Source: Maribacter sedimenticola
Lineage (GTDB): Bacteria > Bacteroidota > Bacteroidia > Flavobacteriales > Flavobacteriaceae
DNA length: 64,000 bases
Reading direction: 5' to 3'
NCBI RefSeq assembly: GCF_900188415.1
Contig: NZ_FZNV01000002.1
Coordinates: 229,339 to 293,338 of the forward strand
Below are positions 1 to 64,000 of this stretch, in pieces. The notes under the pieces are model-generated. The model searched no databases. It was not told the DNA's origin and saw only the letters and a list, made by a program, of their open reading frames with translations. Both the position numbers and the translations under genes were made by a program. How positions within the stretch are numbered: position 1 is the first letter of the stretch; every line of letters starts with the position of its first letter.

Positions 1-870
1 TTAGATGCATTTTTAAACGCAATCACCGGAACGTTAAGTTGGACATGGAAATCAATTATTTTTAATGTTCCATGGTACCTGAATTATTTTTGGGGATTGA
101 TACTGATTTCCTTGTTGGTGTGGGTTTTGGAAATTATATTTCCATGGCGTAAGGAACAAGGTGTTTTTAGAAAGGATTTTTGGCTGGATGCTTTTTATAT
201 GTTCTTCAATTTCTTTCTCTTTGCAATTGCGATAAGCGGTATTTATAAGATACTTCAAGTATTTTTTGAGGATATTGGCATTTCATCCAATAGTTTGGCC
301 TTGATCGATATATCTACTTGGCCCATGTGGGGACAGTTATTGGTATTCTTTATAGTGTTGGATTTTGTTCAGTGGTTTACCCATATCATGCTTCACAAGT
401 ATGCTTTTCTATGGAATTTTCATAAGGTACATCATAGCGTAAAAGAAATGGGATTTGCAGCCCACCTAAGGTACCATTGGATGGAGAATATACTCTATAA
501 ACCATTAAAGACTTTTGGGGTTATGGTATTGGGAGGTTTTGAACCGGAACAGGCTTATATTGTTCATTTTGCTGCTATTGCAATTGGTCATATAAACCAT
601 TCCAATATAAAAATTACTTGGGGACCTTTAAAATATGTGTTCAATAATCCGGTCATGCATCTGTATCATCATGCCTATGATTTGCCGCCAGGTACGTATG
701 GTGTTAATTTTGGAATTAGCCTTAGTCTATGGGATTATTTATTTAAGACCAATTATATACCTGAAGACAGTGGCAAGGTGAAGTTGGGTTATCCTGGTGA
801 CGAAAATTTACCTAAGGACTTTTTAGGGCAGGTTACCCACGGTTTTAAAAAAAGGAGAAGTAACATTTAG
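1..870 (+). CDS. Sterol desaturase / fatty acid hydroxylase family protein, 5' truncated by window edge
   Basis: The reading frame is already open at base 1 and has no in-frame stop before the stop codon at 868-870, so the N-terminus lies outside the window; the TTG at 97 is only the first possible start inside it. Several hydrophobic membrane segments alternate with the histidine clusters typical of the integral-membrane di-iron hydroxylase superfamily: HIMLH, HKVHHS, HLRYH, HINH and HLYHHAYD. Members hydroxylate or desaturate lipids such as sterols, carotenoids or fatty acids at the cytoplasmic membrane; the substrate here cannot be read from sequence. It converges on the minus-strand operon that follows, with a hairpin terminator over its stop codon. 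The family is certain, the substrate unknown. Confidence 0.85.
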   Translation, partial: LDAFLNAITGTLSWTWKSIIFNVPWYLNYFWGLILISLLVWVLEIIFPWRKEQGVFRKDFWLDAFYMFFNFFLFAIAISGIYKILQVFFEDIGISSNSLALIDISTWPMWGQLLVFFIVLDFVQWFTHIMLHKYAFLWNFHKVHHSVKEMGFAAHLRYHWMENILYKPLKTFGVMVLGGFEPEQAYIVHFAAIAIGHINHSNIKITWGPLKYVFNNPVMHLYHHAYDLPPGTYGVNFGISLSLWDYLFKTNYIPEDSGKVKLGYPGDENLPKDFLGQVTHGFKKRRSNI

Positions 871-886
871 TTTCTTCTCCTTTTTC
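849..886. terminator. Bidirectional hairpin terminator
   Basis: A 12-base stem AAAAAGGAGAAG (849-860) pairs with CTTCTCCTTTTT (874-885). The loop contains the stop codon of the hydroxylase gene. A-rich and T-rich flanks make it work in both directions, fitting the convergent arrangement with the HMA-protein operon. Confidence 0.7.
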
Positions 887-897
887 TATTCTTAAAT

Positions 898-1167
898 TTA
901 GTTTGCTAGTTTACCAGAAGCACAACTTACAAACGACTTGGCTTTGGACAAGACGGAATTTTCTTCATCTAAGCTGGGGTATCCTATGGACTTTAATTTA
1001 GATTTTACCGTAGCGATATCTTCTTTTTTTAAAGCATCAAAAGAAACCGATGATAATTCAACATTTACGGATACATTGGTAATAGCAGGAATTTCTTCTA
1101 GTTTAGATATAATAGTTTTGGCACAGCCACCACATTTTAAATTTTGAATAGGAATTATTGATGTCAT
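898..1167 (-). CDS. Heavy-metal-associated (HMA) domain protein, CopZ-like metallochaperone
   Basis: This 89-residue protein begins with a ferredoxin-like HMA fold. The metal-binding motif CGGC (Cys12 and Cys15) sits just after the first beta strand, as in copper chaperones and the N-terminal domains of copper ATPases. A short C-terminal extension with one further cysteine is not part of the domain. It probably carries a soft metal such as Cu(I) in the cytoplasm. Its start lies 3 bases after the stop of the haem lipoprotein gene, so it is the last gene of a three-gene operon (rhodanese, haem lipoprotein, HMA). A role in copper supply to the nearby cbb3 oxidase or in metal stress is inference. 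Confidence 0.8.
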   Translation of the reverse strand: MTSIIPIQNLKCGGCAKTIISKLEEIPAITNVSVNVELSSVSFDALKKEDIATVKSKLKSIGYPSLDEENSVLSKAKSFVSCASGKLAN

Positions 1168-1170
1168 ATC

Positions 1171-1812
1171 TTATTTACTTAGTTCGTTATTAAAAGTTAT
1201 ACTCCAAATACCCCTTACCTCATTTTCTGTATAGCCAACCGCTTGGTCATATGGATATTTATTCTTCAAAAGTTGTGTAACCTTTGGATCAATATTCATT
1301 TCTGGAACTCCGTGGCAATTTAAGCACATAGCATTGGTAATAATTGGGGAATAGAAATTAGTAGTACCGTCCTCGTTTGAGATTATTGGTTCGTAAGGCT
1401 CATTGTTATTGATTTTTGATTTAAAAAATTCAATATACTCCAGTTCTTTTTGGTTTGCTTGGTTGTTGGTATTTCTTGGTTTGTCACTGACCCTTCTAAT
1501 TTTGGCATGATGAACAATTGCCATGCTATCCATTAGCGGATATGCCTTTTCATTACAAAATTCTACAGCACCAACGGTACCGCTTTTTTGTAAGCTGGTC
1601 ATAAGATTTTTACCTAGAACTTTTTGGGTACTCTGTGCAAACTTTTTTCCTTTTTCTAGCAGGATACTATCGTTGGTTTTCAGGTCAACCACCATAGTAT
1701 TATTGATTTTGGATTCATTCGTAACATCATCTAAGCTCTCTTGTTTAATTTTCGGAGACTCTTTACACCCTATTAAAAAAAGTAGCCCTAATAGTAAAGT
1801 AAAATGTTTCAT
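1171..1812 (-). CDS. Haem-binding lipoprotein of the DUF3365 (Tll0287-like) family
   Basis: The 213-residue product starts with a lipoprotein signal ending in LIGC (Cys16), so it should be anchored to an envelope membrane. A C-terminal c-type haem motif CLNCH (Cys163, Cys166, His167) sits in the context usual for DUF3365/Tll0287-like proteins, small periplasmic haem proteins suspected of redox sensing or electron transfer. A further cysteine at 86 may be redox-active. It lies 18 bases after the rhodanese gene and 3 bases before the HMA gene. Its place in a sulfur-oxidation block suggests it could accept electrons from, or sense, sulfur or oxygen species, which is inference. Family assignment rests on the haem motif and overall pattern. 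Confidence 0.7.
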   Translation of the reverse strand: MKHFTLLLGLLFLIGCKESPKIKQESLDDVTNESKINNTMVVDLKTNDSILLEKGKKFAQSTQKVLGKNLMTSLQKSGTVGAVEFCNEKAYPLMDSMAIVHHAKIRRVSDKPRNTNNQANQKELEYIEFFKSKINNNEPYEPIISNEDGTTNFYSPIITNAMCLNCHGVPEMNIDPKVTQLLKNKYPYDQAVGYTENEVRGIWSITFNNELSK

Positions 1813-1830
1813 TTAAATCAATTTTATAGT

Positions 1831-2175
1831 TTATTTCCATGCACTATAACCACCCCTTAGGTCATACACTTGTTCAAAGCCCATCTTTAACAGTTTGCGT
1901 GCTGCTTTTTGGCTTCTAGCTCCTGATCTACAATACACATAAACAGCTTTTTCTTTATTTAATTTTTCAAAATATTTTTCAAAATTACCAGTATTGAAAA
2001 AATCCACATTTATAGCATTTTTTATATGGCCACCCCCATATTCTAAGGCAGTTCTTACATCAATAGGCTTAATGTTATTGGTGATGATTTGGGTTGCGTA
2101 TTCGTTCTTGTTCAATATAGTGATATTACCTGTGGTTACTTCTTTTTTACCAAAGAGGGTACTTAAAAATGACAT
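1831..2175 (-). CDS. Single-domain rhodanese-like sulfurtransferase
   Basis: This 114-residue protein is one rhodanese domain with the active-site loop CRSGARS; the catalytic cysteine is Cys82. It keeps the conserved DVR and GGGHI motifs near residues 39-50. Such proteins move sulfane sulfur between thiols through a cysteine persulfide. There is no clear signal peptide, only a short hydrophobic start, so a cytoplasmic location is likely. It is the first gene of the operon with the haem lipoprotein and HMA protein. A hairpin separates it from the upstream peroxiredoxin gene, so it may be expressed by read-through or from a weak promoter around 2187-2194 (TAATTTTA on the minus strand). Confidence 0.88.
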   Translation of the reverse strand: MSFLSTLFGKKEVTTGNITILNKNEYATQIITNNIKPIDVRTALEYGGGHIKNAINVDFFNTGNFEKYFEKLNKEKAVYVYCRSGARSQKAARKLLKMGFEQVYDLRGGYSAWK

Positions 2176-2208
2176 AGTGTTTTATTTAAAATTAATATTC
2201 AATAATAG

Positions 2209-2240
2209 AAAGTAACGGTCTTTTATTTGACCGTTACTTT
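2209..2240. terminator. Hairpin between peroxiredoxin and rhodanese genes, probable terminator
   Basis: AAAGTAACGGTC (2209-2220) is perfectly repeated as GACCGTTACTTT (2229-2240) around an 8-base loop. It lies just after the peroxiredoxin stop codon. The following tract on the minus strand is only moderately T-rich, so termination may be incomplete. The arms contain GTAAC and GTTAC half sites but at the wrong spacing for the operator described nearby. Confidence 0.5.
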
Positions 2241-2260
2241 CAAAACCAACCAATAAAAAA

Positions 2261-2923
2261 TTAATTAAGACTTTTTTTAGCTAAATACCAATCAACCTTT
2301 TCCAAAGTATCATCGGCAATACGAGCATTAAGTTCATTTAAGGTTTTTGGAGGGGATACAATGACCTTGTCACCTTTTTTCCAATCCAAAGGCATTGCTA
2401 CCTTATACTCATCTGATGTTTGCAAAGCTTCTAAAGCCCTTAAGATTTCGTCCATGTTTCGCCCAACATTTAGTGGGTAATACATTATTAGTCTTATTTT
2501 TTTCTTTGGGTCTATAAAGAAAACGGCACGTACTGCTGCAGTTTCACTTTCATTAGGCTGAAGCATTCCGTATTTCTTGGAAACCTTCATGTCCAAATCT
2601 GCTATAATAGGAAAATCAAAATATACGCCTGTATTTTTGCGAACGTTCTGTACCCATCCTAAATGCGCATGAACACTATCTATACTTAAACCCAACAGTG
2701 CAGTATTAAGTGCATCAAATTCTGGTTTTCTTAGTGCAAATCCACTCATTTCAGTTGTGCATACCGGTGTAAAATCTGCAGGATGCGAAAACATGACGAT
2801 CCACTTATCTTTTGCAAATTCAGATAATTTAATTTTTCCTATAGTTGTTACAGCTTCAAAATCTGGAGCAATATCCCCAATTCTAGGCATGCTTGCTATT
2901 TCATTATTTTGTATTGTTTCCAT
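2261..2923 (-). CDS. 1-Cys peroxiredoxin (Prx6 type)
   Basis: The protein reduces hydrogen peroxide or organic peroxides with a single cysteine. The peroxidatic cysteine lies in PADFTPVCTTE (Cys55 counted from the ATG at 2923), and no other cysteine occurs, so it is a true 1-Cys enzyme. A long C-terminal arm with PPKTLNELNAR is typical of the Prx6 group of about 210-225 residues. A second ATG lies six bases upstream at 2929. The 2923 start is preferred because the predicted promoter then gives a leader of about 12 bases, as for neighbouring genes. Its own operator and -7 element precede it, and a terminator separates it from the dioxygenase gene upstream. Confidence 0.92.
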   Translation of the reverse strand: METIQNNEIASMPRIGDIAPDFEAVTTIGKIKLSEFAKDKWIVMFSHPADFTPVCTTEMSGFALRKPEFDALNTALLGLSIDSVHAHLGWVQNVRKNTGVYFDFPIIADLDMKVSKKYGMLQPNESETAAVRAVFFIDPKKKIRLIMYYPLNVGRNMDEILRALEALQTSDEYKVAMPLDWKKGDKVIVSPPKTLNELNARIADDTLEKVDWYLAKKSLN

Positions 2924-2940
2924 GTTCATCTAATTTTAAC

Positions 2941-2984
2941 TAAAGGTACAGCTAGGAGGCAATAGGTACAGTAACACTAGTTAC
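2941..2984 (-). promoter_or_regulatory. Crp/Fnr-type operator plus -7 element of the peroxiredoxin gene
   Basis: The palindrome GTAACACTAGTTAC occupies 2971-2984. On the minus strand, 22 bases later, comes the -7 element TACCTTTA (2948-2941), matching the Bacteroidota consensus TAnnTTTG except for the last base. The gene starts 18 bases further on. The same geometry recurs at seven other sites in this window. Confidence 0.75.
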
Positions 2985-3001
2985 ATAGCATAAATAAATC
3001 A

Positions 3002-3044
3002 GAAAAAAAAGGAGGGGTACTTTAGTATAAAAAGTACCCCTCCT
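3002..3044 (-). terminator. Rho-independent terminator of the first CstB-like gene
   Basis: AGGAGGGGTACTTT (3010-3023) pairs perfectly with AAAGTACCCCTCCT (3031-3044) around a 7-base loop. On the minus strand the stem is followed by a run of eight T residues (3009-3002), the classic intrinsic terminator form. Confidence 0.88.
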
Positions 3045-3130
3045 AACATCAACCAAACTGCCGTTAAACAGCATAAAAAACTAAATCAAGTTTTAACATA
3101 ATAAAATATCGTGTCCAATAATAATTTGGA

Positions 3131-4540
3131 CTATAGTGTAGTAGGGCAGATAAAATCTGATACAGGTATTCCTGCTTCTTTTATTGATTTGAATCCTCCT
3201 TTTACATCTATTAGATTATGAATACCTCTACTTTTTAAAATAGATGCCGCAATCATACTTCTGTAACCACCGGCACAGTGTACATAAAACTGTTTCTTTT
3301 CTGGAAATTCTGCTAAATGATCATTTAGGAAATCTAACTGAGTATTTTTTGCATCTAGGATATGTTCAGATAGAAATTCAGATTCTTTACGCACATCAAA
3401 TACAGGTGCTTTTTCAGTTTCAAGAACTTCTTTAAGCTTGTTGGCATCAACTTGGCTAACGGTATCATATTCCATTGCTGCCTTTTTCCAAGCATCAAAA
3501 CCTCCTTCTAAATACCCTAAAGTACCATCAAAACCAACTCTAGAAAGTCTAGTCACTGCCTCTTCTTCCAAACCAACAGGGGTAACCAATAAAATAGGCT
3601 GTTTAACATCGGCTATTAAAGCACCTACCCAAGGAGCAAAGCTACCATCAAGACCAATAAAAATAGAACGTGGTATATGACCAGCCGCAAAATCATCTTG
3701 GTTTCGCACATCTAATACAATGGCACCTGTTTCATTTGCAGCAGCTTCAAAAGCCTTTGGGGAAAGAGCTCTTGTACCACGTTCCAAGACTTCTTTTATA
3801 TCTTCATAACCTTCTTTGTTCAATTTTACGTTTAAAGGAAAATATTGAGGTGGTGGTAGTAAACCATCGATCACTTCATCAATAAACTCTTCTTTGGTCA
3901 TATCTGAACGTAAAGCGTAATTCATTTTCTTTTGGTTGCCCAAGGTATCTACTGTTTCTTTCATCATATTCTTACCACATGCAGAACCGGCACCATGAGC
4001 GGGATAGACGATGACGTCATCTTCTAAAGGCATAATTTTTTCACGTAGACTGTCAAATAAGAATCCGGCTAGGTCACGCTCTGTCAATTCGCCCATTTTC
4101 TGAGCAAGATCAGGTCTGCCCACATCACCTAAAAATAAAGTGTCTCCGCTAAATATAGCATAGTCTTTACCATTGGCATCTCTTAGTAAATATGTGGTAC
4201 TTTCCATTGTATGCCCTGGAGTATGTAATGCAATAATGGTAATATCACCTAATTTAAACTCTTGATTATCTTTTGCTATTATAGCTTCAAAAGACGGATT
4301 TGCTTTTGGTCCGTATATAATATCAGCACCAGTTTCTTTGGCCAAGGTTACATGACCACTAACAAAATCTGCATGAAAATGGGTTTCAAAAATATATTTT
4401 ATGGTAGCGTTATTGGCCCTTGCTTTGTTTATGTAAGGTTGTACTTCCCTTAATGGGTCAATTATGGCAACTTCTCCATTGCTTTCAATGTAATAAGCAC
4501 CTTGCGCCAAACAACCTGTATAAATTTGTTCTACTTTCAT
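3131..4540 (-). CDS. CstB-like persulfide dioxygenase / rhodanese fusion, copy 1
   Basis: The 469-residue protein has three domains: a metallo-beta-lactamase fold dioxygenase (about 1-240), a degenerate rhodanese (about 260-355) and a rhodanese (about 370-465). The dioxygenase keeps His54, His56, Asp58 and His63 of HFHADFVSGH, with Phe where classical HxHxDH enzymes have His, consistent with the mononuclear iron site of ETHE1-type enzymes. The central rhodanese has TPVGLEE where the cysteine loop should be, so it is catalytically dead. The last one has CAGGYRS with Cys422. This layout matches staphylococcal CstB, which oxidises persulfides to sulfite and thiosulfate. It has its own operator and terminator. 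It is a tandem duplicate of the next gene. Confidence 0.87.
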   Translation of the reverse strand: MKVEQIYTGCLAQGAYYIESNGEVAIIDPLREVQPYINKARANNATIKYIFETHFHADFVSGHVTLAKETGADIIYGPKANPSFEAIIAKDNQEFKLGDITIIALHTPGHTMESTTYLLRDANGKDYAIFSGDTLFLGDVGRPDLAQKMGELTERDLAGFLFDSLREKIMPLEDDVIVYPAHGAGSACGKNMMKETVDTLGNQKKMNYALRSDMTKEEFIDEVIDGLLPPPQYFPLNVKLNKEGYEDIKEVLERGTRALSPKAFEAAANETGAIVLDVRNQDDFAAGHIPRSIFIGLDGSFAPWVGALIADVKQPILLVTPVGLEEEAVTRLSRVGFDGTLGYLEGGFDAWKKAAMEYDTVSQVDANKLKEVLETEKAPVFDVRKESEFLSEHILDAKNTQLDFLNDHLAEFPEKKQFYVHCAGGYRSMIAASILKSRGIHNLIDVKGGFKSIKEAGIPVSDFICPTTL

Positions 4541-4562
4541 TATTCAATGATTTAATTATGGT

Positions 4563-4606
4563 CAAAATTACTGGTTGGGCCAATCATGCACAGTAACTAA
4601 AGTTAC
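4563..4606 (-). promoter_or_regulatory. Crp/Fnr-type operator plus -7 element of CstB-like copy 1
   Basis: GTAACTAAAGTTAC lies at 4593-4606 and the -7 element TAATTTTG at 4570-4563 on the minus strand, again 22 bases apart. The start codon follows 22 bases after the -7 element. The perfect GTAAC/GTTAC half sites and a full TAnnTTTG match make this one of the clearest copies. Confidence 0.8.
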
Positions 4607-4617
4607 ATAGGGTAGGG

Positions 4618-4651
4618 GCAAAAAAAAGAGCCCTGTACTTACAAGGCTCTC
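4618..4651 (-). terminator. Terminator of CstB-like copy 2
   Basis: AGAGCCCTGTA pairs with TACAAGGCTCT with one mismatch near 4628-4651. On the minus strand the stem is followed by a run of T residues (4627-4621). It separates the two tandem dioxygenase genes into individual transcripts. Confidence 0.75.
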
Positions 4652-4662
4652 TTTGGTTTAAA

Positions 4663-6078
4663 TTATAATAGTGTTGTGGGGCAGACGTAATCAGATACAG
4701 GAATAGAAGTTTTGGAAATAGCGTCAAATCCACCTTTGACATCGGTAAAATCCTGCCATCCCCTTTGTTTTAAAATAGATGCGGCGATCATGCTCCTGTA
4801 ACCACCCGCACAATGTAGGACAAAAGGTTGGTCCTTTGGAAATTGAGCAAGGTGCTGGTTTATTTCGTTTAAAGGAACATTGATAGCCCCAATAACATGT
4901 TCAGAATCATATTCGCTCTTTTTTCTTACATCGATAACTAAAGGCTTTTTGGTAGCAATTAAATTTTCCAATGTGGTAGCGTCTATTCGATCACTAGTTT
5001 CATATGCCTTATTTGCGCCTTTCCAGGAATCAAATCCACCTTTTAAGAATCCTACCGTATTGTCATATCCAACCCTGGACAGTCTAGTAATAGCTTCCTC
5101 CTCCTTGTCCTTATAGGTTACCAAGAGAATTTCCTGTTTTATATCAGGAATCATTTCACCTACCCATTGGGCAAAACTACCATCCAGTCCTATGTTGATA
5201 CTGTTTGGAATAAAGCCTTTTGCAAAATCTTCCGCATTTCGGGTATCCAGTACCAATGCACCTGTTTCATTGGCTACGGTTTCAAAAGCTTCTGGAGAAT
5301 ATGGCGTAGTTGCCCGATCCATAATTTGATCTAGACTTTCATACCCCTGTATGTTCATAATAACATTTTTGGGGAAATACCCCGGAGGTGTGGTTAAACC
5401 GGTCAACAATTCTTTAATGAACTCTTCCTTGGTCATGTCTGGTCTTAGGGCATAGTTGACCTTCTTTTGATGACCTAAAGTATCCGTTGTTTCCTTGCTC
5501 ATCATTTTACCGCAAGCGGAGCCCGCCCCGTGATTAGGGTAAACGATCAAATCATCATTTAAGGGCATGATTCTATTCCTTAACGAATCGTACAAATGTG
5601 CCGCTAATTTTTCTTCGGTAAGATCGGCCACTACATGCTGTGCTAAATCTGGTCTACCTACATCACCAATAAACAGGGTATCTCCCGTTATCAATCCATG
5701 TTCTTTACCATTTTCATCAATTAAAAGATACGTGGTACTCTCCATGGTATGGCCAGGGGTATGGATAACCTTCACCTTATAATCGCCAACTTCAAATATC
5801 TGATTGTCCCTTGCCGTTGTTGCCTTGTATGCCGGTTTAGCTCCGGGGCCAAATACGATTTCAGCTCCTGCTTTTTTCTGTAGGTCTAAATGTCCGCTGA
5901 CAAAATCTGCATGAAAATGTGTTTCAAAGACATATTTGATTTTTGCATTATCTTTTTTGGCACGTTCCAAATAAGGCTGAACTTCGCGCAATGGGTCAAA
6001 AACTGCGGCTACACCCTTACTTTCTATATAATAGGCAGCGTGTGCCAAACATCCGGTATAAATTTGTTCTACTTTCAT
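4663..6078 (-). CDS. CstB-like persulfide dioxygenase / rhodanese fusion, copy 2
   Basis: This 471-residue protein is closely similar along its whole length to the neighbouring copy and has the same three domains. Metal-site residues are His54, His56, Asp58 and His63 in HFHADFVSGH. The middle rhodanese carries TYKDKEE instead of a cysteine loop and is therefore inactive, while the last has CAGGYRS with Cys423. Both copies also share a C-terminal SDxxCPTTL tail containing an extra conserved cysteine. The predicted reaction is oxygen-dependent oxidation of low-molecular-weight persulfides with sulfur transfer. Each copy has its own promoter, operator and terminator, so the duplication included the control region. 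Different persulfide substrates or oxygen affinities are possible but not visible. Confidence 0.87.
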   Translation of the reverse strand: MKVEQIYTGCLAHAAYYIESKGVAAVFDPLREVQPYLERAKKDNAKIKYVFETHFHADFVSGHLDLQKKAGAEIVFGPGAKPAYKATTARDNQIFEVGDYKVKVIHTPGHTMESTTYLLIDENGKEHGLITGDTLFIGDVGRPDLAQHVVADLTEEKLAAHLYDSLRNRIMPLNDDLIVYPNHGAGSACGKMMSKETTDTLGHQKKVNYALRPDMTKEEFIKELLTGLTTPPGYFPKNVIMNIQGYESLDQIMDRATTPYSPEAFETVANETGALVLDTRNAEDFAKGFIPNSINIGLDGSFAQWVGEMIPDIKQEILLVTYKDKEEEAITRLSRVGYDNTVGFLKGGFDSWKGANKAYETSDRIDATTLENLIATKKPLVIDVRKKSEYDSEHVIGAINVPLNEINQHLAQFPKDQPFVLHCAGGYRSMIAASILKQRGWQDFTDVKGGFDAISKTSIPVSDYVCPTTLL

Positions 6079-6102
6079 GATATAATTGTATTGATTAATA
6101 CC

Positions 6103-6146
6103 TAAAATTACTTGAAGAAAACATGTTGTACAGTGACATTGGTCAC
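6103..6146 (-). promoter_or_regulatory. Crp/Fnr-type operator plus -7 element of CstB-like copy 2
   Basis: GTGACATTGGTCAC lies at 6133-6146, with the -7 element TAATTTTA at 6110-6103 on the minus strand and 22 bases between them. The TGAC/GTCA half sites connect the GTAAC-type boxes of the sulfur genes with the TGAC-type boxes of the cbb3 genes. Confidence 0.75.
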
Positions 6147-6161
6147 ATAAGGAATTTTATT

Positions 6162-6959
6162 TTAAAAAAATTCCATGTAGAAAATAAAGGCCGCCATAAC
6201 AAGAATGAAATAACCAAAACCTTTCTTTAACTTATTGCCGTCAATGAAAGTGCCAAGGTAGCTACCAATAAAGATGCCTATGAGCGAAAGGCCGGTAAAG
6301 AGGAAGAGAAAACTCCAATCTATGAGCATTGTCATAGCATCGCCCAAAAGAAAACCAAGCAAAGATTTTATGGCAATAATGACCAATGAGGTTCCTACGG
6401 CGACTTTCATTTCTACATTTGCCAAAATGACCAATGCGGGTATGATCAAGAAACCGCCACCAGCACCGATCAGTCCTGTAATACCGCCAACCAATAATCC
6501 TTCTAGAAGAATTAACGGATAATTATAGGCAACATCACCTTTAGTTGTTATAACTTTTTCCTTTTTAAGCATGGAGTATGCCGCAGGAATCATTAAAAGT
6601 GCAAATAGGCCGAACATGGCCATTCTCCGGGTAAATTGTAATTGTTCAATTTCAAAGAGGACATCTGGCATTGCTGGAACTACATAATGTCTTACCATAG
6701 TAACACCAATAATGGCAGGTATGCCAAAAACTATGGCGGTACGCCAATCTACATACCCTTTTAAATGTTGTTGCCAGCCTCCAACAAGCGCACTGGCCCC
6801 TACAGTAAATAGAGAGTAGGCCGTGGCAGCTTTTTCATTGATGGTAAACAGATAGGCCAGAACAGGTACGGCCAAAATAGAACCGCCACCGCCAATGAGT
6901 CCTAATGAAATGCCAATGACCAAGGCGCTGAAGTATCCAATAATGTGCAATATTTCCAT
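6162..6959 (-). CDS. TauE/SafE family sulfite/anion exporter
   Basis: The 265-residue protein is almost entirely hydrophobic with about seven or eight membrane spans and two internal repeats, each with a glycine-rich start (SLGLIGGGGSIL near residue 19 and GLIGAGGGFLI near 160). This is the signature of the TauE/SafE (TSUP) family, which exports sulfite, sulfoacetate or related organic anions. Next to two persulfide dioxygenases whose product is sulfite, sulfite export is the natural reading; this is contextual inference. The gene lies after the Crp/Fnr gene but has its own operator and promoter. A weak AT-rich hairpin overlaps its stop codon. Confidence 0.87.
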   Translation of the reverse strand: MEILHIIGYFSALVIGISLGLIGGGGSILAVPVLAYLFTINEKAATAYSLFTVGASALVGGWQQHLKGYVDWRTAIVFGIPAIIGVTMVRHYVVPAMPDVLFEIEQLQFTRRMAMFGLFALLMIPAAYSMLKKEKVITTKGDVAYNYPLILLEGLLVGGITGLIGAGGGFLIIPALVILANVEMKVAVGTSLVIIAIKSLLGFLLGDAMTMLIDWSFLFLFTGLSLIGIFIGSYLGTFIDGNKLKKGFGYFILVMAAFIFYMEFF

Positions 6960-6977
6960 GATATTTTTTTAATACCA

Positions 6978-7021
6978 CAAAAGTATTGCGGGTGCCTGTC
7001 CTTGGCAGTAACAATGGTTAC
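6978..7021 (-). promoter_or_regulatory. Crp/Fnr-type operator plus -7 element of the TauE/SafE gene
   Basis: GTAACAATGGTTAC lies at 7008-7021, beginning 8 bases beyond the stop codon of the crp/fnr-type gene. The -7 element TACTTTTG (6985-6978, minus strand) is 22 bases away and matches TAnnTTTG fully. The box is identical in sequence to that of the DUF983-regulator operon. Confidence 0.8.
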
Positions 7022-7028
7022 AGAGGCA

Positions 7029-7661
7029 CTATAATTGAATTATTTCCAAATAATTTCTATGAAGTTTTATTTTGCCCATTTCCTCTAATTTTTTTAATAG
7101 TCTAGAGATCACCACCCTAGAGCTGTGTAGGTCGTAAGCAATTTCCTGATGCGTGTTATGTATGATATCATCTTTGGTAACCCTGGCCTTCTCCTTTAAG
7201 TAGCCTACCAAGCGTTCGTCCATTTTTTGAAAAGCGATGCTATCCAAAGTACTCAAAAGCTCGTTCAATCTTTCGTGGTAACTATTGAATACGAAGTTGC
7301 GCCATGATTTGTATTTGGCCGTCCATTCCTCCATTTTTTGAATGGGCACCATTATCAACTTTGCATTGGTTTCGGCAATGGCCCTTATTTCACTTTTTGC
7401 ATCGTTTATGCAGCATGCCATGGTCATGGAGCAGGTGTCTCCCTTTTCAAGATAGTATAGCAATAACTCATCCCCATCCTCATCCTCCCTTAAAATCTTA
7501 ATAGCTCCAGATATGAGAAGGGGCATACCCCTTAAATAATCACCTATTTCAATTAATTTAAAACCTTCGGGGACCTCTTTAAAAGTACCTACCTGAACAA
7601 TTTCATTGATTAGTTCATTTTCAAAAATAGTTCCGTACTGTTCTTTTAAATCCTGTATCAT
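7029..7661 (-). CDS. Crp/Fnr family transcriptional regulator
   Basis: This 210-residue protein has an N-terminal cyclic-nucleotide-binding-type beta barrel (about 20-120), a dimerisation helix and a C-terminal winged helix (about 150-210) with recognition helix SSRVVISRLLKK (180-191). It lacks the N-terminal cysteine cluster of Fnr, so it has no visible Fe-S site. Three cysteines (77, 83, 84) in the barrel could sense thiol or sulfur species, which is speculation. By eye, Val183 stands where Fnr has its DNA-contacting Glu209, consistent with a site other than TTGAT. It is co-transcribed with the DUF983 gene (7-base gap) behind an operator, suggesting autoregulation, and is the likely regulator of eight nearby promoters. 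Confidence 0.9.
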   Translation of the reverse strand: MIQDLKEQYGTIFENELINEIVQVGTFKEVPEGFKLIEIGDYLRGMPLLISGAIKILREDEDGDELLLYYLEKGDTCSMTMACCINDAKSEIRAIAETNAKLIMVPIQKMEEWTAKYKSWRNFVFNSYHERLNELLSTLDSIAFQKMDERLVGYLKEKARVTKDDIIHNTHQEIAYDLHSSRVVISRLLKKLEEMGKIKLHRNYLEIIQL

Positions 7662-7668
7662 ATCAATT

Positions 7669-8058
7669 TTAGTTAACGTTCTGTGCTATTTTCTTGTCAA
7701 ATTTAAAAAAGAAATTGGCCCAAATAATCTTAGAGACTGCGGCAATCCATGGCATTGCCAATACCAAGGCAACAACAATCAACGTAAACAATGTACCTAT
7801 GCTTGTCTGTAGGCCAAAAAGTAAGGTCAGCATGTAAACTGCAACCGCTACGGCAATACCAACAGCATACGAGACATACATGGACCCCGTATAGAAACTG
7901 GGTTCTATGCTATACTTTAAATCGCACTTGGGACAGTGTTTTTTCACCTTGTTGAAGTTACTTAATTTATAGGGATTGGCTTCTAAAAATTCCCCTTTAT
8001 GACATCTAGGACACTTAATAAAAAGTATACTATATAGTTTGGTACCCTTTAATAGCAT
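7669..8058 (-). CDS. DUF983 family zinc-ribbon membrane protein
   Basis: The product of 129 residues begins with a zinc ribbon made of CPRC (Cys16, Cys19) and CPKC (Cys42, Cys45), followed by two membrane helices (about 55-105). This is the DUF983 pattern, common in Bacteroidota and often near terminal oxidase genes; its function is not established. The start at 8058 is chosen over an upstream ATG at 8112. The upstream one lies inside the operator, while 8058 gives a 12-base leader after the predicted promoter like its neighbours. It is the first gene of a two-gene operon with the Crp/Fnr regulator. Confidence 0.82.
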   Translation of the reverse strand: MLLKGTKLYSILFIKCPRCHKGEFLEANPYKLSNFNKVKKHCPKCDLKYSIEPSFYTGSMYVSYAVGIAVAVAVYMLTLLFGLQTSIGTLFTLIVVALVLAMPWIAAVSKIIWANFFFKFDKKIAQNVN

Positions 8059-8075
8059 ATGATTAAAATTTAGAG

Positions 8076-8119
8076 CAAAGTTATTGGATTGCACTTTTTG
8101 ATAACGTAACAATGGTTAC
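8076..8119 (-). promoter_or_regulatory. Crp/Fnr-type operator plus -7 element of the DUF983-crp/fnr operon
   Basis: GTAACAATGGTTAC lies at 8106-8119 and the -7 element TAACTTTG at 8083-8076 on the minus strand, 22 bases apart. Because this operon encodes the presumed regulator, the box predicts autoregulation. Confidence 0.8.
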
Positions 8120-8183
8120 ACAAGGCCTTGGTTAAGTTGATATCCCAAAAAATCAAAATTAACGGCCAGTACCCAATATGAAA

Positions 8184-8227
8184 CTGATAAAAGTCATATT
8201 ATTTTTTAGGATGGGTACATAAGTTTG
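8184..8227 (+). promoter_or_regulatory. Degenerate Crp/Fnr-type operator plus -7 element of hemN
   Basis: CTGATAAAAGTCAT (8184-8197) fits TGAY-N4-GTCA with one changed base. Exactly 22 bases later comes TAAGTTTG (8220-8227), a full TAnnTTTG match. The hemN start is 17 bases further on. The weaker palindrome but exact spacing suggests a lower-affinity member of the same regulon. Confidence 0.65.
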
Positions 8228-8244
8228 TAGTAAAATCAAATACT

Positions 8245-9606
8245 ATGTGTTCGCTTGTTCAAAAATATAATGTACCAGGCCCTAGGTATACCAGTTACCC
8301 AACCGTACCATTTTGGGATATTTCTACATTTTCCGGTAAAAAATGGGAAGAAACGGTCAAAAAAAGCTTTCATGCGAGCAATTCAACTACGGGTATAAGC
8401 CTTTATATCCATCTGCCTTTTTGTGAAAGCATGTGTACCTTCTGTGGTTGTCATAAACGTATAACCAAGAGGCATGATGTGGAATTACCCTATCTTAAAT
8501 CCGTTATTAAGGAATGGCGACTTTATACAGCGTTGTTCGATGATAGGCCAATAATCAAAGAACTTCATTTGGGTGGTGGTACACCAACCTTCTTTTCACC
8601 AGAAAACTTAAAATTTCTCATAGAGGGAATTCTAAGGATAGCGAACAAGGCTACAGATGCCTCCTTTAGTTTTGAAGGTCATCCCAACAATACCACCAAG
8701 GAACATTTACAGGCATTATACGATGTAGGATTTAGAAGGGTCAGTTTTGGGGTACAGGATTACAATGAAACCGTACAAAAAGCAATTAATAGGATACAAC
8801 CTTTTGAAAATGTACGTAACGTTACCCAATGGTCCAGGGAAATAGGGTATGAGTCCGTGAGCCATGATATCATCTTTGGATTGCCACATCAAAAATTGGA
8901 ACATGTGGTACACACTATTGAAAGAACCAAGGAATTAAAACCAGATAGGATCGCTTTTTACAGTTATGCCCATGTGCCTTGGTTGGCGGGTAATGGTCAA
9001 CGGGGATATAATGATGCAGATCTCCCGGCGGGCGATGAAAAAAGGGCCCAGTATGAAATGGGTAAAAAAATGTTGCAGACCAGTGGGTATCAAGAAATAG
9101 GTATGGATCACTTTGCATTGGAGACAGATGCATTGTACCAGGCTATGGTAACGGGCAGCTTGCACAGGAATTTTATGGGGTATACCAGCTCCAATACCCA
9201 TTTAATGATTGGTTTGGGTGCATCCAGTATTAGTGATAGTTGGTACGGATTTGCGCAGAACGTTAAGAATGTTGAAGAATATCAAAATTTGGTGAACAAC
9301 AATATTATACCCTTGTATAGGGGTCATATTTTAACTGAAGAAGACCAAATTATACGTAGACATATCTTAAATTTAATGTGCCAGTTCAAGACTTCTTGGA
9401 GCGCTTTTAAATTACACTTGCCCCAAATGGACAGTATATTGGAAAGATTGAGTGAGCTAGCGGAAGACGGTATAGTTGAAATTACGGAAGGTAACTTAAA
9501 GATAACCGAAAAGGGAAGACCTTTTGTGCGGAATGTTTGTATGGCATTTGATTTACCATTGCAAAAGAAAGCACCGGAAACAAAGTTGTTTTCAATGACC
9601 GTTTAA
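8245..9606 (+). CDS. hemN: Oxygen-independent coproporphyrinogen III oxidase
   Basis: HemN is a radical SAM enzyme that decarboxylates coproporphyrinogen III to protoporphyrinogen IX without oxygen, in the cytoplasm. The 453-residue protein has the N-terminal PGPRYTSYPT motif of true HemN proteins and the cluster motif with Cys60, Cys64, Cys67 and Cys69 (CESMCTFCGC), which separates HemN from HemW-like relatives. A GGGTP motif follows near residue 114. Length and ends fit the family. It diverges from the DUF983-regulator operon, and has its own -7 element with an operator-like site at the usual distance. Haem supply under low oxygen matches the downstream cbb3 oxidase. The universal stress gene follows after 44 bases and may be co-transcribed. 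Confidence 0.95.
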   Translation: MCSLVQKYNVPGPRYTSYPTVPFWDISTFSGKKWEETVKKSFHASNSTTGISLYIHLPFCESMCTFCGCHKRITKRHDVELPYLKSVIKEWRLYTALFDDRPIIKELHLGGGTPTFFSPENLKFLIEGILRIANKATDASFSFEGHPNNTTKEHLQALYDVGFRRVSFGVQDYNETVQKAINRIQPFENVRNVTQWSREIGYESVSHDIIFGLPHQKLEHVVHTIERTKELKPDRIAFYSYAHVPWLAGNGQRGYNDADLPAGDEKRAQYEMGKKMLQTSGYQEIGMDHFALETDALYQAMVTGSLHRNFMGYTSSNTHLMIGLGASSISDSWYGFAQNVKNVEEYQNLVNNNIIPLYRGHILTEEDQIIRRHILNLMCQFKTSWSAFKLHLPQMDSILERLSELAEDGIVEITEGNLKITEKGRPFVRNVCMAFDLPLQKKAPETKLFSMTV

Positions 9607-9650
9607 GAAGTAACTTAGATAACATAAAATGAACTTCAAATAACAAAATC

Positions 9651-10472
9651 ATGAAAAAGATTATTGTACTTACAGATTTTTCGGAACAATCCAATCATGC
9701 CCTTAAGGCTGCGGCGGACTTGGCTAAAAAATTCAGCGGGGAGCTGTTGGTGGTTCATATGTTGGAGCTTAATCAAGCTTTGCTTACCTCACCAGATGGG
9801 GTGTATGCGGAACAGACCGTATTCCTAGTAAAACTGGCAGAAAAGAATTTGAAGGAATTTTTGTCCAAGCCTTATCTGGAAGGACTAACGGTAACTCCCA
9901 TCATTAAACATTATAAGGTGTATAGTGAATTGGATTCAATTGCCGAAGACCATAGTGCAGATTTAATCGTCATGGGATCTAACGGCACAAATGGTTTTGA
10001 GGAAATTTTTATTGGTAGCAATGCCGAGCGGGTAGTACGTAATGCTACCGTACCCGTTTTGGTCATTAAAGGGGAAATAACAGATTTTACTATTGAAAGA
10101 TTTGTTTTTGCCTGTGATTTTAATGACGATAGTTTACTGGCTTTTCAAAAAGCAAGGGAATTTGCAGAATTGTTCAAAGCATCTATGGAAGTCGTTTATA
10201 TCAATACCCCCAACGATAATTTTATGAGCAATAGGGATGCTTACCAGAAAATCAATAAATTTTTGACCAAGGCAAACGCAGCGGACCAAGTTGAAGTATA
10301 TAATGATTATAGCGTAGAGCAGGGTATTATTAATTATGGGAACACAATTTTAGCAGATGCTATAGCCATACCTACCCACGGTCGTAAAGGCATATCGCAT
10401 TTTTTTAATGGAAGCATAGGTGAGGATGTTGTTAACCATGCCAGGATTCCTGTAATTACATTTAAGATATAG
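9651..10472 (+). CDS. Universal stress protein, two UspA domains
   Basis: This 273-residue cytoplasmic protein is a tandem of two UspA folds. The first (about 1-145) ends with the nucleotide-binding pattern GSNGTNGFEEIFIGSNAE, fitting GxxG-x9-GS. The second (about 150-273) keeps a similar THGRKGISHFFNGSIGED pattern. Such proteins bind ATP or AMP and appear under respiratory or oxygen stress in many bacteria. It follows hemN by 44 bases on the same strand and ends in a shared bidirectional terminator. A loose GTAAC-TTAG-ATAAC sequence at 9610-9623 is too poor and too close to the start to be called an operator. Expression with hemN is likely. Confidence 0.9.
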   Translation: MKKIIVLTDFSEQSNHALKAAADLAKKFSGELLVVHMLELNQALLTSPDGVYAEQTVFLVKLAEKNLKEFLSKPYLEGLTVTPIIKHYKVYSELDSIAEDHSADLIVMGSNGTNGFEEIFIGSNAERVVRNATVPVLVIKGEITDFTIERFVFACDFNDDSLLAFQKAREFAELFKASMEVVYINTPNDNFMSNRDAYQKINKFLTKANAADQVEVYNDYSVEQGIINYGNTILADAIAIPTHGRKGISHFFNGSIGEDVVNHARIPVITFKI

Positions 10473-10494
10473 CTCTAACCACATCTATAAACAA

Positions 10495-10528
10495 AAATAA
10501 ATCCAAGGCATATGCCTTGGGTTTATTT
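10495..10528. terminator. Bidirectional terminator between usp and haloperoxidase genes
   Basis: AAATAAATCCAAGGCA (10495-10510) and TGCCTTGGGTTTATTT (10513-10528) form a long, almost perfect palindrome with A/T-rich ends. It lies between two convergent genes and should stop both transcripts. Confidence 0.8.
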
Positions 10529-10552
10529 ATTTAATGTATTTCCTGTAAAATT

Positions 10553-12004
10553 TTAGTTACCTAGGTGTTTGTTGTAGAACTTCCAAGCTTGGTGCGCTAC
10601 ATCTCTTCCCAATTGTAATCCGGCAATATTATCCGCTTGAATATGGTAGCCTCCCATAACCCTAGAAATACCGGCCATATTGGCTGCTTCTGTAAAGGTC
10701 GGGAAAGTTATGGTAACCGGTTTTCCATAGTATTTGGCATCTAATTCCGTTAAGGTTCCTGGTACCAATTCAACAGATACACCAAAATTGTCATCCCCGG
10801 TAAAGAGCCGTAATACTTCTGCACAACCCCCACTAATGGTACTATGGCCAGAGGTATAGCTGGGAAAAGGAGGGCATAGAAAAACATCTGGGGAATACGG
10901 TCTCCATTCCTGACCTTTCATTTCTACGATACCTTTTCCGGGTCCGCCCCATGCTTTAATGGTCTTATCCTTATAATATTCATGAACCAACGCATAAGGT
11001 CTTGCAAAATCATAGAACATTTTAGAGTCCCAAGAGGCTATAAATGCATCCATGGCTGTAATTTCGGTTAGAAAATACATTTTCACATCTTCATCTAGGG
11101 TATGGTTGTCCCTTCTAGAAACATCTTGCGCAAATTTTAGCCAGTGACCTGCCTGTTGAACAGATTGTGGTCCATCTCGCATAAATTCAACCAAGGCCTT
11201 ATCCTCATCGGTTAGGTTTGCCTGCAGGTCAACCACTTCTTTAACCTCAAGTTTTAATTGTTCCGAGCCCACCATTGGTGGCGGTCCAGGTCTAAATTGA
11301 TCGGCTGAGGTAAGGGTGATAGGGGTAACCTTTTGCCAATATGGGGTTAGGCAACCAGGTGCAAATTGCCCTCCTTTGCCATCTGAAAAATATTTGGGTT
11401 GCCAACGGTTGATATCCGTACTTTCATCTGCGGTATTTACAGGACTATAATTAGTATAATCAAAATAGGGTTTGCCATTGGAACCTGATACTTCACCATA
11501 TTGATTGCTTCCATCATTTTTTCTGGCTTCAATAGTAGCCCTTGCTGCAAGATTACCTATGCCCTCCGGAGTAGAGGGGTCCAAAGATTCGTTATCCGGA
11601 TCCAGGCCTAGATTTATCATAAATTTTCGGAGCATATCGGTATCGGAATAATAGTATTCCTTCATGGCGCCAAATGCGGCATAGCTAATGGCTATTTCCT
11701 TATTGGAAAGGGAATGCTCTGCCAAAGGTCTTCTTTCCACATTTTTTAAATATACCGGAATAGCGTTTTGGTCATACCTGGACCATGCATCGAAAATTGT
11801 GGTAAATATCAAACCTAAATATCTGGATGTGATGGTTGGCCTTGGCTTAAATTTTTCGGTATCGGATGCAGTGGCGTCCAATGCCATTTTGCCCCATTTA
11901 TAGGCAATGTTTTCGGTACCCGTTGGTTCAATGTTCTGTTGCTGTGCGGTCATATGCACTTGCAGAGAAAATAGGGTCAGTAAAAAAATAAAAATACGCT
12001 TCAT
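10553..12004 (-). CDS. Exported vanadium-dependent haloperoxidase / PAP2 superfamily protein
   Basis: The protein has a signal peptide (MKRIFIFLLTLFSLQ...) and about 483 residues. The three vanadate/phosphate-binding motifs of the family are present: an ARP segment near residue 333 followed by a lysine-rich turn, PSYTSGH near 381-387, and SRVMGGYHIQAD near 444. Vanadium haloperoxidases oxidise halides with hydrogen peroxide; PAP2 phosphatases share the same pocket, so the activity needs testing. The start at 12004 is preferred over an ATG at 12031. A -7-like element TATATTTG (12043-12036, minus strand) would place the transcription start near 12030, and the shorter form begins with a good signal peptide. 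It lies after the cbb3 operon but has its own promoter-like element. Confidence 0.8.
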   Translation of the reverse strand: MKRIFIFLLTLFSLQVHMTAQQQNIEPTGTENIAYKWGKMALDATASDTEKFKPRPTITSRYLGLIFTTIFDAWSRYDQNAIPVYLKNVERRPLAEHSLSNKEIAISYAAFGAMKEYYYSDTDMLRKFMINLGLDPDNESLDPSTPEGIGNLAARATIEARKNDGSNQYGEVSGSNGKPYFDYTNYSPVNTADESTDINRWQPKYFSDGKGGQFAPGCLTPYWQKVTPITLTSADQFRPGPPPMVGSEQLKLEVKEVVDLQANLTDEDKALVEFMRDGPQSVQQAGHWLKFAQDVSRRDNHTLDEDVKMYFLTEITAMDAFIASWDSKMFYDFARPYALVHEYYKDKTIKAWGGPGKGIVEMKGQEWRPYSPDVFLCPPFPSYTSGHSTISGGCAEVLRLFTGDDNFGVSVELVPGTLTELDAKYYGKPVTITFPTFTEAANMAGISRVMGGYHIQADNIAGLQLGRDVAHQAWKFYNKHLGN

Positions 12005-12068
12005 TAGTTTGGTTATTAGACTATTGAACAAGAATCAAATATACTAAAGTGAGTTAAAGATTTTAAAT

Positions 12069-12557
12069 TCATTCTGTAAGAACATTCATCATAAAATTAT
12101 ATAATTGTAACATTTGTGGTTTTCCCTTTTTTTTTCCTGCCCTGCCAAGGAAATAAAGTACCGTCCATAAAAGTATAAGTATGACCATGCCTCCTAATTG
12201 TATATGGTAGTTTTTGCCAAGGGAAGCACTTGAATAGGCCCAAATCCCCACCACAATAAATAGTATGGCAATGACAAAATGGATGAACATAAAAAAGGTC
12301 CATAAAGTAGGGTTGGGGCCAAAAACTCCATATAGTTTACAAGTATTATCCTCATCTACAATTTCTAAATGCAATTGTGGCGACCAAAAGTGATTGTTGA
12401 GGTTATTGAATTTTATAAAGACATGTTCATCCAATCGCTTAATTACAAAAGGGTGGTCCATAGCATGTTGAAAATGGGTCAATATGGTTTCCTTATCCTG
12501 AACCAATGTAAGCTGAAACCTTGGCCTAAGTACAATATCATTTGGTAAAGGTTTCAT
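12069..12557 (-). CDS. Unrecognised two-span membrane protein at the end of the cbb3 operon
   Basis: I do not recognise a named family in this 162-residue protein. The first 90 residues are soluble, with charged and aromatic residues and a strand-rich look. Two hydrophobic helices follow (about 92-118 and 124-142), then a short basic segment GKKKGK and a C-terminal helix. It starts 18 bases after the UreH-like transporter gene, so it is very probably the last gene of the ccoG-ccoH-ureH-like unit. That position suggests a role in assembly, copper supply or stress at the oxidase, which is inference only. Confidence 0.6.
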   Translation of the reverse strand: MKPLPNDIVLRPRFQLTLVQDKETILTHFQHAMDHPFVIKRLDEHVFIKFNNLNNHFWSPQLHLEIVDEDNTCKLYGVFGPNPTLWTFFMFIHFVIAILFIVVGIWAYSSASLGKNYHIQLGGMVILILLWTVLYFLGRAGKKKGKPQMLQLYNFMMNVLTE

Positions 12558-12575
12558 GGTTTGGAATATTGGAAA

Positions 12576-13280
12576 TTAGTTATGACATTCTATGGAGCTG
12601 CTAACCATATTCGTAGCAGGAGCGGGAGAGATATATGGAATACCCAAGCCTAAACCCCTTAGTATAAATAGAATACCAATGGCAACTACAAATACAGGTA
12701 TGGTCTTTTGAATTTTCTGTTTAATACCGCCCTTTAACAGACTGCTAAAATAAATTGCGGTAGTCATTAGTGGTATGGTACCTACGCCAAATAGGAGCAT
12801 ATATAGTCCGCCTTGTATTGAACTACCCATTGCAATAGAAGCAAAAAGGGCCATATAAACCAGACCGCAAGGTAGAAATCCATTTAGGAATCCTATGGTC
12901 AAGAAGGTATCGGGAGATTTTTTTTGGAGCTCTTTGCCCAATCTACTCTTTACCTTTGATACCAATTTAAAAATAGGTTTGGAAAAATTATACTTGTTAA
13001 AGGTTTGATATGGAATTAATACGATGAAGATCATGAGGATACCAATGGCAATGGAAAGTTTTTGTTGTAATCCAAAAACGGATAAGCCCTTTCCCAATAA
13101 ACCAAATAATAATCCAATAATGCCGTATGCCAATAAACGTCCTATATGATAGATGAATATTTGTCCAAATTTTTTATAAGGGTTTGTCCTATCTACCGGA
13201 AGCAAAAAGGCAATGGGTCCGCACATTCCTACACAATGCAAACTTCCCATAAATCCTAATATGAGGGCAGACAGAATCAT
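12576..13280 (-). CDS. UreH-like / sulfite exporter TauE-SafE-type membrane protein of the cbb3 locus
   Basis: This 234-residue protein has about six membrane helices and the motif GSLHCVGMCGP at the N-terminus. The motif defines the UreH/DsbD_2-like group commonly annotated as sulfite exporter and often found in Bacteroidota cbb3 operons. The His/Cys-rich motif in the first helix suggests metal (copper or nickel) or thiol traffic rather than sulfite, but this is unproven. The start lies 6 bases after the ccoH stop, so it belongs to the same transcript. It is not closely similar to the TauE protein of the sulfur block. Confidence 0.82.
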   Translation of the reverse strand: MILSALILGFMGSLHCVGMCGPIAFLLPVDRTNPYKKFGQIFIYHIGRLLAYGIIGLLFGLLGKGLSVFGLQQKLSIAIGILMIFIVLIPYQTFNKYNFSKPIFKLVSKVKSRLGKELQKKSPDTFLTIGFLNGFLPCGLVYMALFASIAMGSSIQGGLYMLLFGVGTIPLMTTAIYFSSLLKGGIKQKIQKTIPVFVVAIGILFILRGLGLGIPYISPAPATNMVSSSIECHN

Positions 13281-13286
13281 TTTTTA

Positions 13287-13733
13287 TTAATGGGTTATAC
13301 TTTTTTTAAACAAAAATTCCTTTCCTTGATAGCTCCATGCTATTTTAATGTCCCAACGACCATCCAACAAGCGTTCATTAGGTATGAGGAATTTTGAGTT
13401 TGTCAAGGCAATGGGTAAGTCAAAATCCAAGTGCTTATTAGATGGTCTATAAAGGGACACATTTCCTGATACCGCAGATACGTCATAATGGTTTGGGAAA
13501 ACGATCAAAAGGCCTTCCTTTACATTCGTTACCTGTAGCGGTTCTATTTCGTCCTTTGCGTTTTGTTCCGCATCTATTTCTTTTTGATAGCCTAATTCTG
13601 CCTTATAATAGTCCTCGGTAACCAAATCATGGTTGGCGTCATGGCTCGTGGTCATTTTGACAACGAAGAACATGATAAAACTTATGAAACCTATTATGGC
13701 TATAACAATACCGGTACCCCAATTAATTTTCAT
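13287..13733 (-). CDS. ccoH: FixH/CcoH family cbb3 oxidase assembly protein
   Basis: CcoH is a single-span membrane protein needed for assembly of the cbb3 oxidase. The 148-residue product has one N-terminal membrane helix (about 5-27) and a periplasmic beta-rich domain. The domain has the FixH-like motifs VTEDYYKAELGYQ (about 39-51) and LDGRWDIKIAW (about 119-129). The gene follows ccoG by 15 bases and precedes the UreH-like gene by 6 bases. Confidence 0.87.
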   Translation of the reverse strand: MKINWGTGIVIAIIGFISFIMFFVVKMTTSHDANHDLVTEDYYKAELGYQKEIDAEQNAKDEIEPLQVTNVKEGLLIVFPNHYDVSAVSGNVSLYRPSNKHLDFDLPIALTNSKFLIPNERLLDGRWDIKIAWSYQGKEFLFKKSITH

Positions 13734-13748
13734 GGTGATTTTATTTTG

Positions 13749-15167
13749 CTATTTATAACTGCGTGGTGCCAAAAAGCGCGCTGTAGTGGTCTCTATTAAT
13801 TTATCCTTACTGTAAACCCCTATCTTAAGGTTGTTCTTATCGCCGCTTAAGACCGCTGCATTTATCTCTATAAACAACGTACCTTCTGCCAAGGCTTCTG
13901 GTTGTACGTCAAAATTTTCATGGCGTACCAGTTTAATTTCACCTTTTGGAGATATTAATTTAAAATGAACGTCCTCAACCGTTTTAGTGGTTTTGTTCAG
14001 CAATTTGTAGGTATACACATTACTGATGATGTTTCCTTCTTTATGTTCGTACAGTTGCCCTGGTAGCCTTAGAATATTTGCTTCAAGGTCGTTTCTCAGG
14101 AACATCATACCTATTAGTACCCCTGTCAATATAATCAGTACGGCGGTATACCCTTTTAAACGTGGCGTAAACTTAAATTTCTCCTTTTTGGTAATTTCAT
14201 CTTCACTGGCATAACGGATCAAACCTTTTGGTAGGTTTACTTTTTCCATGATGGTATCGCATTCATCAATACATGCCGTACAATTAACACATTCCAACTG
14301 AGTTCCGTTTCTGATGTCTATTCCCGTTGGACAAACGTTTACACATTGAAAACAGTCTATGCAATCACCATGGCCAAGTGCTTCACGGTCTTCGTTCTTA
14401 CGCCATTTTTTTCTTCCATTTTCAGCCTCACCACGTTTGTGGTCATAGGCAACAACAATTGATTTGTTGTCCAATAGTACTCCTTGCATACGTCCATAAG
14501 GACAGGCAATGATGCAAACTTGTTCCCTAAACCAAGCAAAGACAAAATAAAACACGGCCGTGAAAATCAACAAAGAGATCATTGTGCTTATATGCTGTGC
14601 CGGTCCGTCAGTAATGTATTGTATCAATCGGTCACTACCAATCAGATAAGCAAGAAACACATTCGCAATAATAAAGGATATGATAAAAAAGATGCTCCAT
14701 TTAATCACTCTTTTTCTAATTTTTTCAGCGTTCCATTCCTGTCTGTCCAATCGCATTTGGGCACCACGGTCACCATCTATCCAATATTCAATTCTACGAA
14801 AGACCATTTCCATAAATATGGTCTGTGGACACATCCATCCACAAAAAATACGGCCAAATGCAACGGTAAACAATGCAATGAAGACCACCCCAATGATCAT
14901 GGAGATTACAAATAGGTGAAAATCTTGAGGATAAAATGGAAAACCAAAAATATTAAAACGTCTTTCCAGGACATTGAACATTAAAAATTGGTTGCCGTTA
15001 ATTTTGATAAAAGGGGACAAGATCAAGAATGCAAGGAGTCCATAGCTAACATATTTACGGTACTGGTAAAACTTGCCGCTGGGTTTTTTTGGAAATACCC
15101 AAGCCCGTTTACCATCTTCCTTTATGGTGCCTATAGAATCCCTGAAATGATCTTGATCTTGTGACAT
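13749..15167 (-). CDS. ccoG: cbb3 oxidase accessory ferredoxin-like protein CcoG
   Basis: CcoG (FixG, RdxA) is a membrane-bound iron-sulfur protein thought to reduce copper for the oxidase active site. The 472-residue protein has several membrane helices, a conserved CGWMCPQ motif in the N-terminal half, and two tandem 4Fe-4S motifs, CIDCFQCVNVCP and CVNCTACIDEC, in the middle. After the last helix a periplasmic immunoglobulin-like domain (about 360-472) completes the family layout. It lies between ccoP (46-base gap) and ccoH. Family and role in the cbb3 locus are secure; the biochemical role comes from studied homologues. Confidence 0.93.
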   Translation of the reverse strand: MSQDQDHFRDSIGTIKEDGKRAWVFPKKPSGKFYQYRKYVSYGLLAFLILSPFIKINGNQFLMFNVLERRFNIFGFPFYPQDFHLFVISMIIGVVFIALFTVAFGRIFCGWMCPQTIFMEMVFRRIEYWIDGDRGAQMRLDRQEWNAEKIRKRVIKWSIFFIISFIIANVFLAYLIGSDRLIQYITDGPAQHISTMISLLIFTAVFYFVFAWFREQVCIIACPYGRMQGVLLDNKSIVVAYDHKRGEAENGRKKWRKNEDREALGHGDCIDCFQCVNVCPTGIDIRNGTQLECVNCTACIDECDTIMEKVNLPKGLIRYASEDEITKKEKFKFTPRLKGYTAVLIILTGVLIGMMFLRNDLEANILRLPGQLYEHKEGNIISNVYTYKLLNKTTKTVEDVHFKLISPKGEIKLVRHENFDVQPEALAEGTLFIEINAAVLSGDKNNLKIGVYSKDKLIETTTARFLAPRSYK

Positions 15168-15213
15168 ACTATTTTTCTTTACTGCATTTGGGAGGTATGG
15201 CCCTCCATCAATA

Positions 15214-16170
15214 TTAGTTCATAGTAACCGATGCCGAGTCTATTGCGATTTCAGGTACATCAGTTTCTACCGGAGCTTTCTGGGCCGGAGCATTGGGATC
15301 TGCCCATATATCTCCTTCCGGTGCTTTAGGGTTTGCAGGTGTAGTGCCTTGAAAACTCAGTACATAACTTGCAACCTGGGCTATCTCTGCTGGTTTTAGA
15401 TTTTGTTTCCAAGCGATCATACCCTTACCATCACGTCCACCTTCGGAAATGGTGTTGAACACATTTTTAATGCCTCCGCCAAGAATCCAATTCTGATCGG
15501 TCAGGTTAGGACCTATACCACCGCCACCATCTGCCATATGGCAGGCCACGCAATTACTTTCAAATATGCCTTTACCGGCATTAAGGTCGCCGGCATCGGT
15601 CAATAGTTCTACCGTGCTGGCGTCTACAAGGCCTTTAGCCGTTTTTTTGTATTCTTCAATTTCCAATTGGGCTGCTGCAACTTCTTGCTCGTATTCCAAT
15701 TTTTGGTCGTAATCGTTAAAGACATGAAAACGCAATAGGTAAACCACACCAAATACTATTGATGCATAGAACAGGTATACCCACCAAGGTGGTAAGTTAT
15801 TGTCCAGTTCTCGTATACCGTCATAATTATGGTCAAGTATAATTTCCTCTTCAGACTCTATAGGCTTGCTGCCCAACATTTTGGCATACATCTTTTTGCC
15901 CCATGTCCATTCCCATTTTTTATTTTTTTCTGCCAGATACCGTAGTTTGGCTTCTTCATCCAAGGTGTTGAACAATACGTTTTCTATAGCCTGAACAATA
16001 AATGCAATGGCCAATAGTAACAGTAAAATCAAGGCCATAAAGCCGAACATCATAGTAGGGTAGGCAATGAAAGCCGGTTTATCGCCACTTTCTATATAAA
16101 TCTCCATAAGTACAACGACCATAAAAAAGGCCACTGTTATTCTAAACCACCAAGCTGTATTATTTTTCAT
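15214..16170 (-). CDS. ccoP: cbb3 oxidase cytochrome c subunit CcoP, single-haem form
   Basis: CcoP passes electrons from the quinol side to the oxidase. The 318-residue protein has N-terminal membrane helices (about 8-25, 36-64 and 130-149) and a cytochrome c domain whose haem motif CVACH spans residues 207-211. Only one CxxCH is present, whereas the classic proteobacterial CcoP carries two; the long segment between helices 2 and 3 holds no second motif. The C-terminal tail is rich in Pro and Ala. The start ATG overlaps the ccoQ stop by four bases, suggesting translational coupling. Confidence 0.92.
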   Translation of the reverse strand: MKNNTAWWFRITVAFFMVVVLMEIYIESGDKPAFIAYPTMMFGFMALILLLLLAIAFIVQAIENVLFNTLDEEAKLRYLAEKNKKWEWTWGKKMYAKMLGSKPIESEEEIILDHNYDGIRELDNNLPPWWVYLFYASIVFGVVYLLRFHVFNDYDQKLEYEQEVAAAQLEIEEYKKTAKGLVDASTVELLTDAGDLNAGKGIFESNCVACHMADGGGGIGPNLTDQNWILGGGIKNVFNTISEGGRDGKGMIAWKQNLKPAEIAQVASYVLSFQGTTPANPKAPEGDIWADPNAPAQKAPVETDVPEIAIDSASVTMN

Positions 16171-16358
16171 AGGTCTTTATTTTGTTGGTTATCTTCTTCT
16201 AAGGGTAATTCGCTAACTTCTTTGATATATGATTTAGAGGCTGTTATTACCCACCAAAACAAGAGGGTGAAAAAAACAAAGAATATGAGCAATGATATCA
16301 TGGGGTAGGTTGCTACACCATCTATGGTTTCCATGTAACCTTTTACAAATTTGAACAT
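16167..16358 (-). CDS. ccoQ: cbb3 oxidase small subunit CcoQ
   Basis: This 63-residue protein has one membrane helix (about 20-42) followed by an acidic tail. In this position between ccoNO and ccoP it corresponds to CcoQ/FixQ, a small subunit that stabilises the oxidase. It starts 5 bases after the ccoNO stop and overlaps ccoP by four bases. Sequence conservation of CcoQ is weak, so the call rests mostly on size, topology and position. Confidence 0.8.
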   Translation of the reverse strand: MFKFVKGYMETIDGVATYPMISLLIFFVFFTLLFWWVITASKSYIKEVSELPLEEDNQQNKDL

Positions 16359-16363
16359 GTTTT

Positions 16364-18568
16364 TTAGTTTTCGTTATCAGATAATAATTCGCCAGTTTCC
16401 TTAATTTTAATATCCGTACCCAATCGTTGTAGGTAGGCTATTAAGGATACAATTTCACGGTCTCTCATTTCTGTAAATTCCTCACCGTTTTCTGCCGCAT
16501 ATTTTTTATCGGCCTCATAGGTTCTTGCAAAGTCAGGATCACTATATAGGTTTTGTTCTATTTTTTCCGCTTGTGCATCCATCATGGCATTGGCGTTTGC
16601 AATGTCTTCTTCTGTATAAGGAACACCAAGAGTAACCATAGCTTCCATTTTTGCTTGAATATCGCTTCTATCATGCTTATTACGTACCAACCACGCATAT
16701 GCAGGCATAATGGAGCCAGATGATGTACTTTGTGGGTCATACATGTGGTTCAAGTGCCAGTTATCGGAATATTTACCACCAACCCTTAATAAATCTGGTC
16801 CTGTACGCTTACTTCCCCATAAGAAAGGATGGTCATAAACAAATTCACCGGCTTTGGCATATTCGCCATAACGTTCAACCTCACTTCTAAAAGGACGAAC
16901 CATTTGTGAATGGCAACTTACACAGCCCTCTCTAATATATAGGTCACGACCTTCCAATTCTAAGGGTGTATAAGGTTTTACACTGGTAATGGTCGGTATA
17001 TTGGACTTCACCAATATGGTAGGTACAATCTGTATGATACCACCGATCAATATGGCAATAGTAGCCAAAATGGTCAATTGAATTGGTTTACGCTCTAACC
17101 AAGTATGGAATGTTTCACCGGCCGTTCTTCTTTTTGAAACCTTTGTAAGGGCAGCAGCTTCTGCCAATTCGTCTTCTATGACACTACCGGCTTTAATGGT
17201 TCGTACTACATTGTAAACCATTACGATTGCACCAACTATATAAAGACTGCCACCAATGGCACGCATCCAATACATAGGCATAATTTCGTTTACGGTTTCC
17301 AAGAAGTTTCCATACACTAAAGTGCCATCAGGATTAAAATCTTTCCACATTAGGGCCTGTGTAAATCCGGCAACGTACATTGGTAAGGCATAAAGTATAA
17401 TACCAAGTGTACCGATCCAGAAGTGGAAGTTGGCCAATGGGGTAGAGAATAATTTCTTCTTGGTCATTTTTGGAACCAACCAATAGATCATACCAAAGGT
17501 CAAGAAACCGTTCCAAGCCAAGGCACCTACATGAACATGGGCAATAATCCAATCACTGAAGTGGGCAATGGCATTTACATTTTTAAGGGATAGCATAGGA
17601 CCTTCAAAAGTGGCCATACCGTAACCGGTAATTGCGACAACCATAAACTTTAGGACCGGATCGGTACGCACTTTGTCCCAAGCACCACGTAAGGTTAACA
17701 ATCCGTTGATCATACCGCCCCATGATGGAGCCAAAAGCATGACCGAAAAAGCTACTCCTAGGTTTTGGGCCCAATCTGGTAGAGCGGAATATAATAAGTG
17801 GTGAGGACCGGCCCAGATATAAATAAAAATCAATGACCAGAAATGTACAATGGACAGTCTGTATGAATACACCGGTCTGTTCGCAGCTTTGGGAACAAAA
17901 TAGTACATAAGCCCTAAAAAGGGAGTAGTAAGGAAAAATGCCACGGCATTATGCCCATACCACCATTGTACCAAAGCATCTTGTACCCCAGCGTATACGG
18001 AATAACTTTTTAGTGCCGTTACAGGTAATTCTAAACTATTGAAAATATGTAGTACTGCTACAGTAACAAATGTTGCCAAGTAAAACCATATGGCCACATA
18101 CAGGTGGCGCTGTCTTCTTTTGATCATGGTGCCTATAAGGTTAATACCAAAAGCTACCCATACCAATGCAATGGCTATATCTATGGGCCATTCCAGCTCT
18201 GCATATTCCTTAGAACTAGTATAACCCAACGGAAGGGTAATAGCGGCGGCTACAATGATCAATTGCCATCCCCAGAAATTAAATTTGCTGAGAAAATCAC
18301 TGTACATACGGGCTTTTAACAATCGTTGTGTAGAGTAGTAGACTCCCGCGTAAATGGCATTTCCTACAAATGCAAAGATTACCGCGTTGGTATGCAGCGG
18401 GCGTAAACGACCAAAACTTAACCATGATATACCGTCGGTTAAATTTGGAAACATGAACATGAAGGCCAATAATAAGCCTACAGACATACCCACAATACCC
18501 CAGAACATGGTTGCATAAAGGAAATTTTTCACGATTTTGTTATCGTAATAAAACTGCTGTACTTCCAT
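16364..18568 (-). CDS. ccoNO: Fused cbb3 cytochrome oxidase subunits I and II (CcoN-CcoO)
   Basis: This 734-residue protein joins the catalytic haem-copper subunit CcoN (about 1-480) to the monohaem cytochrome c subunit CcoO (about 500-734). CcoN has about twelve helices, the copper-site PHH in IWAGPHHLLY and the haem-ligand pair in IIAHVHVGALAW. CcoO has the haem motif CVSCH near residues 550-554 followed by QMVRPFRSE, the CcoO signature. The CcoNO fusion is usual in Bacteroidota. The enzyme reduces oxygen to water at very low oxygen while pumping protons. The gene starts about 110 bases after ccoS, with only a T-rich stretch between, so it is probably transcribed from the ccoS promoter. Confidence 0.95.
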   Translation of the reverse strand: MEVQQFYYDNKIVKNFLYATMFWGIVGMSVGLLLAFMFMFPNLTDGISWLSFGRLRPLHTNAVIFAFVGNAIYAGVYYSTQRLLKARMYSDFLSKFNFWGWQLIIVAAAITLPLGYTSSKEYAELEWPIDIAIALVWVAFGINLIGTMIKRRQRHLYVAIWFYLATFVTVAVLHIFNSLELPVTALKSYSVYAGVQDALVQWWYGHNAVAFFLTTPFLGLMYYFVPKAANRPVYSYRLSIVHFWSLIFIYIWAGPHHLLYSALPDWAQNLGVAFSVMLLAPSWGGMINGLLTLRGAWDKVRTDPVLKFMVVAITGYGMATFEGPMLSLKNVNAIAHFSDWIIAHVHVGALAWNGFLTFGMIYWLVPKMTKKKLFSTPLANFHFWIGTLGIILYALPMYVAGFTQALMWKDFNPDGTLVYGNFLETVNEIMPMYWMRAIGGSLYIVGAIVMVYNVVRTIKAGSVIEDELAEAAALTKVSKRRTAGETFHTWLERKPIQLTILATIAILIGGIIQIVPTILVKSNIPTITSVKPYTPLELEGRDLYIREGCVSCHSQMVRPFRSEVERYGEYAKAGEFVYDHPFLWGSKRTGPDLLRVGGKYSDNWHLNHMYDPQSTSSGSIMPAYAWLVRNKHDRSDIQAKMEAMVTLGVPYTEEDIANANAMMDAQAEKIEQNLYSDPDFARTYEADKKYAAENGEEFTEMRDREIVSLIAYLQRLGTDIKIKETGELLSDNEN

Positions 18569-18677
18569 AATTATACTTGTTTATTTAGTTGGATTTTATT
18601 TTTATTGAATGGAGAACAGAGAGAAAAGAAATTAGAGAACAGACTCTTGTTAATTTGCAAATGTCCTACACGTTTAA

Positions 18678-18854
18678 TCATTTACTCTTTACTTTACTTT
18701 TTTTAGGTTTAACCAGTTCGTCCTCAAAAAGCATGCGAACAGAAGGGGTGTAAGAGTCATCGTATTGGCCGTGCCTGACCGAAATGATAAAAGCGATAAA
18801 AAAGATGATTGCCACTACCAGGCTAATCGTCAATAACACATAAATTACACTCAT
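18678..18854 (-). CDS. ccoS: cbb3 oxidase maturation protein CcoS
   Basis: CcoS is a short membrane protein needed for insertion of haem and copper into the cbb3 oxidase. This 58-residue reading frame begins MSVIYVLLTISLVVAI with one hydrophobic helix (about 3-25). It continues with GQYDDSYTPSVRMLFED, the family pattern of a Gly-Gln-(Tyr/Phe)-Asp-Asp motif followed by an acidic end, and closes with lysines. It is the first gene after an operator and -7 element, 50 bases from the box to the ATG, and lies directly upstream of ccoNO. Its short length makes it easy to miss. Confidence 0.88.
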   Translation of the reverse strand: MSVIYVLLTISLVVAIIFFIAFIISVRHGQYDDSYTPSVRMLFEDELVKPKKSKVKSK

Positions 18855-18873
18855 ACCTAATTGAATTATGCTG

Positions 18874-18917
18874 TAAAATTAGGAGTGGAAAAGCCCTTAG
18901 AAAATGACATTTGTCAT
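18874..18917 (-). promoter_or_regulatory. Crp/Fnr-type operator plus -7 element of the ccoS-ccoNOQP operon
   Basis: ATGACATTTGTCAT (18904-18917) is a perfect 14-base palindrome. The -7 element TAATTTTA (18881-18874, minus strand) is 22 bases away and ccoS starts 20 bases further on. The rest of 18918-19104, up to the ccoI stop, holds no gene that I can see. Confidence 0.78.
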
Positions 18918-19104
18918 ACTTTATTATTTTCCGTGTACAACCGTATTTTCGGGTTTGAAAAATATAAACCACGTGTTGTTATATTGCTTTAAATCAATAA
19001 TTTAGGGTAATGTAAAAATTCAGATTAGTTAAAAACTAAAGGAGTGAAGAATTGATTTTTTATTAAAAATAAATTGAATACCCCAATTGGGTTAGTGTTC
19101 AATT

Positions 19105-21501
19105 TTAAGAAAGTTTTCTTCCTAAAAGATTGGTCATTATCGTCGTAAACACAACTATACTTATAGAGCTTAGCGGCATTAAGATTGCTGCAATAACTGG
19201 CTCTAATTGCCCGGTGACGGCAAAGTAGAGGCCTATACAATTATAGAGCAAGGATAGTACAAAACTCATTTTAATTATTTGTATTGACTTTCTGGATGCT
19301 AGGATATATTGATATAACTGTTGAAATTTGGAAGCATCTAAAATTGCATCACATGCGGGGGAGAATACATTGATGTTTTCTGATATGGCAATGCCTACAT
19401 TACTTTGGGCTAAGGCACCGGCATCATTTAGTCCATCACCAACCATCAACACTTTTTTTCCTTGATCCTGTAAAGTTTTGATGAAATTAAGTTTTGTTTC
19501 CGGTTTTTGGTTAAAATACAACGGGGTCAGTTTAGGAAGTAGTGCCTCTAGGCGTTCTTTTTCACCCTCATTATCACCTGACAGGATTGCTAGATTCAAT
19601 GTTTCTGACATGTTCTTGAAAACGGAGGACAACCCTTCGCGATACTGATTATGAAAAACGTAGCGCCCTTTATACGCATTGTTGGAGCTGATATAAATTG
19701 AGGTATCCATTAAATTTTCAGTAGTAAACTTACCCACAAAATTTGCTGAACCAATTTTCATTTTAATATCGTCTTTTGAGCTCTTTAGCCCATTACCAAT
19801 ATGTTCTTCGTATTCATCTAACGTTATGATATCCTGTTCTTTAAGAAGGTCATATAAAGATCTGCTTAAAGGATGGTTAGAGGCCCTAATGGTATTTTTC
19901 AATATAGATTCCTCATCAGGTGTTAAAGGCATACCCTCATAGTGCGCCGTACTTTTTTGTGTGGTCGTAATCGTCCCTGTTTTATCAAATATTGCAGTAT
20001 CTATCTTGGCCAATTGTTCAATGGTCTGCGTATTTTTTATATAGAATTTTTTCTTCCCAAAAATACGGAGCATGTTGCCAAGTGTAAAAGGAGAGGCCAA
20101 TGCTATTGCGCAAGGACATGCAATGATCAATACCGCGGTAAATACGTTCAAGGCTTTACCGGGGTCATAAAAAAGCCAGAATGCCGTGGCTAAAAAAGCA
20201 ATGGATAGTACCCCAATGGTAAATCGTTTGCCAATACTGTCCGTAAGGTTTTGGAATGCGGTAGCCTTATCCGTTTTAAAGACTGCATTGCCCCATAGCT
20301 GGGTTAAATAGCTTTGGGAAACGGATTTGGAGGCAATCATTTCTATGACCCCGCTCAATTGTTTTCCGCCTGCAAAAATTTGTTCTCCAATTTTTTTTGA
20401 TACCGGTTCTGACTCTCCTGAAACAAAACTGTAATCTATTTGCGCATTGCCATAGGTAAGCTTGCCGTCGACCGGAATCATTTCTTCATTTCTGATTAAA
20501 ATTCTATCACCTTTGGCAATTTCCTGTACGGGTACCGTTTCTTCCTTTCCATTAGGGGTTAGGCGAGTTATGGCTATGGGAAAATAAGATTTGTAATCTC
20601 GCTCAAAGGACAAAAAGCTATAGGTGCGCTGTTGGAAGAATTTACCAAGTAGGAGAAAGAATACCAACCCGGTAAGCGAGTCAAAAAATCCGCTGCCAAG
20701 GTTAAAGGTTATATCAAACGTGCTTCTAAGAAAAAGAACTACGATGCCAAGGGCAATGGGTACATCAATATTTAAGATTTTGGCACGTAAGCCTTTAAAG
20801 GCGGATACAAAATAATCACTTGCGGCATAGAAAACCACTGGTAACGAGAAAACAAACATGAGCCAACGGAATACATCTTGATATTTGTTCAGCCAGTATT
20901 CTCCCCCAGAAGCGGCGCTAGAGCCTAGGTCAAAATATTCCGGAAAGGATAGGAACATGACATTCCCAAATGCAAATCCGGCTACGCCCAGCTTATAGAG
21001 CAGACTTTTATCCGTTGTTTTTTTACTGCCCTCAAAATCCTCTAAGGATATGTAAGGTTCATAGCCAATTTTTGCCAATAGCAATACCAGTTCCTTTAAA
21101 CTAATGCCTTCCTGCTTGTACGTAACCCGAATAGTTTTTTGTGGAAAATCTACTTGAGAATTGGTTACCTGTGGGTTTAGCTTGTTTAAATTCTCCAATA
21201 TCCAGATACAGGAGCTACAATGAATGGTAGGGATGTAAAGGTTTACGATCTGTACGGCACCATCATTAAACTCCGTTAACCTAGATATGATTTCTTCGTT
21301 ATCAAGGAAATCATATTTACCTTCTATAGCTTTAGGTGTTGTACCCGCAGCCTCCTGCAGGTCGTAATAGTATGAGAGATCGTTACTGCTAAAGATTTCA
21401 TAGACCGTTTTACATCCTGCACAACAAAAAGGTTTTTCGTCAAATGTAATTGGCGTACCCGTGCATGTATCCCCGCAATGAAAACAATTTGTAGTCTGCA
21501 T
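19105..21501 (-). CDS. ccoI: Copper-transporting P1B-type ATPase of the cbb3 locus (CcoI)
   Basis: CcoI moves copper across the membrane for the cbb3 binuclear centre. The 798-residue protein has an N-terminal cysteine-rich segment (Cys6, Cys9, Cys13, Cys26, Cys27, Cys30), as in the heavy-metal ATPases of oxidase clusters. An HMA domain with CSSC (95-98) follows, then membrane helices, the ion-channel motif ACPCA near 461-465 and the phosphorylation motif DKTGTIT near 505, with GDGLND later. It is upstream of ccoS on the same strand, but 250 bases and a second operator separate them, so the two units are probably transcribed independently under the same control. Confidence 0.94.
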   Translation of the reverse strand: MQTTNCFHCGDTCTGTPITFDEKPFCCAGCKTVYEIFSSNDLSYYYDLQEAAGTTPKAIEGKYDFLDNEEIISRLTEFNDGAVQIVNLYIPTIHCSSCIWILENLNKLNPQVTNSQVDFPQKTIRVTYKQEGISLKELVLLLAKIGYEPYISLEDFEGSKKTTDKSLLYKLGVAGFAFGNVMFLSFPEYFDLGSSAASGGEYWLNKYQDVFRWLMFVFSLPVVFYAASDYFVSAFKGLRAKILNIDVPIALGIVVLFLRSTFDITFNLGSGFFDSLTGLVFFLLLGKFFQQRTYSFLSFERDYKSYFPIAITRLTPNGKEETVPVQEIAKGDRILIRNEEMIPVDGKLTYGNAQIDYSFVSGESEPVSKKIGEQIFAGGKQLSGVIEMIASKSVSQSYLTQLWGNAVFKTDKATAFQNLTDSIGKRFTIGVLSIAFLATAFWLFYDPGKALNVFTAVLIIACPCAIALASPFTLGNMLRIFGKKKFYIKNTQTIEQLAKIDTAIFDKTGTITTTQKSTAHYEGMPLTPDEESILKNTIRASNHPLSRSLYDLLKEQDIITLDEYEEHIGNGLKSSKDDIKMKIGSANFVGKFTTENLMDTSIYISSNNAYKGRYVFHNQYREGLSSVFKNMSETLNLAILSGDNEGEKERLEALLPKLTPLYFNQKPETKLNFIKTLQDQGKKVLMVGDGLNDAGALAQSNVGIAISENINVFSPACDAILDASKFQQLYQYILASRKSIQIIKMSFVLSLLYNCIGLYFAVTGQLEPVIAAILMPLSSISIVVFTTIMTNLLGRKLS

Positions 21502-21522
21502 AGTTATTGCTAAAACTTATAT

Positions 21523-21566
21523 CAAAGATGAAAATGATGACATTTTAATACTATGACATTTGTCAG
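21523..21566 (-). promoter_or_regulatory. Crp/Fnr-type operator plus -7-like element of ccoI
   Basis: ATGACATTTGTCAG (21553-21566) matches 13 of 14 bases of the ccoS box. CATCTTTG (21530-21523, minus strand), with C in place of the first T of TAnnTTTG, is 22 bases away, and ccoI starts 22 bases beyond it. A second half site ATGACATTTT lies beside the box at 21535-21544. Confidence 0.72.
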
Positions 21567-21793
21567 CTTTTAACTTCAGCCAATAAATAACCATCATAAT
21601 TTGGATTTTATTGATAGTAATATTTCTAAATGTGTGGCCGAAAAAGGTTACCGGATAAGGCTTTTGTTGAAATATGGCAAAGTTAGTTATGGGTATCACT
21701 AATTATTCGGCATTTGCAAAATATAGTTCAAACGCTTCGGTTTATTATAAATATCTTTAGCGCCAGAAATTAGTAACTAACAATAAACGAAAA

Positions 21794-22471
21794 GTGAGCG
21801 GGGTTAACGAAAAAAAAGTTGCTGCCTTGGAAGCGGTAAAATATGTAAAATCTGGAATGAAGGTTGGCTTGGGTACGGGTTCTACGGCCTTTTATATGAT
21901 TCAGGCCATTGGCGAAATGGTCAAGAACGGACTTAATATCAAGGCAGTGGCAACATCCGTGGAGACCGAAAAATTGGCAAAAAGCCTCGGAATAGAAATA
22001 ATTACGCTTGCTGAGGCAAAAAGGCTGGACATCACCATAGATGGCGCGGATGAAGTCAATGAAGAATTTCAATTGATTAAAGGCGGGGGCGGTGCATTGT
22101 TACGGGAAAAAATTGTAGCCCATAATACCGATCTAAATATTATCATAGCAGATTCGTCCAAGAAGGTATCAAGATTGGGAAAATTTAAATTGCCCATAGA
22201 GACCATACCGTTTGCTACCCAATTGATCATTAGTGAACTGGAGGCCATGAATTTGGAACCTATACAACGATTAAACGGTGATCAAGTCTATAGGACAGAT
22301 GAAAATAACGATATCATTGATGTAAATATTTGGAATTGTGATGAACCGTTATCAGATTTGGAGCAACGCTTAAAGGCTATACCGGGGATTGTAGAAACCG
22401 GCTTGTTTTTAACCACGACCAATGTGGTCATTGTTGCAGAAGGAGAAAAAGCGGTAAGTAGAAAAAGGTAG
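21794..22471 (+). CDS. rpiA: Ribose-5-phosphate isomerase A
   Basis: RpiA interconverts ribose 5-phosphate and ribulose 5-phosphate in the non-oxidative pentose phosphate pathway. The 225-residue protein has the family motifs GLGTGSTAFY near residue 28, DGADEVN near 97 and KGGGGALLREK near 108, which include the catalytic aspartate, glutamate and lysine. The start is a GTG at 21794, the first start codon after an upstream in-frame stop, and gives a normal N-terminus. A -7-like TATCTTTA at 21752-21759 is a plausible promoter element. The transketolase and transaldolase genes follow on the same strand, separated by a long spacer. Confidence 0.95.
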   Translation: MSGVNEKKVAALEAVKYVKSGMKVGLGTGSTAFYMIQAIGEMVKNGLNIKAVATSVETEKLAKSLGIEIITLAEAKRLDITIDGADEVNEEFQLIKGGGGALLREKIVAHNTDLNIIIADSSKKVSRLGKFKLPIETIPFATQLIISELEAMNLEPIQRLNGDQVYRTDENNDIIDVNIWNCDEPLSDLEQRLKAIPGIVETGLFLTTTNVVIVAEGEKAVSRKR

Positions 22472-22941
22472 CTTGTCTGGAAGAAAGCTTTAATGGTGTC
22501 CATAGAAACAAGGATATAATCTTTGATTTTGGTCGTAAGTATTATTTGTAGGTGGGTATTGCCTTCCGGTCCTAAATACAGAAAATGAAAATTTTGTTAC
22601 ATTAATAAAGGTCAAATTGGACTTTAACGCGGCTGGAAATAATTAGCAAAGGAATATTGGCATGATTAAGATTGCTGGTGAGCATATCTTTTAAAGGTGT
22701 AATGGTCTTGTTTTTAGTAACTAAGAAAGGTTATAGGTTATTCTTTTCCCTTAATATATTTTCGAAAACCCTTTCGAAAGCGCTAATAATCCACACTATC
22801 GGTATAAAGGGGCTTATGACTTGAAAGCTATAGAATTATGTTGCTTCAAATATTTTAATTAGCGCTTTAGATAAAGTATCTTTGGGTAGATTTTTAAGAA
22901 ATCAAAAAAACACGAACCTTAAAAAATAATCTGATTAATAA
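22472..22941 (+). promoter_or_regulatory. 470-base spacer before transketolase: palindrome pair, inverted repeat and likely promoter
   Basis: No gene is seen here. Two 10-base palindromes, TTTTCGAAAA (22760-22769) and CTTTCGAAAG (22772-22781), sit side by side at 12-base spacing. AAAGCGCTAAT (22778-22788) is repeated inverted as ATTAGCGCTTT (22858-22868). A -7-type TATCTTTG follows at 22877-22884, about 58 bases before the tkt start. The first 280 bases look featureless. The layout suggests a regulated promoter for tkt and tal; the regulator is not identifiable from this window. Confidence 0.4.
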
Positions 22942-24972
22942 ATGAATAAGGAAATAGATCAATTAGCGGCAGATAATATTAGGGCATTGGCGGTTGCCAT
23001 GGTTGAAAAGGCGAACTCCGGACACCCAGGCGGACCAATGGGTGGGGCAGATTATATGCATATTTTATATTCTGAGTTTTTTAACTACGATCCATCTGAC
23101 ATGCACTGGCCATTTCGTGACCGTTTTTTCATGGATGCTGGTCACCTATCCACACTAATGTACGCCCAGTATTATTTATTGGGTAATTATGCAAAGGATG
23201 ATGTTGCCAATTTTAGACAATGGGGATCGGTAACACCGGGTCACCCAGAAGTAGATGTGGCAAGGGGTATTGAAAATACATCTGGTCCATTGGGCCAAGG
23301 TCATACAATGGGTGTTGGTGCGGCAATTGCGGCTAATTTTCTAAAAGCACGTTTTGGAGATTGGATGAACCATAAGGTTTACGGATTTATATCCGATGGT
23401 GGTGTACAGGAAGAAATATCACAGGGGGCAGGAAGGATTGCCGGTCATTTGGGATTGAGCAATTTTATTATGTTCTATGATTCCAACGATGTTCAGCTTT
23501 CCTCTAAAACAGATGAGGTTACCTCTGAAAATACGGCCATGAAATATGAAGCATGGGGATGGAAGGTTGTCACTATTGATGGTCATGACCATGAACAAAT
23601 CAGACAGGCATTGAAGGATGCCAATGCGGAAACCGAAAAACCTACGTTGATCATTGGGGAGACCATTATGGGGAAAGGTTGTGTAACCGCAGATGGTACT
23701 TCATATGAGGGGTATACAGAACTACATGGTAAGCCAATTGGCGATACAGGGGCGGACTATGAGAAGACCTTGGTCAATTTAGGGGCAGATGTAGAAAATC
23801 CTTTTGATATTTATGCCCAGGTAGAAGAATATTATGAAGGCATCATCAATAGAAAGAAAGATGAGGCCCAAGCTAAAAAGAAGGAAATAGACGCATGGCG
23901 TGCACAAAACACCGAGCTCTCCGCTAAGCTAGATGGTTTCTTGGAAGGGAAGATGCCAGCATTGGATTTTTCTTCAATTCAGCAAAAAGAAGGTCAGGCA
24001 ACAAGGGCGGCATCGTCCAATGTATTGGCGTACTTGGCTGAAAACGTAGAAAACATGATCGTTTCCTCCGCAGATTTGTCCAACAGTGATAAAACCGATG
24101 GATTCCTTAAGAAAACAAGCGTATTGCAGAAGGGTGATTTCTCCGGTGCATTCTTACAGGCCGGCGTTGCGGAATTGACAATGGCAACGATAGCAAACGG
24201 TATAGCCCTTCATGGTGGGGTAATCCCAGTGGTGGCCACGTTCTTTGTATTCTCTGATTATATGAAACCGGCCATTCGTTTAAGTGCCATTCAGGAATTA
24301 CCGGTAAAGTTTGTTTGGACACATGATGCCTTTAGGGTAGGTGAGGACGGTCCTACACATCAGCCAATAGAGCAAGAAGCCCAAATACGTTTGTTGGAAA
24401 AATTAAAGAACCATAGTCATGAGCAGAGTTTTGTGGCCTTGCGTCCTGCAGATTCTCAAGAAACGAATGTAGCTTGGAAAATGGCAATGGAAAACCAAAA
24501 GACACCCACGGGCCTAATCTTGTCCAGACAAGGTATCAAAGATGTTCCGGCAATGAACGGTACCCGTTACGAGGCAGCTTTGGGAGCGGAAAAAGGAGGT
24601 TACCTGGTGCAGGAAGTAGCTGACCCGGATGTTATTTTAATTGCCAATGGTTCTGAGGTTTCTACCTTGGTAGCGGCCACAAAATTATTGGAAGAAAAAG
24701 AAGGGTTGAAGGTGAATATTGCATCCATCCCATCAGAAGGTATATTTAGACAGCAGTCGCAGGCTTACCAGGAGAAGGTAATTCCGCCAAACAAACCGGT
24801 ATTTGGTCTTACGGCAGGTTTGCCCGTAAACTTGGAAGGTCTGGCCGGACCAAATGGTAAGGTTTTTGGATTGGAGCATTTTGGATATTCTGCACCCGCA
24901 ACGGTTCTTGATGAGAAATTTGGCTTTACCGGAGATCAGGTATATCAACAAGTAGTCGATTTTTTAAAGTAA
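22942..24972 (+). CDS. tkt: Transketolase
   Basis: Transketolase moves two-carbon ketol units between sugar phosphates using thiamine diphosphate, linking the pentose phosphate pathway to glycolysis. The 676-residue protein has the N-terminal GHPGGPMGGADYMH motif with its catalytic histidines, and the thiamine-binding region ISDGGVQEEISQG near residue 152. The pyrimidine domain carries FRVGEDGPTHQPIEQ near 466. Full length and normal ends fit a single-chain enzyme. The transaldolase gene follows after 25 bases, forming an operon that ends in a strong terminator. The inferred promoter lies in the 470-base spacer upstream. Confidence 0.96.
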   Translation: MNKEIDQLAADNIRALAVAMVEKANSGHPGGPMGGADYMHILYSEFFNYDPSDMHWPFRDRFFMDAGHLSTLMYAQYYLLGNYAKDDVANFRQWGSVTPGHPEVDVARGIENTSGPLGQGHTMGVGAAIAANFLKARFGDWMNHKVYGFISDGGVQEEISQGAGRIAGHLGLSNFIMFYDSNDVQLSSKTDEVTSENTAMKYEAWGWKVVTIDGHDHEQIRQALKDANAETEKPTLIIGETIMGKGCVTADGTSYEGYTELHGKPIGDTGADYEKTLVNLGADVENPFDIYAQVEEYYEGIINRKKDEAQAKKKEIDAWRAQNTELSAKLDGFLEGKMPALDFSSIQQKEGQATRAASSNVLAYLAENVENMIVSSADLSNSDKTDGFLKKTSVLQKGDFSGAFLQAGVAELTMATIANGIALHGGVIPVVATFFVFSDYMKPAIRLSAIQELPVKFVWTHDAFRVGEDGPTHQPIEQEAQIRLLEKLKNHSHEQSFVALRPADSQETNVAWKMAMENQKTPTGLILSRQGIKDVPAMNGTRYEAALGAEKGGYLVQEVADPDVILIANGSEVSTLVAATKLLEEKEGLKVNIASIPSEGIFRQQSQAYQEKVIPPNKPVFGLTAGLPVNLEGLAGPNGKVFGLEHFGYSAPATVLDEKFGFTGDQVYQQVVDFLK

Positions 24973-24997
24973 TTAACAATATTAAAATAAGATAAGG

Positions 24998-25651
24998 ATG
25001 AAATTTTTTATAGATACAGCAAATTTAGACGAGATCAAGGAAGCTCAGGATATGGGTATTTTAGATGGTGTAACCACTAATCCTTCCTTGATGGCAAAAG
25101 AAGGCATTACCGGCGCGGAGAATATTTTGGCACATTACAAAAAAATATGTGACCTGGTTGACGGTGATGTAAGTGCAGAAGTAATTTCTACCGATTTTGA
25201 GGGTATGATCGAAGAAGGGGAGAAGCTGGTTAAGATCAGTCCACAGATCGTCATTAAAGTGCCTATGATCAAAGAAGGGGTTAAGGCAATTAAGTATTTT
25301 TCCGATAAGGGATACAGAACAAACTGTACGTTGGTATTCTCCTCTGGCCAGGCATTATTGGCTGCAAAAGCAGGTGCAACCTACGTGTCGCCGTTTATTG
25401 GCCGTTTAGATGATATTTCTACGGATGGGTTAGGTTTAATAGCGGATATCCGTTTAATCTATGATAACTACGGTTTTGAAACAGAAATTTTAGCGGCTTC
25501 TGTACGTCACGTAATGCATATTATTGATTGTGCCAAGATCGGTGCCGATGTAATGACCGGTGGCTTAGGTGCCATTACTGGACTTTTAAAGCACCCATTG
25601 ACTGATAGTGGTTTGGAGAAGTTCTTGGCCGATTATAAAAAAGGAAACTAA
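24998..25651 (+). CDS. tal: Small-type transaldolase (TalC/FSA-like)
   Basis: The 217-residue protein belongs to the short transaldolase/fructose-6-phosphate aldolase group, roughly two thirds the length of classical transaldolase B. It has the start [16 protein letters not shown], the GVTTNPSL motif (24-31) and the Schiff-base lysine in IKVP (Lys87). In operons with transketolase such proteins act as true transaldolases of the pentose phosphate pathway; whether it also has aldolase activity cannot be seen. It lies 25 bases after tkt and ends 29 bases before an intrinsic terminator. Confidence 0.93.
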
Positions 25652-25680
25652 TTATAACCAATTAGTCTAATTGATATAAG

Positions 25681-25710
25681 AAGCATCACTTTTAAGTGAT
25701 GCTTTTTTTT
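25681..25710 (+). terminator. Intrinsic terminator of the tkt-tal operon
   Basis: AAGCATCACTT pairs perfectly with AAGTGATGCTT around a two-base centre (25681-25704) and is followed by a run of T residues to 25710. Confidence 0.93.
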
Positions 25711-25790
25711 GTTTTATATTAGTATGTATATAGGTGGCATCTGATTATTTGTGATTAGGCTTAATTGTTGTAATCAAGTTTTATAAAATA

Positions 25791-26357
25791 ATGTTTAAAA
25801 AGAGCAACTCGAGTAAAAGATTTTTTGCGGATGCTGCGTTTGGAGTGGGTGTGGCCTGTATAGGAGGTGCTTTCTTTTTTATACCTACATTATTCACTAC
25901 GGAGCAAAACTTAATTCCAATTAATGGAAAAGTTCAAAATGTTGAAGCAGTTTACACTCAGGTCAGTTCACAAGGACATAAAAGCGTAAAATCTGAACTT
26001 TTATTGAATCTTCAGGATGACAACAGGGTCTTCAAATTGGCAAAAAATATAGAACAGAGTTGGAATAATGAAAAATATGAACAAATTGAAAAGGAACTGA
26101 AAAAATCAGGAGAAGCAACTATTTGGATTAAGGCAAGTGCTCAGTTTGATTTAGAACCCGAGGTTTTCCAAATTGCGAATGGAAAAGAAAGTATTCTTTA
26201 TGATTTGAGCGATGTGAAGTCTGAGCTCTATTGGCTTTTTCCATTTTTCATAATAATGGGACTTTTTAATCTTGGAATATATTTTCATCATAAATTTCCT
26301 GAACATTTTAAAACTATTTTTAAAATAAAAACTAGCGAAAATACAGTGTGTAATTAA
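25791..26357 (+). CDS. Uncharacterised membrane protein with two spans (DUF3592-like topology)
   Basis: I cannot place this 188-residue protein securely. It has one membrane helix near residues 17-35, a soluble middle domain of about 100 residues rich in Lys, Glu and Asn, and a second helix near 143-165 followed by a basic tail. The middle domain, with alternating strands then a charged helix, recalls DUF3592-like proteins, but no diagnostic motif is seen. The gene begins the A+T-rich stretch that runs to about 28.77 kb and differs from its neighbours in base use. It stands alone between the tal terminator and the esterase-like gene. Confidence 0.6.
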   Translation: MFKKSNSSKRFFADAAFGVGVACIGGAFFFIPTLFTTEQNLIPINGKVQNVEAVYTQVSSQGHKSVKSELLLNLQDDNRVFKLAKNIEQSWNNEKYEQIEKELKKSGEATIWIKASAQFDLEPEVFQIANGKESILYDLSDVKSELYWLFPFFIIMGLFNLGIYFHHKFPEHFKTIFKIKTSENTVCN

Positions 26358-26492
26358 TTGCGGGCGCAATATTTAGATAGAATCGTTAGCTATTAATTAT
26401 CTTTAAAATCAGGCGGACATCTGCCGTGTGAAAAGTTTTCAAACCATCTTATAATAGGCGGTATCAACTAAAATTTATCTTTTAAATAAGTC

Positions 26493-28268
26493 ATGAAAAT
26501 CACAAAAAATTCAGTGTGCCTTTTACTGTTATCAATCGTAACACCCTTTATTCTTAATAGTCAAAATAATTATAATTTGGACTTTAACGATTTTAACCAG
26601 GAAGAACAAAAAATGCCTACAGGATGGTTTAAGTGGGGAAATTTTGAAAATTTGACTGGAGAAATAATTAGCGATGGTAATTCTGTCGGTAAAGTTGTTT
26701 CCGATAATGATGGTACATTTGGCTGTATAACGTATAGGATTCCAGTCAATTATGTTGGTGACACTATTGTACTTTCTGGTCTAATTAAATACGAAAATGT
26801 CAAAGGATTTGTCGGACTTTTAATGCGGATTGACGGACATTCAAAAAAAAGTCCTTTAGCATTTAAATCAATGCAAAATCAAAAAATAAGAGGGACAAGT
26901 GATTGGAAAGAATATTCTATAAAACTTCCTTTTCCATCCAATGCAAAAACAATCTTTGTAGGCGGAATTTTAGGTAAAAAAGGTATTGCTTGGTTTGATG
27001 ACTTTAAGGTGAGGATCGACGGTAAAGACATTCAAGAACTAAAAGAAACTAAAAAGTTAACTTTAGAAAACTACAATTCTAACGAACTAGAATTGGCTAT
27101 ATCAAAATCCTCTAAAAAATTACACTTTTCCAACGAAGAAACTCTGCACAATAGTTTAAACCCATTAATAGAAAAAATAGGTGACAAAAAAATAGTTGCA
27201 ATAGGTGAGAGTACACACGGAACCTCAGAATTTTATCAACTTAGAGAAATCATAACAAAAAGACTAATTACAGAAAAAGGGTTTAGTCTCGTTGTTTTGG
27301 AAAATCCATACGATGATATTGAAATCTTAAACAAAAACTTGGATAAAACACCCTTAGATAGTTTAATGCAAAAACATCTGTTTTCAATTTATCAAACCCA
27401 AGAAATGAAATCATTCTTAGAATGGTTTAAGTATAATAAAACCAAATATAAAATTAAGTTTAAAGGCTGCGACGATTCATACTGGGTTTTCTTTGAACTG
27501 CTAAAAAACAACATTAATTCTGTCGATGATAAAATTTTGAATAATCTTTTACAAGAATTGAAATCCAACATAGTAAAAAGTTCAACTGACAATTTAAAAA
27601 AAGAATATAAGGTCAAATATTCTATTCACAATAACATCTTAGAAATTGAAAATTATTTAGAATCAACTAAAAAAATAACTAAATCAATCAGGGAAATACT
27701 ATTCAATGGTAAAAACACATATATCAACTATGTGAACATTAAAAACCAAAAACCAATTCAAAGCAGAGATGAAATAATGGCTGACAGAATATCATTTTTA
27801 GCAAAACATTCAGATAGTAAAATTATTGTTTGGGCTCACAATGCACATATTTCAAACGAAATTATCACAGATAATGAAATAGGGATTATGGGCAGAGATT
27901 TAAAAAAGGATTTCGATCAAGATTATTATACAATTGGACTTACGACCTTAAATGGCAGTTATTCTTATATAAATGAAAAGTATATAAACGGAGACCACAG
28001 TTATAATGAGAAACTTAAAACCGAATCATTTAAACCTATTGACAGCTTGTTTTGGGAAAATAAGCTTTCTAAAATTAACAACTCGTTTATTTTAGATATG
28101 ACAGACTTAAAAAATGAACTAATCACAGACAGATTAATCGGTCCTACAAGGCTAATTGGATATTCAAAAGAGTCAGAGGAGGATATTTATTATCTTCCAT
28201 TAATCAAGAATTTTGATACAATGATTTTCATTAAAGAAACTAATTCAACCAAACCTATATTCGAGTGA
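26493..28268 (+). CDS. Exported erythromycin-esterase-like protein with N-terminal carbohydrate-binding-like domain
   Basis: This 591-residue protein has a signal peptide (about 1-22) and a beta-rich domain (about 25-175) with a jelly-roll look, containing GIAWFDDFKVRID near its end. An erythromycin esterase-type catalytic domain follows. It shows VAIGESTHGTSEFYQL (Glu239, His242 in the family's catalytic motif) and later WAHNAHIS, both hallmarks of the EreA/SucC-like family. Named Ere enzymes hydrolyse macrolide lactones, but many environmental members have unknown substrates, so antibiotic resistance should not be assumed. Strong A+T bias and Lys/Asn-rich composition set it apart from neighbours and suggest acquired DNA. 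Confidence 0.8.
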   Translation: MKITKNSVCLLLLSIVTPFILNSQNNYNLDFNDFNQEEQKMPTGWFKWGNFENLTGEIISDGNSVGKVVSDNDGTFGCITYRIPVNYVGDTIVLSGLIKYENVKGFVGLLMRIDGHSKKSPLAFKSMQNQKIRGTSDWKEYSIKLPFPSNAKTIFVGGILGKKGIAWFDDFKVRIDGKDIQELKETKKLTLENYNSNELELAISKSSKKLHFSNEETLHNSLNPLIEKIGDKKIVAIGESTHGTSEFYQLREIITKRLITEKGFSLVVLENPYDDIEILNKNLDKTPLDSLMQKHLFSIYQTQEMKSFLEWFKYNKTKYKIKFKGCDDSYWVFFELLKNNINSVDDKILNNLLQELKSNIVKSSTDNLKKEYKVKYSIHNNILEIENYLESTKKITKSIREILFNGKNTYINYVNIKNQKPIQSRDEIMADRISFLAKHSDSKIIVWAHNAHISNEIITDNEIGIMGRDLKKDFDQDYYTIGLTTLNGSYSYINEKYINGDHSYNEKLKTESFKPIDSLFWENKLSKINNSFILDMTDLKNELITDRLIGPTRLIGYSKESEEDIYYLPLIKNFDTMIFIKETNSTKPIFE

Positions 28269-28772
28269 AAAGAACAGTCTTTAATAGTACATTAGAAAAA
28301 AGAATTTCTACTACGATTAATAGTTTCTAGCCTAAATTATAGTCAATAAATTGAATGAATATGGAATTGAAAAAAGTAAAATTGTTGACATTCTAAAAAT
28401 ATATTATGACATAGAGTAAAAACTTCGGCTAATTATGTCTTAATGTAAATGAACTCCATTAATTCTTAATATTTAAGAATACCTACCAACTAGCAGTACG
28501 TTTTTTAGGTTGCTACAATGACTTTTAAGGGTTTCAATTAATTGGTAGTGATAATAGTACGATGTAAATCCCAAATTATCAGTAAGTAATTAGAAGTTAA
28601 AATTATCTGTGCGTTTATTCAGTAGATGCAAAATCATCCGGTTATATAGAACTGAATTCTTAAGATATAGGACAACGTTGAACATATGAATATGTAATGG
28701 TTGAGAACGCTATTCGCCCCTAAAGTTTTAGATATTTCAATATCTTTAAAGTTATCAATCAACCTATACCAC
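28269..28772 (+). other. 504-base A+T-rich spacer with no convincing gene
   Basis: No intact gene is visible. A short open stretch at 28342-28419, reading like LNEYGIEKSKIVDILKIYYD, is bounded by stops, lacks an ATG and could be a remnant of a lost gene. Small palindromes such as ATTCTTAATATTTAAGAAT occur near 28.47 kb. TATCTTTA at 28741-28748, 25 bases before the sulfatase start, is a plausible -7 element for that gene. Confidence 0.3.
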
Positions 28773-30335
28773 ATGAGAAATCTATTTCTAAGTCTTTTTA
28801 TTGCTTTGTCTTTTTTGTCCTGTAATGAAGAAAAGAAGTCAGAAGGGCCTACAGAACAAAAACCGAACATCATTTACATATTAGCAGATGATTTGGGCTA
28901 TGCTGAAATAGGGGTTTTTGGTCAGGAAAAGATAGAAACACCCCATATAGATGCCCTGGCAAAACAGGGTATGATTTTTACCCAGCATTATTCAAGTGCT
29001 CCGGTATGTGCACCGGCCAGATATATGTTTCTTACCGGTAAACATTCCGGTAAGGCCTTTATTCGTGGCAATGATGAGTGGAACGAGCGTGGTGATGTCT
29101 GGAATTACAAAGCAATGGCAAAAGATTCTACGTTAGAGGGGCAGCGACCGGTACCTCAAGGAACAAAAACAATTGCTTCTTATTTAAAGGGTGTTGGCTA
29201 TAAAACGGCTTTGGTAGGTAAATGGGGTTTGGGAGCGCCACATACGCATTCCATACCCAACGAAATGGGGTTCGATTTTTTCTATGGATTCAATTGCCAA
29301 CGTCAGGCACATACATACTACCCGTTACACCTATACAAGAACAGAAACCGTGTGCATTTGGCAAATGATACCGTTGCACCTAGTTCACCTTTTCCAAAAG
29401 GCTTGGATCCAATGAATCTTGAGAATTATAAGGACTACACCTTAACGGACTACGCACCGGACTTAATGTTCCAAGAACTTACCGGCTTTATTGCTCAGAA
29501 TAAGGACCATCCTTTTTTCCTGTATTGGGCAACTCCCATTCCGCATGTAGCATTACAGGCACCACAGCGTTGGGTAGATTATTATATAGAAAAATTCGGT
29601 GAAGAAGAACCCTACCTTTCAGGTAACGGTAATGGGTATTTTTCGCATCGTACACCACATGCCGCCTATGCTGCCATGGTTTCCTATTTTGATGAAAATG
29701 TGGGTAAGTTGGTTCAGCAATTGAAAGATGAGAATATTTATGAAAATACATTGATCGTTTTTACATCGGATAACGGACCAAGTTATGCCGGTGGAGCGGA
29801 TCCCCAATATTTTGATAGTGCCAAACCATTCAAGGGTGGGTATGGTAGGGGCAAAGGATTTGTTTATGAAGGCGGAATTAGAGTGCCTACATTTTTTACT
29901 TGGCCAGGTAAAATTAATCCAGGTACTACTAGTGACCACGTATCTGCACATTATGATATGTTGGCCACTTTTGCAGATATTACAGATTTTGAAATTAAGC
30001 ATGAAACGAACGGTATAAGTTTATTGCCTACGCTGCTAGGTCAACAAAATCAAGAACAACATAATTTTTTGTATTGGGAGTTTCCGGAATACGGAGGCCA
30101 GATTGCCATTAGAATGGGCAAATGGAAGGTAGTACGCCAACATATAAAGGATGATATGCCGCCCACCTTAGAACTTTATGACCTAACTGTAGATGCATTG
30201 GAACAGCACAATATTGCATCTAAACATCCTGAAATTCTACAAAAGGCGGACAGCATTTTCAAAATAGAGCATACCATGCCTACTACGGTACGTTTTCAAA
30301 TTCCCTTATTGGAAAATGGATTGTTAAGTCAATAA
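28773..30335 (+). CDS. Formylglycine-dependent sulfatase lipoprotein
   Basis: The 520-residue protein is a type I sulfatase. The formylglycine motif CAPAR occupies 79-83 (VCAPARYMFLTGK), the metal ligands include Asp39-Asp40 in ILADDLGY, and SDNGP later completes the site. The start at 28773 gives a lipoprotein signal ending in LSFLSC (Cys17); an upstream in-frame TTG at 28701 gives no signal sequence and is rejected. The enzyme should act in the envelope on sulfated sugars, in Flavobacteria commonly algal polysaccharides. A GH2 beta-galactosidase and the activating formylglycine enzyme lie downstream on the same strand. The exact sulfated substrate is unknown, and no SusC/SusD pair is present in the window. 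Confidence 0.9.
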   Translation: MRNLFLSLFIALSFLSCNEEKKSEGPTEQKPNIIYILADDLGYAEIGVFGQEKIETPHIDALAKQGMIFTQHYSSAPVCAPARYMFLTGKHSGKAFIRGNDEWNERGDVWNYKAMAKDSTLEGQRPVPQGTKTIASYLKGVGYKTALVGKWGLGAPHTHSIPNEMGFDFFYGFNCQRQAHTYYPLHLYKNRNRVHLANDTVAPSSPFPKGLDPMNLENYKDYTLTDYAPDLMFQELTGFIAQNKDHPFFLYWATPIPHVALQAPQRWVDYYIEKFGEEEPYLSGNGNGYFSHRTPHAAYAAMVSYFDENVGKLVQQLKDENIYENTLIVFTSDNGPSYAGGADPQYFDSAKPFKGGYGRGKGFVYEGGIRVPTFFTWPGKINPGTTSDHVSAHYDMLATFADITDFEIKHETNGISLLPTLLGQQNQEQHNFLYWEFPEYGGQIAIRMGKWKVVRQHIKDDMPPTLELYDLTVDALEQHNIASKHPEILQKADSIFKIEHTMPTTVRFQIPLLENGLLSQ

Positions 30336-30547
30336 TTATTGGCCATCCATTTTATGAAAGGAAATGGTCCCGTTCACTTATTTTTCCTTCTCGTTTACCA
30401 AGTTTAGTTGTATTTTGCAGGGATTCAAAATTGCCGAAAATTTATATTTTTAAGCTATAAAATATGAATATTGGTAATTGGCTAGGGTCAAAATGAGAAA
30501 ACAATAGTATTAAATCCAATTTTCCGTTGTACGGAAGCATACAGTAG

Positions 30548-33748
<3,201 letters not shown>

Positions 33749-33777
33749 CCCAGTAAAAAACTAATTTGGGCATGTAA

Positions 33778-34914
33778 ATGATTATGATGAAAAGAAGGAC
33801 CAATTTAATTGTATTGATGCTGATTTGTTCTATGTTAGCATGTTGCAAAACGGAACCAAAGAGCAATGCTAACGTGCATGAAGAAGCTGTGCAAGAAACG
33901 GGTGGTGTAGCACCAAATCATAAACTTATAGAGGAAAAACCAGCTGATATTACCGTACCAGAGGGTATGGTGTGGGTGCCAGGGGCGGCATTTAAGCAAG
34001 GAGCCGTAGGTTTGGATAAAATGGCCATGGGGCATGAGAAACCGGCAATAGAAGTCTTGGTAGACGGGTTTTTTATGGATGTCACGGAGGTTACCAATAA
34101 GGAATTTGCGCAATTTGTCAAGGAAACTGGATATATAACCGTGGCGGAGCGCGGTATAGATTGGAATGAATTAAAGAAACAAGTACCCGAAGGAACCCCA
34201 AAACCACATGATTCCATTTTACGCCCAGGATCGTTGACATTCAAAAAAACCAAATCTCCGGTTGCAAATCTTTATGATTTTTCACAATGGTGGCAATGGT
34301 CTATTGGGGCCAATTGGAAACATCCCAATGGGCCTGAAAGTTCAATTGAGGGTAAAGAGGATTACCCAGTGGTGCAGGTGGCTTATAAAGATGCAATGGC
34401 TTATTGCAAATGGGCGGGAAGACGCTTACCTACGGAAGCCGAGTGGGAATTGGCCTCTAGGGCTGGAAAATTTGGATCAATCTATCAGTGGGGCAATGAT
34501 AGCGGCCAACTGGTTAAGAGTGCCAACACATGGGAAGGAAATTTTCCAAATGAAAACACTAAACTAGATGGTTTTGAATTAAGGGCACCCGTTAAATCGT
34601 ATCCACCAAACGCATATGGAATATATGATATGGCGGGTAATGTGTGGGAATGGACCAGTGATTGGTATAATAGTGGGTATTACAAGGAGTATACAAATAG
34701 GGGCAAAGTGATCTTAAATCCTACAGGGGCATTGGAACCGTTTACACCGAACAATCCTTTAGCTAGGGAGAAGGTGATAAAAGGGGGGTCATTTCTATGT
34801 AGTGCATCGTATTGTGCAAGCTATCGTATATCGGCACGTATGGGTTCCAGCATGGATTCTGCTTTGGAACACACAGGGTTTAGAACGGTTGCAACTGTAA
34901 AAATGCTGCAATAA
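33778..34914 (+). CDS. Exported formylglycine-generating enzyme (SUMF1 family)
   Basis: The 378-residue protein carries the sulfatase-modifying fold from about residue 60: PEGMVWVPGAAFKQG, the RLPTEAEWELASR motif and a C-terminal GGSFLCSASYC. The two active-site cysteines of the aerobic copper-dependent enzyme are both present (Cys341, Cys346, five apart as in human FGE), so it should convert a sulfatase cysteine to formylglycine. It has a lipoprotein-like signal ending in SMLACC, implying action in the envelope. Three ATG codons near the start (33778, 33784, 33787) leave the exact N-terminus open. It follows the GH2 gene by 29 bases, is probably co-transcribed, and likely activates the upstream sulfatase. 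Confidence 0.87.
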   Translation: MIMMKRRTNLIVLMLICSMLACCKTEPKSNANVHEEAVQETGGVAPNHKLIEEKPADITVPEGMVWVPGAAFKQGAVGLDKMAMGHEKPAIEVLVDGFFMDVTEVTNKEFAQFVKETGYITVAERGIDWNELKKQVPEGTPKPHDSILRPGSLTFKKTKSPVANLYDFSQWWQWSIGANWKHPNGPESSIEGKEDYPVVQVAYKDAMAYCKWAGRRLPTEAEWELASRAGKFGSIYQWGNDSGQLVKSANTWEGNFPNENTKLDGFELRAPVKSYPPNAYGIYDMAGNVWEWTSDWYNSGYYKEYTNRGKVILNPTGALEPFTPNNPLAREKVIKGGSFLCSASYCASYRISARMGSSMDSALEHTGFRTVATVKMLQ

Positions 34915-34919
34915 GTTCA

Positions 34920-35615
34920 CTAATCCACACAATTGAGAAGTTTGTCCAACTCTAAGTTTTTGGTTCGGCTTATCGGTATTTTTTTATCCTTTATTTCTAT
35001 GAATTCATGATTGTACCGTTCAACCATATTTAAGTTGATGATGAAGGATTTATGGATGCGAACAAATTTATCATCTTTTAGTCGCTCATGAAAAGCACTC
35101 ATAGTGGACAAGATTACATAGTTTTTTTCTGGGGTAATGACTTTTACGTAATCGCCTAAGGCCTCTACCCAATGAATAGTATGTATGTTGAGTTCTACCT
35201 GTTTTAAGTTATGTTTTACCATTAATTTACCGTCCGTATTGGACAACGAGCGTTTTCTAAATTTTTCAATGGCTTTTCCTATCGCAATATCAAATCTATT
35301 CTTGCTATAAGGTTTTAATAAAAAATCAGTCGCATTGTAATCAAAGGCTTCTAGGGCATATTTGGGATTTTGGCTTATAATAATGACTTGTGCCGATACT
35401 TTAAGTTTTCTTAGAAACTCAAATCCGTTCATAATGGGCATTTCAATATCCAAAAAAATGAGATCAACCGGTAATTTGTTAATTACCGACAGTGCCTCTG
35501 AACCGCTGTTAAAAGATCGGTATAGTTGCAATTGAACGTTCTTTTCAACCAGTCTTTCCAGTAAAATCCTGTGTACGTTGGAGTCTTCTACTATGACACA
35601 TTTTAATGTTCTCAT
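34920..35615 (-). CDS. LytTR-family response regulator
   Basis: This 231-residue regulator has a receiver domain (about 3-118) with the phosphate-accepting Asp56 in DLIFLDIEMP, and a LytTR DNA-binding domain (about 130-231) containing WVEALGDYVKV and FVRIHKSFIIN. The start at 35615 is chosen because it begins directly with the receiver fold (MRTLKCVIVED). An ATG at 35672 would add 19 residues with no domain. No histidine kinase gene lies beside it, so its partner is encoded elsewhere. It converges with the formylglycine enzyme gene (5 bases apart) and diverges from trxB. Confidence 0.92.
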   Translation of the reverse strand: MRTLKCVIVEDSNVHRILLERLVEKNVQLQLYRSFNSGSEALSVINKLPVDLIFLDIEMPIMNGFEFLRKLKVSAQVIIISQNPKYALEAFDYNATDFLLKPYSKNRFDIAIGKAIEKFRKRSLSNTDGKLMVKHNLKQVELNIHTIHWVEALGDYVKVITPEKNYVILSTMSAFHERLKDDKFVRIHKSFIINLNMVERYNHEFIEIKDKKIPISRTKNLELDKLLNCVD

Positions 35616-35780
35616 ATAGTAATTGTTAATGGTTCTCTTAATATGTACGGGAGAAAAGGTGTTGGGGTTCATAAATTTACAAAAAATTAAGACTTCGTTA
35701 TAATTTTATATTAACTATTGGCATCCCTTTATTTAGTATATGTTCTCCTTATGTGCAGATTAAAACTTTTGATAACTTAA

Positions 35781-35812
35781 TTGTAAGTTTTTTGCTCAAA
35801 AACCTACTTTTG
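35781..35812 (+). promoter_or_regulatory. Bacteroidota-type promoter of trxB
   Basis: TTG at 35781-35783 and TACTTTTG at 35805-35812 are separated by 21 bases, fitting the -33 TTG and -7 TAnnTTTG elements of Bacteroidota sigma factor promoters. The trxB start codon is 31 bases further on. Confidence 0.62.
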
Positions 35813-35843
35813 TAGTAGAACGAAAACTGAACAACTTCAAATT

Positions 35844-36827
35844 ATGTCTGATAAAATAGAACGCGTTAAAACATTGATTATAGGATCTGGTCCCGCAGGT
35901 TATACTGCGGCAATTTATGCCGCCAGGGCAGATTTAAAACCGGTAATGTATACGGGTATGGAACCTGGAGGTCAGTTAACGACCACGACCGAGGTAGATA
36001 ATTTTCCCGGATATCCTGATGGTATCGATGGGCCTACGATGATGGTGCAGTTGCAGCAACAAGCGGAACGTTTTGGAACGGAAGTAAGGATCGGGATGAT
36101 AACTGCAGTGGAATTTTCCAAAGTACCGGGAGGCATCCATAAGGTTATTGCAGATGGCGAAAAGGAGATTGAGGCAGAAACGGTTATCATTTCTACAGGA
36201 GCATCGGCAAAATATCTAAATATTCCAAGTGAGCAGCGTTTGCGTGGCGGCGGAGTATCTGCTTGTGCCGTTTGTGACGGATTCTTCTATAAAGGTCAGG
36301 ATGTTGCCATTGTTGGGGCAGGTGATACCGCTGCGGAAGAGGCTTCTTATCTGGCCAATATTTGTAATAAGGTGACCATGTTGGTACGAAGGGATGAAAT
36401 GAGGGCTTCCAAAGCAATGCAGCATAGGGTAAACAGCCTTAAGAATATTGAGGTACGTTATAATACGGAAGTAGATGAGGTTTTGGGCGACCAAGTGGTA
36501 GAAGGTTTACGTATGGTGAACAATAAAACCGGCGAAAAAGATGAAATTGCCATTACGGGTCTGTTCATTGCCATTGGGCATAAGCCAAATACGGATATAT
36601 TTAAAGGTCAACTGGATATGGACGAGACGGGTTATTTAATAACCAAAGGCAAGTCAACCAAGACCAATTTACCTGGGGTGTTTGCAAGTGGCGATGCTCA
36701 GGACAAAGAGTACAGGCAAGCGGTTACCGCTGCTGGATCAGGTTGTATGGCCGCATTGGATGCGGAACGATATTTGGCAGAAATTGGTTCTGTGGAAGAG
36801 ACCGTTGCAGGGCAGTATAAAATATAA
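35844..36827 (+). CDS. trxB: Thioredoxin-disulfide reductase
   Basis: TrxB uses NADPH and FAD to reduce thioredoxin in the cytoplasm. The 327-residue protein has the FAD motif GSGPAGYTAAIYAARA (14-29), the redox pair CAVC (Cys141, Cys144), the NADPH motif GAGDTAAEEA near 157-166 and the C-terminal FAD segment ASGDAQDKEYRQAVTAAGSGC. Length and ends are typical. It has its own promoter and a strong terminator, so it is monocistronic. It supports peroxiredoxin and MsrA activities encoded elsewhere in the window, a general functional link. Confidence 0.97.
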   Translation: MSDKIERVKTLIIGSGPAGYTAAIYAARADLKPVMYTGMEPGGQLTTTTEVDNFPGYPDGIDGPTMMVQLQQQAERFGTEVRIGMITAVEFSKVPGGIHKVIADGEKEIEAETVIISTGASAKYLNIPSEQRLRGGGVSACAVCDGFFYKGQDVAIVGAGDTAAEEASYLANICNKVTMLVRRDEMRASKAMQHRVNSLKNIEVRYNTEVDEVLGDQVVEGLRMVNNKTGEKDEIAITGLFIAIGHKPNTDIFKGQLDMDETGYLITKGKSTKTNLPGVFASGDAQDKEYRQAVTAAGSGCMAALDAERYLAEIGSVEETVAGQYKI

Positions 36828-36843
36828 ATTGCAAGAATACCAT

Positions 36844-36879
36844 GAAAAAAGCGCCATTTTCTAGAAAATGGCGCTTTTT
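36844..36879. terminator. Bidirectional terminator after trxB
   Basis: An almost perfect palindrome of about 35 bases, AAAAAGCGCCATTTT paired with AAAATGGCGCTTTTT around CTAG, lies between convergent genes and should terminate in both directions. Confidence 0.92.
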
Positions 36880-36895
36880 CATGTTTAGAAACGGT

Positions 36896-37342
36896 CTAAT
36901 CGATTCTTTTGTAATTTTCGGAGAACGTCCGGTTTCCTTCCTCGTCTAAACTAATTTGGCTGAACTTATCATCGCTCAGCAATAGTTCAAAGGTAAAGAT
37001 CCTCATAGTATCCATAGCCTGTATCATTTCATTGTCACCGTATTCCAAGGTTTCTACCAGGCGGTCTTCAGTAATATGGTACGTTCCATAACCGAACCTT
37101 CCTACTTTGTCTACCGGTACATAACGGCTCCACATTATTTTACCGTTGTAGTACATTTTAACCTGCCGGTAACCGTCTGTTGTGGGTACGGTATCAATGA
37201 CCTGTTGGCCATCATAATTATAAAAACTTTCTAATTCCCAAGTGCCCTCAATAGTGTGCATGTAGTCAGTTTTAAGGGTATTGGTAGAGGCTGCTGAAAC
37301 CAAAATGAGCAATAATGCAATTAATCCTATAATTTTTTTCAT
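36896..37342 (-). CDS. Exported lipocalin-like hypothetical protein
   Basis: This 148-residue protein has a signal peptide (about 1-20). A compact beta-rich domain begins IEGTWELESFYNYDG and has the G-x-W start common to lipocalin-like proteins of Bacteroidota. Other features are a YYNGKIMWSRYV strand pair and a charged C-terminus. No catalytic motif is seen. It probably folds in the periplasm and may bind a small hydrophobic ligand, but the family call is tentative. It is transcribed alone, facing trxB across the shared terminator. Confidence 0.6.
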   Translation of the reverse strand: MKKIIGLIALLLILVSAASTNTLKTDYMHTIEGTWELESFYNYDGQQVIDTVPTTDGYRQVKMYYNGKIMWSRYVPVDKVGRFGYGTYHITEDRLVETLEYGDNEMIQAMDTMRIFTFELLLSDDKFSQISLDEEGNRTFSENYKRID

Positions 37343-37479
37343 AATGGTAAGGTTTAAGTTAATAATTGTGTTGAATGAGTACTAAAAAGATACGATAATT
37401 ATTTATAAATTAACATAAATTATCCATGTTAATTATGGATTTAATAATTATGTATCTATTTGATTGTTGATATAATAAA

Positions 37480-38517
37480 TCAAGAAGGGTCAAAGCGATT
37501 TATGGTATCACATAGGGTAAGAATGTCTTCCGCCGTATTTAACGCACTGATTACAATACGGCTCATTACCGCATCATTGCAAGTAGGATATCTAAAATTG
37601 GTAACGATAATTCCATTTTTTTCTAGGTACAATGTCAATTGTTCATTTTGAAAGCTAAACGTAGGATGGCCTGTAGAGAACTTGAACAAGGATGGTAACT
37701 GTACATTCTTGGTGAACAAGGTTAAATTTTTTTGTAATACCAATTGTTTCTCATGAATGATGTGTTCCGCATCCTTAATTGTAGCTAAAGCAGCTGGAGC
37801 GGCAGGACTGGAGCCTCCGTACATTTCTGTATCCCTTAATCGTTCTATCATGGTATTAGAGCCAAAAATGGCACCGGCACCTATACCGTATCCCTTTCCT
37901 AAGGAACATGAAACCACTAGATTCTTAGGGTTAAGGGATTGTAAAAATCGATAGCTTCCACCACCGTTAATTCCCGTAATGCCAATTCCATGGGAATCAT
38001 CGACCACTAAGGTGGTATGTTGCAAGGGTATGGTCGTTAGCCAATGATAATCCGGATAATGCTGACCGTTAAAATCTATGCTGTCCAATAAGATTATTTT
38101 TTCCTGATTTGGAAATTTTTTTAAATCCGTGATCATTGCTAAAATAGTAGCATACTTATTGGTCATCTCATTGGATAATGCAGAATGGGTTTGTGGTGCG
38201 TAAAATAGCTTGTGGTCGTTCTTGTACAAGTATTGATAAATTAACTGACCGGCAAGATAACCGGAGGACATGGTCATACATTGTTCTGAACCAACGATAT
38301 GGGCTAAATTATGCTCTACTTCATCATACACGGAAAGTTTAATATTGGATTTACGCGATGCACCGTACCCCGTACCATATCTTTTCATGTTTTTAAGGTA
38401 AAGCGCTTGAAAAGCCATATTGGTCTGTAACCCTAAATAGGAGGTACCGCCAAAATACAGATAATTTTTACCCCCTATTTTTACTTCTCTTCCCGGAAAT
38501 TCATTTAGGATATGCAT
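37480..38517 (-). CDS. PLP-dependent alpha-oxoamine synthase-like enzyme (BioF/KBL fold)
   Basis: The 345-residue protein has fold-type I PLP features. These are YGTGYGASR near 47-55 (as in BioF and 2-amino-3-ketobutyrate CoA ligase), the cofactor-binding VDDSHGIGITG (Asp173-Asp174, His176) and the Schiff-base lysine Lys208 in SCSLGKGYGIGAG. It is shorter than typical BioF (about 385 residues), mainly at the N-terminus. No other biotin gene lies nearby. Its ATG overlaps the stop codon of the dipeptide epimerase gene by one base (TAATG), so the two are translationally coupled. A joint pathway, perhaps with murein-derived amino acids, is inference; a biotin role is the alternative. Confidence 0.82.
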   Translation of the reverse strand: MHILNEFPGREVKIGGKNYLYFGGTSYLGLQTNMAFQALYLKNMKRYGTGYGASRKSNIKLSVYDEVEHNLAHIVGSEQCMTMSSGYLAGQLIYQYLYKNDHKLFYAPQTHSALSNEMTNKYATILAMITDLKKFPNQEKIILLDSIDFNGQHYPDYHWLTTIPLQHTTLVVDDSHGIGITGINGGGSYRFLQSLNPKNLVVSCSLGKGYGIGAGAIFGSNTMIERLRDTEMYGGSSPAAPAALATIKDAEHIIHEKQLVLQKNLTLFTKNVQLPSLFKFSTGHPTFSFQNEQLTLYLEKNGIIVTNFRYPTCNDAVMSRIVISALNTAEDILTLCDTINRFDPS

Positions 38518-39530
38518 TATTCTAGGAGCTGAATACCGCTGCCGGCCAATTTAGGAAAGATAACCTTTGCTTCGTTAGTAATCTGTACTCCCGTAGCAAT
38601 GTCCTTTTTTAACAATAAGGCACCGTCCATATCTACATAATCTAGCTGTGGCAATAATTGTGCAATGGCAGAGATGCCAACGGTAGACTCCGTCATGCAA
38701 CCCACCATAATTTTTAGGCCCAATTGTTTGGCTTTTTTAATCATGCGCAGGGCAGGGGTAAGACCGCCACATTTGGTCAATTTTATGTTGATACCCGTGT
38801 AGTGAAGAGCACATTTTTCAACATCGCTCTCCACAATACAGCTTTCATCTGCTATTACCGGTAATACGCTATGGTGCATTACCTCTTCCATACCGGCCCA
38901 GTCATTGGCCTTTAAGGGCTGTTCCAAAAATTCAACGTCAAGTTCTTTAAGAATTGGGGCGTTAAATATCGTCTCTTGGGCGGTCCAGGCACAATTGGCA
39001 TCTATTCTAAAAACGGCGTTGGTATGTTTTCGTAATTCTCTCACTATGGCTACATCGTCTGGAGTGCCCAATTTAATTTTATAGATAGGCCACGGCATTT
39101 CCTGCATTTTATCCCGCATAACATCAATACTGGCAATACCTATGGTATAGTTGGTAATGGGGTAATGGCTATTGTCCGTACCCCAAAGGGTGTAAAGAGG
39201 TTTTTCCTTCAATTTACCATAAAGGTCATGTGCCGCTAAATCTAATGCACAGACAGCAAAATTGGATAAGCCTTTGGAGGTTAAAAATTGATGAAATACT
39301 TCTGGGGTGGTAAAATTGAAGGTGGTTATTTCTTCCTCGATCCCCATTATCTCCTTTTCCATACTATCTACAGTAATTTTATAGTAGGGATTAGAGGTAG
39401 CTTCACCATATCCGGTTTTACCGTTTAGTGTCAAGGCAGCGATGAGGGTATCCTGAACATCATGGGACTCCCTGGAAATACTGAATGTATGTTTTAGGGG
39501 GAGGGAATATTTTTTTAAGAGTACTTGCAT
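38517..39530 (-). CDS. Dipeptide epimerase (L-Ala-D/L-Glu epimerase type, enolase superfamily)
   Basis: The 337-residue protein has the muconate-lactonising subgroup layout: capping domain (about 1-120) and barrel. Catalytic residues are visible: the KIK pair (Lys151, Lys153), metal ligands Asp177, Glu203 and Asp228, the opposite base Lys253 in TKCGG, and the DMD motif (Asp300, Asp302) that marks dipeptide epimerases by binding the peptide amino group. Such enzymes epimerise L-Ala-D-Glu from peptidoglycan turnover. The gene follows a perfect-hairpin terminator of the preceding gene and is coupled to the oxoamine synthase-like gene. Substrate range among dipeptide epimerases varies, so the exact dipeptide is uncertain. 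Confidence 0.9.
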   Translation of the reverse strand: MQVLLKKYSLPLKHTFSISRESHDVQDTLIAALTLNGKTGYGEATSNPYYKITVDSMEKEIMGIEEEITTFNFTTPEVFHQFLTSKGLSNFAVCALDLAAHDLYGKLKEKPLYTLWGTDNSHYPITNYTIGIASIDVMRDKMQEMPWPIYKIKLGTPDDVAIVRELRKHTNAVFRIDANCAWTAQETIFNAPILKELDVEFLEQPLKANDWAGMEEVMHHSVLPVIADESCIVESDVEKCALHYTGINIKLTKCGGLTPALRMIKKAKQLGLKIMVGCMTESTVGISAIAQLLPQLDYVDMDGALLLKKDIATGVQITNEAKVIFPKLAGSGIQLLE

Positions 39531-39567
39531 AGTACTAATATACAGATAAGGATGCTACTAAAAAATG

Positions 39568-39597
39568 AAAACCCGCTGAACGTTCAGCGGGTTTTTA
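39568..39597 (-). terminator. Terminator after the DUF2807 gene
   Basis: AAACCCGCTGAACG pairs with CGTTCAGCGGGTTT to form a perfect G+C-rich palindrome with A/T tails, located between two minus-strand genes. On the minus strand it is followed by T residues from the A-rich flank (39560-39570). Confidence 0.9.
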
Positions 39598-39616
39598 ATT
39601 ATCCTGTTCCTTGTAA

Positions 39617-40348
39617 TCAATACTTGTGTACGCTACCGGAAACCGATTTGTTCTTTTGTACGGAAGGTTCGCCTTTGTACGAGATGTTGCCACCGCTAGA
39701 TGCTTCTGCAGTTAAATTATCCTGTACATAGATGCTCACATTTGCACCACTGCTTGCATCCGCATTGCAGGCAATCGTCTTTAAGTCGCCGGCTTTGATA
39801 TTGGCACCACTGCTACCATCCACATATACTTCTTTGGCCGTACCGGATAATGTAATATTGGCTCCGCTACTGGCATCGACCTCCATATCCGTAACATTTA
39901 CATTGGCGTTTAAAATTGCACCGGAACTGGCATCTACTTCCAGTTTTTCTGACTGTATCATGTTCTCTGCCGTTAATTGTGAGCCGCTAGAAGCATGAAG
40001 ACCACTTACTTTTGGTAAAGTAACGTATACTTTTTTGGTAGCTCTGCCAATGTTCTCTATGGCATGAATTTTAAGTTTGCCGTTTCTAATATCGGTACCG
40101 ATCAAATCCATAATATTTTCATCTGCCTCTACCAAAATATCAAAATCGCTTCCTTGGGTAACATATACCTCAAGACCTTCCGATGCCGATACTACGGTAA
40201 ATTCTTCGGTTATTTCACGGGTTTCCTCAACGACCACGCCGTTACCTTTTTCCCCTGAACCAAAATCCCCAAAGTTAATGTCAAAGCCGCAAGAGGATAA
40301 TAAGAGGGCTAAGACTAGAGCTACTGTAATTCTTACTAATGTTGTCAT
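39617..40348 (-). CDS. Head-GIN domain (DUF2807) lipoprotein
   Basis: This 243-residue protein begins with a lipoprotein signal (LLLSSC) and continues as a DUF2807 beta-solenoid. Short repeats of ASSGA/ASSGS type occur about every 20 residues (HASSGSQL, DASSGAIL, DASSGANI, DGSSGANI, DASSGANV, EASSGGNI), giving right-handed coils. The head-GIN domain is named from Bacteroidota surface proteins; its molecular task is unknown. It lies 97 bases after the PspC gene on the same strand and ends in a strong terminator, so it is probably the last gene of the PadR-PspC-GIN operon. Confidence 0.87.
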   Translation of the reverse strand: MTTLVRITVALVLALLLSSCGFDINFGDFGSGEKGNGVVVEETREITEEFTVVSASEGLEVYVTQGSDFDILVEADENIMDLIGTDIRNGKLKIHAIENIGRATKKVYVTLPKVSGLHASSGSQLTAENMIQSEKLEVDASSGAILNANVNVTDMEVDASSGANITLSGTAKEVYVDGSSGANIKAGDLKTIACNADASSGANVSIYVQDNLTAEASSGGNISYKGEPSVQKNKSVSGSVHKY

Positions 40349-40444
40349 GATTGTTTGTTTTTAGATTGATGTAAATTTGATGTTTTTATAAGGTTGTTAC
40401 CACAATATCTTACCCAACTGTAGATACTGGTAACCGAACTGTAA

Positions 40445-42232
40445 TTAATTGATACTGTCATTGGCGTTGATCTTTACGCCGTTCTCGTCCACTTTCATTT
40501 TAAACATTTCTCCGTTATCGTTGACATCGATATCAATACCGTTTTCATTGATCATAATTTTTCCTTTTTCCCCATTGCCGTTAATATTGATATCTATGCC
40601 CTGGCCATTAATGTTGATACGGTTTTTGTTTTCATCCTCATTTTGAATACCCAGATAATCAGGGCAGTCTAAACAATGGAGTTCACCATTATCTTGCATT
40701 TCCCAAACATAGCCTTCCAGGTTATCCACATCCCTGTCCGTAGACATGGTCGTAATCCAATTTCTGCTATTGTCCTGTTCATAGGTTAATATGGTGCCTA
40801 CCGGTAAAAATACATTTACACGTACTTCCTGATCTTTGAACTTTGGACCTTGTGTGGTCAGGTAATCATTTAAGGAAATGGTATTACCGTTTATCTCATA
40901 ATCATAATTTATCTGCTCCGCAATTTCCTTTGCTTCCCTGTTAGATGGTCCGTCTGCTTCTTTACGTACTTGAATACGCACTAAACTGTCCTTTGACTTT
41001 CTTATGCGGAAACGCACATCATCAGAAACCAAGATCTTGTTACCTGCCTCATCATAAGAAATAAACGTATCTCCCATATGCATGTTTTTCTCATAATCGA
41101 ACTCATCTGTCGTTATAATTCTTAGGGCAATGGTATCTGAAGGTATTACGCTCGTAATTTCATTCTCAACGGATGTGCTACCCGTATATGCGTGCGATGC
41201 CGCTTCCCTAATTCCAAAGACAATTAATAGAATTATGGATATGAGCCATAAGCCCAGCAATGAAAACTTAGCAATACTACCTATGGATTTTAGGTTGTTC
41301 ACCAGTATTTTAAGCCCAAGGTACATTAGAAAGAAAAAAGGAATGCCAATAGCGAAAAATGCCAGTAAAGATACCACCCAGATTGGCATGTTGGTAGAAT
41401 TCACCACATTGTAAAAATCAATGCCCGGTACATGGATCACATCCAAAATACCAACGGTAAACATACCTACAAATAAACCTATTAAGGTTGTGGCCCCAAT
41501 AATGACCAATAAAATACCTATAAATTTGCCAAAAATCTTGAAAATAAACATGACAATATCACCAAAGGTGTCAAAAATTGTTTTCCCTCCTTTTTTGACG
41601 GTGTCGCCTACTTTTTCGTAATCGACACTTTTTACACGATCCGCTACGTCATCAAAACCCTCTTTGACCTTACGTTCAATATTACTAATGTTAACGGCTT
41701 GGCCGCTCATGTCCAATTTTTGAGAGGTAGTCTTTGCCTCTGGAATAAGGATCCATAACAGGCCGTAGATAAAGATGAAGCCGCCCCATGTAAAAATGGT
41801 AAGGAAAATCCATATCAAACGTATCCAAAGGGGGTCAATGCCAAAGTAATGGGCAAGTCCGGAAGAAACACCTGCAACATATTTTTTATCGGTATCCCTA
41901 AATAATTTTTTGACCCTGGTCTTTGTACCGGTACTTTTTGCCCTTGGCTCATCTTCAAAAATTTCCTCATCTACCATATAATCTTCGGGCTGGCCCATAA
42001 TGGCAATGACCTCGTCCACTTCCTTATGGGTAATTACCTGTCTGTCGTTCTCCAACTTTTCATGGAATAATTCTGCAATACGGGCTTCTATATCCGCAAT
42101 GATCTCGTCACTTCCAGGTGTGTTGGCAAAGGACCGTTTTACCGATTCCAAATACCTTCGCATTTTATTATATGCCTCTTCGTCAATATGGAAGAGCATG
42201 TTTGCTAGATTTATATTTACTGTCTTGTTCAT
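40445..42232 (-). CDS. PspC-domain envelope stress membrane protein with Asn/Asp/Gly-repeat tail
   Basis: The 595-residue protein has a soluble N-terminal helical part (about 1-100), a PspC domain with KKYVAGVSSGLAHYFGIDPLW near 115, then further membrane helices (about 135-160, 225-260, 275-300, 320-345) and a long extracytoplasmic beta-rich region. The last 55 residues are a repeat of NGxGIDIxxxNG type (NGQGIDININGNG, NENGIDIDVNDNG, DENGVKINAND), as in solenoid surface proteins. PspC proteins sense or resist membrane damage. The gene starts two bases after the padR stop, so the two are co-transcribed and probably share PadR control. Confidence 0.87.
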   Translation of the reverse strand: MNKTVNINLANMLFHIDEEAYNKMRRYLESVKRSFANTPGSDEIIADIEARIAELFHEKLENDRQVITHKEVDEVIAIMGQPEDYMVDEEIFEDEPRAKSTGTKTRVKKLFRDTDKKYVAGVSSGLAHYFGIDPLWIRLIWIFLTIFTWGGFIFIYGLLWILIPEAKTTSQKLDMSGQAVNISNIERKVKEGFDDVADRVKSVDYEKVGDTVKKGGKTIFDTFGDIVMFIFKIFGKFIGILLVIIGATTLIGLFVGMFTVGILDVIHVPGIDFYNVVNSTNMPIWVVSLLAFFAIGIPFFFLMYLGLKILVNNLKSIGSIAKFSLLGLWLISIILLIVFGIREAASHAYTGSTSVENEITSVIPSDTIALRIITTDEFDYEKNMHMGDTFISYDEAGNKILVSDDVRFRIRKSKDSLVRIQVRKEADGPSNREAKEIAEQINYDYEINGNTISLNDYLTTQGPKFKDQEVRVNVFLPVGTILTYEQDNSRNWITTMSTDRDVDNLEGYVWEMQDNGELHCLDCPDYLGIQNEDENKNRININGQGIDININGNGEKGKIMINENGIDIDVNDNGEMFKMKVDENGVKINANDSIN

Positions 42233-42234
42233 TG

Positions 42235-42570
42235 TTAGCTTTTTTTAGTGTTGGTTACCAGGTTGGTTGCTTTTCTCAGTTCGTCCCAAGTAGTGTCCAA
42301 TTCCTTTAAGAAGAGTTTTCCCGTCTCGGTTAAGGTATAGTATTTTCTTGGCGGTCCAGATGTGGATTCTTCCCATCTGTAGTTCAAGAGTCCGGCATTC
42401 TTTAACCGGGTAAGTAGCGGATAGATTGTTCCTTCTACTACCAGCATTTTGGCATCTTTTAGCGTTTCTAGGATTTCTGATGCATACTTGTCATGCCCGT
42501 TTAAGATGGACAGGATGCAGTATTCCAGAACCCCTTTTCGCATTTGCGCTTTTGTGTTTTCTACGTTCAT
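42235..42570 (-). CDS. PadR family transcriptional regulator
   Basis: The 111-residue protein is a PadR winged-helix regulator: MRKGVLEYCILSILNG, then EGTIYPLLTRLKNAGLLNYRW as the recognition region, and a short C-terminal helix. The ATG at 42570 is preferred to 42639, which would add a non-conserved Pro/Gly-rich segment. The stop lies two bases before the PspC start. PadR proteins often repress their own operon, so it likely controls the PspC and head-GIN genes; this is inference from position. The 181 bases upstream, to the DUF4870 gene, hold no other gene. Confidence 0.92.
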   Translation of the reverse strand: MNVENTKAQMRKGVLEYCILSILNGHDKYASEILETLKDAKMLVVEGTIYPLLTRLKNAGLLNYRWEESTSGPPRKYYTLTETGKLFLKELDTTWDELRKATNLVTNTKKS

Positions 42571-42751
42571 AATGTCTTTTTGCTTTTTATGCAGACCCCC
42601 TCTTGCTGGGGGTTGCTCCATGGTCCCTGTTGTCTGCATAGATTAACTGTTCGTTTTTTGATTGATGAATAAACATCCTGATTGATTTTTTTTGATTGAT
42701 TGATAAACTCTTTTAGGTGTGATGAGTACCTATTTTTAATGATTACGGTAA

Positions 42752-43234
42752 TTATTTAATAAACTTAATGGTTAGCGGATACTGAAAGTGTTGGCCTTCA
42801 TTAGTACGTATGGTAGCCAATATGGTGTACACAATATTAATGATGAACAAAGCTGATTGGGCAAAAACCAAAACTCCTGCAGGTATCATCCACGGTCCAA
42901 AGAAATGGTCACTATCAAAATGAAAATTTACCGAGTTCAGATTTGAAAATGTTGAAAATCCAAAATGGTCAAAATCAAAGAGATTTGGAATCAGTCCGCC
43001 TAAAAAGAAGGGCAAACTGATCATGCCAATTAAAATGGAGTAGAGCAAAATGCTAATTTGAAAATTCAGCGCTTGCTTACCGTTATGGTCTACGAAATCA
43101 TATTCCTTTTTATTGGCGGTCCACAATACAAGGGGAATAATAAAATTCCCAAAAGGAATAAAATACTTGGAAAACGTACTTGCATGGATAATTGCAGAGA
43201 GGTTTCTTTCGTGCTTGGTTAATGTTTCTGTCAT
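42752..43234 (-). CDS. DUF4870 family membrane protein
   Basis: This 160-residue protein has three or four membrane helices and the DUF4870 features HASTFSKYFIPFGNFIIPLVLWTAN... and DHNGKQALNFQISILLY, which are widespread in Bacteroidota and Firmicutes as a Tic20-like fold. The function is unknown. It sits just upstream of the PadR-PspC operon on the same strand. Whether it is read with that operon is unclear because 181 bases separate it from padR. Confidence 0.85.
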   Translation of the reverse strand: MTETLTKHERNLSAIIHASTFSKYFIPFGNFIIPLVLWTANKKEYDFVDHNGKQALNFQISILLYSILIGMISLPFFLGGLIPNLFDFDHFGFSTFSNLNSVNFHFDSDHFFGPWMIPAGVLVFAQSALFIINIVYTILATIRTNEGQHFQYPLTIKFIK

Positions 43235-43429
43235 GATTGATGTATTATTTGATGATTGATGTTTTGGTTACTAGGTTAAGACCAATTACGTTGATAACCT
43301 ATTAACTTCCTATGCAAATATATGTCTAAAAAAAGGTACTATGTAACGCATAGTACTAATATTTAACATTAATTTAACATTTTAGAATACTGTAAATTAT
43401 GGCTACTTTTATCGAAATAATAAAAGTAT

Positions 43430-43888
43430 ATGGCTGTTACCGCTAGTAAATTCAATATGTTCGCCTTTATGAAACTACCGGCCGCCTGGTGGTGCGGAGT
43501 GCGTTTAAGGGAAATAGATAAGGAACGTGCAATTGTTACCGTAAAACATAGATGGATCAATCAAAATCCGTTTAATTCCATGTTTTGGGCCGTGCAAGGA
43601 ATGGCCGCAGAGTTGTCCACAGGGGCCATGATGATAGACCAAATAGAGGCTACTGGAAAAAAAATTTCAATGCTGGTGGCCAATAATAAAGCCAATTTTT
43701 CTAAAAAGGCAACAGGTAAGATAACATTTACCTGTACGGATGGCCATTTAATAAAAGGTGCGTTGGAAAGAACCATTGCCACGGGAGAAGGGCAGACCAT
43801 TTGGATGAAGTCCGTAGGTGTAAACGAAGAAGGGGTTGTGGTCAGCACATTTGATTTTGAATGGACGGTGCGTTTAAAAAAGAGATAG
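43430..43888 (+). CDS. DUF4442 hot-dog fold protein (putative thioesterase)
   Basis: The 152-residue protein fits the DUF4442 family of hot-dog fold proteins, related to acyl-CoA thioesterases. It has the helix segment NPFNSMFWAVQGMAAELSTGAMM (about 43-65) followed by the beta-sheet region and KANFSKKATGKITFTC. No strict catalytic triad exists in this family, so activity and substrate are unknown. It is probably cytoplasmic. It diverges from the DUF4870 gene and precedes the FKBP lipoprotein gene by 61 bases. Confidence 0.8.
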   Translation: MAVTASKFNMFAFMKLPAAWWCGVRLREIDKERAIVTVKHRWINQNPFNSMFWAVQGMAAELSTGAMMIDQIEATGKKISMLVANNKANFSKKATGKITFTCTDGHLIKGALERTIATGEGQTIWMKSVGVNEEGVVVSTFDFEWTVRLKKR

Positions 43889-43949
43889 TTTAAGGGAGAA
43901 TTACCCAAAATAGAAAGAAATTTAATTGAATAAATAATAATATATAATA

Positions 43950-44417
43950 ATGAAAAAGTGTTTAGTTCCCTTGCTGTTATTGTTGGTAGTAAGTTGTTTA
44001 CCCGATAATTCGAAATCAGAAATTCCAACGACGGATTTTACGGCTGCGAACGAGGAAGAGATAATCACCTATATAAACGATAATAATTTAGATGCTCAAA
44101 AAAGTGCATCCGGACTTTATTATGTAATAGAAAATCAAGGAACAGGTGCTGCACCAACGGCAAGTTCTGATGTTACCGTTGCGTATAAAGGATATTTTAC
44201 AGATGGTTCTGTATTTGACGATAGTCAAGGAGATGGCATTACCTTTAATTTAAGTGGAGTTATTGCTGGGTGGACAGAAGGCATCACATATTTTAATGAA
44301 GGCGGTAGTGGTATATTATTGATACCCTCTCGTTTGGCATACGGTAATGCGGGTAGATCGGGAATTCCTGGTGGAGCCGTTTTAATTTTTGATATAGAAT
44401 TGCAATCGGTCAATTAA
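43950..44417 (+). CDS. FKBP-type peptidyl-prolyl isomerase lipoprotein
   Basis: This 155-residue protein has a lipoprotein signal (LLLLLVVSC, Cys16) and a C-terminal FKBP domain (about 60-155). The domain has the motifs VAYKGYFTDGSVFDDS, GWTEGITYFNEGG and LIPSRLAYGNAGRSGIPGGAVLIFDIEL, which include the aromatic residues and the tyrosine that line the rapamycin/proline pocket. It should catalyse proline isomerisation on envelope proteins. Related flavobacterial lipoproteins include gliding-associated ones, but nothing here shows that link. It lies 51 bases before the next membrane protein gene. Confidence 0.92.
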   Translation: MKKCLVPLLLLLVVSCLPDNSKSEIPTTDFTAANEEEIITYINDNNLDAQKSASGLYYVIENQGTGAAPTASSDVTVAYKGYFTDGSVFDDSQGDGITFNLSGVIAGWTEGITYFNEGGSGILLIPSRLAYGNAGRSGIPGGAVLIFDIELQSVN

Positions 44418-44468
44418 CAAAGTAGTATTTCCCCTATATTTAAGGAAGTTTATCATTTTAAGCAACCT

Positions 44469-44972
44469 TTGGCGAAGAAAATATATTTTAAGGAAACTCA
44501 GAAATTCACCCAAGGATGGTTATGGATTTTATTGATAACTCCTTTGGCTCTTTTGGTATATCAAGTTCTAGCTCCTATTTTTCAGACCGTTCCCAATACA
44601 TCTGGCAATCTTTCATTTTCTATAACAGCACCTAAAAGTTTTTGGATTAGTTTTTTAGTATTGTTATTGGTAATTCTGTTGATCGCATTCTCAAAACTAA
44701 AGACGATAATTACAGAAGACACTATACAAATTAGGCATTTGTTATTTGTAAAAAAGATTATCAACACTAAGGATATTGAAAAAGCCGAAATGATTACATA
44801 TGGTTTTGTAGGCTATGGTATTCGGCTAAGTTTAAAACATGGTACGGTATATAACGTTAAAGGAAATACTGGACTGGCCATTATCTTAAAAAATGGTTCA
44901 AAGTATTTGATTGGCACCCAAAAAAAGAAAGAATTATCAGGTGTCATTAAAAAAATCTTACCGGATATGTAA
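44469..44972 (+). CDS. Two-span membrane protein with bacterial PH-like domain
   Basis: The 167-residue product starts at a TTG (44469), since no ATG lies in frame between the previous in-frame stop and the first membrane helix. It has two helices (about 17-37 and 56-76) and a C-terminal soluble domain (about 80-165) with alternating strands and ITEDTIQIRHLLF, resembling the bPH_2-type pleckstrin-like domains of small bacterial membrane proteins. The function is unknown. It lies between FKBP and AIM24 genes on the same strand, 51 and 53 bases away, and may form a short operon with either. Confidence 0.6.
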   Translation: MAKKIYFKETQKFTQGWLWILLITPLALLVYQVLAPIFQTVPNTSGNLSFSITAPKSFWISFLVLLLVILLIAFSKLKTIITEDTIQIRHLLFVKKIINTKDIEKAEMITYGFVGYGIRLSLKHGTVYNVKGNTGLAIILKNGSKYLIGTQKKKELSGVIKKILPDM

Positions 44973-45025
44973 CATTTGAATGCTAATGCACATCTAATAG
45001 TCATCAATCAAAAATAAATTATACA

Positions 45026-45823
45026 ATGAACGCACACGAAATAGACTACGAAATTTTTGGAGAAGAAATGCAATATGTAGAAGTAGAGCTAGACCCACAG
45101 GAGGCGGTAGTAGCCGAGGCGGGTAGCTTTATGATGATGGATACGGATATAAAAATGAATACCATTTTTGGAGATGGCAGTAATCAAGATAATAGTGTTT
45201 TAGGTAAAATATTCTCTGCGGGTAAACGTATGTTAACAGGAGAAAGTCTTTTTATGACCGCTTTCTTGAATATTGGTCAGGGAAAGAAAAAAGTCAGTTT
45301 TGCATCGCCATACCCAGGTAAGATTTTACCAATAGATTTATCTGAAATGGGTGGTCGTTTTATTTGTCAGAAAGATGCTTTCTTATGTGCCGCTAAAGGC
45401 GTTTCAGTTGGTATTGAATTTTCAAAGAAATTGGGACGTGGACTTTTTGGAGGTGAAGGATTTATCATGCAAAAATTAGAGGGGGACGGAATGAGTTTTA
45501 TTCACGCCGGCGGAACCTTGGCTAAGAAAACCTTAGGTCCTGGAGAAGTGTTGAAAGTTGATACAGGATGTATTGTTGGCTTTACAAAAGATGTGGACTA
45601 TGATATAGAGTTTGTTGGGGGTATCAGAAATACCATATTTGGGGGTGAAGGACTGTTTTTTGCGACGTTAAGAGGTCCGGGTACCGTATATATTCAATCA
45701 TTACCGTTCAGTCGTTTGGCGGGCAGGGTTCTTGCTTCTATTCCTCGTGGAGGAAAGGACAAAGGTGAAGGAAGTATTTTAGGTACATTAGGAGATATCG
45801 TTGGTGGTGATAATCGGTTTTAA
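45026..45823 (+). CDS. AIM24 / TIGR00266 family protein
   Basis: This 265-residue cytoplasmic protein fits the AIM24/TIGR00266 family, a beta-helix fold of unknown function found in all domains. Visible family features are the start YEIFGEEMQYVEVELDPQE, the segment GSFMMMDTDIKMNT, the glycine-rich GRGLFGGEGFIMQKLEG near 135-151 and GGIRNTIFGGEGLFFATLRGPG near 205-226. The length is normal. The gene ends just before a heptamer repeat array. No function can be inferred beyond family. Confidence 0.88.
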   Translation: MNAHEIDYEIFGEEMQYVEVELDPQEAVVAEAGSFMMMDTDIKMNTIFGDGSNQDNSVLGKIFSAGKRMLTGESLFMTAFLNIGQGKKKVSFASPYPGKILPIDLSEMGGRFICQKDAFLCAAKGVSVGIEFSKKLGRGLFGGEGFIMQKLEGDGMSFIHAGGTLAKKTLGPGEVLKVDTGCIVGFTKDVDYDIEFVGGIRNTIFGGEGLFFATLRGPGTVYIQSLPFSRLAGRVLASIPRGGKDKGEGSILGTLGDIVGGDNRF

Positions 45824-45826
45824 CTT

Positions 45827-45980
45827 TAAGTATTAAGTGGTAAGTATCAAGTATTAAGTATCAAGTATTTAGTATTAAGTATCAAGTATCAAGTATCAAG
45901 TATCAAGTATCAAGTATCAAGTATTAAGTATTAAGTATTAAGTGCAAAGTATTAAGTACAACGTATTAAGTACGAGGTAC
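45827..45980. repeat. Heptanucleotide tandem array, 22 units of YAAGTAT
   Basis: Twenty-two consecutive 7-base units run in strict register from 45827 to 45980. The consensus is (T/C)AAGTAT. Units 9-14 (45883-45924) are six identical CAAGTAT copies, and degenerate units lie at both edges, as expected if the middle still turns over. The array starts 4 bases after the AIM24 stop. It encodes nothing and 7 is not a multiple of 3. Confidence 0.95.
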
Positions 45981-46038
45981 AAAATGAATTTGATTCTCGA
46001 ACTAGATTTTTGAGCTTGAGTTTATATTTTTTTACCAT

Positions 46039-46087
46039 CAACGTGCAACGAACAACGAACAACCATCAACCATCAACGAACAACCAA
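46039..46087. repeat. Second heptanucleotide array, 7 units of CAAC(G/C)A(A/T)
   Basis: Seven 7-base units run in register: CAACGTG, CAACGAA twice, CAACCAT twice, CAACGAA, CAACCAA. The last ends three bases before the DUF2461 start codon at 46091, so the array forms the 5' leader of that gene. Between this array and the first lie about 58 bases of ordinary sequence. Confidence 0.9.
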
Positions 46088-46090
46088 TTA

Positions 46091-46744
46091 ATGAGTTTCA
46101 AAAATCAAATAGAATTCCTTAAAGAACTTCAAAAGAATAACAATAAGGAATGGATGGACGCAAACCGAAAATGGTATAAGGAAGTACGGGATGAATATAT
46201 CAATTGGCTAGATGGTATGAATAATAGACTATCAAATATTGATAAGGATTATTACGATACGCCCGGTAAAAAGGGCATCAATAGAATTAATAATAATTTG
46301 ATGTTTCATCCCAACAAACCCGTGTACAAAGATCACTTTGGTGCCGGATTTGATAAAAAACCAAAGACAGCAGATTTCTATTTTGAGTTGGGTATAGAAC
46401 GATGCATTTTTGCTGGCGGTTTATGGAGACCGGAACCAAAAATAGTACGTAGTGTTAGGGAGGCTATAGATTATGATGGTGATGAACTTCAAAAAATTCT
46501 GAATAAAAATTCATTCAAAAAGCTGTTTGGCGGATTATATGAAGATGTAAAACTGACCAAAGCACCTAAAGGGTTTGCGCAAGACCATAAGCATATAAAA
46601 TTGCTCCGTCATAAAACCTTTGCGGTTGAGATAACCTTTGCCACGGAGCAGACTTTTCATACAAATTTCGAAGAACGATTAATTGAAGTGTATAAGGAGA
46701 TGCTACCCTTTAGACGTTATTTGAATAAGGCGATTACGGTTTAG
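46091..46744 (+). CDS. DUF2461 family protein
   Basis: The 217-residue protein fits DUF2461 (TIGR02453). Family features are FLKELQKNNNKEWMDANRKWYK near the start, NRINNNLMFHPNKPVYKDHFGAGF near 60-84, and FYFELGIERCIFAGGLWRPEP. The function is unknown. The ATG at 46091 is preferred; a frame open from TTG 46010 would translate the second heptamer array into a low-complexity Thr/Asn-rich segment. The stop codon directly abuts the stop of the convergent MlrC-like gene. Confidence 0.9.
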   Translation: MSFKNQIEFLKELQKNNNKEWMDANRKWYKEVRDEYINWLDGMNNRLSNIDKDYYDTPGKKGINRINNNLMFHPNKPVYKDHFGAGFDKKPKTADFYFELGIERCIFAGGLWRPEPKIVRSVREAIDYDGDELQKILNKNSFKKLFGGLYEDVKLTKAPKGFAQDHKHIKLLRHKTFAVEITFATEQTFHTNFEERLIEVYKEMLPFRRYLNKAITV

Positions 46745-48433
46745 TTAATCGGCATTGGAGGCCGGTATCCACCGTGCGGATAGATCCGGGTTTTCCATAT
46801 CGGCATCTAAAGGAAACATTGGCCTTTTAATACGCTTGTACCCCAATCTATTTAGGTCTTGGTCAACCCCTCCAGGAGTCAGGGCCATAATCCAATCCCC
46901 CCGCATATCATATAGTTCAGGTACCAAGTAACCTATTTTTACGACTACAATATCTGTTTCCTTTGGGTTCAGTCCTAAATTGGTGAAATCGCTTAAATGG
47001 TGGTAAGGCTTTCTTTTTTTGGTAACTATAACATGTATGCTCCCAATTTTCACTACGACCTCAACTTCTGCATTGACATCGCCTTGCTTTATGGCCGTAA
47101 TAGTACCTTCTAAAGTCAATGGTCCTGCAAAGCGGTTATCCACTGCAGCTCCAGCTTCAGCTTTAATTTTTCCGCCGACTCCTATTTCAAGGGCTTTAGC
47201 TACAAATTCTGGTCCGGGAATGGAGGCATAAATTAACGATGTACCATTATCAGATGCAAACTCTGGCCTTGCGAGCAATTGTTTTAATGTCCATGTTACA
47301 TCACCTGCACCGCCAGCGGTAGGGTTATCTCCCATGTCACTGATCATATATGGCTTTTTGTCACTGGCCAATGCCAATTTCAAACTTTCGTCCAAAGTGG
47401 TGGTAGGGGCTACAAATTCAAATTGTTTTCTAACCTCCCAAAAACTTTGTGCTAGATGTTCAGCTCCCTGTTCAACTTGCTCTTTATTATCACCGGTCAC
47501 CATAACCACGGCATGATTTCTTGGTTCATCTGCCCAAGCGTAGCCTATCCAGATAGCCGCATCAATGACTCCGTCTTGTTTTGTGATATCCGGAATTTTT
47601 GCATACAGACTTTTGCCCGGTTCTATGCGCGTACTCGTTTTTTCCCCTGGTAAAAGTATGGGTACGGGAACCCAAGCTTTGTATGCAGGTTTACCTTTGC
47701 CATTTTCCAATCTATCTATAAGGTTGGAAACAGCTCTTTTTTTAGACTGTATTGCATCTTCATGCGGCGCCATACGATAGCATGTAATGAGATCGGAATG
47801 TTGTGCCAATCGTTCAGAGACATTGCCATGTAAGTCCATGGAAGTTGATACCAGAACATCATCGCCAATGACCTCACGTATACGGGCTATCAAATCTCCC
47901 TCGGGGTCATCCAAACCAACAACGCTCATTGCACCGTGTATATCAAAAAAAAGTCCGTCATACGGTCCGTTTTCTTCAAGAAGTTTTAAACTTTTGGCTA
48001 CCAAGGATTCATAAGCCTCTCTCGTTACGGTACCTCCTGGTAAAGATTTGCCTACCAGTGTTGGTATCCATTCTGCCCTTTGTCTCTGTAATGAATCCAC
48101 CTGTAAAAAAGGATATCTGTTATAGACGGAATCCCCAATTTTTGCATGAAAGGCTTCTTCCGTAGAAAGGGCTGGAGAAAACGTGCTACTTTCAATTCCT
48201 AGACCGGCAATGGCAATTCTCGGTAATTTTTTTTGTTGCAGGTCCTTTGTACCCTCATTGCAGGAAGAAAGAACCAATACGAACAGAATCAAGTAAATGT
48301 AAGTAGTTTTCAATACAGAAGTTGGTTTATGGTTTGTTACGAAAAGATAGAAAAAAAGCAGTGTTAAAACCAATAGTATTTGCCCGATGACCTGTATGAG
48401 GCTATCAATGTAATAAAATAACCTGTTAGGCAC
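46745..48433 (-). CDS. M81 family metallopeptidase-like lipoprotein (MlrC-like)
   Basis: The protein matches the MlrC family (DUF1485 N-terminal domain plus MlrC C-terminal domain), named from microcystin degradation. Features include GIESSTFSP near the mature start, DIHGAMSV, MDLHGNVS, YRMAPHEDAIQS and MVTGDNKEQ, with SDMGDNPTAGGAGDVTW opening the C-terminal domain. The first ATG, at 48433, gives 562 residues with two hydrophobic segments. A TTG at 48313 would give 522 residues with a clean lipoprotein signal ending in VLSSC and may be the true start. Microcystin is only the founding substrate; here a peptide or amide-bond cleavage on imported compounds is possible. It diverges from the GMC oxidoreductase gene. 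Confidence 0.82.
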   Translation of the reverse strand: MPNRLFYYIDSLIQVIGQILLVLTLLFFYLFVTNHKPTSVLKTTYIYLILFVLVLSSCNEGTKDLQQKKLPRIAIAGLGIESSTFSPALSTEEAFHAKIGDSVYNRYPFLQVDSLQRQRAEWIPTLVGKSLPGGTVTREAYESLVAKSLKLLEENGPYDGLFFDIHGAMSVVGLDDPEGDLIARIREVIGDDVLVSTSMDLHGNVSERLAQHSDLITCYRMAPHEDAIQSKKRAVSNLIDRLENGKGKPAYKAWVPVPILLPGEKTSTRIEPGKSLYAKIPDITKQDGVIDAAIWIGYAWADEPRNHAVVMVTGDNKEQVEQGAEHLAQSFWEVRKQFEFVAPTTTLDESLKLALASDKKPYMISDMGDNPTAGGAGDVTWTLKQLLARPEFASDNGTSLIYASIPGPEFVAKALEIGVGGKIKAEAGAAVDNRFAGPLTLEGTITAIKQGDVNAEVEVVVKIGSIHVIVTKKRKPYHHLSDFTNLGLNPKETDIVVVKIGYLVPELYDMRGDWIMALTPGGVDQDLNRLGYKRIKRPMFPLDADMENPDLSARWIPASNAD

Positions 48434-48631
48434 ACTTTTAACGAAAAGGTTTTCGAAGATATGGATGTTGGTTTTTTGATTGTTTAATCCATATTATGAT
48501 GTAAACACAACACTTAATTTTAAAGTTTAGGCTGAAATCTATGTAGATAGCAAATAGCTAGAAAGTGAACAAAGTTTGACACGTGCATTAAATCAACTAA
48601 ATTGGGTGTAGAAATCAACTCAAACCAAATA

Positions 48632-50332
48632 ATGGCAAATTTTAATATTGATGCAAAGAAGGAGGTTACCTATGATGCGATCGTTATTGGATCGGGAATT
48701 AGTGGCGGATGGGCGGCAAAGGAACTTTGTGAAAAAGGATTGAAAACATTAGTGCTGGAGCGTGGGCGTATTGTTGAGCATGTAGTGGATTATCCTACCA
48801 TGAACGTGGATTCTTGGGAAACGGAACTACGGGGCGGTCTAACACCAGAGCAGAAAGAAAAACATTATAAGGCAATCAGGTCTGGTTGGATCGGTACAGA
48901 TACGGAACATTTTTGGGCAGATGATAAAGCTAATCCATATACGGAAGAAAAGCCTTTCTTATGGTTGCGAGGCCATCAAATGGGGGGTAAGTCTTTGTTA
49001 TGGGGCAAGCAGACCTACAGATGGAGCGATTTGGATTTTGAGGCAAATGCCAAGGACGGCCATGGAGTAGATTGGCCTATCCGATACAAGGATATAGAAC
49101 CTTGGTATACCTATGTGGAGAAATTTGCGGGCATTAGTGGAGAGGCCTTAGGTTTACCGCAATTACCGGACAGTCATTTTTTACCACCAATGGAATTAAA
49201 TTGTGTTGAAAAACATGTGAAAAGTAGGATAGAGGAGGAGTTTTCCGGTAGAAACATGATTATTGGAAGGGTAGCCCATTTAACCCAACCCCACAACGGT
49301 AGGGGCCAATGTCAAAATAGAAATAGATGTAGCCGTGGTTGTCCGTACGGAGCTTATTTTAGTAGTAATGCCGTTACTTTACCTCCGGCAAATGCTACAG
49401 GAAACCTGACCATACGACCTTTCTCAATTGTTCAATCTTTGATTTATGATGAAAAAAAGGAAAAAGTCACCGGAGTAAGAATCATTGATTCCGAGACCAA
49501 TGAGGCCATAGAATATTCGGCAAAAATAATATTCGTCAACGCATCGACCTTAAGCACAACACAGATACTCATGAACTCTAAATCTAACCGTTTTGAAAAC
49601 GGATTGGGTAATGATAGTGGTGAGTTGGGCCATAACCTAATGGACCATACCTATAGGGTAGGTGCAATAGGAACGGTAGAAGGTTTTGAAGATAAATATT
49701 ATAAAGGGAGAAGACCAAATGGTATCTATATTCCCAGATATGTGAATATTGATGAGAAGAGTAAATCTGATAAATTTTTACGTGGTTTTGGTTATCAAGG
49801 AGGAGCCTATAGAGGAGGTAATGCGGCAAATGTAGAAGCCTTTGGAGCAGATTATAAGGATAGCATACTAAAACCCGGTCCATGGGAAATGTTCATAACA
49901 GGTTTTGCGGAATGCCTACCGTACCACGATAATAAAATTTCCTTGAATACGGACGTTTTGGATAAATGGGGGCAACCGACATTAACTATAGATGCTGAAT
50001 TCAAGGAAAATGAAAAAGCGTTGAACAAACAAATACAGGAAGATGCCGTAGAAATGCTCACAAAAGCCGGGGTCAAGGATGTTTTAGGCTTTGATAATGA
50101 GCATCCGCCCGGATACGGAGTGCACGAAATGGGTACAGCACGAATGGGGCGTGATCCAAAGACTTCCGTATTAAATGGATTTAACCAAGTGCATGCCGCT
50201 AAAAATGTATTTGTGACGGATGGTGCGTGTATGACCTCGTCATCTTGTGTAAATCCTTCATTAACCTATATGGCATTAACGGCCAGGGCAGCGGACTATG
50301 CGGTATCCGAATTAAAAAAATTAAATATCTAG
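48632..50332 (+). CDS. GMC family FAD-dependent oxidoreductase (sugar dehydrogenase-like)
   Basis: The 566-residue protein has the FAD-binding motif DAIVIGSGISGGWAAKEL and GRG in the N-terminal part. The conserved CSRGCPYGAYFSSN follows in the middle, and the C-terminal GMC signature runs HEMGTARMG, then VTDGACMTSSSCVNPSLTYMALTARAAD. The start at 48632 avoids an N-terminal extension to 48602. It is followed after 3 bases by a gluconate-2-dehydrogenase-type small subunit gene, so the pair should form a membrane-linked dehydrogenase that oxidises a sugar, possibly at C3 as in some glycoside oxidation pathways; the sugar is unknown. Confidence 0.9.
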   Translation: MANFNIDAKKEVTYDAIVIGSGISGGWAAKELCEKGLKTLVLERGRIVEHVVDYPTMNVDSWETELRGGLTPEQKEKHYKAIRSGWIGTDTEHFWADDKANPYTEEKPFLWLRGHQMGGKSLLWGKQTYRWSDLDFEANAKDGHGVDWPIRYKDIEPWYTYVEKFAGISGEALGLPQLPDSHFLPPMELNCVEKHVKSRIEEEFSGRNMIIGRVAHLTQPHNGRGQCQNRNRCSRGCPYGAYFSSNAVTLPPANATGNLTIRPFSIVQSLIYDEKKEKVTGVRIIDSETNEAIEYSAKIIFVNASTLSTTQILMNSKSNRFENGLGNDSGELGHNLMDHTYRVGAIGTVEGFEDKYYKGRRPNGIYIPRYVNIDEKSKSDKFLRGFGYQGGAYRGGNAANVEAFGADYKDSILKPGPWEMFITGFAECLPYHDNKISLNTDVLDKWGQPTLTIDAEFKENEKALNKQIQEDAVEMLTKAGVKDVLGFDNEHPPGYGVHEMGTARMGRDPKTSVLNGFNQVHAAKNVFVTDGACMTSSSCVNPSLTYMALTARAADYAVSELKKLNI

Positions 50333-50335
50333 GCA

Positions 50336-50932
50336 ATGGACAGAAGAAAAGCGTTACAAAAAACAGGACTTTTTGCGGGAGCAACATTTTTAATGCCTTC
50401 CATGCTTTCATTATTTGAATCTTGTAAATCTGAAAATAGATTAGATTGGAAACCGTTGTACTTTACGGATGTAGAGGCAAAAACTATTGCTTCCTTGGTA
50501 GATAAGATTTTACCTAGAACAGATACGCCAGGGGCCTTAGATGTAAAATCTGATATTTTCATCGATACGGTAATTGCTAAATCTTACGATAAGGCCGGAC
50601 AAGAACATATGAGGGCGGATATAGCCGCTTTTAATGAAAATTGTTCTTCTAAATATGGTGATGTATTTTATAATTTAAGCGATGATGATAAAACGGCCGT
50701 ATTGAATGAGGCCGAAAAAAGTTCAGGTAAATTTGGCAAAGGCGTATGGGGTGCTGGTGTAGGGCCTCAAGAAGAAATTGGTTTTTACAGGTCAATGAAG
50801 TCCATGGCCATTTGGGCATATATGACGTCTGAAGAAATTGGTAAAAATGTTTTGAATTATGATCCCGTTCCAGGAGAATATGAACCTTGCAAGCCGCTTT
50901 CCGAGGTTGGGAATAAATGGAGTTTAGGCTAA
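50336..50932 (+). CDS. Gluconate 2-dehydrogenase subunit 3-like protein
   Basis: This 198-residue protein is the small subunit partner of the adjacent GMC dehydrogenase. It begins MDRRKALQKTGLFAGATFL, a twin-arginine-like signal leading to FESC (Cys29), so export by the Tat route and lipid attachment are possible. The rest matches the gluconate 2-dehydrogenase subunit 3 family, with DVEAKTIASLVDKILPRTDTPGALD after the signal. Such subunits are needed to export or anchor the catalytic partner. It starts 3 bases after the GMC gene and ends before an intrinsic terminator. Confidence 0.88.
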   Translation: MDRRKALQKTGLFAGATFLMPSMLSLFESCKSENRLDWKPLYFTDVEAKTIASLVDKILPRTDTPGALDVKSDIFIDTVIAKSYDKAGQEHMRADIAAFNENCSSKYGDVFYNLSDDDKTAVLNEAEKSSGKFGKGVWGAGVGPQEEIGFYRSMKSMAIWAYMTSEEIGKNVLNYDPVPGEYEPCKPLSEVGNKWSLG

Positions 50933-50979
50933 GTTTTTAAAATTCTAGTAAGATGCTTTAAATAGCTTCACTACAATAG

Positions 50980-51015
50980 ACCATCATAATGCATATTCTT
51001 TATGATGGTTTTTTA
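50980..51015 (+). terminator. Intrinsic terminator of the GMC dehydrogenase operon
   Basis: ACCATCATAA (50980-50989) pairs with TTATGATGGT (51000-51009) around a 10-base loop, followed by T residues to 51014. Confidence 0.85.
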
Positions 51016-51068
51016 ATGGAATCAAGATTCTAAGGTATATTTATGGTCAAACTTAAATTTCTTGTAGA

Positions 51069-51650
51069 TTGAAAAATAATAAAGTGCGCAACATAAAGAG
51101 GGAAATTTTATCGGATAATTGGTACACCCTTAATAAATATACATTTGAATACCAAAGACCAGATGGTACTTGGGAAACGCAAAATCGTGAAGCATATGAC
51201 CGCGGAAATGGGGCGGCCATACTTTTGTACAATGCGCATAAAGGTACAGTGGTATTGACCAAACAATTTAGGATGCCTACCTATGTAAACGGAAATGATG
51301 ATGGTATGATGATAGAGGTTTGTGCCGGTTTATTGGACGGTGACAACCCGGCGGACTGTGTACGGAAGGAAACCGAGGAGGAAACTGGGTATAAGATCAA
51401 TAATGTCAAAAAAGTGATGCAAACTTATATGTCCCCCGGGTCCGTAACCGAAATCTTGCATTTGTTCGTAGGTGAGTACGATGACAGTATGAAAGTCAGT
51501 GAAGGTGGTGGCGCTGAGGACGAAACTGAAAATATTGAAGTATTGGAATATCCGTTTGATAAAGCAATGGAAATGATCGCCACTGGTGAAATCAATGACG
51601 CAAAAACCATTGTACTACTACAGTATGCCAAATTAAATGGGTTAGTTTAA
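51069..51650 (+). CDS. nudK: Nudix hydrolase of the NudK/ADP-ribose pyrophosphatase type
   Basis: The 193-residue protein uses a TTG start (51069). Its Nudix box reads GLLDGDNPADCVRKETEEETGY, with the core KETEEETGY intact; an Asn stands where the E. coli NudK box has its first conserved Glu. Other NudK-like features are NREAYDRGNGAAILLYN and QTYMSPGSVTEILHLFVGEY. NudK cleaves GDP-mannose; related enzymes cleave ADP-ribose, so the substrate is not certain. The msrA gene begins 23 bases after the stop, suggesting a two-gene unit. Confidence 0.85.
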   Translation: MKNNKVRNIKREILSDNWYTLNKYTFEYQRPDGTWETQNREAYDRGNGAAILLYNAHKGTVVLTKQFRMPTYVNGNDDGMMIEVCAGLLDGDNPADCVRKETEEETGYKINNVKKVMQTYMSPGSVTEILHLFVGEYDDSMKVSEGGGAEDETENIEVLEYPFDKAMEMIATGEINDAKTIVLLQYAKLNGLV

Positions 51651-51673
51651 ACAAAAACATCCGACAAAAATAT

Positions 51674-52174
51674 ATGGATGATTTAGATACCATAGGGTTT
51701 GGAGGTGGTTGTCACTGGTGTACGGAAGCTGTATTTATGGCACTTAAAGGCGTTGTTAAGGTTGAACAAGGTTTTATTGCGCCATTGGAGAATATGGGAA
51801 GTTTCTCGGAAGCGGTGATTGTACATTATAGTCCAGAGATAATAGATTTGAAGGATTTGGTTGCCATTCATTTAGATACTCATAGAAGTACCAAGAACCA
51901 TTCTATGCGTAACAAGTATCGTTCTGCCATTTACTATTTTGAGAAAAATGACAAGCCTGTTCTATTAAAAATTATGTCAGAGTTGCAACAAGATTTTAAT
52001 GCCCCGATTATTACGGATATACTTTCGTTCGGAACTTTTAATTCATCCGAAGAACAATTTCAAAATTATTATTTCAGCGATATTGATAAACCGTTCTGTA
52101 AAACCCACATAGCGCCCAAGATTAACTTGTTGAAAGAGAAGTATGTTGAACATGTTTCTACAAGGTTAACTTAG
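51674..52174 (+). CDS. msrA: Peptide methionine sulfoxide reductase MsrA
   Basis: MsrA repairs oxidised methionine (S-sulfoxide) in proteins, using a thiol. The 166-residue protein has the family start GFGGGCHWCTEAVF, with catalytic Cys13 in GGC and Cys16 next. HLDTHRSTKNHSMRNKYRSAIYY (about 74-96) fits the MsrA pattern of H-x-P/T-T and YRS-Y residues. MsrA typically has GCFW; the Phe is replaced here by His. It lies 23 bases after nudK and abuts the convergent peptidase gene. Confidence 0.88.
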   Translation: MDDLDTIGFGGGCHWCTEAVFMALKGVVKVEQGFIAPLENMGSFSEAVIVHYSPEIIDLKDLVAIHLDTHRSTKNHSMRNKYRSAIYYFEKNDKPVLLKIMSELQQDFNAPIITDILSFGTFNSSEEQFQNYYFSDIDKPFCKTHIAPKINLLKEKYVEHVSTRLT

Positions 52175-53443
52175 TTAGTAGTGATCTCGTAGCATTTGCA
52201 ACATTGCTTCAAGATGGGTGCGTTCATCACTTGTTGAATTTCTAAAATGATTGTTCATTACACTGAAAATCAAGGTTTTTCCAGAGTTTGTAATTAAATA
52301 TCCACTTAGGCAATAAGTGTTGCTCAGACTACCCGATTTGGCATAAATATATGGTTTTTGATTGCCGGCAAATCTATTTTTTAATGTACCGGATAGTCCT
52401 CCGGCAGGGAAAATAGTATATAAACGTTCCCTAGGTAAATCTATATATAGTTTGTTTAAAACTTCAACCATATTCTGTGGGGTAAACAAATTGTACCTTG
52501 ATAAGCCGGAACCATCTACCCAACGCGGTGATTGACCTAGATCGGCCAGCTGGTTCTCCAAGATGTAAGTTCTGGCCATAGCACTGCTCAACGTATCTTT
52601 TAACTCAGATGCCGCAAGGATCAATAACTGCTCTGCAATAAAATTATCACTTTCGTGCATCATTCTAATGTATAGGGAATCTGCATTTATGCCACGCAAG
52701 GTTTTTTTTGTTCCCTTGGGCATACGCGGCCGTGTTGTAATTTTTTGATTCAAGGTATTTTCCAAGATAGAGCGTGTAGTTGCCGTACTCGTTATAAAGG
52801 GTATTTCTAAAGTATCACGACCTTGGGTTGGATAAAAAAATAAATTGGAAGTTTCCTTGCGTTGGTCGGTATGGTTCATATTTAGCACACTATCCTTAAA
52901 ATAAGGGGGAGTGACCTGTATTCCTTGATTTGTATTTATCATTACCACATTTCCGTATAAGGGCAAAGCATTTTTTTCTGGGGAATAATACCATTGATAA
53001 TCATCCCATGCCCAACCTGGACCATATTTTTTATCCTGAAAATTATCCGTTACATACACCAAATTGGTCTTGCTTTTCAAAAATGTAAATGCAGTGGAAT
53101 CCTTTAAATACGGGTGTAGAAATGATGGGTCGCCTGTTCCCTCAAAATATAGGGTGTCATTAGATTCTATATATTTAAGGGCAGGTATGTGGTCTGGGAT
53201 GGTTTTAATAGCGGTGTACAGGGTGAATATTTTGGTATTACTGGCAGGTATAAAATATTTATCACTTTCACGATCGTATATGGTATCCTTGGTTTCGGCA
53301 TCGATCACTAAAATACCTGTAAATTGATTTTTATAAAATGGGGTAGATAACTTATTATCCAGTTGTTTTGTAAGCAAGGCCCTAGAGCTACGGCAAGCGG
53401 TAAAGGTCAATGTAACTAAAAGGATATAAAGTAAATTCTTCAT
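52175..53443 (-). CDS. D-alanyl-D-alanine carboxypeptidase/endopeptidase, PBP4 (S13) type lipoprotein
   Basis: This 422-residue protein has a lipoprotein signal (TFTAC, Cys17) and the three S13 active-site motifs: SNTK (Ser68, Lys71), SDN in HESDNFIAEQLL, and KSG in YAKSGSLSNTYCLSGY. PBP4-type enzymes cleave the terminal D-Ala or the cross-bridges of peptidoglycan in the periplasm. The region between the first two motifs is shorter than in E. coli PBP4, so the extra inserted domains appear reduced, as often in Bacteroidota. It is transcribed alone, convergent with nudK-msrA. Confidence 0.9.
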   Translation of the reverse strand: MKNLLYILLVTLTFTACRSSRALLTKQLDNKLSTPFYKNQFTGILVIDAETKDTIYDRESDKYFIPASNTKIFTLYTAIKTIPDHIPALKYIESNDTLYFEGTGDPSFLHPYLKDSTAFTFLKSKTNLVYVTDNFQDKKYGPGWAWDDYQWYYSPEKNALPLYGNVVMINTNQGIQVTPPYFKDSVLNMNHTDQRKETSNLFFYPTQGRDTLEIPFITSTATTRSILENTLNQKITTRPRMPKGTKKTLRGINADSLYIRMMHESDNFIAEQLLILAASELKDTLSSAMARTYILENQLADLGQSPRWVDGSGLSRYNLFTPQNMVEVLNKLYIDLPRERLYTIFPAGGLSGTLKNRFAGNQKPYIYAKSGSLSNTYCLSGYLITNSGKTLIFSVMNNHFRNSTSDERTHLEAMLQMLRDHY

Positions 53444-53586
53444 GGCTTCTAAAGTACAAAAGATTCATCTTTAAAATCTTGAAAAATTTAACACGCAAAC
53501 GTTTACTTTAACTTTTTATATGCAATATTAACCCTCCAAATCTGTTTATCTTTATACCACAACAAACTAATTAATTAATGTAAATC

Positions 53587-53784
53587 ATGGCTATTTCAAT
53601 GCTAGAGTATAGTAAGACAGTACTTAAAAAAGTGAGCTTTGATACATTGCTTTTTTGCAAAGAATTAAAAAAAGCGCTCATGACCTTACTACCGGAAGAG
53701 GTAGAAGAATTGAAAATCTGGTTGGAACATTATATTACGGACAAGCCAGAATTACAACAAAGTTTAATTTACTTAAAATCATAA
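53587..53784 (+). CDS. Small conserved-looking protein of unknown function
   Basis: I do not recognise this 65-residue protein. It is largely alpha-helical, with a basic first half (MLEYSKTVLKKVSF) and an acidic second half (LLPEEVEELKIWLEHYI), and ends in LKS. It contains one cysteine and no membrane helix or signal. A precise intrinsic terminator starts right after its stop codon and the frame has an ordinary ATG, so it is a real gene. A short stress-response regulator or adaptor is conceivable but not supported by a motif. Confidence 0.75.
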   Translation: MAISMLEYSKTVLKKVSFDTLLFCKELKKALMTLLPEEVEELKIWLEHYITDKPELQQSLIYLKS

Positions 53785-53785
53785 C

Positions 53786-53813
53786 AAAGAGCCACTGTAA
53801 AGTGGCTCTTTTT
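53786..53813 (+). terminator. Intrinsic terminator of the small protein gene
   Basis: AAAGAGCCACT pairs with AGTGGCTCTTT around GTAA, followed by a T tract (53787-53813). Confidence 0.92.
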
Positions 53814-53861
53814 GTAAGCAACCAATTAGCTGTTTCTGTATCTATTTAATAAATAGATGTT

Positions 53862-54272
53862 ATGAAAATTTCCATATCAATTTTATTATTGTTCTTTCTA
53901 ACGTGTCAAAAAGATGATGTTTTTTACGATACCCCAATAGATGAAACGGGTATAGTGGGTGAGTGGTTGCTAAAGGAAACGTATATAAGCCCAGGTGGCG
54001 AAACCGATTGGAAAGATGTAGCCGAAGGGCATATGTATTTATTCCGATCAGATGGTAGTTTTCAAAAAACGGCCACGGCAACAACACCAGGGCAAACAGG
54101 AGATTATGAAATAAATGAAAATGAACTAATTCTATATGTAAATAACGATACGGCAAAAGATACCTTGGGCTTTAACGCCAATTTTAATGACGTGAAAACA
54201 ATTTTGACATTGTCGCCTACGTACCCCAATATGTGTATAGAAGGCTGTTATTACCGCTACAAGAAGCAGTAG
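53862..54272 (+). CDS. Lipocalin-like lipoprotein
   Basis: This 136-residue protein has a lipoprotein signal (LLLFFLTC, Cys15). A beta-rich domain then begins GIVGEWLLKETYISPGG, the G-x-W start of lipocalin-like families in Bacteroidota. Two cysteines near the C-terminus (CIEGCYY) may form a disulfide. The ligand and role are unknown. It ends one base before the stop codon of the convergent oxyR gene. Confidence 0.68.
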   Translation: MKISISILLLFFLTCQKDDVFYDTPIDETGIVGEWLLKETYISPGGETDWKDVAEGHMYLFRSDGSFQKTATATTPGQTGDYEINENELILYVNNDTAKDTLGFNANFNDVKTILTLSPTYPNMCIEGCYYRYKKQ

Positions 54273-54273
54273 T

Positions 54274-55209
54274 TTATTTGTTCAACGGACTAATAATCTT
54301 AACATCCTGAAAAGCAATTGCACCGCGTACTACACTTGTAATTACATCTTTTAGGGCATCGGTTATTTGTACCTTTAGTTCTTTTTTGTGGTAGATCAAA
54401 CTAACTTCACGGGCAGGTGAAGGTTCTTTAAAATATTTAAGTTGTTTCTTTTTTCCGGTATCTAGTTCAATGGTGTTCAGGTAGGGGAGTAATGTCATTC
54501 CCAGTCCTTCGTTAGATAGGTTGATCAAGGTTTCAAAACTTCCACTTTGCAGACTAAAATGTTCACCGCCTATTTTTGGTGTCTTGCAAAGATTTAATAC
54601 GCCTTCCCTAAAACAATGTCCGTCTTGTAGCAATAAAATATCGGCTATATCCAAATCTTCCGGGACCAGTTCTTTTTTATTGCCCAAACGATGCTCATTA
54701 GGTACATACCCAACAAAAGGTTCATAGTATAAGGGTCGTTCCTTTATAAAATCTATCTCTAAAGGAGTAGCCGCTATTGCGGCATCCAAATGGCCATCTT
54801 GTATATTTTTGATCAGGCTTTCCGTATTCTGCTCCTTTATGATCAAATTTACCTTTGGATACTTCTGTATAAAGGTTTTTAAGAACATAGGTAGTAACGT
54901 TGGCATTATGGTAGGTATAATTCCTAACACATAATCCCCGCCAATATATCCTTTTTCCTGTTCAACAATATCTTTTATCCGTGATGCCTCATTGACAATA
55001 TTCTTGGCCTGTTCCACAATTTTTTTACCAACTTCTGTTATGGTAATGGGCTTTTTACTACGGTCAAAAAGAAGAATATCAAGTTCATCCTCTAACTTTT
55101 GTACTTGCATACTAAGGGTAGGCTGTGTAACAAAACTCTTTTCTGCAGCAAGCGTAAAGTTTTTATATTCCGCTACGGCAAGTACATATTGCAATTGGGT
55201 AATGGTCAT
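54274..55209 (-). CDS. oxyR: LysR-family hydrogen peroxide sensor OxyR
   Basis: The 311-residue regulator has an N-terminal winged helix-turn-helix (MTITQLQYVLAVAEYKNFTLAAEK) and a C-terminal sensor domain. The OxyR redox pair is exactly placed: Cys199 in QDGHCFREG and Cys208 in LNLCK, the same numbers and context as E. coli OxyR, which forms a disulfide on contact with hydrogen peroxide. No catalase or peroxidase gene lies beside it, so its targets are elsewhere; the 1-Cys peroxiredoxin at 2.3 kb is far away and has a different operator. The 210 bases upstream contain no gene. Confidence 0.95.
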   Translation of the reverse strand: MTITQLQYVLAVAEYKNFTLAAEKSFVTQPTLSMQVQKLEDELDILLFDRSKKPITITEVGKKIVEQAKNIVNEASRIKDIVEQEKGYIGGDYVLGIIPTIMPTLLPMFLKTFIQKYPKVNLIIKEQNTESLIKNIQDGHLDAAIAATPLEIDFIKERPLYYEPFVGYVPNEHRLGNKKELVPEDLDIADILLLQDGHCFREGVLNLCKTPKIGGEHFSLQSGSFETLINLSNEGLGMTLLPYLNTIELDTGKKKQLKYFKEPSPAREVSLIYHKKELKVQITDALKDVITSVVRGAIAFQDVKIISPLNK

Positions 55210-55419
55210 ATGTATAGTTTAAGGCTATAAAGTTACCAAAAACTATATTTAGAACCTATAAATGATTTCACTGTATCATTAAATTATTAATCCAAATTGG
55301 AAATGAAATACTACGGTTGAACAGATGCTCTTAAATTATGGTATTAATTCTAATAAATGCTGATAATGGTATTGATAAAACGTTGATAATATAATACTTA
55401 CAGGTGTTATGAAAAGGTG

Positions 55420-55914
55420 TTATTTTAATTGGATATAGTCCAATTCAAGATTAAAATCCTCTTCTTTGTTATTACCAATTAGAATACCTATCTGAGTAAG
55501 AAAATCGCCATGGTAATTAGGCATCTTTAGGGCATCTCCTCTAAAAAATGGTTCCATTTTCGAGAATGGTATGTTAATGGTTTTCCATTCCTTACTACTC
55601 GTAAAATGATAAATATAAGAGTGCCGTTGATGCTCTCCGGATTTACATCTAAATTGATATTTTTTTCCATCGCCCTTTAACCTAATTTCAAAAGATGAAA
55701 ACTTTGATACATCTATCCTATCCATATCGTACCGCACTAAACAAAAACCGCCATTGTGTTCTAAGGATACATGTCCGCTGAAAACACCTTTACCCTCTTT
55801 GTTCAGTTGAACAAGTCCCATGGAGACACCGCCCATGACCTCATCATTTACTATATGCCAGTTGCTAAGTTTCCTTTCTTTGGAAAATTGATAAATCATT
55901 AAAACATCGCTCAT
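55420..55914 (-). CDS. CIA30 family protein
   Basis: This 164-residue protein matches CIA30 (complex I intermediate-associated protein 30-like). Visible features are NWHIVNDEVMGGVSMG near residues 15-30, GFCLVRYD near 58 and KSGEHQRHSYIYHFT near 95, in a galactose-binding-like beta sandwich. In bacteria the role is unknown. The ATG at 55914 gives a compact domain; an ATG at 55938 would add eight residues. There is no signal peptide. It is transcribed alone. Confidence 0.82.
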   Translation of the reverse strand: MSDVLMIYQFSKERKLSNWHIVNDEVMGGVSMGLVQLNKEGKGVFSGHVSLEHNGGFCLVRYDMDRIDVSKFSSFEIRLKGDGKKYQFRCKSGEHQRHSYIYHFTSSKEWKTINIPFSKMEPFFRGDALKMPNYHGDFLTQIGILIGNNKEEDFNLELDYIQLK

Positions 55915-56042
55915 AAATTTCCTTAAATTAATAACCATTTAAAAGTACACGATGCCTAAGGTACATGTACATCCATTTAAAGTATAATTTGACTTAATAA
56001 AATTGGAGTAAGTAAAAAGGGGCCATGTTATATTCTCTCCAT

Positions 56043-56150
56043 TTATGGCCTATGTTCTAAATAGTGTTCTAAGTCCTTATAGGCAAAATAGGTAATTGAT
56101 AATAATACCGATACAAACGTCATAATTAGGGAAAAAAGTAGATAGGTCAT
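56043..56150 (-). CDS. Possible 35-residue single-span membrane peptide
   Basis: In the roughly 300-base gap between the CIA30 and PaiB-like genes, a short frame begins with ATG at 56150 and reads MTYLLFSLIMTFVSVL and so on: a hydrophobic helix of about 22 residues ending in ITYFAY, then a charged tail KDLEHYLEHRP. The composition is coding-like and unlike random A+T-rich sequence. No ribosome-binding site or family is recognised, and Bacteroidota do not need strong Shine-Dalgarno sites. The remaining bases of the gap hold nothing else visible. Real expression is uncertain. Confidence 0.35.
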   Translation of the reverse strand: MTYLLFSLIMTFVSVLLSITYFAYKDLEHYLEHRP

Positions 56151-56220
56151 GATAATAGCCTTTTTAAGAATCTACCTTATTTACGTCAAAAATTGAAAAT
56201 GGTTTGTTGTTTCTACTATG

Positions 56221-56829
56221 TTAAGGAATCATTTTTCTCATTTCACCCGCAACCGCCTTCTCTGCAGGGCCTCTTTTTTCCAATTCGTCAATAATCTTAG
56301 CATGATCTTGGTTTCTGCCTTGCGATAATTTGTGAACGGCCTGTATCTCATTAATGGTAATTTCAAATCCTATTATGCCCGTAACCTGTCTCATGGTTTT
56401 TTTGGACATATCATTTAAGGAGATAGGATGTTCAGAAGCTTTTTCATACTTATTAACCAATTGATGCAGGGCATCTAGAAGCTCTTCTTGACTTTGTAAT
56501 TTAACCGTTCCATAAACGTGAACGGCAACATAGTTCCATGTTGGAACCTCTTCTTTTGTGTACCAAGAGGAGGAGATATAACTATGCGGACCGTTGAAAA
56601 TGCATAGGACTTGATTTCCGTTTGCTAGATTTTTACTTTGAAGGTTTGCCTTGGCTATATGTCCTACCAAAACCTCAGAACCTTTTTTATTTTGGGTAAG
56701 TTCCAAAGGAATATGTGTACCCCAAGGTTTACCTTCTATGGTATTGATTAGAATACCAAAACTATTATTTTTTAAGAAGTTGCGTATCTCTGTTGGGTCA
56801 TTGTTCCTGTAGTGTTCCGGTATAAACAT
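56221..56829 (-). CDS. PaiB-type FMN-binding negative transcriptional regulator family protein
   Basis: This 202-residue protein fits the PaiB/FMN-binding split-barrel family: MFIPEHYRNND at the start, ILINTIEGKPWGTHIPLEL, then GHIAKANLQ and WNYVAVHVYGTVKL, and GIIGFEI near 152. The name comes from Bacillus PaiB, a repressor of sporulation and protease genes; most members bind flavin and have no proven regulatory role. It is probably cytoplasmic. It is read on the minus strand, divergent from the alpha/beta hydrolase gene. Confidence 0.9.
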   Translation of the reverse strand: MFIPEHYRNNDPTEIRNFLKNNSFGILINTIEGKPWGTHIPLELTQNKKGSEVLVGHIAKANLQSKNLANGNQVLCIFNGPHSYISSSWYTKEEVPTWNYVAVHVYGTVKLQSQEELLDALHQLVNKYEKASEHPISLNDMSKKTMRQVTGIIGFEITINEIQAVHKLSQGRNQDHAKIIDELEKRGPAEKAVAGEMRKMIP

Positions 56830-56956
56830 GGATTACGTTTTATACCGTAAATATAAACGATATTCCTTCCTTTTTATGAGCAAATTATTTAATGTTTTAC
56901 GCTAAGTCTACTCAATGACGATAGCTATCTTGTATTGAAATTTTTAAATAAAGAAT

Positions 56957-57790
56957 ATGCCATTTATAACAAATACAAAAGCAAAAGAACCTGTAGATAT
57001 ATTTTATGAAGATTATGGAAGTGGACAACCGGTCATACTTATACATGGTTGGCCGTTAAGTAGGAAATCTTGGGAACAACAAGTATGGAAAATCGTTGAG
57101 GAAGGGTTTCGGTGTATCTCTTATGACAGGAGAGGGTTTGGTACATCTTCCGCACCATGGGAAGACTATGGTTATTCTGCTTTGGCCAGTGACTTACAGG
57201 CCATAATTGAAAAATTGGATTTAAATGATGCCATTATTGTCGGGTTTTCTATGGGTGGTGGAGAAGTAGTCCGTTATTTAACGGATTACGGTTCTGATAA
57301 AATTGCAAAAGCGGCATTGATCAGCTCAATTATTCCTTTGGTGAAACAAAAATCTGACAATCCAGATGGGGTAGCGGAAAAGGATTTGGATGGAATTATA
57401 GATGCTCTACAAAACGATAGGGTAGGGTTTTTAAAGGAGTTCAGCAAAGGGTTCTATAATTTTGACGAGAATAAAGGTGAGCGGGTAAGTCAGGCACAAC
57501 TAGATTATGATTTTACCATTGCTTCCTTTGCTTCGCCCAGAGCTACCATACAGACTGCTTTGGCTTGGATGCATACAGATTTTAGGTCCGAGTTGAAGAA
57601 TGTGGATGTACCTACGTTGATCGTACATGGAGATGCAGATGCTACGGTGCCCATTGAAACCTCGGCCAAACAGGCAGCAGCGGAAATTAACGATAATACC
57701 TATAAAATCATTGAAGGGGCTCCACATGGGCTTAATATTACCCATGCCAAAGAACTGAACGATATCCTAATAGGCTTTTTAAAAAAATAA
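56957..57790 (+). CDS. Alpha/beta hydrolase (non-haem chloroperoxidase/arylesterase type)
   Basis: The 277-residue protein has the alpha/beta hydrolase oxyanion start LIHGWPLSRKSWE, then SYDRRGFGTSS, the nucleophile elbow GFSMGGGE with Ser near 98, the acid near HGDADATVP and the catalytic histidine in GAPHGLNITH near the C-terminus. This is the arrangement of cofactor-free bacterial haloperoxidases and arylesterases, many of which are mainly esterases with perhydrolase side activity. The substrate is unknown. It has no signal peptide. It ends with an intrinsic terminator that lies before the M23 gene. Confidence 0.9.
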   Translation: MPFITNTKAKEPVDIFYEDYGSGQPVILIHGWPLSRKSWEQQVWKIVEEGFRCISYDRRGFGTSSAPWEDYGYSALASDLQAIIEKLDLNDAIIVGFSMGGGEVVRYLTDYGSDKIAKAALISSIIPLVKQKSDNPDGVAEKDLDGIIDALQNDRVGFLKEFSKGFYNFDENKGERVSQAQLDYDFTIASFASPRATIQTALAWMHTDFRSELKNVDVPTLIVHGDADATVPIETSAKQAAAEINDNTYKIIEGAPHGLNITHAKELNDILIGFLKK

Positions 57791-57810
57791 GCATTTGACT
57801 AAGTTGAAAA

Positions 57811-57838
57811 GATCGGGCCACTTTGCCCGATTTTTTCT
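57811..57838 (+). terminator. Intrinsic terminator of the alpha/beta hydrolase gene
   Basis: ATCGGGC (57812-57818) pairs with GCCCGAT (57825-57831) around CACTTT, followed by TTTTTT. It lies directly before the M23 peptidase start. Confidence 0.9.
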
Positions 57839-57852
57839 TTTCCAGAAGTTTC

Positions 57853-58986
57853 ATGATAAGAAGAACGACTTTTATACAATGTGCAATTCTACTTCTTGTA
57901 CTTATTTTAATAGGTTGCAAGCAGATAAGAAAGGTGGCAGATGTACTGGTACAACCTACCGCAAGGGAAATTTATGCACGAAATTTTGAGAACGATAATC
58001 AACAGTTTGCCATATGGGAAAGAGCGTTTAAAGAAGCAAGAAAAGATAGTTTGCTCATTAATTTGCCCTATGTGGAAATAGCCAAAGGGTTTTCCCATAG
58101 GTATGTGGTCTATAGTTATAACCTCTTTTTGGAAGAGGGAGTAACATTACATGTTGATATAAAAAATAGGGAAGAAGAGAGTCGGTTTTTTATAGACGTC
58201 TTGCAAATAGAATCAGATAGTAGCATTACTCAATTTGCACAAAATGAAATCAACAGCCCTATATTGCAGGTTGACATTGAAACAACAGGTACCTATAAAA
58301 TATTGATACAACCGGAAATAAATGCTCTAGGTGATTTTGAGATACAAATGTACAATACGCCCAGGTTCATGTTTCCTGTGGCAGGGAGCACTAATGATGC
58401 CGTACAAAGTTTTTGGGGTGCCAAGCGTGATGCCGGCGCACGTTTACATGAAGGTATAGATATATTTGCCACACGCGGCACCCCGGTGGTTGCCGCCGCG
58501 GAGGGTAGAATTACTTCAGCAGGTAATAGGGGGTTGGGCGGTAAACAAGTATGGTTGCGTACCGGTTTGTTGGGAAAGTCGCTTTACTATGCCCATTTAG
58601 ATAGTATTATGGCACAGGTAGGAGATAGGGTCAACGTAGGAGATACATTGGGTCTGGTAGGTAATACAGGCAATGCTAGGACTACTGCGCCGCATTTACA
58701 TTTCGGTATATATAAAACTGGTAAAGGAGCGGTTAATCCGTTACCATTTGTATGGAAGACCACCAAGCCGGAACTGACGAATCCTTTGCCGATCATACCT
58801 CAACTAATGGTTTCTTCAACAAGGGCCAATCTAAGAAATAGTCCTACCACCAATAGTTTGGTTGTGGGAGAGGCAATTAAAAGTGATACGTTACAATTAC
58901 TGGGCTATACAAACAAGTGGGCCCATGTACTTACCGCTAGCGGTAAAAAGGCTTTCGTTCATAGTAGTCTAGTAGCTACACCCTAA
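57853..58986 (+). CDS. M23 (LytM) peptidase lipoprotein with C-terminal SH3-like domain
   Basis: This 377-residue protein begins with a lipoprotein signal (LLLVLILIGC). The start at 57853 is chosen because an earlier in-frame ATG at 57823 lies inside the terminator hairpin. A beta-rich N-terminal part (about 60-180) leads to an M23 domain with LHEGIDIFATRGTPV and HLHFGIY, the zinc ligands. An SH3b-type domain follows (ANLRNSPTTNSLVVGE to the end), which may bind peptidoglycan. Such enzymes cut cross-bridges or serve as adaptors. The expected HxxxD and HxH metal motifs are present, so activity is likely. Confidence 0.9.
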   Translation: MIRRTTFIQCAILLLVLILIGCKQIRKVADVLVQPTAREIYARNFENDNQQFAIWERAFKEARKDSLLINLPYVEIAKGFSHRYVVYSYNLFLEEGVTLHVDIKNREEESRFFIDVLQIESDSSITQFAQNEINSPILQVDIETTGTYKILIQPEINALGDFEIQMYNTPRFMFPVAGSTNDAVQSFWGAKRDAGARLHEGIDIFATRGTPVVAAAEGRITSAGNRGLGGKQVWLRTGLLGKSLYYAHLDSIMAQVGDRVNVGDTLGLVGNTGNARTTAPHLHFGIYKTGKGAVNPLPFVWKTTKPELTNPLPIIPQLMVSSTRANLRNSPTTNSLVVGEAIKSDTLQLLGYTNKWAHVLTASGKKAFVHSSLVATP

Positions 58987-59043
58987 TAAACGGTTGTTCA
59001 AAAAGGCCTTGAGCATTGTTTATGACCCCACAGAATTAAGTGT

Positions 59044-59877
59044 TCAATTTAATTGAACATGTGCCAATACCGGAAGGTGGTCAGAGATATGCTTATTATT
59101 TTCCATGCGGTCATCAATATGCATATACCTGTTTACGGTTGCATTCTTTATTAATACATAGTCTATCCTATCCGTAAGGTTTTTTTTATGATCAAACCCG
59201 TTAAACGTACCAGTTGGCCCATAAAAGGGTTGTCTGGAAATTGATTGGCCGTCTTGTAGCACATTTTTTAAATATTGAATTGGTGCTTCTTGGGGTTTTA
59301 AATTTAAATCACCCATAAGTATAACGGGTAAATTTTCTGTGTTGAGCTCTTTTATTTTAGCCACGATCAACTGTGCGGATTTTTCCCTGGCTAACGTTCC
59401 CCTGTGGTCAAAATGTGTGTTGAACACCCAAAATTGCTTTTGCGTTTGTAGGTCTTGGAATAAGGCATAGGTACATATTCGTTCTAGTGCCGCATCCCAC
59501 CCCACAGAAATTTTTTGGGGAGTATCGGACAGCCAAAAAGTTTCACTTTGTATCATTTTATATTTAGATACATTGAATAAAATAGGGGAATACTCGCCCT
59601 TTGTTTTGCCATCTTCACGACCCACGCCAACGTAATTGAATCCTTTTAGATGTTGGTTCAAATAACTCAATTGTCTGTCCAACACCTCTTGCATACCCAC
59701 AATCCCCGGCTGATAATGTGTAATTAGATTAACCATGGCTTCTTTTCTATCGTTCCAATTATTTATGGTGTCACCGGTATTGTCATATTTAATGTTATAG
59801 CTCATTACTATGGCATCTTGTGCTATAGTAGTTGTTGTAAATAGTAGAAATATTAATATTTGAAGCGCAATTTTCAT
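59044..59877 (-). CDS. Exported endonuclease/exonuclease/phosphatase family protein
   Basis: The 277-residue protein has a signal peptide (about 1-19) and an EEP fold: SYNIKYDN, GMQEVLDRQL, FWVFNTHFDHRG, VILMGDLNLKP, RIDYVLIK and ISDHLPVLAHVQ, which contain the catalytic Asn, Glu, Asp and His residues. The fold serves nucleases, phosphodiesterases and lipid phosphatases; GxF(N)G-type motifs at GPTGTFNGFDH recall secreted sphingomyelinase-like or nuclease members. The substrate is unknown. It is transcribed alone, convergent with the M23 gene. Confidence 0.88.
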   Translation of the reverse strand: MKIALQILIFLLFTTTTIAQDAIVMSYNIKYDNTGDTINNWNDRKEAMVNLITHYQPGIVGMQEVLDRQLSYLNQHLKGFNYVGVGREDGKTKGEYSPILFNVSKYKMIQSETFWLSDTPQKISVGWDAALERICTYALFQDLQTQKQFWVFNTHFDHRGTLAREKSAQLIVAKIKELNTENLPVILMGDLNLKPQEAPIQYLKNVLQDGQSISRQPFYGPTGTFNGFDHKKNLTDRIDYVLIKNATVNRYMHIDDRMENNKHISDHLPVLAHVQLN

Positions 59878-60013
59878 TTGTTGAATTTATAGGTTGTTTT
59901 CGCTTTATGAAGATAATGATATTGTTATTGTTTTCACTCACGAATAAGGTGAAATTCAAAGTATAAACGCTTTCTTAACAACTGTTATTTATTGCTTTTT
60001 GTATTTTCACGGT

Positions 60014-60394
60014 ATGGAGGTAAAAGGCTATTTACATCAAATACATCCCGTGCTTCCCGTTTGGGATGTTGTAGAGGCGTTGGATTTTTATGTCAACCGT
60101 TTGGGTTTTAGGATTGCATTTGCGGATGATGCCAAAAAACCTAAGTATGCCGGGGTCATAAGAGATGCTATAGAAATACATTTACAATGGCACGATGTTA
60201 AGGAATGGGAATTGGAAATTGATCGGCCCATGTTGCGTATCGTTACCCAAAATATCCAAGCATTGTATAATGAATACGCAGAAATGGATATTTTTAATCC
60301 CCACACCTTATTGCGAGAAACGGCGTGGGGTACCAAGGAATTTGCCTTTTACGATCCCTTTAAAAATGGTTTGACCTTTTATAGGGATATATAA
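60014..60394 (+). CDS. VOC superfamily (glyoxalase/bleomycin resistance-like) protein
   Basis: This 126-residue protein has the paired beta-alpha-beta-beta-beta modules of the VOC superfamily: HQIHPVLPVWDVVEALDFYVNRLGFRIAF at the start, and NGLTFYRDI at the end. The ATG at 60014 is preferred over a TTG at 59999. Metal-binding His and Glu positions are only partly conserved, so an enzyme or a small-molecule binding protein are both possible. It lies 46 bases upstream of the epimerase-like gene and may be read with it. Confidence 0.82.
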   Translation: MEVKGYLHQIHPVLPVWDVVEALDFYVNRLGFRIAFADDAKKPKYAGVIRDAIEIHLQWHDVKEWELEIDRPMLRIVTQNIQALYNEYAEMDIFNPHTLLRETAWGTKEFAFYDPFKNGLTFYRDI

Positions 60395-60440
60395 TATAAG
60401 TTAATTTAAAAATTTGATTATCAGATAAATAGAATAATAA

Positions 60441-61424
60441 ATGAAAGTATTGTTTATTGGTGGAACCGGAAATATAAGTACACCTAGTAGTAAATTGGCC
60501 ATTGCAAACGGAATAGATTTATATGTGTTGAACAGGGGCAAGGCAAAAGTTGAGCTCAAAGGTGCACAATCCATAATAGGTGACATCAATAAACCCGAGG
60601 AATTAAGCGAATTAAAAAAACATGATTGGGATGTTGTGGTCAATTGGATCGCGTTTACCAAAGAAGATATTGAACGTGATATTGAACTATTTAGTGGAAA
60701 GACCAAACAATATATATTTATTAGTTCCGCGTCTTGTTACCAGACTCCGTTAAGTTATCCGGTAATCACTGAATCTACGCCGTTGCACAATCCGTTATGG
60801 GATTATTCACAGGATAAAATTGCTTGTGAGGACCGTTTGCAGCAAGAATACCGAAATAATGGATTCCCTATTACAATTGTAAGGCCATCATTGACCTATG
60901 ACACGGTCATACCTATAGCTATTGGCGGATTTGATAAATTTAATACCGCTCAACGTATATTGAACGGTAAGGAAATTATAGTTCATGGTGATGGTACCTC
61001 TCTTTGGACAGTAACCCATTCCGATGATTTTGCAAAAGGCTTCGTTGGTCTGTTAGGTTTACAAACGGCTATAGGACATGCATTTCACATTACCTCTGAT
61101 GAAGTGCTAAGCTGGAACATGATTTATAAAATTTTAGCCGATGCCCTGGGCAAAAAGGCGAAAATAGTCCATATAGCATCAGATTTCATATGCAAGAAAG
61201 AACCATCGTTTACAGGAACATTATTAGCGGATAAGGCAGAAAGTGTACTTTTTGATAATACTAAAATAAAAACCTTTGTACCGGGTTTTAAAGCTACAAT
61301 TCCATTTTCGGAAGGGATAAAGAGGACCGTAAAGTGGTTGTTAGAGCATCCAGAACTTCAAAACATAGATGAAGAGACAGAGGCTAAGATTGAGAATGTG
61401 TTAAAGGCTTATAAAGGTTTGTAG
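60441..61424 (+). CDS. NAD-dependent epimerase/dehydratase family protein
   Basis: The 327-residue protein has the Rossmann start MKVLFIGGTGNIST, a GDINKPEEL segment for the adenine side, and SSASCYQTP where classical members have a Ser-x-Tyr region; the catalytic Tyr is not clearly in the YxxxK arrangement (YSQDKIACE near 125 is the best match). It resembles extended SDR proteins that act on nucleotide sugars, but the shifted motifs may mean another reductase or a binding role. It is the last gene before a 310-base non-coding region. Confidence 0.8.
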   Translation: MKVLFIGGTGNISTPSSKLAIANGIDLYVLNRGKAKVELKGAQSIIGDINKPEELSELKKHDWDVVVNWIAFTKEDIERDIELFSGKTKQYIFISSASCYQTPLSYPVITESTPLHNPLWDYSQDKIACEDRLQQEYRNNGFPITIVRPSLTYDTVIPIAIGGFDKFNTAQRILNGKEIIVHGDGTSLWTVTHSDDFAKGFVGLLGLQTAIGHAFHITSDEVLSWNMIYKILADALGKKAKIVHIASDFICKKEPSFTGTLLADKAESVLFDNTKIKTFVPGFKATIPFSEGIKRTVKWLLEHPELQNIDEETEAKIENVLKAYKGL

Positions 61425-61437
61425 ATTTTTGAGAGCA

Positions 61438-61633
61438 CTAGCAGATTGATTCACCATTTGTATTGCCCACCTCTAGACCCTGCATGGAGGGGAATAGTTT
61501 ATTGCTTTAAAAGAACTTTGGGTAGATTATTGTTGTTTTTAAAACTTCAAATTTGCCAGAAACCCACAAACTAAAACGTGTTTTCCCCTCTTGGGAGGAG
61601 ATTAAGGGTTGGGTTCTTTGAGTCTGCTGAATT
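61438..61633. repeat. Degenerate inverted-repeat intergenic element
   Basis: The roughly 300-base gap between the epimerase-like and DUF6090 genes holds no gene. Its two ends are imperfect inverted repeats of about 50 bases. CTAGCAGATT, GCCCACC and GGAGGGGAA on the left (61438-61494) are mirrored by CAGACTC, ACCCAACC and AGAGGGGAAAA on the complement of the right arm (61581-61633). The middle of about 85 bases is unremarkable. This looks like a small non-autonomous mobile element or its remnant, of the kind scattered between Bacteroidota genes. No transposase is present. Confidence 0.45.
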
Positions 61634-61734
61634 TTTTCTTTACTGTGAAATTATAATAAAAGTATACATTGTGCACAATCATTTTCTTCACCGTGGAGTG
61701 GTAAGTGATGAGTAATTATATACTAACTTGAATC

Positions 61735-62478
61735 TTACTTTTCATGATGCTCTAAATAATTATCTATTCTATGATATAGGAGTGCAGCATCTCTTTTAGC
61801 ATACTCAAGCCTACTTAAAATAGAATAGGCATACGTTAATTCTGAATTAGTGAGTTGGTAAAATTTATCCTTACGCATCATTTTTAAAAGAATGGGGATT
61901 TCGGTGGGACTTACGGAATCTGGAAATTTAGGGTTATATACTTTATATGAGTTCATAAAATGCGGATAATCACTACGTGCATCTGCACCATATTCATATA
62001 AGAATTCTAAATTTAAATAGTACGCAACAATCTCATCACGAATGTCTTGGTCTGAGATTAGACTAATATTACCGGTACTTGATAATTCATTATAAGTTCT
62101 GTTATTAGGGGTAAGCCTGCCGATGCCATAAATACCACCATAAGCTACATCATTTATAAATGTGATGGTATCGGTTGGTATAATACCGTTCAGATAATAA
62201 TTTTTAGCTTTATTTAAGCCTTGTATTTTTTTATCACCTCTTTTAAACCAACTCCTTTCAAAATATAATGAATCCGATAGTAAATCTTCTTGAATGTTCT
62301 TGAGGTAATTCAGTTCTACTTCTCTGCTTTTACGAGACTCATTCCAATTATTAATCTGTAATGCAATCAATATTCCAAAAACAACGAGAAAAATTTCACC
62401 GATGGCGTATTTTAAGTACTTGGAGACTTTGCCTTCTTCGAGCAGGTTTCTTCGGATTTTTCTAAAGAAATTAATCAT
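61735..62478 (-). CDS. DUF6090 family protein
   Basis: This 247-residue protein fits DUF6090, common in Bacteroidota. It begins MINFFRKIRRNLLEEGKVSKYLKYAIGEI, has one membrane helix (about 28-43) and then NNWNESRKSREVELNYLKNIQEDL, after which a helical soluble domain extends to the end. The function is unknown. It lies after the M28 peptidase gene on the same strand with a 52-base gap. Confidence 0.88.
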   Translation of the reverse strand: MINFFRKIRRNLLEEGKVSKYLKYAIGEIFLVVFGILIALQINNWNESRKSREVELNYLKNIQEDLLSDSLYFERSWFKRGDKKIQGLNKAKNYYLNGIIPTDTITFINDVAYGGIYGIGRLTPNNRTYNELSSTGNISLISDQDIRDEIVAYYLNLEFLYEYGADARSDYPHFMNSYKVYNPKFPDSVSPTEIPILLKMMRKDKFYQLTNSELTYAYSILSRLEYAKRDAALLYHRIDNYLEHHEK

Positions 62479-62530
62479 TGGTCAATTGTTCTGATTTCTG
62501 GGCGTCAAATTGATTTATTTTAGAGTGCAT

Positions 62531-64000
62531 TCAATTTTTAATAGGAGCTTCAGGAACTTTACTATATAATACATTTGCTGCAGCTTCATACTTATCTCCT
62601 TTTATCCAATAAGGCCTTTCTGGGTCATTGGCAATAGAACGACCGGAAAGTATATATCCTTTATAAAATTTTACCAAGTAATCATAGTCTAAACTATTGG
62701 CCTCATCAGCAGCCTGATGATAGTATTTGTTTATTTCATCATCAAAGGCATCAAAACCTGTAGAGTATGTAGGAGAAGGGATACCGACTCTGGCAAAGCT
62801 TACATTATCACTTCGGTCAAAGAGCCCTTCTTCCGGGGCTACCTCATCAATATCCAAAGCTTTTAACCCAAAGGTCTTAGCACCTTTAATCATTTTGTTT
62901 TTAGCAGTGGTACGGTTTAACCCGGCAATCGTAGCTAAGCTTGTATTATTGTAACCGCCGCCGTCTGTATTGAAGCAGTAAATCATTTGATGTAATGGTA
63001 TAACCGGGTTTTCTACGTAATACCTACTACCTAAAAGTCCTAATTCTTCACCTGTAAATAAGATAAATAGAGCTGAGCGTTTGGTAGGATACTTGGATAA
63101 ATTTTCTGCCATTGATAAAACTGCTGTGGTTCCAATAGCGTTGTCTCTGGCGCCATTGTAAATACTATCACCTTGTGCATCGGGTGTGCCAATACCAATA
63201 TGATCATAATGGGCAGAATAGATAATATACTCCTCCTTTAGCTTTGTGTCCGTTCCTTCCAATACTCCAATTACGTTTTGCGTTTTTAGTATTTCATTTT
63301 GGATTCCCGCACTCTTAATTTTTATTGGTATGGATTCGTTACCAAGTTTTGCTAAGTTTTCAGGAGAAGTCTGTACCCATAAAAAAAGCGGTAAAGGTTC
63401 TTTTTCACTTTCTGTTAGACTTGTACGCTCCTCAAAAGCATGTTTAAAACGTGGCCATAAAGCAGTATCAAAAGAACCAACTTCAATTAAACCCCTTGCA
63501 CCATTATGTATTGCTAGTTCCCGTTTAGGTGCTCTACTACGTAGGGCAGGTCTCAATTCATTATTTTCTGGAGTACCAGCCTTTACAATAATTATTTTAC
63601 CTTTTACATCTTTGCCTTTATAATCTTCTTCAAGACCATAATTAAGATAGATGGCATCCTCTTCACTATCAATGGCATCTATATCAAAAGCAACCACTTC
63701 AGGATAGTTTTGTCCACCAAATGAAAGTTCTATGTCTTCGGACAAAAAGTAATGGTGCAAATCTACATTTTGATAGTACGTTCCATTTTTGGGGTTGGGC
63801 TTAAGACCATATCCTCTTAATGTGTTGGCTAAGTATGATGCGGCTATTTTCAATTCTGGAGAACCGGTAGCGCGTCCTTTTAATGCATCATCTGCCAAAA
63901 AGTAAATATGGCCCTCAATTTCGTTCTTATTAACGGTTTCCTCGGCTATTTCTGAATCTGTCTGTGCAGCAACAAAGGTAGATATGGAAAGTCCTAGAAT
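62531..64000 (-). CDS. M28 family aminopeptidase-like protein, 5' end beyond the window
   Basis: The frame is open to base 64000, so only the last 489 residues are visible. Upstream of a TTG at 63898 the frame continues without a stop through a hydrophobic stretch ending SISTFVAAQ, the end of a signal peptide, so the true start lies outside. The M28 zinc site is complete: HYDH, then DNAIG, GEELGLLG and FNTDGGG, with the last histidine near the C-terminus. A PA-like inserted region lies in between. The enzyme should cleave amino acids or peptides in the periplasm. Confidence 0.9.
   Translation of the reverse strand: MLGLSISTFVAAQTDSEIAEETVNKNEIEGHIYFLADDALKGRATGSPELKIAASYLANTLRGYGLKPNPKNGTYYQNVDLHHYFLSEDIELSFGGQNYPEVVAFDIDAIDSEEDAIYLNYGLEEDYKGKDVKGKIIIVKAGTPENNELRPALRSRAPKRELAIHNGARGLIEVGSFDTALWPRFKHAFEERTSLTESEKEPLPLFLWVQTSPENLAKLGNESIPIKIKSAGIQNEILKTQNVIGVLEGTDTKLKEEYIIYSAHYDHIGIGTPDAQGDSIYNGARDNAIGTTAVLSMAENLSKYPTKRSALFILFTGEELGLLGSRYYVENPVIPLHQMIYCFNTDGGGYNNTSLATIAGLNRTTAKNKMIKGAKTFGLKALDIDEVAPEEGLFDRSDNVSFARVGIPSPTYSTGFDAFDDEINKYYHQAADEANSLDYDYLVKFYKGYILSGRSIANDPERPYWIKGDKYEAAANVLYSKVPEAPIKN

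Follow-up and report, generated by a model that had tools for sequence, protein, structure and literature searches.

Genes and operators of the locus

The window analyzed here is a stretch of 64,000 nucleotides from Maribacter sedimenticola, and its sulfur-side genes all lie on the minus strand. One of them encodes a sulfur-linked Crp/Fnr-family regulator of 210 amino acids (7029-7661), proposed as an activator from its domains (PF00027, PF13545 and PF00325 above cut-off), conservation and synteny. The first-pass annotation had this protein activating itself; its own operon does carry an operator, although crp probably follows DUF983 as the second gene of one operon (DUF983-crp). The DUF983 gene (7669-8058; PF06170) comes first and is preceded by a GTAAC-class operator at 8106-8119 with the -7 element TAACTTTG at 8076-8083. 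Box and -7 element also stand upstream of it in relatives, and all 11 DUF983 starts among 40 family- or order-level loci had the GTAAC class.

Next to crp are a TauE/SafE-type exporter (6162-6959; PF01925; GTAAC-class operator at 7008-7021, -7 element TACTTTTG at 6978-6985) and two CstB-like genes, each predicted from its domain make-up (PF00753 and two PF00581 stretches) to encode a persulfide dioxygenase (PDO)-rhodanese. CstB-like gene 1 (4663-6078) has a GTGAC-N4-GTCAC operator at 6133-6146 and the -7 element TAATTTTA at 6103-6110; CstB-like gene 2 (3131-4540) has a GTAAC-class operator at 4593-4606 and the -7 element TAATTTTG at 4563-4570. A peroxiredoxin of the AhpC-TSA type with a 1-Cys C-terminal domain follows (2261-2929; PF00578 and PF10417, NF009668 above cut-off), with a GTAAC-class operator at 2971-2984 and the -7 element TACCTTTA at 2941-2948. 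For the single-domain rhodanese downstream of it (1831-2175; PF00581), the operator-class scan found no box of its own in this genome. Directly upstream of the window, GTAAC-N4-GTTAC occurs before SQR-type, cydAB, YeeE/YedE, Dps and DsrE genes, and the families there include DsrE, sulphur transport and a SoxA/TsdA-like cytochrome c as well as bd oxidase. Among the respiration genes, cytochrome bd (cydAB) bears the sulfur operator and cbb3 does not.

The cbb3/hemN genes of the window have FNR-class promoters. A HemN-type radical SAM protein (8245-9606, plus strand; PF04055 and PF06969) is preceded by the box CTGATAAAAGTCAT at 8184-8197 and the -7 element TAAGTTTG at 8220-8227. On the minus strand, a 58-residue protein before ccoNO (18678-18854, from its translation and start), which we take to be CcoS from its position, has the box ATGACAAATGTCAT at 18904-18917 and the -7 element TAATTTTA at 18874-18881. 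A CcoI-type P-type ATPase (19105-21501, minus strand; PF00122, PF00702 and PF12156) has the box CTGACAAATGTCAT at 21553-21566 and the -7 element CATCTTTG at 21523-21530.

All eight boxes had been listed in the first-pass annotation, and their coordinates were confirmed. The strict pattern RTRAC-N4-GTYAY matched six sites (12 strand hits) in the 64 kb and no others. As had been claimed, each of the six had a TAnnTTT(G/A) element at 22 bp on the coding strand, and when spacings from 5 to 59 bp were tried, the -7 element matched at 22 bp only; the spacing was also exactly 22 bp for the degenerate boxes of hemN (8184) and ccoI (21553). The start codon, previously placed 17-22 bases beyond the -7 element, actually lay at 11-24, the extremes being peroxiredoxin (11, from the first ATG) and CstB-like gene 1 (24). 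For F. psychrophilum, one report places the sigma-A -7 box between -12 and -5 (PMC9723704), which together with the 22-bp spacing would put the site centre at -41.5, in agreement with the class II position suggested before. Crp/Fnr-type sites at this position are therefore supported at the level of sequence, and the position suggests an activator rather than a repressor.

Frequency and clustering of the operator

When all 1024 five-base half-sites were ranked in the 80 named loci with a -7 element at 22 bp, GTAAC scored 147 and the runner-up (ATGAT) 9, and the other spacings between 10 and 40 bp scored at most 5. The genome-wide scan gave a divided answer. The loose consensus RTRAC-N4-GTYAY was not enriched (62 sites vs 186 for the reversed-pattern control) and was rejected as a genome-wide marker. 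The exact GTAAC-N4-GTTAC sites were not enriched in number either (12 vs 16 for the control), but they were clustered: eight of the 12 fell in a 16-kb stretch (binomial P about 2e-17, for a stretch picked after the sites were known). Nine of the 12 had the -7 element at 22 bp, one of these with a mismatch (TTACTTTG, before YeeE), and the other three did not. Exact sites in the genomes of relatives were mostly not above the reversed-pattern control, and some genomes with the Crp had few of them (G012, four; G036, five; G046, seven). Since per-genome counts mostly do not exceed the control, the argument depends on how the sites cluster and on their spacing.

Two operator classes in related genomes

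In 40 loci of 36 relatives, the exact palindrome occurred 83 times (166 strand hits), with the -7 element at 22 bp in 69, 21 bp in three and 23 bp in two; three control palindromes had no exact site in the same 40 loci. In our gene-by-operator table, the GTAAC class allowed one mismatch and the FNR class none to its degenerate pattern. Among 123 PDO starts, 82 belonged to the GTAAC class, 11 to GTGAC, one to FNR and 29 to neither. The GTAAC class was also present at 46 of 70 TauE starts, at 19 of 30 SQR starts (with three GTGAC and one FNR) and at 13 of 15 peroxiredoxin starts (with one GTGAC). Within the named loci, neither class was found at 20 of 71 PDO, 12 of 40 TauE and 11 of 26 YeeE starts, some of which may be operon-internal. 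The box preceded cydA at 7 of 12 named-locus, 0 of 1 family-level and 0 of 5 class-level starts.

None of the 41 ccoI, 38 ccoS or 41 fnr starts in the scan of 79 cco/hemN loci had the GTAAC class; the FNR class stood at 29/41 ccoI, 35/38 ccoS, 25/41 fnr and 31/37 hemN starts. Two of the 37 hemN starts scored as GTAAC class and were discounted, since their -7 elements lay at distances of 93 and 95 bases, in the position expected for the operator of the divergent DUF983 gene. The third base of the cco/hemN boxes stays G and the first is mostly A or C, which sets them apart from the GTAAC class, and in relatives the boxes of ccoS, ccoI and hemN drift to forms such as CTGATAAATATCAT. Relatives also have an FNR-type box before an fnr gene divergent from ccoI; this ccoI-linked fnr, usual among them, was absent in the present genome. 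Within the genus and in G036, the cco, hemN and fnr genes had FNR-type boxes centred at -41.5, and most of the order-level ccoI and hemN starts tested had no FNR box at 22 bp. In the comparison of related genomes, proposed earlier as a check, the sulfur and FNR classes separated almost completely. The box of CstB-like gene 1 is intermediate between the classes (several relatives have a GTAAC or mixed form), and in loci L072, L074 and L075 it is preceded, 43 bp further upstream, by a box of the ATGAC class; the GTGAC box and these ATGAC-class boxes leave room for cross-talk.

Of the 80 named flavobacterial loci, 71 had PDO, TauE, SQR or YeeE genes near crp, as did 31 of the 40 loci at family/order level and 19 of the 40 at class level, which leaves 9, 9 and 21 loci, respectively, with none of these four gene types nearby. 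The corresponding numbers for cco/hemN genes were 1, 3 and 1. Two members of the genus, G006 and G032, have lost the sulfur Crp together with the GTAAC cluster; each has three scattered GTAAC sites and keeps one PDO homologue (59-60% identical). FNR boxes persist in both (before ccoI, ccoS and hemN in G032, before hemN in G006). In some members of the genus, the sulfur Crp locus is not linked to the cco/hemN loci.

The sulfur-linked Crp/Fnr protein

The cNMP-binding-like domain and Crp-type helix-turn-helix (PF00027, PF13545, PF00325) place the protein in the Crp/Fnr superfamily. It scored 50.7 bits against a cut-off of 266 for the cAMP-CRP equivalog NF008732. FNR, the oxygen sensor with a 4Fe-4S cluster, is defined by an N-terminal cysteine cluster, which was not found in this protein. 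Its only cysteines are 77, 83 and 84, all strongly conserved, although the count for Cys77 (80/80) is biased as the search pattern behind that set required it. Because of this conservation, the cysteines suggest a sensor of reactive sulfur.

In FNR, a recognition-helix Glu contacts the G of the half-site. The helix of the present protein (SSRVVISRLL) lacks this residue and has Val183 in its place; of 160 homologues, 133 have Val and 27 have Glu at this position. Among Bacteroidia homologues, at least one half-site had G as its third base in 16 of 17 sites for Glu and in 1 of 11 for Val, a correlation for which the tree requires only five residue changes, too few for an independent-pairs test to reach 0.05. 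Ten of the 16 Glu-type sites with G were mixed (one half-site with A), and the exception, L096, combined a Glu-type helix with a GTAAC box.

One regulon or two

The first-pass annotation had proposed one common operator for a single regulon that links persulfide removal with cbb3 respiration. This single regulon for all eight sites was rejected, since there are two operator classes and the FNR boxes persist in genomes without the sulfur Crp. As to the Crp itself, sequence evidence points to it as the probable activator of the peroxiredoxin, TauE and both CstB-like genes as well as of its own operon; the claim was not supported for ccoS, ccoI and hemN, which have FNR-type boxes. We consider it likely that two Crp/Fnr regulons lie side by side, with common promoter geometry, different operators and different regulators, and that the Crp acts on the GTAAC class. 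It would be a dedicated activator of sulfide/persulfide oxidation, and we infer that it binds GTAAC-N4-GTTAC near -41.5 before SQR-type, CstB-like PDO-rhodanese, tauE, peroxiredoxin, yeeE/yedE and cydAB genes and the DUF983 operon. Its signal would most probably be reactive sulfur reacting with Cys77, Cys83 and Cys84, a step that, taken alone, we regard as about an even bet. SQR would then oxidize sulfide, the persulfide would be oxidized further, the products would be exported, and electrons could pass to a bd oxidase. On the other side, ccoS, ccoI and hemN would answer to an oxygen-type FNR through their FNR-type boxes; the FNR-like paralogue L021, encoded elsewhere in the genome, is the likely replacement for the missing ccoI-linked fnr.

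Could the Crp nevertheless activate cbb3/hemN as well as the sulfur genes in the present genome, having possibly taken over the FNR boxes once fnr was lost? The 22-bp geometry common to all boxes, the absent fnr, the intermediate CstB1 box and the divergent arrangement of hemN and the DUF983-crp operon would fit this idea. However, the third-base G and first-base A or C of the cco/hemN boxes, their persistence in G032, the unlinked loci within the genus and the presence in this genome of two other Crp/Fnr proteins with the helix Glu (L021 and L022) argue against it, and we consider it unlikely.

Two further explanations concern what the Crp responds to. It might be a nitrosative-stress (NO/heme) regulator of the HcpR2 type, with the sulfur genes incidental to its regulon. 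According to the relevant part of Rodionov et al. (2005; PMC1274295), HcpR2 is also a Crp/Fnr-family protein, its operator consensus GTAACnnnnGTTAC is identical to ours, and its motif change was tied by the authors to the loss of Glu181, which is also missing here. However, that protein has Pro at CRP position 181 and controls hcp, whereas ours has Val, sulfide oxidation targets and no hcp (PF03063), a gene present in only two of the 60 genomes searched; sulfur genes were nearby in 71 of 80 named loci. HcpR2 membership was rejected on hcp and residue 181 despite the matching operator, and this reading appears unlikely. In B. thetaiotaomicron, the part consulted of one report concerns HcpR with hcp and nrfA (PMC13370916). 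Alternatively, and bearing on the signal step only, the cysteines might sense oxygen, peroxide or general thiol oxidation, with the sulfide genes induced within a wider redox response. Cysteine switches commonly react with more than one oxidant, and the box precedes peroxiredoxin and, in this genome, Dps; yet the most widespread neighbors are PDO, TauE, YeeE and SQR, which are not oxidative-stress genes, and we regard this possibility as doubtful.

Comparison with known regulators

FNR/ANR-type regulons control cbb3 oxidase and hemN. The cco/hemN side resembles them in having FNR-like (A/C)TGA(C/T)-N4-(G/A)TCA(T/G) at the class II position before ccoI, ccoS, hemN and fnr, and differs in its flavobacterial -7 promoter and in the missing ccoI-linked fnr of this genome. 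In one study cbb3 was placed under a predicted FNR, and the word 'sulfide' does not occur in the available part of its text (PMC8510549).

Turning to the sulfur side, the ArsR-type proteins BigR, SqrR and SoxR are cysteine based like the proposed Crp and control persulfide-handling genes. CstR (CsoR type) is a reactive-sulfur repressor of such genes, and the chemistry of these repressors is that of cysteine. All four belong to other protein families and act as repressors, while the class II position of our site points to an activator. FisR, a sigma-54 activator of sqr/pdo, is like the proposed Crp an activator of sulfide oxidation genes, but protein and promoter type are unrelated.

Implications for sulfur metabolism in Bacteroidia

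A PDO-type gene was present in 53 of the 60 related genomes searched, and the listed matches of the open-access full-text literature included no dedicated persulfide-handling regulator for these bacteria and no Crp/Fnr regulon of this kind, in queries that did not always force the terms Crp and Fnr. Our analysis provides a candidate regulator, an exact operator and a gene list for persulfide handling. It also separates two regulons whose merger had been plausible, and it provides an example of an operator and its regulator co-varying while the promoter geometry stays fixed. Natural experiments are available in the Glu/Val exchange and in the genomes where regulator and operator cluster were lost together. 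The bd type of oxidase resists sulfide, and the presence of cydAB in the sulfur regulon suggests that sulfide oxidation is paired with bd oxidase rather than cbb3. More broadly, we give roughly equal chances for and against a Bacteroidia-wide Crp/Fnr branch of activators that sense reactive sulfur, their effector domain using a Cys-x5-Cys-Cys motif as a persulfide switch. Its operator would have been re-tuned several times between GTGAC-like and GTAAC half-sites by a single Glu/Val exchange in the recognition helix, while sulfide-oxidation targets of the same kind and the 22-bp geometry were kept. If true, this branch would be the Crp/Fnr-type counterpart of BigR, SqrR, CstR and FisR.

Promoter geometry and the two operator classes

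All six strict boxes (RTRAC-N4-GTYAY) in the 64 kb were followed on the coding strand, at a distance of exactly 22 bp, by TAnnTTT(G/A), in agreement with the fixed spacing proposed in the first-pass annotation, whose coordinates for eight boxes were all confirmed in the sequence; no -7 match was found for the strict boxes at any other spacing scanned (5 to 59 bp). The start codons were measured at 11-24 bases past the -7 element, rather than the 17-22 bases given previously. Because the flavobacterial sigma-A box TAnnTTTG is placed at -12 to -5 in PMC9723704, the 14-bp box would cover -48 to -35, with its centre at -41.5. The pattern is real and unusually exact, but the proposal of one operator and one regulon joining persulfide removal to cbb3 respiration had merged two regulons, since the operator classes separate by gene.

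Exact GTAAC-N4-GTTAC palindromes occurred 83 times (166 strand hits) in 40 loci centred on the Crp/Fnr-family regulator (Crp; window 7029..7661, minus strand) of 36 relatives, with the -7 element at 22 bp in 69, at 21 bp in 3 and at 23 bp in 2, and three control palindromes had zero exact sites in these loci. Across the best 80 named flavobacterial loci, GTAAC ranked first of all 1024 half-sites (147 vs 9); the nearest Crp among the named matches listed belonged to a Maribacter (90% identity). On the other side of the division, ccoI, ccoS, hemN and fnr of the genus relatives and G036 mostly carried (A/C)TGA(C/T)-N4-(G/A)TCA(T/G), likewise at 22 bp; in sequence these boxes are essentially of FNR type. 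This pattern at 22 bp was missing in most of the order-level starts of these genes tested. GTAAC-class promoters were absent from ccoI (0/41), ccoS (0/38) and fnr (0/41) in 79 cco/hemN loci, and the two hits of this class among 37 hemN starts were rejected, as both were located where the divergent DUF983 operator sits. Persulfide dioxygenase (PDO) starts (n=123) comprised 82 GTAAC, 11 GTGAC, 1 FNR and 29 with neither; in these counts by gene, certain genomes were included more than once, and the misses probably include operon-internal genes. In three loci, the GTAAC-class box before CstB1 (the gene at 4663..6078, minus strand, in the window) was preceded at 43 bp by a second box, of ATGAC class (L072:7739, L074:6963 and L075:12925), a pairing that suggests dual oxygen and sulfide input.

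The Crp and cco/hemN loci were far apart in part of the genus. Crp was missing from G032 and G006, each of which kept one PDO homologue and had three unclustered GTAAC sites; FNR boxes were kept at ccoI, ccoS and hemN in G032 and at hemN in G006. GTAAC sites lay within about 35 kb of Crp in G001 (8/12), G007 (9/11), G014 (11/15), G026 (11/16), G033 (at least 8/15) and G012 (3/4), site totals per genome being mostly no higher than the reversed-pattern control.

Among the 33 genus relatives having a ccoI match, an FNR-like gene was encoded divergently from it in 32 (counted from gene places); in G031 the two were on separate contigs. In M. sedimenticola, no FNR-like gene was found between ccoI and rpiA (window 21502-21793); rpiA comes next instead, and the ccoI FNR box is still intact. 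The best FNR-like matches in this genome were L021 (32%) and L022 (28%). L021 (G000:C12:658593) has Glu in the helix and a total of five cysteines, of which three lie within CTRCTNTNC; its counterparts occurred in 12 of 35 genus relatives (74-77% identity), and it is possibly the cbb3 regulator in this genome. L022 is a receiver-cNMP-Crp fusion. Past the 3' end of its gene, an FNR-like box ATGACATTTATCAT was observed at L022:1143 (near G000:C11:200047), with TACTTTTA at 22 bp.

Extent of the sulfur cluster

The box series continued just upstream of the window (L016, C11:212000-231999), where boxes 22 bp from a -7 element preceded genes for an SQR-type oxidoreductase (Pyr_redox_2; SQR models below cut-off only), a fatty-acid-hydroxylase-family protein, a DsrE-family protein, a ferritin-like Dps, a YeeE/YedE pair of the sulphur transport family (with a single mismatch in its -7, TTACTTTG) and cytochrome bd (cydAB). 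The cydAB box (GTAACCTTTGTAAC, L016:11416) is near-perfect GTAAC class; such boxes occurred at 7/12 cydA starts in the named loci listed and 0/6 in the other two locus sets. The DsrE gene, with its GTAAC box, has a divergent neighbour at L016:13021-14058 that encodes a SoxA/TsdA-like cytochrome c; this neighbour had a poor -7 at 22 bp (TAGATTCG) and is possibly thiosulfate-related. Two boxes separated by 30 bp (L016:17223 and 17267) precede the fatty-acid-hydroxylase-family gene, the first an ATGAC palindrome and the second of GTAAC class; in relatives, 15/34 starts of this gene had the GTAAC class as well. CopZ-like metal-binding and Tll0287-like proteins are encoded within the cluster (window 898-1812) without boxes of their own; their synteny with it is frequent.

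The 4.27-Mb genome contained 12 exact GTAAC-N4-GTTAC sites, eight of them inside one 16-kb cluster. The -7 element at 22 bp was present at these eight and at C19:42365, a site outside the cluster before a PDO-like gene, and absent at the other three.

Recognition helix and possible signal

Val183 in the Crp helix (SSRVVISRLL) occupies the position held by Glu in aligned FNR-type paralogues; among 160 homologues, 133 had Val and 27 had Glu. In loci outside the named set, the exact GTAAC palindrome was found in 37/53 with Val vs 1/27 with Glu (Fisher p 7e-9). When the third base was left free (sites before sulfur genes, 45 loci, up to 2 mismatches, 28 sites), G in at least one half-site was found at 16/17 Glu-type sites (10 mixed) and 1/11 Val-type sites (p 9e-6), with half-site G:A counts of 21:12 and 1:18 (p 3e-5); all of these p-values are weaker than they look because the loci are related, some near-identical, and the tree requires no more than five changes of the residue. 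Independent pairs (tree of 101 rows, including 20 of the 80 named loci) followed the expected direction in 3.5/5 on average and the opposite never, although five changes cannot reach significance. The operator of the sulfur regulon appears to shift along with one helix residue. A rule by which residues 180/181 track operator bases was reported in 2005 in PMC1274295, which also gives HcpR2 a GTAACnnnnGTTAC motif and Pro at 181. Crp has Val instead, and its targets also differ.

Crp contains no more than three cysteines. Cys77 was conserved in 159 of 160 homologues (one search pattern behind the named set contained it), Cys83 in 150 and Cys84 in 137; cysteines of the distant solved structure 3dv8 align with 77 and 83. 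The duplicate Crp of G013 (L102, C61) has lost all three cysteines and has Glu in the helix; its gene is preceded by a box of ATGAC class (L102:9670). From the gene neighbours and the cysteines, we infer that reactive sulfur may be the signal of Crp.

PDO, TauE, SQR or YeeE genes were near Crp in 71 of the best 80 named loci, in 31/40 family/order loci (L090 counting solely through an SQR-like match of 24%) and in 19/40 at class level. The sulfur part, in which the novelty of the pattern sits, is probably a sulfide-oxidation regulon of a Crp/Fnr regulator.
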